Origin: Azorinus chamasolen
Taxonomy: Eukaryota > Mollusca > Bivalvia > Cardiida > Solecurtidae
Direction: 5' to 3'
Assembly: GCA_963576725.1 (NCBI GenBank)
Contig: OY755242.1
Location: 58,882,480 to 58,946,479, forward strand
DNA: 64,000 nt
Under the pieces are notes generated by a model. It was not told the DNA's origin and did no database searches. It saw nothing but the letters and a program-made list of their open reading frames with translations. The stretch's first letter is position 1. Each line of letters begins with the position of its first letter. The position numbers and the translations under genes were made by a program. This document shows, in pieces, positions 1-64,000 of this stretch.

Positions 1-82
1 CAATTCATGACTTCGTGACTGAAATTTTATTATGGCCAATTAACGAGGACTGATTTTCCATGACAGAATCTATGTTTCATTA

Positions 83-148
83 ATAAACAGCTGACTCTGA
101 TCAGAGGACCTTTACTTCAGTTTTCTGATCTAGGTCTACTTTGTTTGT
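83..148. repeat. Degenerate copy of the 68-bp hairpin core
   Basis: The stretch opens with AAACAG plus a CTGATCAGAGG segment and closes with CTGATCTAGGTCTACTTTG and TTTG. This is the arrangement of the core hairpin seen in cleaner form at 6036-6103 and 9366-9433. The centre has diverged and neither TTAACCC terminus is clear. It is read as an old relic of the TTAA-bounded MITE group. Confidence 0.5.
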
Positions 149-190
149 TAATTTTTAGATCTATGTTATTTACTCAGTCGACTTAAAGGG

Positions 191-212
191 AATGAATGAA
201 TGAATGAATGAA
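191..212. repeat. (AATG)n microsatellite
   Basis: Five and a half uninterrupted AATG tetranucleotides. Confidence 0.9.
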
Positions 213-381
213 TATATTTTACGAGGGAAGCTCGGTTAATCAAAAAGCTACCCTCCCCCGTCCAAAAAATGGTGACACAGTCACGTCTGTAATTTGTGCA
301 AAAAAAATCTTGTTTCCGTAATAAAACGTTAAACAACCCTCCAAATTAACTGCAATTACTCTGAGGGACGGACTCCGATGT

Positions 382-658
382 AGGTTCCGATCTGGTTCTA
401 CACAGTCGTACCATGCCCATTCGTAAGGACTCTGATCTGGTTCTACACAGTCGTACCATGTCCATTCGTAAGGACTCTGATATGGTTCTACACAGTCGTA
501 CCATGCCCGATCGTAAGGACTCTGATCTGGTTCTACACAGTCGTACCATGCTCAATCGTAAGGACTCTGATCTGGTTCTACACAATCGTACCATGCCCGA
601 TCGTAAGGAGTCTGATTTGGTTCTACACAGCCGTACCATGTCCATTCGTAAGGACTCT
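382..658. repeat. 45-bp minisatellite, about six copies
   Basis: Unit starts at 427, 472, 517, 562, 607 and 652 are exactly 45 bp apart, with a diverged copy before 427. Each unit contains GGTTCTACACAGTCGTACCA. Because 45 is a multiple of three, frames stay open on both strands (minus 346-645 and plus 413-667), giving 15-residue peptide repeats such as MVRLCRTRSESLR on the minus strand. No domain, splice context or codon signal supports translation. The unit contains GATCTGGTTCTACAC, which resembles one arm of the dispersed hairpin core, so it may have arisen by amplifying a MITE fragment (inference). Confidence 0.85.
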
Positions 659-1075
659 ATATACTAACGGGTTCATTTAGAAAGACGAAAATGATCCCTC
701 GCGGTCGATACAGAGGGCAATAAAACGTACATAAACTTTGGTTTCTTTGTGAAATTCAATTTGCCTTTGCAATATAAATCCGCTATTTATCCCACAATTA
801 AACCTAACGAAACTCATTCCCACTCTGTTCTTTGGACGCTTGATTTATTCAAGTTTTTTAAAGGGTGTAATTTCTAAAATCCCTTTTTTCGACGAAGCAC
901 TCCAATGCCTTGTATGTGGTTAAATACTGGAGATGAGCGCGCCCTCTTAAGCACTTATTCCCATGTTATTTAAGGAAAACCAGATCTTATGTTGCAATCC
1001 ATCAATTTTTATGTTGAGGCGACACATCAAACATAATATTTACTTATATAAACCACTAGTATCAACTGGTTTAGT
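659..1075. other. Intergenic, nothing recognised
   Basis: AT-rich sequence without a convincing open frame, repeat or RNA gene. Confidence 0.5.
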
Positions 1076-1134
1076 AAACAGTGCAGAACCTGATCAGATG
1101 ACTCCTTCGGGAGCTCTCTGATCTGAGTCAGGTA
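1076..1134. repeat. Partial hairpin core
   Basis: GTAAACAGTGCAGAACCTGA followed by TCAGATGACTCC and a near-complementary GGGAGCTCTCTGATCTGAG. This is one arm and the centre of the 68-bp core family; the terminal CTGTTTGC is missing. Confidence 0.6.
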
Positions 1135-1225
1135 TGCGCTTACCTCAGCTCTAAAAGCAAACTCTACCAGGACAAATTACCTTCAGAATATATGCGCTTA
1201 CCTCAGCTCTGAAAGCAAACTCTAC
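1133..1225. repeat. Two direct copies of a 35-bp sequence
   Basis: TATGCGCTTACCTCAGCTCT plus 15 further bases occurs at 1133-1167 and again at 1191-1225 with a single A/G difference, separated by 23 bp. The first copy abuts the hairpin relic. Origin unknown. Confidence 0.8.
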
Positions 1226-1275
1226 ATGGGGTGCGCGTGGGGCAACCTCACGATCAGAGGAGGGTCAGGCAGTTT

Positions 1276-1520
1276 GGATCCACAGGTGCCAGGCGAGTGG
1301 CCATTTCATAAATACTACAGACAAACATCTTCAAATACGTTTAGACATCATACTTTGACAGAAAAAAGTGTACAGTATAAGTCTGTCTAGTATTATCTAC
1401 TACACGGAACAATTTTTTTTCAAAACTTTTTTTTTTTGTCAAAGTATCTAAACGTATTTGAAGATGTTTGTCAGTAGTATTTTTGAAATGGTCATGCGTT
1501 TGGCACCTGTGTTTGGATCC
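1276..1520. repeat. Long inverted repeat (hairpin of about 85-bp arms)
   Basis: The left arm 1276-1360 and right arm 1437-1520 are reverse complements with a few mismatches and a 4-bp indel near the outer end. Both begin or end with GGATCC and contain AAACATCTTCAAATACGTTT or its complement. The loop is about 76 bp with T-runs. The right arm runs directly into the 83-bp tandem array. It resembles a MITE-type foldback with no coding capacity; no target duplication was identified. Confidence 0.8.
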
Positions 1521-1542
1521 ACCCTTTATATTCTTTCTGGGG

Positions 1543-1941
1543 GTACTTATTTGTCATTGGCAATGCTATTTGAAGTGTCCTTGCTGACAGGGGACAAGGC
1601 GGGATGTTGTGTGTGTGTTGGGGGGTTACTTATTTGTCATTGGCAATGCTATTTGAAATGTCCTTGCTGACAGGGGACAAGGCGGGATGTTGTGTGTGTG
1701 TTGGGGGGTTACTTATTTGTCATTGGCAATGCTATTTGAAATGTCCTTGCTGACAGGGGACAAGGCGGGATGTTGTGTGTGTGTTGGGGGGTTACTTATT
1801 TGTCATTGGCAATGCTATTGAAGTGTCCTTGCTGACATGGGACAAGGCGGGATGTTGTGTGTGTGTGTTGGGGGGTTACTTATTTGTCATTGGCAATGCT
1901 ATTTGAAATGTCCTTGCTGACAGGGGACAAGGCGGGATGTT
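1543..1941. repeat. 83-bp tandem repeat, five copies
   Basis: TACTTATTTGTCATTGGCAA recurs with starts at about 1543, 1626, 1709, 1792 and 1876, a period of 83-84 bp. Each unit also has CTTGCTGACAGGGGACAAGG and a GTGTGTGTTGGGGGG run that varies in length. Near-identity between copies implies recent expansion. The 70-residue plus frame at 1458-1670 is a by-product of the repeat. Confidence 0.92.
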
Positions 1942-2299
1942 CATTCCATGACTTCCACTTAGCCGAAACCATCTTCTTTTTTATACAACAAAACCTCTGT
2001 ATAGAAACCACTTAATGAAAGAAGAAATAGGGAAACAGCAAAAAGCAGGTGGGTGACGCAGAACGATGGTAATGCAGAAAGCTCTTCATAGAAGAGCCAT
2101 GTGCATCACCTTCTTCCTGCATGAGCTACAACCTGTCTAAAGGACCCAAACTTCGATCTAGTTTTTGTGGTCCCTATGTAGTGTATAATTATCTTCAGCA
2201 ATCGTCAACCCGACACTCGATCACTGGCAATATACACGGCTTAAATAACACATGCGCACCGTAAAACCCAACAATTCACTCAATTTAATCCTGACTGAC
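1942..2299. other. Intergenic, nothing firm
   Basis: It contains a short imperfect dyad around 2070-2095 (GCTCTTCATAGAAGAGC). No gene or recognised repeat otherwise. Confidence 0.4.
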
Positions 2300-2490
2300 C
2301 ATGTTCTATATTTATTCTAAATTTCATTACCTACTGAATATTCATGGACAAAATAGTCATAATGAAAGACGGAAAGTGGAAAATAGTAGCCATTTAAGAA
2401 AGTAAAGAAACATATCTTTCAAATTCCATTAACATGAAACAGAGTAGACTGCTTCTATAGGGGTAATCTGATCTGGGTCATAGGGGTCTG
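2300..2490. mobile_element. Degenerate TTAA MITE, group B
   Basis: It carries the group B landmarks in order: TTATTCTAAATTTC, CCTACTGAATATTCATGGAC, AAAATAGTCATAATGAAA, AAGTAAAGAAACA, then AAACAGAGTAGAC and TCTGATCTGGGTC. The terminal TTAACCC and GGGTTAA motifs are eroded. Compare the better preserved copy at 61513-61763. Confidence 0.65.
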
Positions 2491-3127
2491 AAGAGTGCAC
2501 TGGACCCCCAAATGGCATGCCCATTTAAAAAACATCCATTCTGGGTCGAAGACATTGGTAACATATATACATACATAAGAAAAGGGGTGGAACTCCGCTC
2601 GCCATATTCATGGTCTCATTTTGACTGGCCTCAAACATCGCCAATATTTGACCTAGCAAGCAAAGCTATGTGCCAATCGGTAAGATTTAGATTTTCTTTC
2701 CAAAAATGTATAGGTTTCCATGGTACATAGCACCGCTTTAGATGCAGAACATTTCAAAGTCGAAAGTTCTACCAAAACATTGCATACATGTACAAAATGG
2801 CTGCCGTCGGAGCGTAAATGACAGGGAGAAAAACAAATAATGGATAACTTGGACATCTTTAGGTCTTCTTTTAAAATCTTGCCGGTAGGTGTTCCCAAAC
2901 AATCCATAGAGTTGTTTTGCATGTTGTTTCCGCATGCAAATTAATTGCGTGTCAGTCGTATTTTGCACTTGTATATAGCCGGTTGCAACATCTCGTCCTA
3001 GACGTGTGTTTTGGTAGACTTTTCGACTTTGAGACACCTGTTGTGTGTCATGTCGTACAGATCGATCACTGTCTTTGTTATTCTTAAATACAGGTAAATT
3101 AGACTCTCTCTCTCCATTAACTAGACT
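2491..3127. other. Intergenic, unassigned open frames
   Basis: Two overlapping minus-strand frames (2653-2922 and 2738-3037, 89 and 99 aa) and one plus frame (2512-2730) are present. None shows a recognisable motif, and mutual overlap in different frames argues against all of them. A diverged exon cannot be excluded. Confidence 0.4.
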
Positions 3128-3324
3128 TTAACCCTTTACTCCATAAATGCGCATTTCTGCAAACAGAGTAGAACCAGAACAGTCGGCTCCTATAGGAGCC
3201 GTCTGATCAGGATATTCTCTGTTTGTTTATAAAATTGTGTACATATGTCATTAAAAAGAATAATCTAATTAATATTCATGATGTCATTATTTCTTCCATG
3301 AATATTCATGGAGTACAGGGTTAA
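3128..3324. mobile_element. TTAA-bounded MITE, group A
   Basis: It begins TTAACCCTTTACTCCAT and ends with the near-complement ATGGAGTACAGGGTTAA, so the termini are inverted repeats of about 17 bp including TTAA. The core hairpin with GCTCCTATAGGAGC at its centre follows within 50 bp of the left end, and ATGAATATTCAT palindromes lie near the right end. At 197 bp it cannot encode a transposase. TTAA targets and CCC/GGG termini are established features of the piggyBac superfamily; assignment here is by that similarity only. Confidence 0.85.
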
Positions 3325-3370
3325 GTAATACTGTAGGCAGAATGCTTCTCTGCTCGACTTTCTCTCTGTA

Positions 3371-3532
3371 TTAACCCTTTCCATGTTTATTCCAAATTTC
3401 AATGCCTACTGAATATTCATGGACAAAATAGTATTAGCCATTTTAGAAAGTAAAGAAACATCTGATCTGGGTCTGCTCTGTTTTCAGCTGCGTGTAAAGG
3501 CGTTTATAACTTTATATGAAGGAAATGGCTAA
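3371..3532. mobile_element. TTAA MITE, group B, internally deleted
   Basis: The left end is TTAACCCTTTCCATGTTTAT, followed by CCTACTGAATATTCATGG. The left half of the core hairpin is missing: AAAGAAACA runs straight into TCTGATCTGGGTCTGCTCTG. The right end is ATGAAGGAAATGGCTAA, one base off TTAA. Loss of one hairpin arm is a common decay route for palindromes. Confidence 0.8.
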
Positions 3533-3664
3533 ACTGCCACCTCGCTATTGATGATAATTTAAAAGTCCAGTTTTGAGAGGTTTTACTGTATATAAAGAAG
3601 GCTCAAAAGAAGGCTCACTTTCGACACCCCTATAGGGACCTCTCTGTGATACCATCGTTCTGTG

Positions 3665-3863
3665 TTAACTCTCTCCCTATTGCATACTCATGTCAGTATG
3701 GTTAAAAATAATAACATGAATATTCATTAGCTGACTTTTGATATTGACAGGATGTTATGGTATAGATAGAGACTGTAGAGCCAGGTTAAATATAATTTCA
3801 TAAGTAAACAGAGTAGACCCAGATCAGATTTATCCTGTAGAAGATGTTCTATTTGCTTATTAA
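3665..3863. mobile_element. Degenerate TTAA MITE, group A-like
   Basis: It starts at TTAACTCTCTCCCTATTGCA, has ACATGAATATTCATTAG, then a reduced core (AAACAGAGTAGACCCAGATC ... TCTATTTGC). It ends at a TTAA (3860-3863) that is also the first base block of the next element, so the two are immediately adjacent or nested. Confidence 0.6.
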
Positions 3864-4084
3864 CCCATTCCTCCATAAATACGCCTTTCTACGCCTCTGT
3901 AAATGTCACTTTTTGAAACCATTGTGATAAATAGAGCATTTGCTCCTAAGGAGCAAATGCTCTATTTATCACAATGGTATCAGAACCACAAAATTCTAAA
4001 ATTTTCCTTTTCTCTAGTAAATGCTTCTTTTCGGTTGATTCATTCAAAGAGGTTCTAAAAAAAGCCTATGAGGAAAATGGCTAA
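3860..4084. mobile_element. TTAA MITE, group C (ATAAATAGAGCATTTGCTCC palindrome)
   Basis: The left end is TTAACCCATTCCTCCATA and the right end is AGGAAAATGGCTAA. Between them, 3918-3978 is a nearly perfect 61-bp palindrome (ACCATTGTGATAAATAGAGC and its complement around GCTCCTAAGGAGC). Such a sequence would extrude a 30-bp stem with almost no loop. Length 225 bp, no coding capacity. Group C copies also lie at 9020, 10409 and, truncated, at 9681, 12410 and 60983. Confidence 0.88.
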
Positions 4085-4286
4085 ACTATACAGATCGTAA
4101 GGAATTTGTCTAAGCCAACACTCCCTTTTTAAGTTTTAAATTTGAATTTATAAAATTAAGAAAATGATTATTAATGAAGTGATCAATTCAGCATAAATGT
4201 TCATTTGAAAAAAGGTTAAACATTAAGACGAATAAAACCGATGTTTTTATTATAGTTCAACCCCTGTCCCGATATCTACGCATTTG

Positions 4287-4351
4287 CAAACAGCTTGGAT
4301 TCAAATGAGATGCCGAGTAACCCGGCATCTCATCAGGATCCAAGCGGTTTG
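4287..4351. repeat. Group D hairpin (ATGAGATGCCG/CGGCATCTCAT)
   Basis: CAAACAGCTTGGATTC and ATGAGATGCCG on the left pair with CGGCATCTCAT and GATCCAAGCGGTTTG on the right around AGTAACC. Related copies are at 5719-5795, 14425-14500 and 16110-16214. The outer CAAAC/GTTTG is shared with the 68-bp core, so D appears to be a diverged branch of that family. Confidence 0.75.
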
Positions 4352-4602
4352 CCACTCGGTCAACAGGTTCTCAAGAGCTTGATCGAATCGAAAGTAGCCA
4401 GACTTTCACCAAATCCAAATTAAATCATACATGTACATTATTTAATCACAGCGGGTAAATAGTTAATGATTGGTAAATTAACTGGCAATTAATCTTTACA
4501 ACGCTAAATCTTCAAATGGACTGTTCCAAAAATGAAAAAAGTCATGCGTACAGTGAATTTTTAGGGATCTTTTTTTAAAGAAAATTGGAACATCGTTACA
4601 TG
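4352..4602. other. Intergenic, nothing recognised
   Basis: AT-rich, with no repeat or frame that can be supported. Confidence 0.4.
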
Positions 4603-4670
4603 GCAAACAGTGCAGACCCTGATGAGATGGTTCCTCCAGGAGCCCTCTTATCTGGACCTACACTGTTTGC
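4603..4670. repeat. 68-bp hairpin core copy
   Basis: It runs from GCAAACAGTGCAGACCCTGA to CTACACTGTTTGC, exactly 68 bp, with CTCCAGGAG at the centre. No TTAACCC end is evident on either side. Confidence 0.75.
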
Positions 4671-4863
4671 AAAGGACATGAGTGACTCGCGTCTCGCACT
4701 CTAAGGGTTAAATGCCTCACTAGTAAGATACAAATCTTTCGGCAATTTCGAGAGCATTTTCCTAATTTGCTAAAGCTCTCAAATATTTGGGGTTTTATCA
4801 AATGGCAGATGCTGACATGCATGTGTAACCTTTAACATGGTGATCAACTGTCGACCATTTCCC

Positions 4864-4940
4864 TTAAACCCTTCCCCTGTTGAATATTCAAGAAATAATG
4901 ACATCATGAATATTTATTAGTTTTTTATATTGGCATAGAT
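4864..4940. mobile_element. Left fragment of a TTAA MITE (group A-like)
   Basis: TTAAACCCTTCCCCTGTTGA followed by AATAATGACATCATGAATAT. The same opening occurs at 16403 and, weakly, at 11977. The remainder up to about 5060 has decayed beyond confident assignment. Confidence 0.55.
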
Positions 4941-5078
4941 TTCTGATATTGGTAGGAACTGTTGAGTCAACTCTTTTATAAAAGGGAGTCATCTGCATGA
5001 CTTTCATCCTGCATTAAGCAGTCACCTGCCTAAATGTTCTTTAAAAAACTCCCATTTGACTGTATGTAGTTAAAGACT

Positions 5079-5310
5079 TTAACCCTTTACTCCATTAATA
5101 CGCCTTTCTATGCCTTTGCAAACAGGGTAGACCCAGAAAAGACGGTCCCTAGAGGAGCCGTCTGACCAGGATCTGCTCTGTTTGCTTATGATATGATATA
5201 AATGTAGATATGATATTTTAGTTTCATCCAAGGCCAAAACTTCATATGACTGTGCTATTACAACTATTACAAATGGTGTCAGTATTTCTTAATGAATACT
5301 CGTGGAAAGC
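5079..5310. mobile_element. TTAA MITE, group A
   Basis: It opens TTAACCCTTTACTCCATTAA. The core hairpin at 5118-5185 (68 bp, GCAAACAGGG ... CTCTGTTTGC, centre CCCTAGAGGAG) follows, then AT-rich sequence. The right end near 5310 is eroded (AATGAATACTCGTGGA in place of ATGAATATTCATGGA). Confidence 0.75.
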
Positions 5311-5344
5311 AGCAGTCCATACTGTGTTTAGTCATTGGGCATTT

Positions 5345-5411
5345 GCAATCAGTGTAGACTCAGATCAAGGAGCTACTAGAGGAGCCCTCTGATCAGGGTC
5401 TGCCCTGTTTG
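5345..5411. repeat. Hairpin core copy
   Basis: GCAATCAGTGTAGACTCAGA through TCTGCCCTGTTTG with ACTAGAGGAG at the centre. A solitary, diverged copy. Confidence 0.65.
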
Positions 5412-5718
5412 TCATTCAAAATCCCATAGTAAATTTGAAGTATTTCAAAATGAGTGGACTCTATAGTTAAACACTGGTTGGGTATTCCACTCTGAACATT
5501 CAGGGATGAAATAGTAAAAAAAAAAGTTCAATGATTATCGGTGATTATGTTTAAAATAAGCCACTGATGGCGACAATTATAGACAGCACCCAGACCCTAG
5601 TCTCAAATATCTCAACCCTCAACCTGCTGTGAAAGAATAATGCCTGCTAAACATGGATCTGTCCAATTATGACTACTTCCAATTAGACCCAGCTTTTGTA
5701 AAACCATTCACCGAGTGT

Positions 5719-5795
5719 CAAACAGCTAAAGAGTTACTCGGCTTCTCATCTGGATCCAGTCTATCTTCAAATGCGAGTCAGGTCATGGATAGCGA
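5719..5795. repeat. Group D hairpin relic
   Basis: CAAACAGCTAAAGAGTTACT, CTCATCTGGATCCAGTCT and CAAATGCGAGTCAGGTC match the order seen at 14425-14500. It lies inside the 71-residue frame 5653-5868, which is therefore not credited as a gene. Confidence 0.6.
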
Positions 5796-5904
5796 TAGAA
5801 ACACAAAACCAGTCAATACTACACAGTCTCGAAAAATGATTGAACCCTTCAGGGCTCTCATCCTCTAAAATGCCTCTACCAAAGCCTGAAACACGTGGGT
5901 CTCA

Positions 5905-6143
5905 CTTATCCCTTGTCCTAGTCTACGTTTATACCTACTGAATATTCATGGACAAAATAGTTTCAACTAAATCTAGAAGACAGAAGATTTTAGCCATTTT
6001 AGAAAGTAAAGAAACAGATCTTTCAAATGACATTAGCAAACAGAGCAGACCCTGATCAGACGGCACCTATAGGAGCCGTCTGATCTGGGTCTTCTCTGTT
6101 TGCAAAATGCGTGAAAAGACGTTCATATGAAGGAAAGGGTTAA
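5905..6143. mobile_element. TTAA MITE, group B
   Basis: Group B landmarks CCTACTGAATATTCATGGAC and CATTTTAGAAAGTAAAGAAA precede a well preserved 68-bp core hairpin at 6036-6103 (centre CCTATAGGAGC). The right end is intact (ATATGAAGGAAAGGGTTAA); the left terminus is degraded (about 5905). Confidence 0.82.
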
Positions 6144-6369
6144 TCAAAGATCGTTCGACCAAACTTTAGTTGCGATCGCCATATACTAGAACTTATAACA
6201 ATTCAGTCCTATGATCTTTCATAAAACGAATCTCTCAAAAATAAATATTTGGAGTTGAACTTTTAAAATGGAATGGTCCAATAATTGATTTACGATATAG
6301 CTACATGTAATTCAGTCTGAAAGAAAGAAATGTACGAGAGATTTTTCAGAATGATAACAGGTATCATGA

Positions 6370-6462
6370 TTCTATGCTGTTTGTCATTGCCTTGTCATGA
6401 TACTGTTGTTAATTACTGTGCCATAGTCCTGCAATGTTGTTAATTGTTGCTGTAATAGTATA
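6370..6462. repeat. 31-bp minisatellite, left segment
   Basis: Three diverged units of the same repeat that resumes at about 7276, with CATTGCCTTGTCATGATACT and GTGCCATAGTCCTGCAATG. The array is split by the retroelement remnant that follows. Confidence 0.7.
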
Positions 6463-7275
6463 AAAGTACAAAAATGAGTCATGCAGGAAATACCACATAC
6501 AGAACAAACACTCGCCCGAACAGCAACACAAGGAAACAGCAAATATACATGGGTAGAAAAAACAACAAGAGACGCACAAAGACAAAACAAACATACAATA
6601 GGAGGAAGATGGAAGTACCGCCTTGGAACGGTCAGTGACAAAAGTCACCGGGGGTTTAAACCGGTTTATGGGCGCCCAACCTCACCCTTATTCCATCCCC
6701 ATCCTAAAAGACAAACAGTGTAAATAAACGTATCCCCTCTCCGACTAATCTACAACAACCGCGACAGCAAATACAGTGGTAAAGTGCATGTATAACAAAA
6801 AAACATTTAATTGAACATACTGTATCCACCTATCGCTAGTGTACTCAATGATTGAGCTGCAAACAGAGTAACTGTAGAAAAGTAATAAAGGGTACGACAA
6901 AAATGAAATAGTACAGATATCCGACGTTCTCCTTCCATTTCTGGATTTAAGAGGTCGCCTTCATAGAGTACTAAACCTTTCTTGTCGGCGTACATGCAAA
7001 GAGGCCAGCGTGATTGCCAACTGTAAAAGGGTTCACAACCAAACATGCAGTATGTTGTAATAATACAGGATCATATCCCTTTTTAATGAATTGTTTTATA
7101 TATTTGATGAACAAAGTGAGAAAATGGGTATGTCCAATAATTCTACGAAGTTTGTAAATCACATCACCATAAAATTCAGGATGTGAAATACCGTGTCGCA
7201 AAAGTACCTTGAGATTACATTTGTACTTGCCAATAAGCGAGAGATTTCGATAGTAAAATTTAGAGAAAGTTTTTA
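6463..7275 (-). mobile_element. 5'-truncated non-LTR-like retroelement remnant
   Basis: This block of about 813 bp interrupts the 31-bp minisatellite. Read on the minus strand, the frame 7312-6971 contains HPEFYGDVIYKLRRIIG and HTACLVVNPFTV. From memory, similar stretches recur at the tail of predicted retroelement polyproteins in bivalves (not checked). The frame continues only through a shift into 7046-6807, so it is broken. Its minus-strand 3' edge (6463) is shared exactly with the 671-bp copy at 35757-36427, while the 5' edge differs, the classic pattern of variably 5'-truncated LINE copies. No poly-A tail is visible. An 80-residue plus frame (6481-6723) is open in both copies but has no recognised motif. 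Confidence 0.6.
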
Positions 7276-7312
7276 ACATTACTATATCATGGTCCTGCGC
7301 CAGTGCCTTCAT
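6971..7312 (-). pseudogene. Retroelement polyprotein tail fragment
   Basis: An open frame of 113 residues. The recognisable part runs from about residue 17 (KFYYRNLSLIGKYKC) to residue 95 (ACLVVNPFTV). The first 12-15 residues come from minisatellite sequence upstream of the inserted element, so the nominal start codon is not genuine. The frame ends shortly after FACTPTRKV, and a different frame continues downstream, which indicates a frameshift. No catalytic reverse transcriptase motif (such as YxDD) is present in this piece. Family assignment rests on memory of bivalve proteins. Confidence 0.5.
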
Positions 7313-8523
7313 TCAACATGGTCGTTCGTTGCTGATCTATGATTTTGCTGCAATGTCTTACATACATGTAGCTGTATAATAGTTCTTTACTGTTATTGAA
7401 TATTGTGTCATATTCCTGCACTGTTGCCCATTGCTTTGTCAATATCCTGCACCGAAGTTCATTGCTGTACCATGGTGCTGATCTGTCGGTCATTGCTAAC
7501 CATGTTCATGTATGTCCGCTGTTGGTTAGTTCCTGTGTCTTGGGCCTGCACTGATGGGCATTACTGTTTCATGGTGTTGCACCGTTGTTTATGGACCGTT
7601 ATCATACACTGTTGACCATTGTTGTACCATAGTGCTGAAAAGTTGGTCATTGCTGTGTCTTGCTCCACCATTGATATTCATTGTTGTGTCATGGTTTTGC
7701 ACTATTACTGACTGCGGGACATTGTCATGCACTGTTATTCATTGCTGGGCCACGGCATGCACTCAATCATTGATCGGCCATGGTCATGCATTGCAAGTCA
7801 TAGCTGTATCGCCACTGTCCTCTATTATTGTCCTGAGGTGTTATTTATTATTGTGTCATGGTGCTGCACTATTGTTCATTGATGTGTCCAGGTCTTGCAC
7901 TTTTATTCATTACTGTGCCTTAGGCTTGCACTATTATTCACCGCGGTGTCCTGGTACTGCACTATTGTTCATTGCTATGTCCAGGTCCTGCACTTTTATT
8001 CATTGCTATGTCTTAGTCTTGCACTATTATTCATTGCTGTGTCCTGGTACTGCACTATTATTCAATGTTGTGTCTTTGTCTTGCACTATTATTCATTGCC
8101 ATGTCTTGGTCTTGCACAATTATTCATTGCTGTGTTTTTGCCATGCACTGTTATTCTTTGCTGTGTCCTGGTCATTCACTATTATTCATTGTTGTGTATT
8201 GGTCATGCACTATTATTCATTGCTGTGTCATGGTCATGTATTATTATCCATTGCTGTGTCCTGGTCGTTCACTATTATTAATTGCTGTCTCATGGTCATG
8301 TGTACTGTTGTTTGATGCTGTAATATGGTCCTATACAGTTATTCATTCCTGTGCCATGTTCCTGTACTGTTTGTCATTGCCGGGCTAGGAATACATACTC
8401 TTGGTCATTCGTTTGTCTTGCTCAAGCAATGTTGTTGTTGTTGTTTCATGGTCATCCACGGCTGTTCATTGCTATATCATGACATTGTGATGCTTCTCAT
8501 TATATTGTCATGTCCATTGTGAA
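7276..8523. repeat. 31-bp minisatellite, main array
   Basis: Around 8000-8230 successive units such as GCACTATTATTCATTGCTGT plus 11 bases repeat every 31 bp; units are more diverged toward both ends. Because 31 is one more than a multiple of three and the unit has no plus-strand stop in any frame, long overlapping frames appear in all three plus frames (7554-8315, 7895-8281, 8065-8388). These encode the same Cys/His/Leu-rich repeat in rotated phase. This explains the 253-residue frame without a gene. A (GTT)5 run lies near 8430. Confidence 0.88.
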
Positions 8524-8689
8524 TTGAAGCTTAGATTGTGCTCGGGTCTTCGAATTCCTGAAAACATCGTTCAAAAATCAAAACTGATATAACAGTTACC
8601 TTCCTCTTCTCTGATGCCTTTTGTGGTCATGTTGGATCCAAATGAGACCACGAGAACCTTGGGAGTCAAACGTTTTGACATCCAGATTA

Positions 8690-8944
8690 TCATCTTTATT
8701 TCATTCCTTTCATCATAAACAAAGCTTTTCATGTCTTTACAGACAGAATATAACCAGATCAGATGGCTTCTATAGAGACCGACTGACCAGGGTCTGCTCT
8801 GTTTGCTCATAGAATTACAATAGACAAGACTCATAGGTTTTTATCAATATCAAACAAACCCCCATGCAATTGATAAACATTCAGATAATAACTGTCCACG
8901 ATATAATTACTTCTTACATGAATCTTCACCAGGGAAAGGGTTAA
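8690..8944. mobile_element. Degenerate TTAA MITE, group A
   Basis: A diverged core hairpin lies at about 8740-8804 (CAGATGGCTTCTATAGAGAC, GGTCTGCTCTGTTTGC). A group A tail follows (TTACATGAATCTTCACC) and ends AGGGAAAGGGTTAA at 8944. The left terminus is not recognisable. Confidence 0.6.
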
Positions 8945-8994
8945 AGTGTCTCCGATGGCAAATTCGATCCGATGGGAATCTTGCTGATCAGGTA

Positions 8995-9019
8995 AACCCT
9001 TTACTCCATGATCATTCAT
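8995..9019. repeat. Fragment of a group A terminus
   Basis: AAACCCTTTACTCCATGATC ATTCAT matches the first 25 bp of group A elements and abuts the TTAA of the next element. Confidence 0.5.
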
Positions 9020-9247
9020 TTAACCCTTTACCTCATAGGCTATTTTTAGATCCAACCCCTTTGAATAAATCTACCGAAAGGGAGCATTAACTAGAGGAAA
9101 GGAAAATTTTAGAATTTTGTAGTTTGAAACCATTGTGATAATAGAGCATTTGCTCCTATAGGAGCAAATGCTCTATTTATCACAATTGTTTCAGAAAGAG
9201 ACATTTACAGAGGCGTCAAAAGTCGTCAATATGAGGGAATGGGTTAA
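9020..9247. mobile_element. TTAA MITE, group C
   Basis: It begins TTAACCCTTTACCTCATAGG and ends ATGAGGGAATGGGTTAA. The central palindrome is ACCATTGTGATAATAGAGCA ... TGCTCTATTTATCACAAT with centre GCTCCTATAGGAGC. Orientation is opposite to the copy at 3860. The final TTAA (9244-9247) also begins the next element. Confidence 0.88.
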
Positions 9248-9472
9248 GGAAGAACGACATCATGAATATCAATTAGATTCATTTCTATAATGGCATATTG
9301 ACACAGAAAAGTTTGGTTATGACAGAATCTGTAGAGTGATATCTACATGTATATTTTTTTTATAAGCAAACAGAACAGACCCAGATCAGACGGCTCCTCT
9401 AGGAGCCGTCTGATCTTGGTCTTCTCTGTTTGCAAAGGCATAGAAATGCATATTTATGGAGTAGAGGGTTAT
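9244..9472. mobile_element. TTAA MITE, group A-like, adjacent to previous
   Basis: It opens TTAAGGAAGAACGACATCAT and carries a clean 68-bp core at 9366-9433 (GCAAACAGAACAGACC ... CTCTGTTTGC, centre GGCTCCTCTAGGAGCC). It closes TATGGAGTAGAGGGTTA. Sharing the TTAA at 9244 with the group C element suggests insertion of one at the edge of the other. Confidence 0.78.
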
Positions 9473-9680
9473 ATTTAAGATAGAAACGTATCAAATTACA
9501 GTCACCTGCAAGAGAGCAGAACATCAGTGTAATAACAGGCAGCATTTGATGTCATAGACAGGAAACGTTTAACGACAAGATAAGCTTTGCTTACAAATTA
9601 TCGCTATAAAGCAGCCAAGTATCAAGTTTCACTTGCATTTGGCTATGGCTCTTTGCATGCTAACGGCGATTTTGTGTTAA

Positions 9681-9835
9681 ACCATTGTGATAAATAGAGC
9701 ATTTGCTCCTATGGAGAAATGCTCTATTTATCAGAATGGTTTCAAAAATGACTTTTACAGAGGCGTCAAAAGGTGTCAATATGAGAGAATGGGTCAAAGG
9801 GCACCAATTTGAAGGAATGGGTTAATCTGTGACGT
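9681..9835. mobile_element. Truncated TTAA MITE, group C
   Basis: The palindrome occupies 9681-9740, with ACCATTGTGATAAATAGAGC on the left and a few-base deletion at the centre. The right-end sequence is intact and its last part is partly duplicated (GAGAATGGGTCAAAGGGC then GAAGGAATGGGTTAA). The left end is missing. Confidence 0.75.
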
Positions 9836-10408
9836 CAAAAGTCTCAACAAATTTAACCTCTAATCTGGGTCCAGATGAGCCGAATGTCACGCTCGGGTAC
9901 CTTGCACACAGCAGGGTCAAGGTTGAACTATTTATTGCATACGCGGCGTTAATTGATACCTAATTACACAGTCCATATCTTTTAAGTATACTCATTAGCT
10001 TTTTACGATAATTTAACACCCAGCCTCGACAGTGAGACTGGGTATGATCTCTCGCTTTCACCCTTTTAGAAAGTTTTGGCAAGTTATTGTCGTCTGCAAA
10101 CTTGGTCGTCTGATTCATTTTTTATTGATTTTATTTTTTCTTTCTTTGTCATAAAAATATAATCATTGTATCAAACAGTGTTGATGCAGATGGGATGACG
10201 AGTAACTATACATGCTGTCAACAAAGCCTTTCACAGGTTGCCGATAGCATGCTAAGTATAACTAGAGATAATCTTTTATTGCCTCTACCCGCTGACACAT
10301 ACCCTAAACGTTTGTTGACTGAAGCTTCAAACCCTCTACCTCTCTTATGTGTCGTCTGTATCAATAACACACCTGGTCCCCGTTTCACGAAAATTCTCAA
10401 GCAATTGC
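9836..10408. other. Intergenic with weak repeat traces
   Basis: No gene is recognised. CTAATCTGGGTCCAGATGAG near 9860 and GCAGATGGGATGACGAGTAA near 10185 look like remnants of group D. Confidence 0.4.
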
Positions 10409-10637
10409 TTAACCCATTCCCACTTAGGCTATTTTTAGACCTAACCTCTTTGATTAAATCTACCAAAAAGGAGCATTATCTAGAGAAAAGGAATTTTTCA
10501 GAATTGTGTAGTTTTGAAACCATTGTGATAAATAGAGCATTTGCTCCTGTGGAGCAAATGCACTATTTATCACAATGGTTTCACAAAGTGACTTTTACAG
10601 AAGCGTCAAAAGGCGTCAATATGCGGGAATGGGTTAA
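10409..10637. mobile_element. TTAA MITE, group C
   Basis: TTAACCCATTCCCACTTAGG at the left, ATGCGGGAATGGGTTAA at the right, and the palindrome at about 10519-10579 (centre GCTCCTGTGGAGC). Its length of 229 bp is close to the 228 bp of the copy at 9020, in the same orientation. The 158-residue frame 10195-10671 runs across the whole element and is rejected. Confidence 0.88.
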
Positions 10638-10814
10638 TAAGGGACTTATCTTATATTTTTACCCATTTTAGATACATGTACCTGGCTTGTTTTTAAAACC
10701 CCTTATTTCAATAAGATCAAACATTATTTAATAAATCATTTATACTTAGGCTCGAGAGCTCATATTATTGACGAAAGTGTGTGTGTTATTCATAATTTTC
10801 CCCCCAGAAAATTC

Positions 10815-11037
10815 TTAACCCTTTACTCCATAAAACGTCTTTGAAAACAGATAAGCCCCAGAAAAAGTTCTGCTCTGTTTGCTTATGATACAATATACAT
10901 GTAGATATGATTCTATAGCTTCCGGCTCTGACATTACCAAAAATTAGAGTGTACAATTGTCATTGTAAAAGTTAAACTAATTAATATTCATGACATAATT
11001 ATGAATTTTTACATGAATATTCATGGAGTAAAGGTTA
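10815..11037. mobile_element. TTAA MITE, group A, hairpin half deleted
   Basis: It begins TTAACCCTTTACTCCATAAA and ends ATGAATATTCATGGAGTAAA plus GGTTAA. The core retains AAAACAGATAAGCCCCAGAA and TTCTGCTCTGTTTGC but lacks the central GGCTCC/GGAGCC stem. Confidence 0.82.
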
Positions 11038-11067
11038 AATGTATTATTTTTTAATTAAAATTTTATT

Positions 11068-11314
11068 TTAACCATTTACTCCAATGAATGTACATAAAAC
11101 AAATGCTGACATCATGAATATTACTTAGGATTGATATTTACAACGGCTTATTAACACATGAAAGTTTGCCAAAGTGGAAATTGTAGAATCGGATCATCAT
11201 TACAAAAGGAAACAGAGCAGACCCGGATCAGGCGGCTCCTAAAGGAGACGTCCAAACCGTGTCTTCTCCGTTTGCAAAGGCTTAGAAAGACGTATTTATT
11301 GAGTAAAGGGTTAA
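11068..11314. mobile_element. TTAA MITE, group A, opposite orientation
   Basis: TTAACCATTTACTCCAATGA at the left and TATTGAGTAAAGGGTTAA at the right, with the core at about 11209-11275 close to the right end (the reverse of the element at 10815). The two lie 30 bp apart in opposite orientation. Confidence 0.8.
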
Positions 11315-11501
11315 ACGGATGTAACTGAACAAAGCAAAATTCTGAAAGTAGAAGATCCTTCGAAAGCAAAAGCAGCAATGCAAAAAGAGAAAATTGCAGA
11401 CTCGGTTTTAATGTATAAAATGTATCCTTTGAATAATACTTTGGTAACTACATGTAATTAATTGTTAACAAATTTAATTAGCATCCAGTTAAGTTGAATG
11501 A

Positions 11502-11757
11502 TTTTTAGCTCGTCTGTTTCGAAGAAAATTCGAGCTGTTGTGATCACTGGGTCGTAGGCGCCCTTGTCGTTGTCGTCGTCGTCGGCGTGCAAAAACTTTA
11601 ATGTAGCCCATTACTCGATATAAGATGTATCAACATGAAACTTCATAGGTTAGTAGATCTCCTTGAGGGAAAGGTCCCTACATAAGAACCATAACTCTTG
11701 ATTTCAAAATTTTGGAGTTATGGCCCTTTATCGTTTTCATTTTTTTAATTTAGCTGG
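11502..11757. repeat. Dispersed repeat of bivalve type
   Basis: It opens with a short dyad AGCTCGTCTGTTTCGAAGAA AATTCGAGCT, then a GTCGTTGTCGTCGTCGTCGG stretch. It continues with AACATGAAACTTCATAGG and ends near GGAGTTATGGCCCTTTATCG. From memory, repeats with this order (AGCTCG dyad, GTCGGCGTC tract, GAGTTATGGCCCTT) are very common in bivalve genomes. The recollection could not be checked, but it is the main taxonomic hint here. Confidence 0.6.
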
Positions 11758-11976
11758 ACAAGCACCAGATCAGACGAGCGTTGGCGCCGCACGTGGCTCT
11801 TATTTAAAGAACATAGTTCGTGAAACTGGGGCCTGTTCTAAATACCGTTTAACAACGCACAGAAGAATTTCTTGGTTATGCTAAGATAATGTTTTATATA
11901 GATTCGGAGACATAACAAAAAACGTTTCCATTAAACTACCTGTGTCGAAGTTGTTGTATCATGAACTGAGAGCTCC

Positions 11977-12227
11977 TTAATTATCGGTACTTTCCTGTTG
12001 AATATTCATGCAGGGAATGATAAAATCATGAATATTTATTGGCTCATTTTTATAATAGGTCACGTGTGCACATGATGTTTTGGTAGACACTTTAGAGTGA
12101 GGTCTATTATAATATCTTAAGCAAACAGAGCAGACCCTAATCAGGCGGCTCCTACAGGGGTCCTTTGATCTGGATCAATTCTGTTTGCAAAGGCATGGAA
12201 ATGCGTTTTTATGAAGGAAATGGTTAA
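11977..12227. mobile_element. TTAA MITE, group A/B hybrid layout
   Basis: The left end is TTAATTATCGGTACTTTCCT (eroded) followed by GTTGAATATTCATGCA. The 68-bp core is at 12121-12188 (GCAAACAGAGCAGACC ... TTCTGTTTGC). The right end is ATGAAGGAAATGGTTAA. Confidence 0.75.
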
Positions 12228-12409
12228 ATTCAGCCAATTAAACGAAACTGTTTCAGCTATTACTGAGCGCTTATTACCTAGCAATTTGTTCCGATCAAAT
12301 GGAGCGACTTCAATATTTATCCTACAGAAGCAAAACACACATGTATTTCAAACTTGGAAGTTTTAAGAATTTCAACGCTGAATTAAAATTGTAGGATAGA
12401 CCATCAGTG

Positions 12410-12590
12410 TTAACCCATTCCCTCCTCCTTGTGATTCTTTTTGAGGCCCCTGTAAAAGTAATTTTTGAAACAACGGTGCACTATTTATCACATTGGTTTC
12501 AAAAGTATACAATTCTGAAAATTCTATTCTACTTTTCGGTAGATTTATTAAGAGGTTGGGTCTAAAAATTGTGTAGAGGAAATGGGTTAA
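12410..12590. mobile_element. TTAA MITE, group C, internally deleted
   Basis: TTAACCCATTCCCTCCTCCT and GTAGAGGAAATGGGTTAA are intact. The palindrome is reduced to GGTGCACTATTTATCACATT, so most of the left arm is lost. Length 181 bp against about 228 for full copies. Confidence 0.82.
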
Positions 12591-12642
12591 CTACAGTGCA
12601 TCCCATTTGAAAAAAATCCTTAAATTTGCTAAAGGATTTTGA

Positions 12643-12700
12643 CAAATAGTGCAGACCCTGATCAGAGTAGTCCTTTAGACCGGTTTCACTGTATCTGGAG
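12643..12700. repeat. Partial hairpin core
   Basis: CAAATAGTGCAGACCCTGAT CAGAG followed by a diverged right half. Confidence 0.5.
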
Positions 12701-12852
12701 ATACAACGCATATGTCATCCGCAAACACAAGCTCTGGACATTATGCAATTGCTTTCTAATACTCAACATTTTATAAACATGTTTGTGAATGCATGAAAAA
12801 GGCAAAGTGTATAACTAATGCACCACTGTTAGTTATTCTGAAAATACACTTT

Positions 12853-13084
12853 TTAACCCTTATCTATGTTTATTTTTCCAAATTTCAATACCTACTGAAT
12901 ATTCATGAACAAATTAGTTATAAAATATGGAAAGGGGAACATTGTAGCCATTGTAGAAAGAACATGTAAAGAAACAAATCTATATCGTGTCAAAAACAAA
13001 CAGAGCTCCTAATGGAGCCGTCTGATCTGGATCTACTCTGTTTGCAAATGCATGGAAAAACGTTTTTTTGAGAGAAAGGGTTAA
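12853..13084. mobile_element. TTAA MITE, group B
   Basis: It begins TTAACCCTTATCTATGTTTA and continues CCTACTGAATATTCATGAAC, ATGGAAAGGGGAACATTGTA and GTAAAGAAACAAATC. The core has lost part of its left arm (CAAACAGAGCTCCTAATGGA). It ends GAGAGAAAGGGTTAA. Confidence 0.85.
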
Positions 13085-13200
13085 GAAATATTTTATGGGC
13101 ATATTAGCTAAAGATCATTTTTACTGCCTTGTTTATCATTCAAGGGCAGAAACCCAAAGTTATCGATAGTCTCCAATGCCATACGCGTAGCCTCCCTTGA

Positions 13201-13222
13201 CCCCCCCCCCCCCACACACACA
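13201..13222. repeat. Poly-C and (CA)n run
   Basis: Thirteen C residues followed by five CA dinucleotides. Confidence 0.9.
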
Positions 13223-13228
13223 CTGTAA

Positions 13229-13433
13229 ACTTTACTCCATGAATATTCATGTAAGAAACATCATACATATTGATTACACACAGACACGGGAACTTTTTAC
13301 ACTAGTAGAAACTGTAGCATCATACATGTATTATTTCATAAGCAAACGGAGCAGATCCTGATGAATGTAATCTGATCTTGGTATAATCTGTTTCGAAAGC
13401 GTATAAAGGCGTATTTATGGAGCAAGGGGATAA
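13229..13433. mobile_element. Degenerate TTAA MITE, group A-like
   Basis: AACTTTACTCCATGAATATT near the start, a reduced core (GCAAACGGAGCAGATCCTGA ... GGTATAATCTGTTTC) and TTATGGAGCAAGGGGATAA at the end. Both terminal TTAAs are mutated. Confidence 0.6.
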
Positions 13434-14102
13434 CCGATGTGACTATTCAGAGTGATTTGACAACAGGGTGATTTCAAACAAAAAAAAAGCCTGATTTTAT
13501 TTTTTTGCTGAATTCTAAATGATAAGATTGCACAAAATCTTTGCTTGCATCACGTAGCAAAAGGGTCCAACTTTGATAAATGAGAACATAAACGTGAACA
13601 TAAATTCACAATTGAAGATTTTGTTTGAACATGTTTTGGAAACTTATTTTTTTTTTTTATAAAACCTTCACACCATTTTTGTACACTTGGGACAATTATG
13701 GACTGGAACAAATAACAGTCATAATGTACTTAATATCACAGAAAAAGTTTTTTCCCCTTTTGTGATTTCAAGAGGACTAATTAAAGATATACTTGGGTGA
13801 AAATTATGTAGATACACATAAAATATTATACATTATGCGTAGAATAATAATACAACAGTGATCAAACACAACTTTCTATTGTTTTTGGCTTATGGCTTAA
13901 CTTAATTAGGTCACACAAGGAAGCCGTTTCATCAAAAGAGAGGGTGTTTTATTAACAACCCAGAAAATATAATTGAATATTAGTAAAACGAAACTTGAGG
14001 ACTTGTAAACATAAATACTTTTGTTCAACATTTTGTACACTTGGGACAGTCTATCAAACACATGCTTTCGGCAACATATTTTTACTTCATTAACTGTCAC
14101 TG
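13434..14102. other. Intergenic; short repeated motif
   Basis: No gene is recognised. The minus frame 13906-14136 (76 aa) has no identifiable motif. The exact 14-mer GTACACTTGGGACA lies at 13681 and 14035 and recurs at 15207. Confidence 0.4.
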
Positions 14103-14163
14103 AGCAAACATGGAAGATCCAGATCAGATAGATCATGTAGAACTGGGTCTACTCTGTTTGGAA
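14103..14163. repeat. Hairpin core copy, diverged
   Basis: GCAAACATGGAAGATCCAGA followed by AACTGGGTCTACTCTGTTTG. The centre is AT-rich rather than GGCTCC. Confidence 0.6.
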
Positions 14164-14272
14164 ATTAAAATGAGGAAATTCCTCCTATTGCGGTAATACA
14201 ATGTATACTTGTATAAGGTGTGTGCTAATGACATTATTCTTACCCAATAAATCTTCATTAACTGCCAGTGAA

Positions 14273-14333
14273 AAACCAGGGTAGATCCAGATCAGATAGA
14301 GTTCATTTAGATTTGGGTCTACTCTGTATAGGA
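14273..14333. repeat. Hairpin core copy, diverged
   Basis: AAACCAGGGTAGATCCAGAT CAGATAGA and TTGGGTCTACTCTGTATAGG. It is closely related to the copy at 14103 (same GATCCAGATCAGATAGA), so the pair may be a local duplication. Confidence 0.6.
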
Positions 14334-14424
14334 ATAAATAAAATAGGAGTATCCTGCCTTTGTGGACCTGTAACAGTTTTAGCTTACTTCAAATTTCGAG
14401 AAACTTCTGACCGGGTGTCAAACA

Positions 14425-14500
14425 GCTTGCATTCTGATGTGACTCCCAGTTACTCGGCATCTCATCTGGATCCAAACTGTTTGCAAATACTAGTTAGGTT
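14425..14500. repeat. Group D hairpin
   Basis: CAAACAGCTTGCATTCTGAT, AGTTACTCGGCATCTCATCT and GGATCCAAACTGTTTGCAAA. It matches the order in 4287-4351 and 16110-16214. Confidence 0.7.
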
Positions 14501-15413
14501 GCACTTAGCAGCCAAAATGTTGAGAAAAAAAGAATTATTCATTTAAGTTGTACAGCTACAAAAAGTTGAAATGTGGTTCAGTGTCTACTTTCCATTGGGA
14601 GAGTCTCCGAGACTATGCTATTTGTAAAGGTTTACATATCCAAATATTTGGAGTAAATACAAAACATACAAGAGTGCTATAAATGGTCTACACAGCCTTC
14701 TGCTCATTTATGTATTATAAAATTATTATATATTACTTATATATTACTTTAGTATAATATTACCTTTACTACATTATACTGCTATATCCTACAATATACT
14801 GCTATATCCTATATATCAAGGGCAATTGTCCAAAGGGGCAATCGTCCTAAAGGGCAAGCACTAGTCTTAAGGGGAACCCGGGAAATTGTCCTACATTTAG
14901 TATAATTATGTGACCAACTACATATCAATTTTAGAACAAAGACATTGGATCATCTTAAAACATGAGCTTAATTCCTCGTCCTGAAACAAGATGAGGTTGT
15001 TTTAATGTCTTGACCTTTGAACATTAGAGTTGTGTCCCTTTATTTTAAAAAAAAATGTCTGTCCTGAGCCATTTCTTAGAAAATATTCTAAAATTTTCTA
15101 TGAAACTAAATGTGAAAATGTTTCATAGCATTAGGACATGCGGCTCTGCAAGTATCATTGATAATGACCTTGGAACATAACATTTGTCAATCCAAAGTTT
15201 CAAAATGTACACTTGGGACAACACAAGAAGTGCCTTGAAAAAAATGTACACAATATTTTGGCATTAGGTTTTTATTACAACTTGTGTTAAGTGTCCATGG
15301 TGTGAATTTAAAAGTGTAAAACTTTGAACATTTGTTTTGAAAAAAAAATTACCAGCCATTTATAGCAAAAACTTGGGACAAATTCTGACTGCATTGACTA
15401 TACATTTATTAGA
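14501..15413. other. Intergenic, AT-rich
   Basis: A TATATTACTTATATATTACT-rich segment lies around 14725-14815, with a 20-bp near-duplicate ending CTGCTATATCCT. No gene is recognised. Confidence 0.4.
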
Positions 15414-16068
15414 CCAATATATTTTTCTATCAAATAAATATAATCTTCTCACGGTAACTTACGCGCAATTATCAATCCAACAACGATTTTCTCAAAATTT
15501 CACGTGTTTTCTGGGTCATTGACAAACGTTCGTTCACCCCGGTTTCACTATATCACAGCCATAACCTGGCGATATTCAGTTCAAAAGATGGCGTGGTTCA
15601 ATAAAACAACCCAAATATATCATCTATCTCCATTTGTTTTGTCCTCTAAATAAGTAAGCAACTAGCAACAGTGGCCTTTCCGTCTGTCGTTATGTTTCTA
15701 TTTCGGATGCTGCCATTTTGCAACAAATTTGAATTTCATTGGGTGAGCGAAGGAAAAGTTGGAAAATCCGTGACGTCACGTACAATGGCTCCTTCCTCGA
15801 CGATTTGAAGCAAACTGACAAAACTCGCTAATTTACATCATTCTTTTGATGCTGGGGACTAAAAATTGGAGGTGGGTGATAGAATAGATTCGTTCTATTG
15901 AACCACGCCATTTTTTAAACTGCAAATTGCCAGGGTGAACGAACGTTTGTCAATGACCAAAAAAACACGTGAAATTTTGAGAAAATCATTGAAAATCATT
16001 GTTGGATTGATACTTGTTCATAAGTTACCGTTATAAGATTATATTCATTTGATAGAAAAATATATTGG
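15414..16068. mobile_element. Long-terminal-inverted-repeat element, 655 bp
   Basis: The left end CCAATATATTTTTCTATCAA is the reverse complement of the right end. The arms stay complementary for about 200 bp: CAATTATCAATCCAACAACG, AAATTTCACGTGTTTT, CATTGACAAACGTTCGTTCA and GATGGCGTGGTTCAATA on the left each have their complement in the right arm (15885-16068). The unique middle (about 15640-15850) contains CCGTGACGTCACGTACAATG and no long open frame. It is a non-autonomous inverted-repeat DNA element of unknown superfamily; no clear target duplication was seen. Confidence 0.85.
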
Positions 16069-16109
16069 CTTTCAATAGCCGAAAGACTTACGAAATTATC
16101 ATTTAAATT

Positions 16110-16214
16110 GTAAGAGTTACAGTCAAATGAAGCGGTCCAGGCCCCTATGGTCCCATCTGGATCAAAGCTGTTTGAAAATGCTAGTCAGGTCGCAGATAGC
16201 GGAGTACCGGGTTA
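16110..16214. mobile_element. Group D relic with a TTAA end
   Basis: GGCCCCTATGGTCCCATCTG, GATCAAAGCTGTTTGAAAAT and GTCAGGTCGCAGATAGCGGA lead into ACCGGGTTAA. The terminal GGGTTAA indicates that group D elements also used TTAA targets. Confidence 0.55.
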
Positions 16215-16402
16215 ATAAAGTTATTTTATATGACCTAAATATGACGCAAACTTTGATGTCACTGAGTGATAGAATATTACTTAGATTCTATTGATCCTGT
16301 TCTACGGAAAACACCAGGAAACAGACTCACGAAAAAAGCTCAAATAATGGCTTAATGGCGTGTTGTAGATAGATGTAAATTTATACATTCAATGTTTGTC
16401 AC

Positions 16403-16627
16403 TTAACCCTTTCCCTGTTCAGTATTCATGTAAGAAAAAATGACATCATGTAATTTAACTGTTCCAGTGACATTTTTGCTTGGACGAAAACTGCATAACC
16501 AGACCCATATCGTGTAAAAAGCAAACAGAGCAGACCCTGGCCCTCCTATAAGAGCCGTCTGATCTGGGTATACATGTACTCTGTTTGCAAATGCCTGAAA
16601 AGGCGTTTATATAAGGGAAATGGTTAA
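16403..16627. mobile_element. TTAA MITE just outside the giant element
   Basis: It begins TTAACCCTTTCCCTGTTCAG and ends TAAGGGAAATGGTTAA, with AATGACATCATG in the left part and a core hairpin at about 16520-16588 (GCAAACAGAGCAGACCCTGG ... ACTCTGTTTGC). It lies 183 bp from the left repeat CCTATTAGG. Confidence 0.82.
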
Positions 16628-16809
16628 AGAGATAGTATGTTCAATAGATATATATTTTCAATAAAATCATAAACAGTGTGTGGTTATGTTCTATTATTAT
16701 GAAGATTCTCAAGTTAAACTTATAATGAAAATTTGAAAACGCCCATGCCGTTCGAAATAAAGTTTCCGTCTAAAGTGGTATTTTCAGTTGTGCAACAAAA
16801 TATCACCGG

Positions 16810-16818
16810 CCTATTAGG
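16810..16818. repeat. Left flanking direct repeat CCTATTAGG
   Basis: This 9-bp sequence occurs in the same orientation at 56833-56841, immediately outside the ATGTCCGTGAAG termini, and is the likely target-site duplication. It is almost palindromic, so the boundary is ambiguous: 9 bp if the element starts ATGTCC, 7 bp with GATGTCC, 5 bp with GGATGTCC, 3 bp with AGGATGTCC. Confidence 0.75.
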
Positions 16819-16824
16819 ATGTCC

Positions 16825-16909
16825 GTGAAGTTGGCTACTTGTTCCTTGTTCCCTGTTCGACATTCAATGGATTGTGAATGTTCAATAGCAAACAAGTAGC
16901 TAACTTCAC
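16825..16909. repeat. Left terminal hairpin (85 bp)
   Basis: GTGAAGTTGGCTACTTGTT pairs with AACAAGTAGCTAACTTCAC (one mismatch in 19), and ACATTCA pairs with TGAATGT nearer the centre. It is the only non-array sequence inside the element and its outer arm is a reversed fragment of the array unit. It may preserve the small ancestral hairpin from which the 68-bp unit was amplified (inference). Confidence 0.85.
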
Positions 16910-19439
16910 ACCCCGTTACTTATTCGACTGTTTTCGTTTTTGTGAATAACGAACCGGGAATAAGTAGCTAACTTCACAACCAGTTACTTATTCAATTATA
17001 TTCGTTATTCTGAATAACGAACCGGGAATAAGTAGCTAACTTCACATCCCATTACTTATTCAATTATTTTCGTTATTTTGAATAACGAACCGGGAATAAG
17101 TAGCTAACTTCACATCCCGTTACTTATTCGATTATTTTCGTTTTTGTGAATAACGAACCGGGAATAAGTAGCTAACTTCACATCCCGTTACTTATTCGAT
17201 TATTTTCGTTTTTGTGAATAACGAACCGGGAATAAGTAGCTAACTTCACATCCCGTTACTTATTCGATTATTTTCGTTATTCTGAATAACGAACCGGGAA
17301 TAAGTAGCTAACTTCACATCCCGTTACTTATTCAATTATTTTCATTATTTTGAATAAGGAACCGGGAATAAGTAGCTAACTTCACATCCAGTTACTTATT
17401 CGATTATTTTCCTTTTTGTGAATAACGAACCGGGAATAAGTAGCTAACTTCACATCCCGTTACTTATTCGATATTTTCGTTTTTGTGAATAACGAACCGG
17501 GAATAAGTAGCTAACTTCACATCCCGTTACTTATTCGATTATTTTCGTTTTTGTGAATAACGAACCGGGAATAGGTAGCTAACTTCACATCCAGTTACTT
17601 ATTCGACTATTTTCGTTTTTGTGAATAACGAACCGGGAATAAGTAGCTAACTTCACACCCCGTTACTTATTCGATATTTTCGTTTTTGTGAATAAGGAAC
17701 CGGGAATAAGTAGCTAACTTCACATCCCGTTACTTATTCGATTATTTTCATTATTCTGAATAACGAACCGGGAATAAGTAGCTAACTTCACATCCCGTTA
17801 CTTATTCGATTATTTTCATTATTTTGAATAAGGAACCGGGAATAAGTAGCTAACTTCACATCCCGTTACTTATTCGATTATTTTCATTATTCTGAATAAC
17901 GAACCGGGAATAAGTAGCTAATTTCACATCCCGTTACTTATTCAATTATTTTCATTATTTTGAATAAGGAACCGGGAATAAGTAACTAACTTCACATCCA
18001 GTTACTTATTCGATTATTTTCGTTTTTGTGAATAACGAACCGGGAATAGGTAGCTAACTTCACATCCCGTTACTTATTCGACTATTTTCGTTATTCTGAA
18101 TAAGGAACCGGGAATAAGTAGCTAACTTCACATCCCGTTACTTATTCGACTGTTTTCGTTTTTGTGAATAACGAACCGGGAATAAGTAGCTAACTTCACA
18201 TCCCGTTACTTATTCGATATTTTCGTTTTGTGAATAAGGAACCGGGAATAAGTAGCTAACTTCACATCCCGTTACTTATTCGATTATTTTCATTATTCTG
18301 AATAACGAACCGGGAATAAGTAGCTAACTTCACATCCCGTTACTTATTCAATTATTTTCATTATTTTGAATAAGGAACCGGGAATAAGTAGCTAACTTCA
18401 CATCCAGTTACTTATTCGATTATTTTCGTTTTTGTGAATAACGAACCGGGAATAGGTAGCTAACTTCACATCCCGTTACTTATTCGACTATTTTCGTTAT
18501 TCTGAAAAACGAACCGGGAATAAGTAGCTAACTTCACATCCTGTTACTGATTCAATTATTTTCATTATTTTGAATAAGGAACCGGGAATAAGTAACTAAC
18601 TTCACATCCAGTTACTTATTCGATTATTTTCGATTTTGTGAATAACGAACCGGGAATAAGTAGCTAACTTCACATCCCGTTACTTATTTGATTATTTTTC
18701 GTTATTCTGAATAACGAACCGGGAATAAGTAGCTAACTTCACATCTCGTTACTTATTCAATTATTTTCATTATTTTGAATAAGGAACCGGGAATAAGTAG
18801 CTAACTTCACATCTAGTTACTTATTCGATTATTTTCGTTATTCTGAATAACGAACCGGGAATAAGTAGCTAACTTCACATCCCGTTACTTATTCGATATT
18901 TTCGTTTTTGTGAATAAGGAACCGGGAATAAGTAGCTAACTTCACATCCAGTTACTTATTCGATTATTTTCGTTTTTGTGAATAACGAACCGGGAATAAG
19001 TAGCTAACTTCACGTCCCGTTACTTATTCGATTATATTCATTATTCTGAATAAGGAACCGGGAATAAGTAGCTAACTTCACATCCCGTTACTTATTCAAT
19101 TATTTTCATTATTTTGAATAAGGAACCGGGAATAAGTAGCTAACTTCACATCCAGTTACTTATTCAATTATTTTCGTTTTTGTGAATAACGAACCGGGAA
19201 TAGGTAGCTAACTTCACATCCCGTTACTTATTCGACTATTTTCGTTATTCTGAATAACGAACCGGGAATAAGTAGCTAACTTCACATCCCGTTACTTATT
19301 CGATTATTTTCGTTTTTGTGAATAACAAACCAGGAATAAGTAGCTAACTTCACATCCCGTTACTTATTCGATTATTTTCGTTTTTGTGAATAACGAACCG
19401 GGAATAAGTAGCTAACTTCACATCCCGTTACTTATTCGA

Positions 19440-22400
19440 TTATTTTCGTTATTCTGAATAAGGAACCGGGAATAAGTAGCTAACTTCACATCCAGTTACT
19501 TATTCGATTATTTTCGTTTTTGTGAATAACGAACCGGGAATAGGTAGCTAACTTCACATCCCGTTACTTATTCGATTATTTTCGTTATTCTGAATAACGA
19601 ACCGGGAATAAGTAGCTAACTTCACATCCCGTTACTTATTCGATTATTTTCGTTTTTGTGAATAACGAACCGGGAATAAGTAGCCAACTTCACGTCCCGT
19701 TACTTATTCGATTATTTTCGTTATTCTGAATAACGAACCGGGAATAAGTAGCTAACTTCACATCCCGTTACTTATTCAATTATTTTCGTTAATTTGAATA
19801 ACGAACCGGGAATAAGTAGCTAACTTCACATCCAGTTACTTATTCGATTATTTTCGTTTTTGTGAATAACGAACCGGGAATAAGTAGCTAACTTCACATC
19901 CCGTAACTTATTCGATTATTTTCATTATTCTGAATAACGAACCGGGAATAAGTAGCTAACTTTACATCCCGTTACTTTTTCAATTATTTTCATTATTTTG
20001 AATAAGGAACCGGGAATAAGTAGCTAACTTCACATCCAGTTACTTATTCGATTATTTTCGTTTTTGTGAATAACGAACCGGGAATAGGTAGCTAACTTCA
20101 CATCCCGTTACTTATTCGATAATTTTCGTTTTTGTGAATAAGGAACCGGGAATAAGTAGCTAACTTCACATCCCGTTACTTATTCGATATTTTCGTTTTT
20201 GTGAATAACGAACCGGAAATAAGTAGCTAACTTCACATCCCGTTACTTATTCGATATTTTCGTTTTGTGAATAAGGAACCGGGAATAAGTAGCTAACTTC
20301 ACATCCCGTTACTTATTCGATTATTTTCATTATTCTGAATAACGAACCGGGAATAAGTAGCTAACTTCACATCCCGTTACTTATTCAATTATTTTCATTA
20401 TTTTGAATAAGGAACCGGGAATAAGTAGCTAACTTCACATCCCGTTACTTATTCGATTATTTTCGTTTTTGTGAATAACGAACCGGGAATAGGTAGCTAA
20501 CTTCACATCCCGTTACTTATTCGACTATTTTCGTTATTCTGAAAAACGAACCGGGAATAAGTAGCTAACTTCACATCCTGTTACTTATTCGATTATTTTC
20601 GTTTTTGTGAATAACGAACAGGGAATAAGTAGCTAACATCACGTCCAGTTACTTATTCGATTATTTTCGATTTTGTGAATAACGAACCGGGAATAAGTAG
20701 CTAACTTCACATCCAGTTACTTATTTGATTATTTTTCGTTATTCTGAATAAGGAACCGGGAATAAGTAGCTAACTTCACATCTCGTTACTTATTCAATTA
20801 TTTTCATTATTTTGAATAAGGAACCGGGAATAAGTAGCTAACTTCACATCTAGTTACTTATTCGATTATTTTCGTTTTTGTGAATAACGAACCGGGAATA
20901 AGTAGCTAACTTCACATCAAGTTACTTATTCGATATTTTCGTTTTTGTGAATAAGGAACCGGGAATAAGTAGCTAACTTCACATCCAGTTACTTATTCGA
21001 TTATTTTCGTTTTTGTGAATAACGAACCGGGAATAAGTAGCTAACTTCACGTCCCGTTACTTATTCGATTATTTTCATTATTCTGAATAAGGAACCGGGA
21101 ATAAGTAGCTAACTTCACATCCCGTTACTTATTCAATTATTTTCATTATTTTGAATAAGGAACCGGGAATAAGTAGCTAACTTCACATCCAGTTACTTAT
21201 TCGATTATTTTTGTTTTGTGAATAACGAACCGGGAATAGGTAGCTAACTTCACATCCCGTTACTTATTCGACTATTTTCGTTATTCTGAATAACGAACCG
21301 GGAATAAGTAGCTAACTTCACATCCCGTTACTTATTCGATTATTTTCGTTGTTCTGAATAACGAACCGGGAATAAGTAGCTAACTTCACGTCCAGTTACA
21401 TATTCAATTATTATCGTTAATTTTAATAACGAACCGGGAATAAGTAGCTAACTTCACATCCCGTTACTTATTCGATTATTTTCGCTTTTGTGAATAACGA
21501 ACCGGGAATAAGTAGCTAACTTCACATCCCGTTACTTATTCGATTATTTTCGTTATTCTGAATAACGAACCGGGAATAAGTAGCTAACTTCACATCCCGT
21601 TACTTATTCAATTATTTTCGTTAATTTGAATAACGAACCGGGAATAAGTGGCTAACTTCACATCCAGTTACTTATTCGATTATTTTCGTTTTTGTGAATA
21701 ACGAACCGGGAATAAGTAGCTAACTTCACATCCCGTTACTTATTCGATTATTTTCGTTTTTGTGAATAACAAACCAGGAATAAGTAGCTAACTTCACATC
21801 CCGTTACTTATTCGATTATTTTCGTTTTTGTGAATAACAAACCAGGAATAAGTAGCTAACTTCACATCCCGTTACTTATTCGATTATTTTCGTTTTTGTG
21901 AATAACGAACCGGGAATAAGTAGCTAACTTCACATCCCGTTACTTATTCGATTATTTTCGTTATTCTGAATAAGGAACCGGGAATAAGTAGCTAACTTCA
22001 CATCCAGTTACTTATTCGATTATTTTCGTTTTTGTGAATAACGAACCGGGAATAGGTAGCTAACTTCACATCCCGTTACTTATTCGATTATTTTCGTTAT
22101 TCTGAATAACGAACCGGGAATAAGTAGCTAACTTCACATCCCGTTACTTATTCGATTATTTTCGTTTTTGTGAATAACGAACCGGGAATAAGTAGCCAAC
22201 TTCACGTCCCGTTACTTATTCGATTATTTTCGTTATTCTGAATAACGAACCGGGAATAAGTAGCTAACTTCACATCCCGTTACTTATTCAATTATTTTCG
22301 TTAATTTGAATAACGAACCGGGAATAAGTAGCTAACTTCACATCCAGTTACTTATTCGATTATTTTCGTTTTTGTGAATAACGAACCGGGAATAAGTAGC

Positions 22401-25400
22401 TAACTTCACATCCCGTTACTTATTCGATTATTTTCATTATTCTGAATAACGAACCGGGAATAAGTAGCTAACTTTACATCCCGTTACTTTTTCAATTATT
22501 TTCATTATTTTGAATAAGGAACCGGGAATAAGTAGCTAACTTCACATCCAGTTACTTATTCGATTATTTTCGTTTTTGTGAATAACGAACCGGGAATAGG
22601 TAGCTAACTTCACATCCCGTTACTTATTCGATAATTTTCGTTTTTGTGAATAAGGAACCGGGAATAAGTAGCTAACTTCACATCCCGTTACTTATTCGAT
22701 ATTTTCGTTTTTGTGAATAACGAACCGGAAATAAGTAGCTAACTTCACATCCCGTTACTTATTCGATATTTTCGTTTTGTGAATAAGGAACCGGGAATAA
22801 GTAGCTAACTTCACATCCCGTTACTTATTCGATTATTTTCATTATTCTGAATAACGAACCGGGAATAAGTAGCTAACTTCACATCCCGTTACTTATTCAA
22901 TTATTTTCATTATTTTGAATAAGGAACCGGGAATAAGTAGCTAACTTCACATCCCGTTACTTATTCGATTATTTTCGTTTTTGTGAATAACGAACCGGGA
23001 ATAGGTAGCTAACTTCACATCCCGTTACTTATTCGACTATTTTCGTTATTCTGAAAAACGAACCGGGAATAAGTAGCTAACTTCACATCCTGTTACTTAT
23101 TCGATTATTTTCGTTTTTGTGAATAACGAACAGGGAATAAGTAGCTAACATCACGTCCAGTTACTTATTCGATTATTTTCGATTTTGTGAATAACGAACC
23201 GGGAATAAGTAGCTAACTTCACATCCAGTTACTTATTTGATTATTTTTCGTTATTCTGAATAAGGAACCGGGAATAAGTAGCTAACTTCACATCTCGTTA
23301 CTTATTCAATTATTTTCATTATTTTGAATAAGGAACCGGGAATAAGTAGCTAACTTCACATCTAGTTACTTATTCGATTATTTTCGTTTTTGTGAATAAC
23401 GAACCGGGAATAAGTAGCTAACTTCACATCAAGTTACTTATTCGATATTTTCGTTTTTGTGAATAAGGAACCGGGAATAAGTAGCTAACTTCACATCCAG
23501 TTACTTATTCGATTATTTTCGTTTTTGTGAATAACGAACCGGGAATAAGTAGCTAACTTCACGTCCCGTTACTTATTCGATTATTTTCATTATTCTGAAT
23601 AAGGAACCGGGAATAAGTAGCTAACTTCACATCCCGTTACTTATTCAATTATTTTCATTATTTTGAATAAGGAACCGGGAATAAGTAGCTAACTTCACAT
23701 CCAGTTACTTATTCGATTATTTTTGTTTTTGTGAATAACGAACCGGGAATAGGTAGCTAACTTCACATCCCGTTACTTATTCGACTATTTTCGTTATTCT
23801 GAATAACGAACCGGGAATAAGTAGCTAACTTCACATCCCGTTACTTATTCGATTATTTTCGTTGTTCTGAATAACGAACCGGGAATAAGTAGCTAACTTC
23901 ACGTCCAGTTACATATTCAATTATTTTCGTTAATTTTAATAACGAACCGGGAATAAGTAGCTAACTTCACATCCCGTTACTTATTCGATTATTTTCGCTT
24001 TTGTGAATAACGAACCGGGAATAAGTAGCTAACTTCACATCCCGTTACTTATTCGATTATTTTCGTTATTCTGAATAACGAACCGGGAATAAGTAGCTAA
24101 CTTCACATCCCGTTACTTATTCAATTATTTTCGTTAATTTGAATAACGAACCGGGAATAAGTAGCTAACTTCACATCCAGTTACTTATTCGATTATTTTC
24201 GTTTTTGTGAATAACGAACCGGGAATAGGTAGCTAACTTCACATCCCGTTACTTATTCGATTATTTTCGTTATTCTGAATAACGAACCGGGAATAAGTAG
24301 CTAACTTCACATCCCGTTACTTATTCGATTATTTTCGTTTTTGTGAATAACGAACCGGGAATAAGTAGCCAACTTCACGTCCAGTTACTTATTCGATTAT
24401 TTTCGTTTTTGTGAATAACGAACCGGGAATAAGTAGCTAACTTCACATCCCGTTACTTATTCGATTATTTTCGTTATTCTGAATAACGAACCGGGAATAA
24501 GTAGCTAACTTCACATCCCGTTACTTATTCAATTATTTTCGTTAATTTGAATAACGAACCGGGAATAAGTAGCTAGCTTCACATCCAGTAACTTATTCGA
24601 TTATTTTCGTTTTTGTGAATAACGAACCGGGAATAAGTAGCTAACTTCACATCCCGTTACTTATTCGATTATTTTCATTATTCTGAATAACGAACCGGGA
24701 ATAAGTAGCTAACTTTACATCCCGTTACTTTTTCAATTATTTTCATTATTTTGAATAAGGAACCGGGAATAAGTAGCTAACTTCACATCCAGTTACTTAT
24801 TCGATTATTTTCGTTTTTGTGAATAACGAACCGGGAATAGGTAGCTAACTTCACATCCCGTTACTTATTCGATTATTTTCGTTTTTGTGAATAAGGAACC
24901 GGGAATAAGTAGCTAACTTCACATCCCGTTACTTATTCGATATTTTCGTTTTTGTGAATAACGAACCGGGAATAAGTAGCTAACTTCACATCCCGTTACT
25001 TATTCGATATTTTCGTTTTGTGAATAAGGAACCGGGAATAAGTAGCTAACTTCACATCCCGTTACTTATTCGATTATTTTCATTATTCTGAATAACGAAC
25101 CGGGAATAAGTAGCTAACTTCACATCCCGTTACTTATTCAATTATTTTCATTATTTTGAATAAGGAACCGGGAATAAGTAGCTAACTTCACATCCAGTTA
25201 CTTATTCGATTATTTTCGTTTTTGTGAATAACGAACCGGGAATAGGTAGCTAACTTCACATCCCGTTACTTATTCGACTATTTTCGTTATTCTGAAAAAC
25301 GAACCGGGAATAAGTAGCTAACTTCACATCCTGTTACTTATTCGATTATTTTCGTTTTTGTGAATAACGAACAGGGAATAAGTAGCTAACATCACGTCCA

Positions 25401-28400
25401 GTTACTTATTCGATTATTTTCGATTTTGTGAATAACGAACCGGGAATAAGTAGCTAACTTCACATCCCGTTACTTATTTGATTATTTTTCATTATTCTGA
25501 ATAAGGAACCGGGAATAAGTAGCTAACTTCACATCTCGTTACTTATTCAATTATTTTCATTATTTTGAATAAGGAACCGGGAATAAGTAGCTAACTTCAC
25601 ATCTAGTTACTTATTCGATTATTTTCGTTTTTGTGAATAACGAACCGGGAATAAGTAGCTAACTTCACATCCCGTTACTTATTCGATATTTTCGTTTTTG
25701 TGAATAAGGAACCGGGAATAAGTAGCTAACTTCACATCCAGTTACTTATTCGATTATTTTCGTTTTTGTGAATAACGAACCGGGAATAAGTAGCTAACTT
25801 CACGTCCCGTTACTTATTCGATTATTTTCATTATTCTGAATAAGGAACCGGGAATAAGTAGCTAACTTCACATCCCGTTACTTATTCAATTATTTTCATT
25901 ATTTTGAATAAGGAACCGGGAATAAGTAGCTAACTTCACATCCAGTTACTTATTCGATTATTTTCGTTTTTGTGAATAACGAACCGGGAATAGGTAGCTA
26001 ACTTCACATCCCGTTACTTATTCGACTATTTTCGTTATTCTGAATAACGAACCGGGAATAAGTAGCTAACTTCACATCCAGTTACTTATTCGATTATTTT
26101 CGTTGTTCTGAATAACGAACCGGGAATAAGTAGCTAACTTCACGTCCAGTTACATATTCAATTATTTTCGTTAATTTTAATAACGAACCGGGAATAAGTA
26201 GCTAACTTCACATCCCGTTACTTATTCGATTATTTTCGCTTTTGTGAATAACGAACCGGGAATAAGTAGCTAACTTCACATCCCGTTACTTATTCGATTA
26301 TTTTCGTTATTCTGAATAACGAACCGGGAATAAGTAGCTAACTTCACATCCCGTTACTTATTCAATTATTTTCGTTAATTTGAATAACGAACCGGGAATA
26401 AGTGGCTAACTTCACATCCAGTTACTTATTCGATTATTTTCGTTTTTGTGAATAACGAACCGGGAATAAGTAGCTAACTTCACATCCCGTTACTTATTCG
26501 ATTATTTTCGTTTTTGTGAATAACAAACCAGGAATAAGTAGCTAACTTCACATCCCGTTACTTATTCGATTATTTTCGTTTTTGTGAATAACGAACCGGG
26601 AATAAGTAGCTAACTTCACATCCTGTTACTTATTCGATTATTTTCGTTATTCTGAATAAGGAACCGGGAATAAGTAGCTAACTTCACATCCAGTTACTTA
26701 TTCGATTATTTTCGTTTTTGTGAATAACGAACCGGGAATAGGTAGCTAACTTCACATCCCGTTACTTATTCGATTATTTTCGTTATTCTGAATAACGAAC
26801 CGGGAATAAGTAGCTAACTTCACATCCCGTTACTTATTCGATTATTTTCGTTTTTGTGAATAACGAACCGGGAATAAGTAGCCAACTTCACGTCCAGTTA
26901 CTTATTCGATTATTTTCGTTTTTGTGAATAACGAACCGGGAATAAGTAGCTAACTTCACATCCCGTTACTTATTCGATTATTTTCGTTATTCTGAATAAC
27001 GAACCGGGAATAAGTAGCTAACTTCACATCCCGTTACTTATTCAATTATTTTCGTTAATTTGAATAACGAACCGGGAATAAGTAGCTAACTTCACATCCA
27101 GTTACTTATTCGATTATTTTCGTTTTTGTGAATAACGAACCGGGAATAAGTAGCTAACTTCACATCCCGTTACTTATTCGATTATTTTCATTATTCTGAA
27201 TAACGAACCGGGAATAAGTAGCTAACTTTACATCCCGTTACTTTTTCAATTATTTTCATTATTTTGAATAAGGAACCGGGAATAAGTAGCTAACTTCACA
27301 TCCAGTTACTTATTCGATTATTTTCGTTTTTGTGAATAACGAACCGGGAATAGGTAGCTAACTTCACATCCCGTTACTTATTCGATTATTTTCGTTTTTG
27401 TGAATAAGGAACCGGGAATAAGTAGCTAACTTCACATCCCGTTACTTATTCGATATTTTCGTTTTTGTGAATAACGAACCGGGAATAAGTAGCTAACTTC
27501 ACATCCCGTTACTTATTCGATTATTTTCATTATTCTGAATAACGAACCGGGAATAAGTAGCTAACTTTACATCCCGTTACTTTTTCAATTATTTTCATTA
27601 TTTTGAATAAGGAACCGGGAATAAGTAGCTAACTTCACATCCAGTTACTTATTCGATTATTTTCGTTTTTGTGAATAACGAACCGGGAATAGGTAGCTAA
27701 CTTCACATCCCGTTACTTATTCGATTATTTTCGTTTTTGTGAATAAGGAACCGGGAATAAGTAGCTAACTTCACATCCCGTTACTTATTCGATATTTTCG
27801 TTTTTGTGAATAACGAACCGGGAATAAGTAGCTAACTTCACATCCCGTTACTTATTCGATATTTTCGTTTTGTGAATAAGGAACCGGGAATAAGTAGCTA
27901 ACTTCACATCCCGTTACTTATTCGATTATTTTCATTATTCTGAATAACGAACCGGGAATAAGTAGCTAACTTCACATCCCGTTACTTATTCAATTATTTT
28001 CATTATTTTGAATAAGGAACCGGGAATAAGTAGCTAACTTCACATCCAGTTACTTATTCGATTATTTTCGTTTTTGTGAATAACGAACCGGGAATAGGTA
28101 GCTAACTTCACATCCCGTTACTTATTCGACTATTTTCGTTATTCTGAAAACCGAACCGGGAATAAGTAGCTAACTTCACATCCTGTTACTTATTCGATTA
28201 TTTTCGTTTTTGTGAATAACGAACAGGGAATAAGTAGCTAACATCACGTCCAGTTACTTATTCGATTATTTTCGATTTTGTGAATAACGAACCGGGAATA
28301 AGTAGCTAACTTCACATCCCGTTACTTATTTGATTATTTTTCATTATTCTGAATAAGGAACCGGGAATAAGTAGCTAACTTCACATCTCGTTACTTATTC

Positions 28401-31400
28401 AATTATTTTCATTATTTTGAATAAGGAACCGGGAATAAGTAGCTAACTTCACATCTAGTTACTTATTCGATTATTTTCGTTTTTGTGAATAACGAACCGG
28501 GAATAAGTAGCTAACTTCACATCCCGTTACTTATTCGATATTTTCGTTTTTGTGAATAAGGAACCGGGAATAAGTAGCTAACTTCACATCCAGTTACTTA
28601 TTCGATTATTTTCGTTTTTGTGAATAACGAACCGGGAATAAGTAGCTAACTTCACGTCCCGTTACTTATTCGATTATTTTCATTATTCTGAATAAGGAAC
28701 CGGGAATAAGTAGCTAACTTCACATCCCGTTACTTATTCAATTATTTTCATTATTTTGAATAAGGAACCGGGAATAAGTAGCTAACTTCACATCCAGTTA
28801 CTTATTCGATTATTTTCGTTTTTGTGAATAACGAACCGGGAATAGGTAGCTAACTTCACATCCCGTTACTTATTCGACTATTTTCGTTATTCTGAATAAC
28901 GAACCGGGAATAAGTAGCTAACTTCACATCCAGTTACTTATTCGATTATTTTCGTTGTTCTGAATAACGAACCGGGAATAAGTAGCTAACTTCACGTCCA
29001 GTTACATATTCAATTATTTTCGTTAATTTTAATAACGAACCGGGAATAAGTAGCTAACTTCACATCCCGTTACTTATTCGATTATTTTCGCTTTTGTGAA
29101 TAACGAACCGGGAATAAGTAGCTAACTTCACATCCCGTTACTTATTCGATTATTTTCGTTATTCTGAATAACGAACCGGGAATAAGTAGCTAACTTCACA
29201 TCCCGTTACTTATTCAATTATTTTCGTTAATTTAAATAACGAACCGGGAATAAGTGGCTAACTTCACATCCAGTTACTTATTCGATTATTTTCGTTTTTG
29301 TGAATAACGAACCGGGAATAAGTAGCTAACTTCACATCCCGTTACTTATTCGATTATTTTCGTTTTTGTGAATAACAAACCAGGAATAAGTAGCTAACTT
29401 CACATCCCGTTACTTATTCGATTATTTTCGTTTTTGTGAATAACGAACCGGGAATAAGTAGCTAACTTCACATCCCGTTACTTATTCGATTATTTTCGTT
29501 ATTCTGAATAAGGAACCGGGAATAAGTAGCTAACTTCACATCCAGTTACTTATTCGATTATTTTCGTTTTTGTGAATAACGAACCGGGAATAGGTAGCTA
29601 ACTTCACATCCCGTTACTTATTCGACTATTTTCGTTATTCTGAATAACGAACCGGGAATAAGTAGCTAACTTCACATCCCGTTACTTATTCGATTATTTT
29701 CGTTTTTGTGAATAACGAACCGGGAATAAGTAGCCAACTTCACGTCCAGTTACTTATTCGATTATTTTCGTTTTTGTGAATAACGAACCGGGAATAAGTA
29801 GCTAACTTCACATCCCGTTACTTATTCGATTATTTTCGTTATTCTGAATAACGAACCGGGAATAAGTAGCTAACTTCACATCCCGTTACTTATTCAATTA
29901 TTTTCGTTAATTTGAATAACGAACCGGGAATAAGTAGCTAACTTCACATCCCGTTACTTATTCGATTATTTTCGTTTTTGTGAATAACGAACCGGGAATA
30001 AGTAGCTAACTTCACATCCCGTTACTTATTCGATTATTTTCGTTTTTGTGAATAACGAACCGGGAATAGGTAGCTAACTTCACATCCAGTTACTTATTCG
30101 ACAATTTTCGTTTTTGTGAATAACGAACCGGGAATAAGTAGCTAACTTCACACCCCGTTACTTATTCGATATTTTCGTTTTTGTGAATAAGGAACCGGGA
30201 ATAAGTAGCTAACTTCACATCCCGTTACTTATTCGATTATTTTCATTATTCTGAATAACGAACCGGGAATAAGTAGCTAACTTCACATCCCGTTACTTAT
30301 TCAATTATTTTCATTATTTTGAATAAGGAACCGGGAATAAGTAGCTAACTTCACATCCCGTTACTTATTCGATTATTTTCATTATTCTGAATAACGAACC
30401 GGGAATAAGTAGCTAATTTCACATCCCGTTACTTATTCAATTATTTTCATTATTTTGAATAAGGAACCGGGAATAAGTAACTAACTTCACATCCAGTTAC
30501 TTATTCGATTATTTTCGTTTTTGTGAATAACGAACCGGGAATAGGTAGGTAACTTCACATCCCGTTACTTATTCGACTATTTTCGTTATTCTGAATAAGG
30601 AACCGGGAATAAGTAGCTAACTTCACATCCCGTTACTTATTCGATATTTTCGTTTTTGTGAATAACGAACCGGGAATAAGTAGCTAACTTCACATCCCGT
30701 TACTTATTCGATATTTTCGTTTTGTGAATAAGGAACCGGGAATAAGTAGCTAACTTCACATCCCGTTACTTATTCGATTATTTTCATTATTCTGAATAAC
30801 GAACCGGGAATAAGTAGCTAACTTCACATCCAGTTACTTATTCGATTATTTTCGTTTTTGTGAATAACGAACCGGGAATAGGTAGCTAACTTCACATCCC
30901 GTTACTTATTCGACTATTTTCGTTATTCTGAAAAACGAACCGGGAATAAGTAGCTAACTTCACATCCTGTTACTTATTCAATTATTTTCATTATTTTGAA
31001 TAAGGAACCGGGAATAAGTAACTAACTTCACATCCAGTTACTTATTCGATTATTTTCGTTTTTGTGAATAACGAACCGGGAATAGGTAGCTAACTTCACA
31101 TCCCGTTACTTATTCGACTATTTTCGTTATTCTGAATAAGGAACCGGGAATAAGTAGCTAACTTCACATCCCGTTACTTATTCGATATTTTCGTTTTTGT
31201 GAATAACGAACCGGGAATAAGTAGCTCACTTCACATCCCGTTACTTATTCGATATTTTCGTTTTGTGAATAAGGAACCGGGAATAAGTAGCTAACTTCAC
31301 ATCCTGTTACTTATTCGATTATTTTCATTATTCTGAATAACGAACCGGGAATAAGTAGCTAACTTCACATCCCGTTACTTATTCAATTATTTTCATTATT

Positions 31401-34400
31401 TTGAATAAGGAACCGGGAATAAGTAGCTAACATCACGTCCAGTTACTTATTCGATTATTTTCGATTTTGTGAATAACGAACCGGGAATAAGTAGCTAACT
31501 TCACATCCCGTTACTTATTTGATTATTTTTCGTTATTCTGAATAAGGAACCGGGAATAAGTAGCTAACTTCACATCTCGTTACTTATTCAATTATTTTCA
31601 TTATTTTGAATAAGGAACCGGGAATAAGTAGCTAACTTCACATCCAGTTACTTATTCGATTATTTTCGTTTTTGTGAATAACGAACCGGGAATAAGTAGC
31701 TAACTTCACATCCCGTTACTTATTCGATATTTTCGTTTTTGTGAATAAGGAACCGGGAATAAGTAGCTAACTTCACATCCAGTTACTTATTCGATTATTT
31801 TCGTTTTTGTGAATAACGAACCGGGAATAAGTAGCTAACTTCACGTCCCGTTACTTATTCGATTATTTTACATTATTCTGAATAAGGAACCGGGAATAAG
31901 TAGCTAACTTCACATCCCGTTACTTATTCAATTATTTTCATTATTTTGAATAAGGAACCGGGAATAAGTAGCTAACTTCACATCCAGTTACTTATTCGAT
32001 TATTTTCGTTTTTGTGAATAACGAACCGGGAATAGGTAGCTAACTTCACATCCCGTTACTTATTCGACTATTTTCGTTATTCTGAATAACGAACCGGGAA
32101 TAAGTAGCTAACTTCACATCCCGTTACTTATTCGATTATTTTCGTTGTTCTGAATAACGAACCGGGAATAAGTAGCTAACTTCACGTCCAGTTACATATT
32201 CAATTATTTTCGTTAATTTTAATAACGAACCGGGAATAAGTAGCTAACTTCACATCCCGTTACTTATTCGATTATTTTCGCTTTTGTAAATAACGAACCG
32301 GGAATAAGTAGCTAACTTCACATCCAGTTACCTATTCGATTATTTTCGTTATTCTGAATAACGAACCGGGAATAAGTAGCTAACTTCACATCCCGTTACT
32401 TATTCAATTATTTTCGTTAATTTGAATAACGAACCGGGAATAAGTGGCTAACTTCACATCCAGTTACTTATTCGATTATTTTCGTTTTTGTGAATAACGA
32501 ACCGGGAATAAGTAGCTAACTTCACATCCCGTTACTTATTCGATTATTTTCGTTTTTGTGAATAACAAACCAGGAATAAGTAGCTAACTTCACATCCCGT
32601 TACTTATTCGATTATTTTCGTTTTTGTGAATAACGAACCGGGAATAAGTAGCTAACTTCACATCCCGTTACTTATTCGATTATTTTCGTTATTCTGAATA
32701 AGGAACAGGGAATAAGTAGCTAACTTCACATCCAGTTACTTATTCGATTATTTTCGTTTTTGTGAATAACGAACCGGGAATAGGTAGCTAACTTCACATC
32801 CAGTTACTTATTCGATTATTTTCGTTTTTGTGAATAACGAACCGGGAATAGGTAGCTAACTTCACATCCCGTTACTTATTCGACTATTTTCGTTATTCTG
32901 AAAAACGAACCGGGAATAAGTAGCTAACTTCACATCCTGTTACTTATTCGATTATTTTCGTTTTTGTGAATAACGAACAGGGAATAAGTAGCTAACATCA
33001 CGTCCAGTTACTTATTCGATTATTTTCGATTTTGTGAATAAGGAACCGGGAATAAGTAGCTAACTTCACATCCCGTTACTTATTTGATTATTTTTCGTTA
33101 TTCTGAATAAGGAACCGGGAATAAGTAGCTAACTTCACATCTCGTTACTTATTCAATTATTTTCATTATTTTGAATAAGGAACCGGGAATAAGTAGCTAA
33201 CTTCACATCTAGTTACTTATTCGATTATTTTCGTTTTTGTGAATAACGAACCGGGAATAAGTAGCTAACTTCACATCCCGTTACTTATTCGATATTTTCG
33301 TTTTTGTGAATAAGGAACCGGGAATAAGTAGCTAACTTCACATCCAGTTACTTATTCGATTATTTTCGTTTTTGTGAATAACGAACCGGGAATAAGTAGC
33401 TAACTTCACGTCCCGTTACTTATTCGATTATTTTCATTATTCTGAATAAGGAACCGGGAATAAGTAGCTAACTTCACATCCCGTTACTTATTCAATTATT
33501 TTCATTATTTTGAATAAGGAACCGGGAATAAGTAGCTAACTTCACATCCAGTTACTTATTCGATTATTTTCGTTTTTGTGAATAACGAACCGGGAATAGG
33601 TAGCTAACTTCACATCCCGTTACTTATTCGACTATTTTCGTTATTCTGAATAACGAACCGGGAATAAGTAGCTAACTTCACGTCCAGTTACATATTCAAT
33701 TATTTTCGTTAATTTTAATAACGAACCGGGAATAAGTAGCTAACTTCACATCCCGTTACTTATTCGATTATTTTCGCTTTTGTGAATAACGAACCGGGAA
33801 TAAGTAGCTAACTTCACATCCCGTTACTTATTCGATTATTTTCGTTAATTTGAATAACGAACCGGGAATAAGTGGCTAACTTCACATCCAGTTACTTATT
33901 CGATTATTTTCGTTTTTGTGAATAACGAACCGGGAATAAGTAGCTAACTTCACATCCCGTTACTTATTCGATTATTTTCGTTTTTGTGAATAACAAACCA
34001 GGAATAAGTAGCTAACTTCACATCCCGTTACTTATTCGATTATTTTCGTTTTTGTGAATAACGAACCGGGAATAAGTAGCTAACTTCACATCCCGTTACT
34101 TATTCGATTATTTTCGTTATTCTGAATAACGAACCGGGAATAAGTAGCTAACTTCACATCTCGTTACTTATTCAATTATTTTCATTATTTTGAATAAGGA
34201 ACCGGGAATAAGTAGCTAACTTCACATCCAGTTACTTATTCGATTATTTTCGTTTTTGTGAATTACGAACCGGGAATAAGTAGCTAACTTCACATCCCGT
34301 TACTTATTCAATTATTTTCATTATTTTGAATAAGGAACCGGGAATAAGTAGCTAACTTCACATCCAGTTACTTATTCGACTATTTTCGTTTTTGTGAATA

Positions 34401-37400
34401 ACGAACCGGGAATAGGTAAGTAACTTCACATCCCGTTACTTATTCGACTATTTTCGTTATTCTGAATAACGAACCGGGAATAAGTAGCTAACTTCACATC
34501 CCGTTACTTATTCGATTATTTTCGTTTTTGTGATTAACGAACCGAGAATAAGTAGCCAAATTCACGTCCAGTTACTTACTCGATTATTTTCGTTTTTGTG
34601 AATAACGAACCGGGAATAAGTAGCTAACTTCACATCCCGTTACTTATTCGATTATTTTCGTTATTCTGAATAACGAACCGGGAATAAGTAGCTAACTTCA
34701 CATCCCGTTACTTATTCAATTATTTTCGTTAATTTGAATACCGAACCGGGAATAAGTAGCTAACTTCACATCCAGTTACTTATTCGATTATTTTCGTTTT
34801 TGTGAATAACGAACCGGGAATAAGTAGCTAACTTCACATCCCGTTACTTATTCGATTATTTTCATTATTCTGAATAACGAACCGGGAATAAGTAGCTAAC
34901 TTTACATCCCGTTACTTTTTCAATTATTTTCATTATTTTGAATAAGGAACCGGGAATAAGTAGCTAACTTCACATCCAGTTACTTATTCGATTATTTTCG
35001 TTTTTGTGAATAACGAACCGGGAATAGGTAGCTAACTTCACATCCCGTTACTTATTCGATTATTTTCGTTTTTGTGAATAACGAACCGGGAATAAGTAGC
35101 TAACTTCACATCCCGTTACTTATTCGATTATTTTCGTTTTTGTGAATAACGAACCGGGAATAAGTAGCTAACTTCACATCCCGTTACTTATTCAATTATT
35201 TTCGTTTTTGTGAATAACGAACCGGGAATAGGTAGGTAACTTCACATCCAGTTACTTATTCGATTATTTTCGTTTTTGTGAATAACGAACCGGGAATAGG
35301 TAGCTAACTTCACATCCCGTTACTTATTCGACTATTTTCGTTATTCTGAATAACGAACCGGGAATAAGTAGCTAACTTCACATCCCGTTACTTATTCGAT
35401 TATTTTCGTTTTTGTGAATAACGAACCGAGAATAAGTAGCCAACTTCACGTCCAGTTACTTATTCGATTATTTTCGTTTTTGTGAATAACGAACCGGGAA
35501 TAAGTAGCTAACTTCACATCCCGTTACTTATTCGATTATTTTCGTTATTCTGAATAACGAACCGGGAATAAGTAGCTAACTTCACATCCCGTTACTTATT
35601 CAATTATTTTCGTTAATTTGAATAACGAACCGGGAATAAGTAGCTAACTTCACATCCAGTTACTTATTCGATTATTTTCGTTTTTGTGAATAACGAACCG
35701 GGAATAAGTAGCTAACTTCACATCCCGTTACTTATTCGATTATTTTCATTATTCTGAAAGTACAAAAATGAGTCATGCAGGAAATACCACATACAGAACA
35801 AACACTCGCCCGAACAGCAACACAAGGAAACAGCAAATGTACATGGGTAGAAAAAACAACAAGAGACGCACAAAGACAAAACAAACATACAATAGGAGGA
35901 AGATGGAAGTACCGCCTTGGAACGGTCAGTGACAAAAGTCACCGGGGGTTTAAACCGGTTTATGGGCGCCCAACCTCACCCTTATTCCATCCCCATCCTA
36001 AAAGACAAACAGTGTAAATAAACGTATCCCCTCTCCGACTAATCTACAACAACCGCGACAGCAAATACAGTGGTAAAGTGCATGTATAACAAAAAAACAT
36101 TTAATTGAACATACTGTATCCACCTATCGCTAGTGTACTCAATGATTGAGCTGCAAACAGAGTAACTGTAGAAAAGTAATAAAGGGTACGACAAAAATGA
36201 AATAGTACAGATATCCGACGTTCTCCTTCCATTTCTGGATTTAAGAGGTCGCCTTCATAGAGTACTAAACCTTTCTTGTCGGCGTACATGCAAAGAGGCC
36301 AGCGTGATTGCCAACTGTAAAAGGGTTCACAACCAAACATGCAGTATGTTGTAATAATACAGGATCATATCCCTTTTTAATGAATTGTTTTATATATTTG
36401 ATGAACAAAGTGAGACAATGGGTATGTAACGAACCGGGAATAAGTAGCTAACTTTACATCCCGTTACTTTTTCAATTATTTTCATTATTTTGAATAAGGA
36501 ACCGGGAATAAGTAGCTAATTTCACATCCCGTTACTTATTCAATTATTTTCATTATTTTGAATAAGGAACCGGGAATAAGTAACTAACTTCACATCCAGT
36601 TACTTATTCGATTATTTTCGTTTTTGTGAATAACGAACCGGGAATAGGTAGCTAACTTCACATCCCGTTACTTATTCGACTATTTTCGTTATTCTGAATA
36701 AGGAACCGGGAATAAGTAGCTAACTTCACATCCAGTTACTTATTCGATTATTTTCGTTTTTGTGAATAACGAACCGGGAATAAGTAGCTAACTTCACATC
36801 CCGTTACTTATTCGATATTTTCGTTTTTGTGAATAACGAACCGGGAATAAGTAGCTAACTTCACATCCCGTTACTTATTCGATATTTTCGTTTTGTGAAT
36901 AAGGAACCGGGAATAAGTAGCTAACTTCACATCCCGTTACTTATTCGATTATTTTCATTATTCTGAATAACGAACCGGGAATAAGTAGCTAACTTCACAT
37001 CCCGTTACTTATTCAATTATTTTCATTATTTTGAATAAGGAACCGGGAATAAGTAGCTAACTTCACATCCAGTTACTTATTCGATTATTTTCGTTTTTGT
37101 GAATAACGAACCGGGAATAGGTAGCTAACTTCACATCCCGTTACTTATTCGACTATTTTCGTTATTCTGAAAAACGAACCGGGAATAAGTAGCTAACTTC
37201 ACATCCCGTTACTTATTCGATTATTTTCGTTTTTGTGAATAACGAACCGGGAATAAGTAGCTAACATCACATCCAGTTACTTATTCGATTATTTTCGCTT
37301 TTGTGAATAACGAACCGGGAATAAGTAGCTAACTTCACATCCCGTTACTTATTCGATTATTTTCGTTATTCTGAATAACGAACCGGGAATAAGTAGCTAA

Positions 37401-40400
37401 CTTCACATCTCGTTACTTATTCAATTATTTTCATTATTTTGAATAAGGAACCGGGAATAAGTAGCTAACTTCACATCCCGTTACTTATTCGATTATTTTC
37501 GTTTTTGTGAATAACGAACCGGGAATAAGTAGCCAACTTCACGTCCAGTTACTTATTCGATTATTTTCGTTTTTGTGAATAACGAACCGGGAATAAGTAG
37601 CTAACTTCACATCCCGTTACTTATTTGATTATTTTCGTTATTCTGAATAACGAACCGGGAATAAGTAGCTAACTTCACATCCCGTTACTTATTCAATTAT
37701 TTTCGTTAATTTGAATAACGAACCGGGAATAAGTAGCTAACTTCACATCCAGTTACTTATTCGATTATTTTCGTTTTTGTGAATAACGAACCGGGAATAA
37801 GTAGCTAACTTCACATCCCGTTACTTATTCGATTATTTTCGTTTTTGTGAATAACGAACCGGGAATAGGTAGCTAACTTCACATCCAGTTACTTATTCGA
37901 CTATTTTCGTTTTTGTGAATAACGAACCGGGAATAAGTAGCTAACTTCACACCCCGTTACTTATTCGATATTTTCGTTTTTGTGAATAAGGAACCGGGAA
38001 TAAGTAGCTAACTTCACATCCCGTTACTTATTCGATTATTTTCATTATTCTGAATAACGAACCGGAAATAAGTAGCTAACTTCACATCCCGTTACTTATT
38101 CAATTATTTTCATTATTTTGAATAAGGAACCGGGAATAAGTAGCTAACTTCACATCCCGTTACTTATTCGATTATTTTCATTATTCTGAATAACGAACCG
38201 GGAATAAGTAGCTAATTTCACATCCCGTTACTTATTCAATTATTTTCATTATTTTGAATAAGGAACCGGGAATAAGTAACTAACTTCACATCCAGTTACT
38301 TATTCGATTATTTTCGTTTTTGTGAATAACGAACCGGGAATAGGTAGGTAACTTCACATCCCGTTACTTATTCGACTATTTTCGTTATTCTGAATAAGGA
38401 ACCGGGAATAAGTAGCTAACTTCACATCCCGTTACTTATTCGATATTTTCGTTTTTGTGAATAACGAACCGGGAATAAGTAGCTAACTTCACATCCCGTT
38501 ACTTATTCGATATTTTCGTTTTGTGAATAAGGAACCGGGAATAAGTAGCTAACTTCACATCCAGTTACTTATTCGATTATTTTCATTATTCTGAATAACG
38601 AACCGGGAATAAGTAGCTAACTTCACATCCCGTTACTTATTCAATTATTTTCATTATTTTGAATAAGGAACCGGGAATAAGTAGCTAACTTCACATCCAG
38701 TTACTTATTCGATTATTTTCGTTTTTGTGAATAACGAACCGGGAATAGGTAGCTAACTTCACATCCCGTTACTTATTCGACTATTTTCGTTATTCTGAAA
38801 AACGAACCGGGAATAAGTAGCTAACTTCACATCCTGTTACTTATTCAATATTTTCATTATTTTGAATAAGGAACCGGGAATAAGTAACTAACTTCACATC
38901 CAGTTACTTATTCGATTATTTTCGTTTTTGTGAATAACGAACCGGGAATAGGTAGCTAACTTCACATCCCGTTACTTATTCGACTATTTTCGTTATTCTG
39001 AATAAGGAACCGGGAATAAGTAGCTAACTTCACATCCCGTTACTTATTCGATATTTTCGTTTTTGTGAATAACGAACCGGGAATAAGTAGCTAACTTCAC
39101 ATCCCGTTACTTATTCGATATTTTCGTTTTGTGAATAAGGAACCGGGAATAAGTAGCTAACTTCACATCCCGTTACTTATTCGATTATTTTCATTATTCT
39201 GAATAACGAACCGGGAATAAGTAGCTAACTTCACATCCCGTTACTTATTCAATTATTTTCATTATTTTGAATAAGTTGCTAACTTCACATCCAGTTACTT
39301 ATTCGATTATTTTCGTTTTTGTGAATAACGAACCGGGAATAGGTAGCTAACTTCACATCCCGTTACTTATTCGACTATTTTCGTTATTCTGAAAAACGAA
39401 CCGGGAATAAGTAGCTAACTTCACATCCTGTTACTTATTCGATTATTTTCGTTTTTTGTGAATAACGAACAGGGAATAAGTAGCTAACATCACGTCCAGT
39501 TACTTATTCGATTATTTTCGATTTTGTGAATAACGAACCGGGAATAAGTAGCTAACTTCACATCCCGTTACTTATTTGATTATTTTTCGTTATTCTGAAT
39601 AAGGAACCGGGAATAAGTAGCTAACTTCACATCTCGTTACTTATTCAATTATTTTCATTATTTTGAATAAGGAACCGGGAATAAGTAGCTAACTTCACAT
39701 CTAGTTACTTATTCGATTATTTTCGTTTTTGTGAATAACGAACCGGGAATAAGTAGCTAACTTCACATCCCGTTACTTATTCGATATTTTCGTTTTTGTG
39801 AATAAGGAACCGGGAATAAGTAGCTAACTTCACATCCAGTTACTTATTCGATTATTTTCGTTTTTGTGAATAACGAACCGGGAATAAGTAGCTAACTTCA
39901 CGTCCCGTTACTTATTCGATTATTTTCATTATTCTGAATAAGGAACCGGGAATAAGTAGCTAACTTCACATCCCGTTACTTATTCAATTATTTTCATTAT
40001 TTTGAATAAGGAACCGGGAATAAGTAGCTAACTTCACATCCAGTTACTTATTCGATTATTTTCGTTTTTGTGAATAACGAACCGGGAATAGGTAGCTAAC
40101 TTCACATCCCGTTACTTATTCGACTATTTTCGTTATTCTGAATAACGAACCGGGAATAAGTAGCTAACTTCACATCCCGTTACTTATTCGATTATTTTCG
40201 TTGTTCTGAATAACGAACCGGGAATAAGTAGCTAACTTCACGTCCAGTTACATATTCAATTATTTTCGTTAATTTTAATAACGAACCGGGAATAAGTAGC
40301 TAACTTCACATCCCGTTACTTATTCGATTATTTTCGCTTTTGTGAATAACGAACCGGGAATAAGTAGCTAACTTCACATCCCGTTACTTATTCGATTATT

Positions 40401-43400
40401 TTCGTTAATTTGAATAACGAACCGGGAATAAGTGGCTAACTTCACATCCAGTTACTTATTCGATTATTTTCGTTTTTGTGAATAACGAACCGGGAATAAG
40501 TAGCTAACTTCACATCCCGTTACTTATTCGATTATTTTCGTTTTTGTGAATAACAAACCAGGAATAAGTAGCTAACTTCACATCCCGTTACTTATTCGAT
40601 TATTTTCGTTTTTGTGAATAACGAACCGGGAATAAGTAGCTAACTTCACATCCCGTTACTTATTCGATTATTTTCGTTATTCTGAATAACGAACCGGGAA
40701 TAAGTAGCTAACTTCACATCTCGTTACTTATTCAATTATTTTCATTATTTTGAATAAGGAACCGGGAATAAGTAGCTAACTTCACATCCAGTTACTTATT
40801 CGATTATTTTCGTTTTTGTGAATAACGAACCGGGAATAAGTAGCTAACTTCACATCCCGTTACTTATTCAGTTATTTTCATTATTTTGAATAAGGAACCG
40901 GGAATAAGTAGCTAACTTCACATCCAGTTACTTATTCGACTATTTTCGTTTTTGTGAATAACGAACCGGGAATAGGTAGGTAACTTCACATCCCGTTACT
41001 TATTCGACTATTTTCGTTATTCTGAATAACGAACCGGGAATAAGTAGCTAACTTCACATCCCGTTACTTATTCGATTATTTTCGTTTTTGTGAATAACGA
41101 ACCGAGAATAAGTAGCCAAATTCACGTCCAGTTACTTATTCGATTATTTTCGTTTTTGTGAATAACGAACCGGGAATAAGTAGCTAACTTCACATCCCGT
41201 TACTTATTCGATTATTTTCGTTATTCTGAATAACGAACCGGGAATAAGTAGCTAACGTCACATCCCGTTACTTATTCGATTATTTTCGTTAATTTGAATA
41301 ACGAACCGGGAATAAGTAGCTAACTTCACATCCAGTTACTTATTCGATTATTTTCGTTTTTGTGAATAACGAACCGGGAATAGGTAGGTAACTTCACATC
41401 CAGTTACTTATTCGATTATTTTCGTTTTTGTGAATAACGAACCGGGAATAGGTAGCTAACTTCACATCCCGTTACTTATTCGACTATTTTCGTTATTCTG
41501 AATAACGAACCGGGAATAGGTAGCTAACTTTACATCCCGTTACTTTTTCAATTATTTTCATTATTTTGAATAAGGAACCGGGAATAAGTAGCTAATTTCA
41601 CATCCCGTTACTTATTCAATTATTTTCATTATTTTGAATAAGGAACCGGGAATAAGTAACTAACTTCACATCCAGTTACTTATTCGATTATTTTCGTTTT
41701 TGTGAATAACGAACCGGGAATAGGTAGCTAACTTCACATCCCGTTACTTATTCGACTATTTTCGTTATTCTGAATAAGGAACCGGGAATAAGTAGCTAAC
41801 TTCACATCCAGTTACCTATTCGATTATTTTCGTTTTTGTGAATAACGAACCGGGAATAAGTAGCTAACTTCACATCCCGTTACTTATTCGATATTTTCGT
41901 TTTTGTGAATAACGAACCGGGAATAAGTAGCTAACTTCACATCCCGTTACTTATTCGATATTTTCGTTTTGTGAATAAGGAACCGGGAATAAGTAGCTAA
42001 CTTCACATCCCGTTACTTATTCGATTATTTTCATTATTCTGAATAACGAACCGGGAATAAGTAGCTAACTTCACATCCCGTTACATATTCAATTATTTTC
42101 ATTATTTTGAATAAGGAACCGGGAATAAGTAGCTAACTTCACATCCAGTTACTTATTCGATTATTTTCGTTTTTGTGAATAACGAACCGGGAATAGGTAG
42201 CTAACTTCACATCCCGTTACTTATTCGACTATTTTCGTTATTCTGAAAAACGAACCGGGAATAAGTAGCTAACTTCACATCCCGTTACTTATTCGATTAT
42301 TTTCGTTTTTGTGAATAACGAACCGGGAATAAGTAGCTAACATCACATCCAGTTACTTATTCGATTATTTTCGTTTCTGTGAATAACGAACCGGGAATAG
42401 GTAGCTAACTTCACATCCCGTTACTTATTCGACTATTTTCGTTATTCTGAAAAACGAACCGGGAATAAGTAGCTAACTTCACATCCTGTTACTTATTCAA
42501 TTATTTTCATTATTTTGAATAAGGAACCGGGAATAAGTAACTAACTTCACATCCAGTTACTTATTCGATTATTTTCGTTTTTGTGAATAACGAACCGGGA
42601 ATAGGTAGCTAACTTCACATCCCGTTACTTATTCGACTATTTTCGTTATTCTGAATAAGGAACCGGGAATAAGTAGCTAACTTCACATCCCGTTACTTAT
42701 TCGATATTTTCGTTTTTGTGAATAACGAACCGGGAATAAGTAGCTAACTTCACATCCCGTTACTTATTCGATATTTTCGTTTTGTGAATAAGGAACCGGG
42801 AATAAGTAGCTAACTTCACATCCCGTTACTTATTCGATTATTTTCATTATTCTGAATAACGAACCGGGAATAAGTAGCTAACTTCACATCCCGTTACTTA
42901 TTCAATTATTTTCATTATTTTGAATAAGTAGCTAACTTCACATCCAATTACTTATTCGATTATTTTCGTTTTTGTGAATAACGAACCGGGAATAGGTAGC
43001 TAACTTCACATCCCGTTACTTATTCGACTATTTTCGTTATTCTGAAAAACGAACCGGGAATAAGTAGCTAACTTCACATCCTGTTACTTATTCGATTATT
43101 TTCGTTTTTTGTGAATAACGAACAGGGAATAAGTAGCCAACTTCACGTCCAGTTACTTATTCGATTATTTTCGTTTTTGTGAATAACGAACCGGGAATAA
43201 GTAGCTAACTTCACATCCCGTTACTTATTTGATTATTTTTCGTTATTCTGAATAAGGAACCGGGAATAAGTAGCTAACTTCACATCTCGTTACTTATTCA
43301 ATTATTTTCATTATTTTGAATAAGGAACCGGGAATAAGTAGCTAACTTCACATCTAGTTACTTATTCGATTATTTTCGTTTTTGTGAATAACGAACCGGG

Positions 43401-46400
43401 AATAAGTAGCTAACTTCACATCCCGTTACTTATTCGATATTTTCGTTTTTGTGAATAAGGAACCGGGAATAAGTAGCTAACTTCACATCCAGTTACTTAT
43501 TCGATTATTTTCGTTTTTGTGAATAACGAACCGGGAATAAGTAGCTAACTTCACGTCCCGTTACTTATTCGATTATTTTCATTATTCTGAATAAGGAACC
43601 GGGAATAAGTAGCTAACTTCACATCCCGTTACTTATTCAATTATTTTCATTATTTTGAATAAGGAACCGGGAATAAGTAGCTAACTTCACATCCAGTTAC
43701 TTATTCGATTATTTTCGTTTTTGTGAATAACGAACCGGGAATAGGTAGCTAACTTCACATCCCGTTACTTATTCGACTATTTTCGTTATTCTGAATAACG
43801 AACCGGGAATAAGTAGCTAACTTCACATCCCGTTACTTATTCGATTATTTTCGTTGTTCTGAATAACGAACCGGGAATAAGTAGCTAACTTCACGTCCAG
43901 TTACATATTCAATTATTTTCGTTAATTTTAATAACGAACCGGGAATAAGTAGCTAACTTCACATCCCGTTACTTATTCGATTATTTTCGCTTTTGTGAAT
44001 AACGAACCGGGAATAAGTAGCTAACTTCACATCCCGTTACTTATTCGATTATTTTCGTTAATTTGAATAACGAACCGGGAATAAGTGGCTAACTTCACAT
44101 CCAGTTACTTATTCGATTATTTTCGTTTTTGTGAATAACGAACCGGGAATAAGTAGCTAACTTCACATCCCGTTACTTATTCGATTATTTTCGTTTTTGT
44201 GAATAACGAACCGGGAATAGGTAGGTAACTTCACATCCCGTTACTTATTCGACTATTTTCGTTATTCTGAATAACGAACCGGGAATAAGTAGCTAACTTC
44301 ACATCCCGTTACTTATTCGATTATTTTCGTTTTTGTGAATAACGAACCGAGAATAAGTAGCCAAATTCACGTCCAGTTACTTATTCGATTATTTTCGTTT
44401 TTGTGAATAACGAACCGGGAATAAGTAGCTAACTTCACATCCCGTTACTTATTCGATTATTTTCGTTATTCTGAATAACGAACCGGGAATAAGTAGCTAA
44501 CTTCACATCCCGTTACTTATTCAATTATTTTCGTTAATTTGAATAACGAACCGGGAATAAGTAGCTAACTTCACATCCAGTTACTTATTCGATTATTTTC
44601 GTTGTTCTGAATAACGAACCGGGAATAAGTAGCTAACTTCACGTCCAGTTACATATTCAATTATTTTCGTTAATTTTAATAACGAACCGGGAATAAGTAG
44701 CTAACTTCACATCCCGTTACTTATTCGATTATTTTCGCTTTTGTGAATAACGAACCGGGAATAAGTAGCTAACTTCACATCCCGTTACTTATTCGATTAT
44801 TTTCGTTAATTTGAATAACGAACCGGGAATAAGTGGCTAACTTCACATCCAGTTACTTATTCGATTATTTTCGTTTTTGTGAATAACGAACCGGGAATAA
44901 GTAGCTAACTTCACATCCCGTTACTTATTCGATTATTTTCGTTTTTGTGAATAACGAACCGGGAATAGGTAGGTAACTTCACATCCCGTTACTTATTCGA
45001 CTATTTTCGTTATTCTGAATAACGAACCGGGAATAAGTAGCTAACTTCACATCCCGTTACTTATTCGATTATTTTCGTTTTTGTGAATAACGAACCGAGA
45101 ATAAGTAGCCAAATTCACGTCCAGTTACTTATTCGATTATTTTCGTTTTTGTGAATAACGAACCGGGAATAAGTAGCTAACTTCACATCCCGTTACTTAT
45201 TCGATTATTTTCGTTATTCTGAATAACGAACCGGGAATAAGTAGCTAACTTCACATCCCGTTACTTATTCAATTATTTTCGTTAATTTGAATAACGAACC
45301 GGGAATAAGTAGCTAACTTCACATCCAGTTACTTATTCGATTATTTTCGTTTTTGTGAATAACGAACCGGGAATAGGTAGCTAACTTCACATCCCGTTAC
45401 TTATTCGACTATTTTCGTTATTCTGAATAACGAACCGGGAATAGGTAGCTAACTTTACATCCCGTTACTTTTTCAATTATTTTCATTATTTTGAATAAGG
45501 AACCGGGAATAAGTAGCTAATTTCACATCCCGTTACTTATTCAATTATTTTCATTATTTTGAATAAGGAACCGGGAATAAGTAACTAACTTCACATCCAG
45601 TTACTTATTCGATTATTTTCGTTTTTGTGAATAACGAACCGGGAATAGGTAGCTAACTTCACATCCCGTTACTTATTCGACTATTTTCGTTATTCTGAAT
45701 AAGGAACCGGGAATAAGTAGCTAACTTCACATCCAGTTACTTATTCGATTATTTTCGTTTTTGTGAATAACGAACCGGGAATAAGTAGCTAACTTCACAT
45801 CCCGTTACTTATTCGATATTTTCGTTTTTGTGAATAACGAACCGGGAATAAGTAGCTAACTTCACATCCCGTTACTTATTCGATATTTTCGTTTTGTGAA
45901 TAAGGAACCGGGAATAAGTAGCTAACTTCACATCCCGTTACTTATTCGATTATTTTCATTATTCTGAATAACGAACCGGGAATAAGTAGCTAACTTCACA
46001 TCCCGTTACTTATTCAATTATTTTCATTATTTTGAATAAGGAACCGGGAATAAGTAGCTAACTTCACATCCAGTTACTTATTCGATTATTTTCGTTTTTG
46101 TGAATAACGAACCGGGAATAGGTAGCTAACTTCACATCCCGTTACTTATTCGACTATTTTCGTTATTCTGAAAAACGAACCGGGAATAAGTAGCTAACTT
46201 CACATCCCGTTACTTATTCGATTATTTTCGTTTTTGTGAATAACGAACCGGGAATAAGTAGCTAACATCACATCCAGTTACTTATTCGATTATTTTCGCT
46301 TTTGTGAATAACGAACCGGGAATAAGTAGCTAACTTCACATCCAGTTACTTATTCGATTATTTTCGTTATTCTGAATAACGAACCGGGAATAAGTAGCTA

Positions 46401-48300
46401 ACTTCACATCTCGTTACTTATTCAATTATTTTCATTATTTTGAATAAGGAACCGGGAATAAGTAGCTAACTTCACATCCAGTTACTTATTCGATTATTTT
46501 CGTTTTTGTGAATAACGAACCGGGAATAAGTAGCTAACTTCACATCCCGTTACTTATTCGATATTTTCTTTTTTGTGAATAAGGAACCGGGAATAAGAAG
46601 CTAACTTCACATCCCGTTACTTATTCGATTATTTTCGTTTTTGTGAATAACGAACCGGGAATAAGTAGTTAACTTCACGTCCCGTTACTTATTCGATTAT
46701 TTTCATTATTCTGAATAAGGAACCGGGAATAAGTAGCTAATTTCACATCCCGTTACTTATTCAATTATTTTCATTATTTTGAATAAGGAACCGGGAATAA
46801 GTAGCTAACTTCACATCCAGTTACTTATTCGATTATTTTCGTTTTTGTGAATAACGAACCGGGAATAGGTAGCTAACTTCACATCCCGTTACTTATTCGA
46901 TTATTTTCGTTTTTGTGAATAAGGAACCGGGAATAAGTAGCTAACTTCACATCCCGTTACTTATTCGATTATTTTCATTATTCTGAATAACGAACCGGGA
47001 ATAAGTAGCTAACTTCACATCCCGTTACTTATTCAATTATTTTCATTATTTTGAATAAGGAACCGGGAATAAGTAGCTAATTTCACATCCCGTTACTTAT
47101 TCAATTATTTTCATTATTTTGAATAAGGAACCGGGAATAAGTAACTAACTTCACATCCAGTTACTTATTCGATTATTTTCGTTTTTGTGAATAACGAACC
47201 GGGAATAGGTAGCTAACTTCACATCCCGTTACTTATTCGATTATTTTCGTTTTTGTGAATAAGGAACCGGGAATAAGTAGCTAACTTCACATCCCGTTAC
47301 TTATTCGATTATTTTCATTATTCTGAATAACGAACCGGGAATAAGTAGCTAACTTCACATCCCGTTACTTATTCGATATTTTCGTTTTTGTGAATAACGA
47401 ACCGGGAATAAGTAGCTAACTTCACATCCCGTTACTTATTCGATTATTTTCGTTTTTGTGAATAAGGAACCGGGAATAAGTAGCTAACTTCACATCCCGT
47501 TACTTATTCGATTATTTTCATTATTCTGAATAACGAACCGGGAATAAGTAGCTAACTTCACATCCCGTTACTTATTCAATTATTTTCATTATTTTGAATA
47601 AGGAACCGGGAATAAGTAGCTAACTTCACATCCAGTTACTTATTCGATTATTTTCGTTTTTGTGAATAACGAACCGGGAATAGGTAGCTAACTTCACATC
47701 CCGTTACTTATTCGACTATTTTCGTTATTCTGAAAAACGAACCGGGAATAAGTAGCTAACTTCACATCCCGTTACTTATTCGATTATTTTCGTTTTTGTG
47801 AATAACGAACCGGGAATAAGTAGCTAACTTCACATCCCGTTACTTATTCGATATTTTCTTTTTTGTGAATAAGGAACCGGGAATAAGAAGCTAACTTCAC
47901 ATCCCGTTACTTATTCGATTATTTTCGTTTTTGTGAATAACGAACCGGGAATAAGTAGCTAACTTCACGTCCCGTTACTTATTCGATTATTTTCATTATT
48001 CTGAATAAGGAACCGGGAATAAGTAGCTAATTTCACATCCCGTTACTTATTCAATTATTTTCATTATTTTGAATAAGGAACCGGGAATAAGTAGCTAACT
48101 TCACATCCAGTTACTTATTCGATTATTTTCGTTTTTGTGAATAACGAACCGGGAATAGGTAGCTAACTTCACATCCCGTTACTTATTCGACTATTTTCGT
48201 TATTCTGAATAACGAACCGGGAATAAGTAGCTAACTTCACATCCCGTTACTTATTCGATTATTTTCGTTGTTCTGAATAACGAACCGGGAATAAGTAGCT
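19440..48300 (+). repeat. Higher-order repeats of the left arm (2.2-3.7 kb)
   Basis: The rare variant GTTGTTCTGAATAACG occurs at 21348, 23861, 26102, 28954, 32144, 40200, 43853, 44601 and 48267. Spacings of 2513, 2241, 2852, 3190, 3653, 748 and 3666 bp are close to 37, 33, 42, 47, 54, 11 and 54 units. A second marker, GAACAGGGAATAAGTAGC, gives 20617, 23129, 25371 and 28225 with matching spacing. Variant order is preserved between neighbouring blocks, so multi-kilobase segments were duplicated by unequal exchange or replication slippage. Confidence 0.85.
35757..36427 (-). mobile_element. 671-bp retroelement copy inserted in the satellite
   Basis: This segment corresponds base for base to 6463-7133 with no gap and two mismatches (A/G near 35839, A/C near 36416), about 99.7% identity. 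The array reads CATTATTCTGAA before it and TAACGAACCGGG after it, which is exactly the uninterrupted sister unit (for example near 34870), so no array base was lost and no target duplication of useful length is seen. The shared 3' edge on the minus strand and different 5' edges favour 5'-truncated retrotransposition. Copying of the flank locus during break repair is the alternative. It occurs once, so it arrived after the last block duplications. Confidence 0.9.
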
Positions 48301-48671
48301 AACTTCACGTCCAGTTACATATTCAATTATTTTCGTTAATTTTAATAACGAACCGGGAATAAGTAGCTAACTTCACATCCCGTTACTTATTCGATTATTT
48401 TCGCTTTTGTGAATAACGAACCGGGAATAAGTAGGTAACTTCACATCCCGTTACTTATTCGATTATTTTCGTTATTCTGAATAAGGAACCGGGAATAAGT
48501 AGCTAACTTCACATCCCGTTACTTATTCAATTATTTTCGTTAATTTGAATAACGATCCGGGAATAAGTGGCTAACTTCACATCCAGTTACTTATTCGATT
48601 ATTTTCGTTTTTGTGAATAACGAACCGGGAATAAGTAGCTAACTTCACATCCCGTTACTTATTCGATTATT

Positions 48672-48681
48672 TTCGTTATTC
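48672..48681. repeat. Arm-inversion junction TTCGTTATTC
   Basis: Left-arm sequence GATTATTTTCGTTATTC passes directly into right-arm sequence CGTTATTCACAAAAACG. The ten bases TTCGTTATTC belong to both orientations, because many units contain the perfect dyad TTCGTTATTC-T-GAATAACGAA. The switch therefore occurs inside the unit's own palindrome, with no spacer or loop. Confidence 0.88.
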
Positions 48682-50749
48682 ACAAAAACGAAAAATAATT
48701 GAATAAGTAACGGGGTGTGAAGTTAGCTACTTATTCCCGGTTCGTTATTCAGAATAACGAAAATAATCGAATAAGTAACGGGATGTGAAGTTAGCTACTT
48801 ATTCCCGGTTCGTTATTGACAAAAACGAACATAATCGAATAAGTAACTGGACGTGAAGTTAGCTACTTATTCCCGGTTCCTTATTCACAAAAACGAAAAT
48901 ATCGAATAAGTAACGGGATGTGAAGTTAGCTACTTATTCCCGGTTCGTTATTCAAAATAATGAAAATAATTGAATAAGTAACGGGATGTGAAGTTAGCTG
49001 CTTATTCCCGGTTCGTTATTCACAAAAACGAAAATAATCGAATATGTAACGGGACGTGAAGTTAGCTACTTATTCCCTGTTCGTTATTCAGAATAACGAA
49101 AATAATTGAATTAGTAACGGGATGTGAAGTTAGCTACTTATTCCCGGTTCGTTATTCACAAAAACGAACATAATCGAATAAGTAACTGGATGTGAAGTTA
49201 GCTACTTATTCCCGGTTCGTTATTCAAAATAATGAAAATAATCGAATAAGTAACGGGATGTGAAGTTAGCTACTTATTCCCGGTTCGTTATTCAGAATAA
49301 TGAAAATAATCGAATAAGTAACGGGACGTGCAGTTAGCTACTTATTCCCGGTTCGTTATTCAGAATAACGAAAATAATCGAATAAGTAACGGGATGTGAA
49401 GTTAGCTACTTATTTCCGGTTCGTTATTCACAAAAACGAAAATAATTGAATAAGTAACGGGATGTGAAGTTAGCTACTTATTCCCGCTTCGTTATTCAGA
49501 ATAACGAAAATAATCGAATTAGTAACGGGATGTGAAGTTACCTACTTATTCCCGGTTCGTTATTCACAAAAACGAACATAATCGAATAAGTAACTGGATG
49601 TGAAGTTAGCTACTTATTCCCGGTTCGTTATTCAAAATAACGAAAATAATTGAATAAGTAACTGGATGTGAAGTTAGCTACTTATTCCCGGTTCGTTATT
49701 CGGAACAACGAAAATAATCGAATAAGTAACGGGATGTGAAGTTAGCTACTTATTCCCTTTTCCTTATTCAAAATAACGAAAAATAATCGAATAAGTAACG
49801 GGATGTGAAGTTAGCTACTTATTCCCGGTTCGTTATTCACAAAAACGAAAATAATCGAATAAGTAACTGGATGTGAAGTCAGCTACTTATTCCCGGTTCG
49901 TTATTCACAAAAACGAAAATAATCGAATAAGTAACTGGATGTGAAGTTAGCTACTTATTCCCGGTTCCTTATTCACAAAAACGAAAATATCGAATAAGTA
50001 ACGGGATGTGAAGTTAGCTACTTATTCCCGGTTCGTTATTCAAAATAACAAAAATAATCGAATAAGTAACGGGATGTGAAGTTAGCTGCTTATTCCCGGT
50101 TCGTTATTCAGAATAACGAAAATAGTCGAATAAGTAACGGGATGTGAAGTTAGCTACCTATTCCCGGTTCGTTATTCACAAAAACGAAAATAATCGAATA
50201 AGTAACTGGATGTGAAGTTAGCTACTTATTCCCGGTTCCTTATTCAAAATAATGAAAATAATTGAATAAGTAACGGGATGTGAAGTTAGCTACTTATTCC
50301 CGGTTCGTTATTCAGAATAATGAAAATAATCGAATAAGTAACGGGACGTGCAGTTAGCTACTTATTCCCTGTTCGTTATTCAGAATAACGAAAATAATCG
50401 AATAAGTAACGGGATGTGAAGTTAGCTACTTATTCCCGATTCGTTATTCACAAAAACGAAAAATAATTGAATAAGTAACGGGATGTGAAGTTAGCTACTT
50501 ATTCCCGGTTCGTTATTCACAAAAACGAATATAATCGAATAAGTAACGGGATGTGAAGTTAGCTACTTATTCCCGGTTCCTTATTCACAAAAACGAAAAT
50601 AATTGAATAAGTAACGGGATGTGAAGTTAGCTACTTATTTCCGGTTCGTTATTCACAAAAACGAAAATAATCGAATAAGTAACGGGATGTGAAGTTAGCT
50701 ACTTATTCCCGGTTCGTTATTCACAAAAAACGAATATAATCGAATAAGT

Positions 50750-53700
50750 AACTGGACTTGAAGTTAGCTACTTATTCCCGGTTCGTTATTCGGAACAACG
50801 AAAATAATCGAATAAGTAACGGGATGTGAAGTTAGCTACTTATTCCCGGTTCGTTATTCAGAATAACGAAAATAATCGAATAAGTAACGGGATGTGAAGT
50901 TAGCTAATTATTCCCGGTTCGTTATTCACAAAAACGAACATAATCGAATAAGTAACTGGACGTGAAGTTAGCTACTTATTCCCGGTTCGTTATTCAAAAT
51001 AACGAAAATAATTGAATAAGTAACGGGATGTGAAGTTAGCTACTTATTCCAGTTCGTTATTCACAAAAACGAAAATAATCGAATAAGTAACTGGGTGTGA
51101 AGTTAGCTACTTATTCCCGGTTCGTTATTCACAAAAACGAAAATAATCGAATAAGTAACTGGACGTGAAGTTAGCTACTTATTCCCGGTTCCTTATTCAC
51201 AAAAACGAAAATATCGAATAAGTAACGGGATGTGAAGTTAGCTACTTATTCCCGGTTCGTTATTCACAATAACGAAAATAATCGAATAAGTAACGGGATG
51301 TGAAGTTAGCTGCTTATTCCCGGTTCGTTATTCAGAATAACGAAAATAATCGAATAAGTAACGGGATGTGAAGTTAGCTACCTATTCCCGGTTCGTTATT
51401 CACTAAAACGAAAATAATCGAATAAGTAACTGGATGTGAAGTTAGCTACTTATACCCGGTTCCTTATTCAAAATAATGAAAATAATTGAATAAGTAACGG
51501 ATGTGAAGTTAGCTACTTATTCCCGGTTCGTTATTCAGAATAATGAAAATAATCGAATAAGTAACTGGACGTGAAGTTAGCTACTTATTCCCTATTCGTT
51601 ATTCAGAATAACGAAAATAATCGAATAAGTAACGGGATGTGAAGTTAGCTACTTATTCCCGGTTCGTTATTCACAAAAACGAAAAATAATTGAATAAGTA
51701 ACGGGATGTGAAGTTAGCTACTTATTCCCGGTTCGTTATTCACAAAAACGAAAACAATCGAATAAGTAACGGGATGTGAAATTAGCTACTTATTCCCGGT
51801 TCCTTATTCACAAAAACGAAAATAATTGAATAAGTAACGGGATGTGAAGTTAGCTACTTATTTCCGGTTCGTTATTCAGAACAACGAAAATAATCGAATA
51901 AGTAACGGGATGTGAAGTTAGCTACTTATTCCCGGTTCGTTATTCACAAAAAAACGAACATAATCGAATAAGTAACTGGACTTGAAGTTAGCTACTTATT
52001 CCCGGTTCGTTAATCGGAACAACGAAAATAATCGAATAAGTAACGGGATGTGAAGTTAGCTACTTATTCCCGGTTCGTAATTCAGAATAACGAAAATAAT
52101 CGAATAAGTAACGGGATGTGAAGTTAGCTACTTATTCCCGGTTCGTTATTCACAAAAACGAACATAATCGAATAAGTAACTGGACGTGAAGTTAGCTACT
52201 TATTCCCGGTTCGTTATTCAAAATAACGAAAATAATTGAATAAGTAACGGGATGTGAAGTTAGCTACTTATTCCAGTTCGTTATTCACAAAAACGAAAAT
52301 AATCGAATAAGTAACTGGGTGTGAAGTTAGCTACTTATTCCCGGTTCGTTATTCACAAAAACGAAAATAATCGAATAAGTAACTGGACGTGAAGTTAGCT
52401 ACTTATTCCCGGTTCCTTATTCACAAAAACGAAAATATCGAATAAGTAACGGGATGTGAAGTTAGCTACTTATTCCCGGTTCGTTATTCACAATAACGAA
52501 AATAATCGAATAAGTAACGGGATGTGAAGTTAGCTGCTTATTCCCGGTTCGTTATTCAGAATAACGAAAATAATCGAATAAGTAACGGGATGTGAAGTTA
52601 GCTACCTATTCCCGGTTCGTTATTCACAAAAACGAAAATAATCGAATAAGTAACTGGATGTGAAGTTAGCTACTTATACCCGGTTCCTTATTCAAAATAA
52701 TGAAAATAATTGAATAAGTAACGGGATGTGAAGTTAGCTACTTATTCCCGGTTCGTTATTCAGAATAATGAAAATAATCGAATAAGTAACTGGACGTGAA
52801 GTTAGCTACTTATTCCCTATTCGTTATTCAGAATAACGAAAATAATCGAATAAGTAACGGGATGTGAAGTTAGCTACTTATTCCCGGTTCGTTATTCACA
52901 AAAACGAAAAATAATTGAATAAGTAACGGGATGTGAAGTTAGCTACTTATTCCCGGTTCGTTATTCACAAAAACGAAAATAATCGATTAAGTAACGGGAT
53001 GTGAAGTTAGCTACTTATTCCCGGTTCCTTATTCACAAAAACGAAAATAATTGAATAAGTAACGGGATGTGAAGTTAGCTACTTATTCCCGGTTCGTTAT
53101 TCAGAATAACGAAAATAATCGAATAAGTAACGGGATGTGAAGTTAGCTACTTATTCCCGGTTCGTTATTCACAAAAAACGAACATAATCGAATAAGTAAC
53201 TGGACTTGAAGTTAGCTACTTATTCCCGGTTCGTTATTCGGAACAACGAAAATAATCGAATAAGTAACGGGATGTGAAGTTAGCTACCTATTCCCGGTTC
53301 GTTATTCACAAAAACGAAAATAATCGAATAAGTAACTGGATGTGAAGTTAGCTACTTATTCCCGGTTCCTTATTCAAAATAATGAAAATAATTGAATAAG
53401 TAACGGGATGTGAAGTTAGCTACTTATTCCCGGTTCGTTATTCAGAATAATGAAAATAATCGAATAAGTACCGGGACGTGAAGTTAGCAACTTATTCCCG
53501 GTTCGTTATTCACAAAACGAAAATAATCGAATAAGTAACGGGATATGAAGTTAGCTACTTATTCCCGGTTCCTTATTCACAAAAACGAAAATATCGAATA
53601 AGTAACGGGATGTGAAGTTAGCTACTTATTCCCGGTTCCTTATTCAAAATAATGAAAATAATTGAATAAGTAACGGGATGTGAAGTTAGCTACATATTCC

Positions 53701-55250
53701 CGGTTCGTTATTCAGAATAACGAAAATAATCGAATAAGTAACGGGATGTGAAGTTAGCTACTTATTCCCGGTTCGTTATTCACAAAAACGAAAATTAATT
53801 GTATAAGTAACGGGATGTGAAGTTAGCTACTTATTCCCGGTTCGTTATTCACAAAAACGAAAATAATCGAATAAGTAACTGGATGTGAAGTTAGCTACTT
53901 ATTCCCGGTTCGTTATTCACAAAAACGAAAATAATTGAATAAGTAACGGGATGTGAAGTTAGCTACTTATTCCCGGTTCGTTATTCAGAATAACGAAAAT
54001 AATCGAATAAGTAACGGGATGTGAAGTTAGCTACTTATTCCCGGTTCGTTATTCACAAAAACGAACATAATCGAATAAGTAACTGGATGTGAAGTTAGCT
54101 ACTTATTCCCGGTTCGTTATTCAAAATAACGAAAATAATTGAATAAGTAACGGGATGTGAAGTTAGCTACTTATTCCCGGTTCGTTATTCTGAAGAACGA
54201 AAATAATCGAATAAGTAACGGGATGTGAAGTTAGCTACTTATTCCCGGTTCCTTATTCAAAATAACGAAAAATAATTGAATAAGTAACGGGATGTGAAGT
54301 TAGCTACTTATTCCCGGTTCGTTATTCACAAAAACGAAAATAATCGAATAAGTAACTGGATGTGAAGTTAGCTACTTATTCCCGGTTCGTTATTCACAAA
54401 AACGAAAATAATCGAATAAGTAACTGGACGTGAAGTTAGCTACTTATTCCCGGTTCCTTATTCACAAAAACGAAAATATCGAATAAGTAACGGGATGTGA
54501 AGTTAGCTACTTATTCCCGGTTCGTTATTCAAAATAACGAAAATAATCGAATAAGTAACGGGATGTGAAGTTAGCTGCTTATTCCCGGTTCGTTATTCAG
54601 AATAACGAAAATAGTCGAATAAGTAACGGGATGTGAAGTTAGCTACCTATTCCCGGTTCGTTATTCACAAAAACGAAAATAATCGAATAAGTAACAGGAT
54701 GTGAAGTTAGCTACTTATTCCCGGTTCCTTATTCAAAATAATGAAAATAATTGAATAAGTAACGGGATGTGAAGTTAGCTACTTATTCCCGGTTCGTTAT
54801 TCAGAATAATGAAAATAATCGAATAAGTAACTGGACGTGAAGTTAGCTACTTATTCCCTGTTCGTTATTCAGAATAACGAAAATAATCGAATAAGTAACG
54901 GGATGTGAAGTTAGCTACTTATTCCCGGTTCGTTATTCACAAAAACGAAAAATAATTGAATAAGTAACGGGATGTGAAGTTAGCTACTTATTCCCGGTTC
55001 GTTATTCACAAAAACGAAAATAATCGAATAAGTAACGGGATGTGAAGTTAGCTACTTATTCCCGGTTCCTTATTCACAAAAACGAAAATAATTGAATAAG
55101 TAACGGGATGTGAAGTTAGCTACTTATTCCCGGTTCGTTATTCAGAATAACGAAAATAATCGAATAAGTAACGGGATGTGAAGTTAGCTACTTATTCCCG
55201 GTTCGTTATTCACAAAAAACGAACATAATCGAATAAGTAACTGGACTTGA
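50750..55250 (-). repeat. 1,224-bp higher-order repeat of the right arm
   Basis: GGACTTGAAGTTAGC occurs at 50754, 51978 and 53202, exactly 1,224 bp (18 units) apart, and again at 55243 (2,041 bp, 30 units). The truncated TACTTATTCCAGTTCG at 51041 and 52265 gives the same 1,224-bp step. This period is not seen in the left arm. Confidence 0.85.
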
Positions 55251-56741
55251 AGTTAGCTACTTATTCCCGGTTCGTTATTCGGAACAACGAAAATAATCGA
55301 ATAAGTAACGGGATGTGAAGTTAGCTACTTATTCCCGGTTCGTTATTCAGAATAACGAAAATAATCGAATAAGTAACGGGACGTGAAGTTAGCTACTTAT
55401 TCCCGGTTCGTTATTCACAAAAACGAACATAATCGAATAAGTAACTGGACGTGAAGTTAGCTACTTATTCCCGGTTCGTTATTCAAAATAACGAAAATAA
55501 TTGAATAAGTAACGGGATGTGAAGTTAGCTACTTATTCCCGGTTCGTTATTCGGAACAACGAAAATAATCGAATAAGTAACGGGATGTGAAGTTAGCTAC
55601 TTATTCCCGGTTCGTTATTCAAAATAACGAAAAATAATTGAATAAGTAACGGGATGTGAAGTTAGCTACTTATTCCCGGTTCGTTATTCACAAAAACGAA
55701 AATAATCGAATAAGTAACTGGATGTGAAGTTAGCTACTTATTCCCGGTTCCTTATTCACAAAAACGAAAATAATCGAATATGTAACTGGACGTGAAGTTA
55801 GCTACTTATTCCCGGTTCCTTATTCAGAATAACGAAAATATCGAATAAGTAACGGGATGTGAAGTTAGCTACTTATTCCCGGTTCGTTATTCAAAATAAC
55901 GAAAATAATCGAATAAGTAACGGGATGTGAAGTTAGCTGCTTATTCCCGGTTCGTTATTCAGAATAACGAAAATAGTCGAATAAGTAACGGGATGTGAAG
56001 TTAGCTACCTATTCCCGGTTCGTTATTCACAAAAACGAAAATAATCGAATAAGTAACTGGATGTGAAGTTAGCTACTTATTCCCGGTTCCTTATTCAAAA
56101 TAATGAAAATTATTGAATAAGTAACGGGATGTGAAGTTAGCTACTTATTCCCGGTTCGTTATTCAGAATAATGAAAATAATCGAATAAGTAACGGGATGT
56201 GAAGTTAGCTACTTATTCCCGGTTCGTTATTCACAAAAACGAAAATAATCGAATAAGTAACGGGATGTGAAGTTAGCTACTTATTCCCGGTTCCTTATTC
56301 ACAAAAACGAAAATATCGAATAAGTAACGGGATGTGAAGTTAGCTACTTATTCCCGGTTCGTTATTCAAAATAATGAAAATAATTGAATAAGTAACGGGA
56401 TGTGAAGTTAGCTACTTATTCCCGGTTCGTTGTTCAGAATAACGAAAATAATCGAATAAGTAACGGGATGTGAAGTTAGCTACTTTTTCCCGGTTCGTTA
56501 TTCACAAAAACGAAAATAATCGAATAAGTAACTGGATGTGAAGTTAGCTACTTATTCCCGGTTCCTTATTCAAAATAACGAAAATAATTGAATAAGTAAC
56601 GGGATGTGAAGTTAGCTACTTATTCCCGGTTCGTTATTCAGAATAACGAATATAATTGAATAAGTAACTGGGTGTGAAGTTAGCTACTTATTCCCGGTTC
56701 GTTATTCACAAAAACGAAAACAGTCGAATAAGTAACGGGGT

Positions 56742-56826
56742 GTGAAGTTAGCTACTTGTTTGCTATTGGACATTCACAATCCATTGAATGTCGAACTGGG
56801 AACAAGGAACAAGTAGCCAACTTCAC
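56742..56826. repeat. Right terminal hairpin (85 bp)
   Basis: The reverse complement of 16825-16909, with differences such as CCCAGTTCG for CCCTGTTCG and GTCCAAT for GTTCAAT. GTGAAGTTAGCTACTTGTT pairs with AACAAGTAGCCAACTTCAC. It marks the outer end of the right arm. Confidence 0.87.
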
Positions 56827-56832
56827 GGACAT

Positions 56833-56841
56833 CCTATTAGG
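56833..56841. repeat. Right flanking direct repeat CCTATTAGG
   Basis: Identical to 16810-16818 in the same orientation and immediately beyond GGACAT. It is the partner of the proposed target-site duplication. Confidence 0.75.
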
Positions 56842-57521
56842 GACAGTTTCGAAACTTTAACGCAACACGAATAAATATTAATACATTATGGACATATAGA
56901 GGAGCTTACATGAGTGTTCATTGCAAATTGTTTTTATGAAACGAGTTTACTGTAACACATTTAATTTGACACGAGCTTTAGCGAGTGTCATATTCATTAT
57001 AGTAAACGAGTTTGAGATGTGAGATTCTTTTTATCAAATAAGCCTTAAAATTGTCATTGAAAATAAAACAGGCTACAGCTGGCGGCTGTTTCGGCCATTG
57101 CTTACAAACAGCATAGTAATACAGCGGACGACGTGCACGGAGCGCTGCTATTGGTTAACGCTTAAATGAGCGCAACAATTGGTAAACAATTGCTAACTTG
57201 CATACAAATGCACTAGTGCATTTCCGCGATTTACGGCACCATACAAGGCAGATTATGTGATGTATATTGGTGTATGACACCGGGATCTTTGACATCAAAC
57301 ATATGAAAACTTTGTCTTCTTGAGCATTTATTCGATCGGTTTTCTTGCATTAAACTTCTTTTCAGCATATAAGCAACTTAATAATTTATATATATATAGG
57401 TATTTTTAAAATGCATTGCAAGTAGAGACTTTCGTTTTTAAATATCAATCTACATAATGCTAAAGTAATATTGTGCTGGAAGATGTCATTTTAAGTTTGT
57501 AACACTGAAACATTGGTTATG
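56842..57521. other. Intergenic with a weak hairpin
   Basis: An imperfect dyad spans about 56940-57012: AAACGAGTTTACTGTAA opposes TTATAGTAAACGAGTTT, enclosing ACACGAGCTTTAGCGAGTGT. No gene is recognised. Confidence 0.45.
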
Positions 57522-57697
57522 CAGTAGAACCTGTCTTAAGCGGCCATCAAAAAGAGATCTAGTTCGGGGGGTTGTAAGGCAGGTGGTAGCTAATGGCAAG
57601 TAAAAAAATAATGCAGAAGAAATCTAGATGCAACCACCTGCTTTTTAAGACTCCTAATTTCAATAAATGAGTGGTCGCTTGGGTCAGGTTCTACAGT
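57522..57697. mobile_element. Group F hairpin MITE
   Basis: The outer arms TAGAACCTGTCTTAAGCGGC and GGTCGCTTGGGTCAGGTTCTA are complementary with a few mismatches. The inner arms GGCAGGTGGTAGC and GCAACCACCTGC also pair. Related pieces are at 58717-58892, 59913-60018 and 60470-60545. No coding capacity. Confidence 0.7.
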
Positions 57698-57723
57698 ATG
57701 TTAGTCATTGTGTTTCCCTCGCT

Positions 57724-57775
57724 TTAACCCTTTCCCTCATATTTAAACGAGTTTTGACGCCTTTCCTAACACTTT
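57724..57775. mobile_element. Orphan TTAA MITE terminus
   Basis: TTAACCCTTTCCCTCATATT TAAACGAGTTTTGACGCCTT resembles the outer 40 bp of group C in reverse. The rest of the element is not found. Confidence 0.5.
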
Positions 57776-57813
57776 TCTTCGGCCCATTTCTTGTCTATAA
57801 TCATTATTATTTC

Positions 57814-57939
57814 TGAGAGAGACAGACAGGCAGATAGACAGACAGACAGAGAGATACAGAGACAGAGAGACAGGGAGAGATAGACAAAGACATACATACA
57901 GAAAGAGAGAGACAGACAGAAAGAAAGACAGACAGAGTC
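57814..57939. repeat. Impure GACA/GAGA microsatellite
   Basis: About 125 bp of mixed GACA, GAGA and GATA repeats on the plus strand. Confidence 0.9.
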
Positions 57940-58089
57940 ATCTGCTGTATATCAACGTAAAAATGGGGTTTACCTGATTAATATCCATTTTAAAAAAATA
58001 CATCAGAAATATGAATTAGATGAATGAAAATTGTTTACAACGGCGTATGCATACATGAACTCATGAAGCTAGATAAATATGTAGAACCA

Positions 58090-58170
58090 GACCATCTAAC
58101 AGGACAGACAGTGAATAGACGGGTTTAACAGGAGCTGTCAGATCTTGGTCTGCTCTTTTTCAAAAGGCGG
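58090..58170. repeat. Diverged hairpin core
   Basis: GTCAGATCTTGGTCTGCTCT is clear; the left arm is barely recognisable. Confidence 0.4.
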
Positions 58171-58630
58171 CTTTATTAGGATACATGTTTTCACCAACTG
58201 CTATTGTTCGCTTTGCTTGTTGAGATTAAGCCATCATTTCTAACGGGAGTGCATCTTGATGATCTTGACGTAACACAATGTTAGTTATTTCCCCTTAATG
58301 TCTCTTAACTGTTATATTCTATTTCAAAGTTACTAAAGTGGATCAAAAGTTGTAGAAACTGACTATACCATTTGTACTTTAGAGAAGTTCGAAATCAGTT
58401 ATTTCCCTTCGTGAAAGATCGGCACATTTCGTAGACCGGGTTTGATTGGTTAGGAAGCAGATATTCCCACATTATTAATACGCAGCCAGGTTCAGTCAGT
58501 GAAATGAACTTGAGCTATGAGTTTATAGCTTAGTGTGAAGTACAAGAGAGAACAACATAGCTGGGACTAACTTTCTGTTAATTGGAATTTTTTCATAACG
58601 TTACTTGCCACGGTAAGTTGTTTTAGTTTC
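58171..58630. other. Intergenic, nothing recognised
   Basis: No repeat, frame or RNA gene that can be supported. Confidence 0.4.
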
Positions 58631-58654
58631 ATATATATATATATATATATATAT
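58631..58654. repeat. (AT)12 microsatellite
   Basis: Twenty-four bases of pure AT. It creates the isoleucine/tyrosine run of the minus frame 58601-58846, which is rejected as a gene. Confidence 0.95.
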
Positions 58655-58716
58655 GTCGTTAGCGTAAGACACAAGTCTGCGAAATACTTTTATGATATAG
58701 AATTGCTTAATTAATA

Positions 58717-58892
58717 CAGTAAACCCACTCATAAGAAGTCTAATTCTAATATTTCTTAATTTATAAAACATGCTTAATACAGGACAGAAATGATACAAAC
58801 AACTCATATGGGATCGTACTGTATCATTTTGCCTTGCTTTAAGCAACCACCTGATTTACAGTCTTCTGTGTTTATAAATTATGTGGTCGCTT
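58717..58892. mobile_element. Degenerate group F hairpin element
   Basis: CAGTAAACCCACTCATAAGA at the left and GCAACCACCTGATTTACAGT, then ATTATGTGGTCGCTTTAGCG, at the right. The right part aligns with 57633-57683 of the clearer copy. Confidence 0.5.
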
Positions 58893-59251
58893 TAGCGAGC
58901 TTTATCTGTATCTGTGTTCAACGCAGGGCAAATATACATGTACAACAAAATATGGACTAGTTAATGTCCCGATTTAGTTGTTGTTCTATTCGCTCATTGT
59001 TACATAAAGAAAATCTGCATCAATAGAAAAGGTACACTCCGAAAAACGTATCTACTTTTAGAGATTGTTTCTATTTTGTGGAAAAAACAACAAGGAAACA
59101 ATTTAATACATACGTATATTAATTACTACATGTATGATATTTACTGATAAGTAATTATCTTGAAAGATCAGACGTTTCTGTAAAGTTATATACGAGTACA
59201 TAAATGCAATCGAATTTGGAACCAGTTTGGTAAGCCAATATGTAATGTAGA
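58893..59251. other. Intergenic, nothing recognised
   Basis: AT-rich, with no feature supported. Confidence 0.4.
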
Positions 59252-59305
59252 TAATGATCAGAGTTTAGCCTCGGGAGCCGTTTGATATGGGTCTACACTG
59301 TTTAC
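59252..59305. repeat. Partial hairpin core
   Basis: GATCAGAGTTTAGCCTCGGG AGCCG followed by TGATATGGGTCTACACTGTT. Confidence 0.55.
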
Positions 59306-59362
59306 CAGTGACTGAGTGTCTGTCCGAATGCTAAGACTTTAAACACGATGTTGAAAGGAAGG

Positions 59363-59486
59363 CTAAACCTACCCTGCGCTCAGTTAATATTAACTAAACC
59401 TACCCTGCGCTCAGTTAATATAAACTAAACATACCCTGCGCTCAGTTAATATTAACTAAACCTGCCCTGCGCTCAGTTAATATTAA
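59363..59486. repeat. 31-bp minisatellite, four copies
   Basis: Unit starts at 59363, 59394, 59425 and 59456. Each unit has CTAAACCTACCCTGCGCTCA followed by GTTAATATTAA, whose end is the perfect dyad TTAATATTAA. Only three substitutions were noted among the four copies. Confidence 0.93.
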
Positions 59487-59912
59487 CTCAGAACTACAGA
59501 TAAAGGTGCGTACCCAAATATTAAAATCGTCATTTCCCAACCAAACCCTGTACTGTGATCACTCTTTAGAATCGTCTCGAAGAGTAGTCACAGTAAAGGG
59601 TTCGGTTGAAAAAATAAAGGAGTTATTCTTGAAAATGTTTAAATGTACGCATCTTATCTGGACCTCTGTAATCGGACTTAAAATTTGCGAACTGTTGCAT
59701 AAATTTACCCGACGCACCCAAGTTGTAACGTCTGATTGAAACGATCTGACCATGATATGTTTCGTGGGTGTTTACAAAACAGAGCGCACTATCGTCAACT
59801 GTCTGGTTGTAACCGGTTATTTCTAGTAGGACCTTTGTAGTTTATACATACTGTCTGTTTATGACGTACATTCTACAACAGGACCTTCTTAAACCCATCA
59901 AAAATGGTCTAA
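59487..59912. other. Intergenic, opposing open frames
   Basis: A plus frame (59506-59739, 77 aa) and a minus frame (59559-59753, 64 aa) overlap. Neither has a recognised motif or nearby evidence of a gene. Confidence 0.35.
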
Positions 59913-60018
59913 CTATGGGTCTGTAAGGCAAGTTGTAGCTTAATGCAGGTCAAAACCAATACAGAGATCTTCTATAGGAGCTTTATGCATTACTCCCTTT
60001 TTAAGACTCATGTGTTCA
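59913..60018. mobile_element. Group F fragment
   Basis: GTAAGGCAAGTTGTAGCTTA through TTTTTAAGACTCATGTGTTC AATAAA, matching the inner part of 57570-57670. Confidence 0.5.
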
Positions 60019-60256
60019 ATAAATCCTTTCCCTGTTTTCATGTTAAGTCCTATTAAATTTCAACTGAATATTCATGGAGAAAATTGTTATAATGAAATAT
60101 GGAATGTGTAGAAAATTAATATAGAAGGTATAGAACCTAAAGAAACAGGTCTATCAATTTCCATACGCAAACAGAGCAGACACTAATCAGACGGCTCCAA
60201 TAGGAGACGTCTGATCTGGGTCTACTCCGTAGGCAAATGCGTGAAAACACGAAAAC
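60018..60256. mobile_element. TTAA MITE, group B, ends eroded
   Basis: AAATCCTTTCCCTGTTTTCA at the left, then AACTGAATATTCATGGAGAA and AACCTAAAGAAACAGG. The 68-bp core is at 60167-60234 (GCAAACAGAGCAGACACT ... GGGTCTACTCCGTAGGC, centre GGCTCCAATAGGAG). The right terminus lacks GGGTTAA. Confidence 0.7.
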
Positions 60257-60728
60257 AGTATGAAAACTGGACCAGGGGATCTAACAGTTAGGAACCTATA
60301 TTTGGCCAATCATTTAACCAGTTCCTTCATATAAGATCATAACTGTTAGATCATGGAGTTAGAGCAGACGACAAGGCGTTGGTCGCGGTAAATAGGTCTT
60401 GCTACTTCGCCTGATATGATTGGTTGAGACCGTATCGTCATACTTCGGAGATAGTCAATATTGCACGTACAGTAAAACCTCTCTATAACGGCCACTAAAT
60501 TACAACAAGTATTTTGTGTTAAAGGCAGGTGGCTGCTTAAAGCAACTTGAAAGTAAAACAGAACGGTTCTATAGGAGCCACTTGCCACATTGCAAAAGGG
60601 ACTACATGTATCAACATTTATTACGACCCTTCCCTTTTGTTTGGTTAATCAATAGTTTCACGATGTTTACTAACAGATTTTCCTTTTACCTACTGCGTTA
60701 ATTGAAATGTAATAAAATAAGGAATGAA
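60257..60728. other. Intergenic with group F fragment
   Basis: CAGTAAAACCTCTCTATAAC GGCCAC at 60470 and AGGCAGGTGGCTGCTTAAAG at 60528 are group F pieces. CATTTAACCAGTTCCTTCAT near 60311 resembles a group B end. The minus frame 60346-60588 crosses these repeats and is rejected. Confidence 0.45.
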
Positions 60729-60906
60729 TTAACCCTTTACCCCATGCATATTTATTAAGAAATAATTAATATATAGATATCAATTAACTGTATAATCAGA
60801 TTTATATTGTGTCATAAGCAAACAGAGCAGACCCTGTTCAGACGTCTGGTCTGTGTCTACTCTGTTTGCAAAGGTGAAAGAGGCGTATCTATGGAGTAAA
60901 GCATTA
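60729..60906. mobile_element. TTAA MITE, group A, core shortened
   Basis: TTAACCCTTTACCCCATGCA at the left and TATGGAGTAAAGCATTAA at the right. The core has lost its centre (GCAAACAGAGCAGACCCTGT, CAGACGTCTG, GTCTACTCTGTTTGC). The end sequence GGAGTAAAGGATTAA is repeated at 60913-60927. Confidence 0.78.
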
Positions 60907-60982
60907 ATTTCTGGAGTAAAGGATTAATGAATGTGGGAAACGAGAAACTGGGCTCAGCAGATAAAGAGGCTGATAACCACTG

Positions 60983-61130
60983 TTAACTCATTACCTCACA
61001 ACCTGTTTTAAGATCCAACCTCTTTAATAGCATTTTACGCCATTTGAGAAAATGCTCTATTTATCACAATGGTTTCAAAAAGTGACTTTTCAAAGTCGTC
61101 AAAAGGCACCAATATGAGAAAATGGGTTAA
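60983..61130. mobile_element. TTAA MITE, group C, left arm deleted
   Basis: TTAACTCATTACCTCACAAC at the left, CCATTTGAGAAAATGCTCTA TTTATCACAATGGTTTC in the middle and ATGAGAAAATGGGTTAA at the right. Only one palindrome arm survives; 148 bp. Confidence 0.8.
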
Positions 61131-61370
61131 TTGCGAACCATTTGGTATCCTTGGTTGTAAAAAAGTTACGGCGGCTGTAGAAATTATATAACTTTTCGCT
61201 TAAAAGTTCTACGGCCTGTAACAATTAGAAATACGCCGTTCGGCGGCCATGCGGGTGCCGTAGAGCAAATGTGACTTGATTTTTCGTTAGCCAGTCTTCA
61301 TTCTTCGCCACACCGACTGAGTAATTATGTGTAAACTTATTGAACCATTTCAATGCGGGAACTGCCATTT
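61131..61370. other. Intergenic, nothing recognised
   Basis: Somewhat more GC-rich patch around 61220-61260, without an open frame of note. Confidence 0.4.
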
Positions 61371-61437
61371 GCAAACGGGGTAAACCTAGATCAGGGGTCT
61401 CCTAGAGGAGGCCTCTGTTCGGGTTCTGCACTGCTTT
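61371..61437. repeat. Hairpin core copy
   Basis: GCAAACGGGGTAAACCTAGA TCAGG and CTCTGTTCGGGTTCTGCACT around GGTCTCCTAGAGGAGGCC. No TTAA termini. Confidence 0.65.
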
Positions 61438-61512
61438 TAAAACTCCTCTCACAGATGCTTCCCCTTCATACTGAATGAAATATGTCTCTAAACAGTGATG
61501 GGCTATTCCACT

Positions 61513-61763
61513 TTAACCTTCCCACTATGTATATTCTAAATGTCAATACCTACTGAATATTCATGGACAAAATAGTTATATTATAATGAAATGTCGGGAA
61601 AGTGGGATACTGTAGACATTTTAGAAAGTAAACAAACAGATCCACCAAACTCCATTAGCAAACAGAGTAGATCCTGATCAGACGGCTCCTATAGGAGGCA
61701 TCTGATCTGGATCTAATATGTTTGTTAATGCGTAAAACACATTTATATGAGGGAAAGGGTTAA
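61513..61763. mobile_element. TTAA MITE, group B, best-preserved copy
   Basis: Both ends are present (TTAACCTTCCCACTATGTAT and ATATGAGGGAAAGGGTTAA). Internal order: CCTACTGAATATTCATGGAC, GTTATATTATAATGAAATG, AAGTGGGATACTGTAGACAT, AGAAAGTAAACAAACAGATC, then the 68-bp core at 61658-61725 (centre GGCTCCTATAGGAGG). At 251 bp it can serve as the reference copy for this group. Confidence 0.87.
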
Positions 61764-61868
61764 AAATAAATTATTCAAAGTGTCAAGGACATTACGTAGG
61801 CTACCATATACCATCAAACAATGTCACTATGTCCTCGCCGTGGGGAAGTCGTGAAGACTTTTTGTTAA

Positions 61869-61925
61869 CAGTTTGGATCTAGTTCTGTTGAACTTACTGG
61901 CCAAATTCAGAATCCGAACCGTTTG
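61869..61925. repeat. Group D-like dispersed repeat, copy 1
   Basis: CAGTTTGGATCTAGTTCTGT through CAGAATCCGAACCGTTTG. The same sequence, at clearly lower identity, is at 63169-63229. The ends form a weak dyad. Confidence 0.65.
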
Positions 61926-62175
61926 ATCCACTGTTCCAATTTTTATAAAGGTGGGATATGAGAATTAGAGCAGACGACAGTTGTTAAACGGGGATAATGA
62001 CGTCATGATACACAGCTTTATCTGATTGGTCATTATCGCCACACCACTGTCACGAATATTACATGTATCGTGTATCCAGTTTCATTCATAAAACAAGTTG
62101 TTGAGTTCAAATGAGTTGAGGAGAGTTTGTTCTGAGTGTTATGGCTTGTACTTGGCGCTTTACCTGATAGATACA
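61926..62175. other. Intergenic, nothing recognised
   Basis: No feature supported. Confidence 0.35.
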
Positions 62176-62345
62176 TATTTGCAAACATAGTAGATCTAGA
62201 TCAGACTTTTTCAGGGATTATCTAATAGATGTACATGTATTTCTTCAATGTCTGCCATGGCATATACCATGTTCAACCTTAACTAATTGATATTCATGAT
62301 GTCATCATTTCTTACATGTATATCCATCAAGTAAATAATTAAATT
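62176..62345. mobile_element. Degenerate TTAA MITE, group A
   Basis: TTTGCAAACATAGTAGATCT AGATCAGA at the left and CTAATTGATATTCATGATGT CATCATTTCTTACATG at the right, as in 3128-3324. Both termini are eroded. Confidence 0.55.
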
Positions 62346-63168
62346 ACTCATAGTGACTGAATTACAATAACCATTTGATTAAAGATCGACCACAGACTTA
62401 AACCAGACCGTAGTCTCATTAATGACCCCGTAAGACAGCATGCTAATTTTGTGACAGGTGCCGTCTGCCGGGATATCGTTAAAACCGAAAGTAGCTCGAT
62501 ATCACCATTTAGAGTACACAGATGTGAACTAAACCAGACCGGTACATTTGTATACGGTTTGTAAACATCATGTCCGCTCTGGGTTGGGTCTACTTTACTC
62601 TTTAACGCTTTAAATATAATCTATGGATATTCATGCAAGAAATAGAATCGATTAGATCTACGCTTCGAACAAATGTAGCCTAAACCATCCAATTCCTTCA
62701 TTCTTTGTGGCGGTTGATAGGCTTGTACATAACATTTTCACCACCTAAGTCGCCGGAAAGATTTATCAGATTTATATAACTCCATAAGAAAACACGAGAA
62801 TATCACGTATAAGAACTGTTTTGAGCTGTCTCATATCGGTCTGCACTATTTGCCTTTATACTTGAGTGACTACAATGCACTTATCTTTAGAATGATTAAG
62901 CTTATTAAAATTCATAGCGGATAGATTCACGTTTAAATACTCAGCAGGAAAATTGTTGCTTGACTCCACTGGCACTAGACGAAAATTTAAAAGACTATAG
63001 TTCTATATATAATTTCCATCCTAAATATAGTCTTTATATAGTGCCTGTATTATAGACAGAATTACGTGTGTATTCGTCAGTTTCTATCTCGTACATGTAG
63101 TCTTTTTCGATCTAGTGTCGGTGATTCACTCTGTCCTCGCTCGATGCTGTGGTGAATTCATGCATTTA
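62346..63168. other. Intergenic with faint MITE traces
   Basis: CTATGGATATTCATGCAAGA near 62620 and GAGCTGTCTCATATCGGTCT GCACTATTTGC near 62822 look like old hairpin-core material. No gene is recognised. Confidence 0.4.
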
Positions 63169-63229
63169 CAAACAATTTAGATCCAGTTCTGTGTAAGTCG
63201 CTGGCCAAGTTCAGAATCCGGACTGTTTG
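63169..63229. repeat. Group D-like dispersed repeat, copy 2
   Basis: CAAACAATTTAGATCCAGTT CTGTG through TCAGAATCCGGACTGTTTG, collinear with 61869-61925. Confidence 0.65.
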
Positions 63230-63345
63230 ATCATCTGATCTTTTATAGTGATATGGTAGAGAAATGGGATCAGAGAATTACAGCAGCACCAGAGTGTTTA
63301 GCAAGGCAAATACGTCAGCATACTTTGCTGGTTCTATAACATAAT

Positions 63346-63365
63346 ATAATAATAATAATAATAAT
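63346..63365. repeat. (ATA)n microsatellite
   Basis: A short run of ATA triplets. Confidence 0.85.
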
Positions 63366-63509
63366 GACGCGATTGAATGAGGGAACACATTTGGTAATAA
63401 TTAAGCTTCCTTGAGGCCTTCAAAACATGTTTACAATAAACAACAGAATCCAGTCACAAGACATTTACAACCGGTGCAAACCCAGATCAGCTGTTGCATT
63501 GAATATACA

Positions 63510-63511
<2 letters not shown>

Positions 63512-63603
<92 letters not shown>
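63512..63603. repeat. (AG)46 microsatellite
   Basis: Ninety-two bases of uninterrupted AG. It produces the Arg-Glu dipeptide runs of the plus frames at 63411-63689 and 63427-63621, which are rejected as genes. Confidence 0.97.
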
Positions 63604-63809
63604 CGTCAGGTTTTAATATAACACCGATAATTCGAAATATGTTTCATTTAACCTTTTTATCGTGTTTTCACCATTTCTTTAATAAATGATAATGGCATGA
63701 ATTGATCACTTCATGACTATTCATTTACTTTTTTATAAGGTAAAACCTTAAGATGGCATGGTTGGCTGAGAGAAAACTATATGATCAGAGATATATAATT
63801 TCACAATCA

Positions 63810-63907
63810 AACATAGCACTCCCTGATCAGGCGGGTCCTACAGTCTTATCTGGGTCTACTCTGTTTTTAAAGGCGTGAAAAGGTGTTTGTATGAAGGAAA
63901 GGGTTAA
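63810..63907. mobile_element. Right part of a TTAA MITE, group B
   Basis: CAAACATAGCACTCCCTGAT CAGGCGG, then CTTATCTGGGTCTACTCTGT and GTATGAAGGAAAGGGTTAA. The left part is unclear and may begin near 63700. Confidence 0.65.
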
Positions 63908-63933
63908 CTGACGTCAGCTGTTGTCGAATGCAT

Positions 63934-64000
63934 TTAACATTTCCTTCATATAAACGCCTTTTCACGCATTTGCAAACGGAGAAGACCCAGATCAAACGGC
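63934..64000. mobile_element. TTAA MITE, group B reversed, cut by window end
   Basis: TTAACATTTCCTTCATATAA ACGCCTTTTCACGCATTTGC is the reverse complement of a group B right end. GCAAACGGAGAAGACCCAGA TC opens the core. The window stops inside the element. Confidence 0.75.

What the first reader, a model, noticed from the sequence alone, without database searches (positions are those of the whole stretch)
16810..56841. A 40-kb foldback-type element made almost wholly of a 68-bp satellite
Seen: matching inverted ends (ATGTCCGTGAAG...), a single orientation switch, matching terminal hairpins, collinear order of unit variants at both tips, and a CCTATTAGG direct repeat outside. Known: foldback transposons have long inverted arms of short tandem repeats, and FB/Mutator-like elements make 9-bp duplications. 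Inferred: a short hairpin element inserted, then its arms expanded to about 31.9 and 8.2 kb. This joins two things usually treated separately, a satellite array and a single transposon insertion, at a size far beyond ordinary foldbacks.
Basis: partly seen in the sequence, partly recalled or inferred. Interest (0 to 1): 0.92.

Follow-up and report, generated by a model that had tools for sequence, protein, structure and literature searches.

The report
Giant mobile element with satellite arms
A 40,000-letter stretch made of about 580 copies of one 68-letter repeat is flanked by the nine-letter duplication that marks an insertion and is the largest of ten measured members of a scattered repeat family in the same genome; its arms likely grow and shrink by gaining or losing blocks of repeats, and it is predicted to be moved by an enzyme made elsewhere.

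Summary
Confirmed: window 16819-56832 is a 40,014-bp element of two head-to-head arms of a 68-bp unit (457 and 119 counted units), hairpin caps, one orientation switch and a 9-bp duplication. The own genome shows a family. Ten tip pairs span 10.7-40.0 kb; the 9-bp duplications match exactly in 9 of 9 readable pairs, each target different. One relative's target, a 59-bp minisatellite, closes up in phase when the element and one duplication copy are left out. Elsewhere the arms flank a ~5.2-kb middle without long reading frames, seen in 21 of 21 other elements examined and absent here. Sister copies without matching 1-kb flanks share long arms: L020/L021 align 68 units with 13 differences, differ by blocks of 3 and 13 units, and their middles are 99.96% identical. 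So long arms travel and change by whole blocks; this replaces 'short hairpin inserted, then expanded'. The window copy is a middle-less, giant-armed derivative. Foldbacks seeding satellites are known (Tetris); the size, whole-element resolution and sisters sharing long arms are new to the papers I found. The transposase was not found; its search did not complete.

The parts
16810..16818 (.). left copy of the 9-bp target-site duplication CCTATTAGG
   Evidence: exact second copy at 56833; 9 of 9 readable family pairs, this one included, have exact 9-bp duplications
16819..16893 (+). left cap (T form): element end ATGTCC plus an inverted, diverged piece of the satellite unit; forms a hairpin with the first unit
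   Evidence: (27-bp stretch matching the reverse unit, 0 of 2000 shuffles scored as high)
16894..48671 (+). left arm, 457 counted tandem 68-bp units with block duplications, commonest lags 37, 42, 54 and 70 units
35757..36427 (-). nested 671-bp copy of a dispersed repeat (retroelement-like, inferred), 669/671 identical to window 6463-7133; strand is that of the reading frame in the flank copy
48672..48681 (.). orientation switch: TTCGTTATTC, 10 bp shared by a forward unit and a reversed unit; no middle domain
   Evidence: no window hit to the middle domain
48682..56757 (-). right arm, 119 counted tandem 68-bp units in reverse orientation
56758..56832 (-). right cap (A form)
56833..56841 (.). 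right copy of the target-site duplication CCTATTAGG

Best explanation
It is a giant foldback-type transposon, a copy of a family in the same genome whose inverted arms are 68-bp satellite arrays, and it is predicted to be moved in trans by a cut-and-paste transposase that acts on the hairpin-capped ends and makes a 9-bp target duplication. Shown: the exact 9-bp duplications, the shared caps, the conserved middle of other copies, and sister copies without matching flanks that share long arms. Shown: between three sister pairs, arms differ by whole blocks of 1 to 20 units while the middles differ by 0.04-0.3%. Inferred: blocks are gained and lost by unequal exchange or slippage inside an arm, so arm length is a fast, continuing variable and not a one-off expansion. 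Inferred: the window copy lost the middle, and the arm parts next to it, by a deletion joining oppositely oriented units at a 10-bp match (TTCGTTATTC). Inferred: each unit carries a version of the end motif and so may offer extra transposase-binding sites.
For: Exact 9-bp duplications in 9 of 9 readable pairs, different targets; the tenth pair is masked on one side. An in-place empty site: the joined flanks of C3:77986839 restore 4.0 in-phase copies of a 59-bp minisatellite, 75% match at shift 59 against 36% or less at the other shifts from 40 to 74. Two end forms (T or A at element position 36): 9 of 10 paired elements, the window's included, carry one of each (the C12 pair is T/T). Middle found in 21 of 21 other elements examined, 97-99.8% identical to the reference in most, one copy (L025) diverged; no ORF above 132 aa in four copies read, no Pfam match passing its cut-off in 10 ORFs scanned. 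Sister arms: L020/L021 68 units, 13 differences, blocks of 3 and 13; L023/L026 one 7-unit block; L015/L019 blocks of 1, 7, 20 and 4 units; no match between the 1-kb flanks of these sisters. In the window 279 of 457 left-arm units lie in exact runs of 5 or more units that recur in the arm, 14 of 119 in the right. The arms share 10 unit types out of 105 and 69.
Against: No transposase or autonomous copy was found; the search for a MULE transposase did not complete. The 40 tips are the best of 1,038 first-look candidates for a left-tip query, so sizes and similarity are not a census. The window's own empty allele was not seen, nor any reads. Against full independence of the two arms: 34 of 119 right-arm units have an exact copy in the left arm, and 54 of 119 are equally near both arms. 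The conserved-motif test was not decisive: the unit stretch shared with the cap has the lowest (tied) diversity of the 16-bp windows, but 17 of 68 windows have fewer variant types.
Confidence: 0.85

Rival explanations
1. A short foldback inserted here and all of the array growth took place afterwards at this site.
For: The two window arms share few unit types (10 of 105 and 69) and have private variants, so each arm changed largely on its own; recent block copies are present. A block 6-11 units from the right tip recurs in the left arm (19 windows).
Against: Other elements have long arms and a middle, and sister copies share arms of up to 68 units. The window's tips are no closer to each other than to other elements' tips, and blocks of the right arm also match other elements.
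Confidence: 0.2
2. A pre-existing satellite array was captured between two mobile ends, or the arrays spread by recombination rather than transposition.
For: The unit itself resembles an inverted piece of the cap, so array and ends share sequence.
Against: 9 of 9 exact 9-bp duplications at different targets, a T end and an A end in 9 of 10 elements, and the same middle in 21 of 21 others examined.
Confidence: 0.04
3. The switch or the size is an assembly artefact.
For: No reads were examined; the window copy is the only one of 22 examined without a middle.
Against: No 1,500-bp stretch recurs exactly; both ends run into non-satellite flank with a matching duplication; other elements of 29.6-34.3 kb exist.
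Confidence: 0.06

Closest known systems
Tetris foldback of Drosophila virilis (PMC4079207; abstract, Results part 1 of 2, long-range section and Discussion part 1 of 2 read)
   Same: Foldback with tandem repeats in the inverted ends, 8-10-bp duplications, an outer domain sharing a 37-bp stretch with the repeat, repeats expanding into satellite-like arrays, no transposase found
   Different: Tetris inverted ends reach 1,735 bp and its arrays 66 copies of about 220 bp, long arrays between two outer domains being seen by fibre-FISH; here duplication-flanked elements of 10.7-40 kb are bounded in sequence and long arms are shared by copies at different sites
Galileo and its two-TIR derivatives (PMC3573991 passages; PMC3688188 abstract and outline)
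   Same: Inverted ends with internal tandem repeats that vary independently; copies reduced to two arms; transposase-binding sites in the repeats
   Different: P superfamily, 7-bp duplications, inverted ends up to about 1.26 kb
Tm1 Mutator/foldback family of root-knot nematodes (PMC3169594 passages, abstract passage included)
   Same: 8-10-bp, most commonly 9-bp, duplications; arms of variable numbers of short tandem repeats
   Different: about 14-bp unit and asymmetric 7-bp terminal motifs; a transposase resembling the Phantom subclass of Mutator is known there
Satellite-carrying Helentrons and MITEs, reported among others in bivalves (PMC12628747 passages; search listings)
   Same: Mobile elements that carry satellite-like arrays
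   Different: Helitron/Helentron arrays lie in the central region, and these elements make no duplication (the latter recalled); here the arrays are the inverted arms

Membership tests
Foldback-type transposon (structural class) | long inverted arms built of short tandem repeats | tested here: met
   window; other elements, and samples
Foldback-type transposon (structural class) | target-site duplication at independent insertions | tested here: met
   9 of 9 readable pairs, 9 bp; in-place empty site at one
Foldback-type transposon (structural class) | middle domain of variable presence and size | tested here: met
   ~5.2 kb in copies read through, shortened and inverted in L023/L026, absent in the window
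Mutator superfamily (MULE) | duplication of about 9 bp (papers; wider range recalled) | tested here: met
   not exclusive to this superfamily
Mutator superfamily (MULE) | MULE transposase in an autonomous partner with the same ends | not tested
   search of the own genome for PF10551 unanswered
P superfamily (Galileo) | 7-bp duplication (8 bp for other P elements, recalled) | tested here: not met
   9 bp in 9 of 9
Helitron/Helentron | no target duplication, no terminal inverted repeats (recalled) | tested here: not met
Satellite DNA | long head-to-tail arrays of one unit with block copies | tested here: met

The most novel reading that the evidence does not exclude
A satellite that moves: cut-and-paste transposition carries whole satellite arrays, tens of kilobases long, as the arms of one element, and the arrays are rewritten in blocks between jumps so quickly that sister copies 99.96% identical in the middle already differ in arm length.
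Probability: 0.6. Interest if true: 0.85.

Novelty: new variant of a known kind. Interest (0 to 1): 0.75.

Why it matters
How satellites disperse and how transposons give rise to them is usually argued from fragments. Here whole arrays sit between exact target duplications, with a conserved middle that can serve as a clock, so the step size and pace of array change can be measured against point mutation, copy by copy. The window's longest arm (31.9 kb) is about 18 times the longest inverted end reported for Tetris (1,735 bp), which raises the question of how a transposase could pair ends up to 40 kb apart.

Tried and rejected
Rejected: a TA-duplication (Tc1/mariner) reading of the palindromic CCTATTAGG; the 9 readable pairs fix the duplication at 9 bp with varied targets. 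Rejected: arms made by recent foldback copying at the centre; no mirror order there. Rejected: tip collinearity, and a block six to eleven units from the right tip, as proof of a short founder at this site; other elements' arms show similar tip and block matches. Rejected: a nearby repair patch as the source of the 671-bp insert; the same repeat sits in another element's arm (L013). Inconclusive: extra conservation of the unit segment shared with the cap. Led nowhere: Rfam (no match), viral and prokaryote collections (no exact match to the pattern), tRNA scan, Pfam on the nested repeat (none passing its cut-off), the Drosophila virilis paper PMC12910113 (only a reference to Tetris), the Donax MITE paper (not held).

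Searches behind the statement that no such giant foldback resolved in sequence was seen in print: (open-licence library only; listings capped).

Full report
What is there. Window 16819-56832 (40,014 bp) consists of a left cap, a left arm of 68-bp units in + orientation, a single switch, a right arm of the same unit in - orientation, and a right cap, bounded by CCTATTAGG on both sides. I counted 457 and 119 units of normal length. The only large break in the arms is a 671-bp insert at 35757-36427, 669/671 identical to window 6463-7133. The same repeat also sits in the arm of another element (L013, 98.9% over 815 bp). A reading frame in the flank copy has 427 protein relatives at E up to 0.001; one of the 120 listed bears a precomputed PF26215, which my own Pfam scan of it did not return. 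I read it as a truncated retroelement-like repeat (inference; Pfam gave nothing for the frame itself).

Anatomy of the end. The element starts ATGTCC and its cap contains GTGAAGTTGGCTACTTGTTCC..., part of a 27-bp stretch that matches the reverse of the satellite unit (0 of 2,000 shuffles scored as high). Cap plus first unit folds into a long hairpin at both ends. The satellite unit therefore shares sequence with the transposon end, in inverted orientation.

The family. The whole-genome search was answered once: the genome has 1.72 Gb in 137 contigs, and the tip query had 1,038 first-look candidates of which 40 were scored; the 40 are full tips of 98-100% identity, the rest of the listing being shorter unit matches near them. 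Ten facing pairs span 10.7, 11.9, 12.6, 13.3, 17.0, 19.3, 29.6, 31.2, 34.3 and 40.0 kb. The 9 bp outside the two ends are identical in 9 of 9 readable pairs and differ between pairs; the tenth is masked on one side beyond two letters, and those two match. With the 20 tips left unpaired this makes 29 other places in the listing. The element at C3:77986839 (19.3 kb) sits in a 59-bp minisatellite: joining its flanks with one TGGGCGAGC gives 4.0 copies without indels, with 75% match at shift 59 across the junction and at most 36% at any other shift from 40 to 74. That is an empty site in place. The nine other joined flanks gave no spanning match in the fetched sequence.

Two ends. The caps come in two forms, T or A at element position 36. 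Nine of ten paired elements have one of each, the window's too (left T, right A); the C12 element is T/T. The scored tips are mostly T because the query was a T tip.

The middle. In other elements the arms do not meet. They flank a ~5.2-kb domain (3.56 + 1.68 kb), 97-99.8% identical to the reference in most copies (L025 is diverged), with no ORF above 132 aa in four copies read and no Pfam match passing its cut-off in the 10 ORFs scanned. I found it in 21 of 21 other elements examined: 19 fetched at 9 kb (the C18 and C11 ones through samples) and two more by samples. In L012, L023 and L026 it is inverted relative to the T cap, against 14 arms read directly in the usual orientation, as expected if inverted arms recombine (inference). 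The window has no match to it. The window's switch falls in TTCGTTATTC, 10 bp present in forward and reversed units, so the copy looks like a deletion derivative reduced to its arms (inference).

Arms change by blocks and travel. Among 20 arms read to 9 kb, unit numbers run from 15 to 117 and beyond the stretch read; my arithmetic puts two T arms at about 17 and 23 kb. Four pairs of arms at different sites share unit order from the tip, and none of these four pairs has matching 1-kb flanks. L020 and L021 align 68 units with 13 point differences and differ by blocks of 3 and 13 units, while their middles differ at 1 of 2,473 positions; L023 and L026 differ by one block of 7 units (middle 99.83%; the 97.4% over 5,489 bp runs on into the far arm); L015 and L019 by blocks of 1, 7, 20 and 4 units (middle 99.7%); L011 and L017 are more distant, 98.5%. 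So these arms were already tens of units long when the copies parted, and blocks account for far more changed sequence than point changes. The window's own left arm shows the same: 279 of 457 units lie in exact runs of at least five units that recur in the arm, with lags of 37, 42, 54 and 70 units commonest; the right arm shows 14 of 119. The two arms share only 10 unit types of 105 and 69; 58 of 119 right-arm units are nearest to their own arm, 54 tie and 7 are nearer the left arm. No mirror order exists at the centre. They have evolved largely apart.

The insertion, the ends, the switch and the 9-bp duplication stand. The tip collinearity is weak evidence: it beats 99.95% of other offsets but only 92.7% without the first two units, and the window's two tips rank each other 17th and 16th of 21 arms (the other 20 long arms are all T-form). 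A short hairpin that expanded in place is not needed, and in the sister pairs arm length is older than single insertions; for the window copy itself the share is unknown.

Mechanism, with status. Insertion by a transposase with a 9-bp stagger: strongly supported by duplications and an empty site. Trans mobilisation: inferred from the lack of long reading frames. Block change by unequal exchange or slippage: block change shown, route inferred. Loss of the middle by deletion at a 10-bp match: inferred. Satellite units as extra transposase-binding sites: suggested by the shared motif here and by Galileo (abstract), untested; the conservation test was not decisive.

Compared with what is known. 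Tetris already joins foldback and satellite, with inverted ends up to 1,735 bp, arrays up to 66 copies of about 220 bp, and long arrays between two outer domains seen by fibre-FISH. Tm1 shows 9-bp duplications and variable repeat arms with a Mutator-type transposase. Galileo shows two-arm derivatives and independent arm change up to about 1.26 kb. What differs here is scale (10.7-40 kb per element), bounded elements in sequence, and sister copies that show long arms being inherited and then changed by blocks. It is a new variant of a known kind; superfamily membership stays open.

Noticed in passing
window 3160-3225, 3911-3985, 6033-6106, 9366-9433, 10512-10586, 60818-60869, 61653-61730: Short near-perfect palindromic repeats of two recurring kinds (GCAAACAGAGCAGACCC..., and ...CCATTGTGATAAATAGAGCATTTGCTCC...) that look like MITE families; the first kind also turns up in flanks of other elements.
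   Followed up: no
window 6463-7133 and 35757-36427; L013 about 2975-3789: A retroelement-like repeat in the flank, again in the window's arm and in another element's arm, 98.9-99.7% alike.
   Followed up: partly
window 389-658, 1539-1941, 7841-8297, 59363-59488: Four small tandem arrays of 45, 83, 31 and 31 bp, not the 68-bp unit.
   Followed up: no
G000:C18:53130500-53141780 (L061-L064): Four of four samples inside the 31.2-kb element are neither satellite nor middle, so a nested insert of perhaps 11 kb or more may lie in its T arm.
   Followed up: no
L012, L023, L026: The middle domain is inverted relative to the T cap in these three, while 14 other arms read directly have the usual orientation; suggests flips by recombination between inverted arms.
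   Followed up: partly
L025 6851-9000: A diverged version of the middle (pieces about 79-98% identical) behind an 84-unit arm, possibly an older subfamily with the same cap.
   Followed up: no
L016/L017 (C12 element): The only paired element of ten with two T-form caps, perhaps by conversion between ends; its right flank is masked.
   Followed up: no
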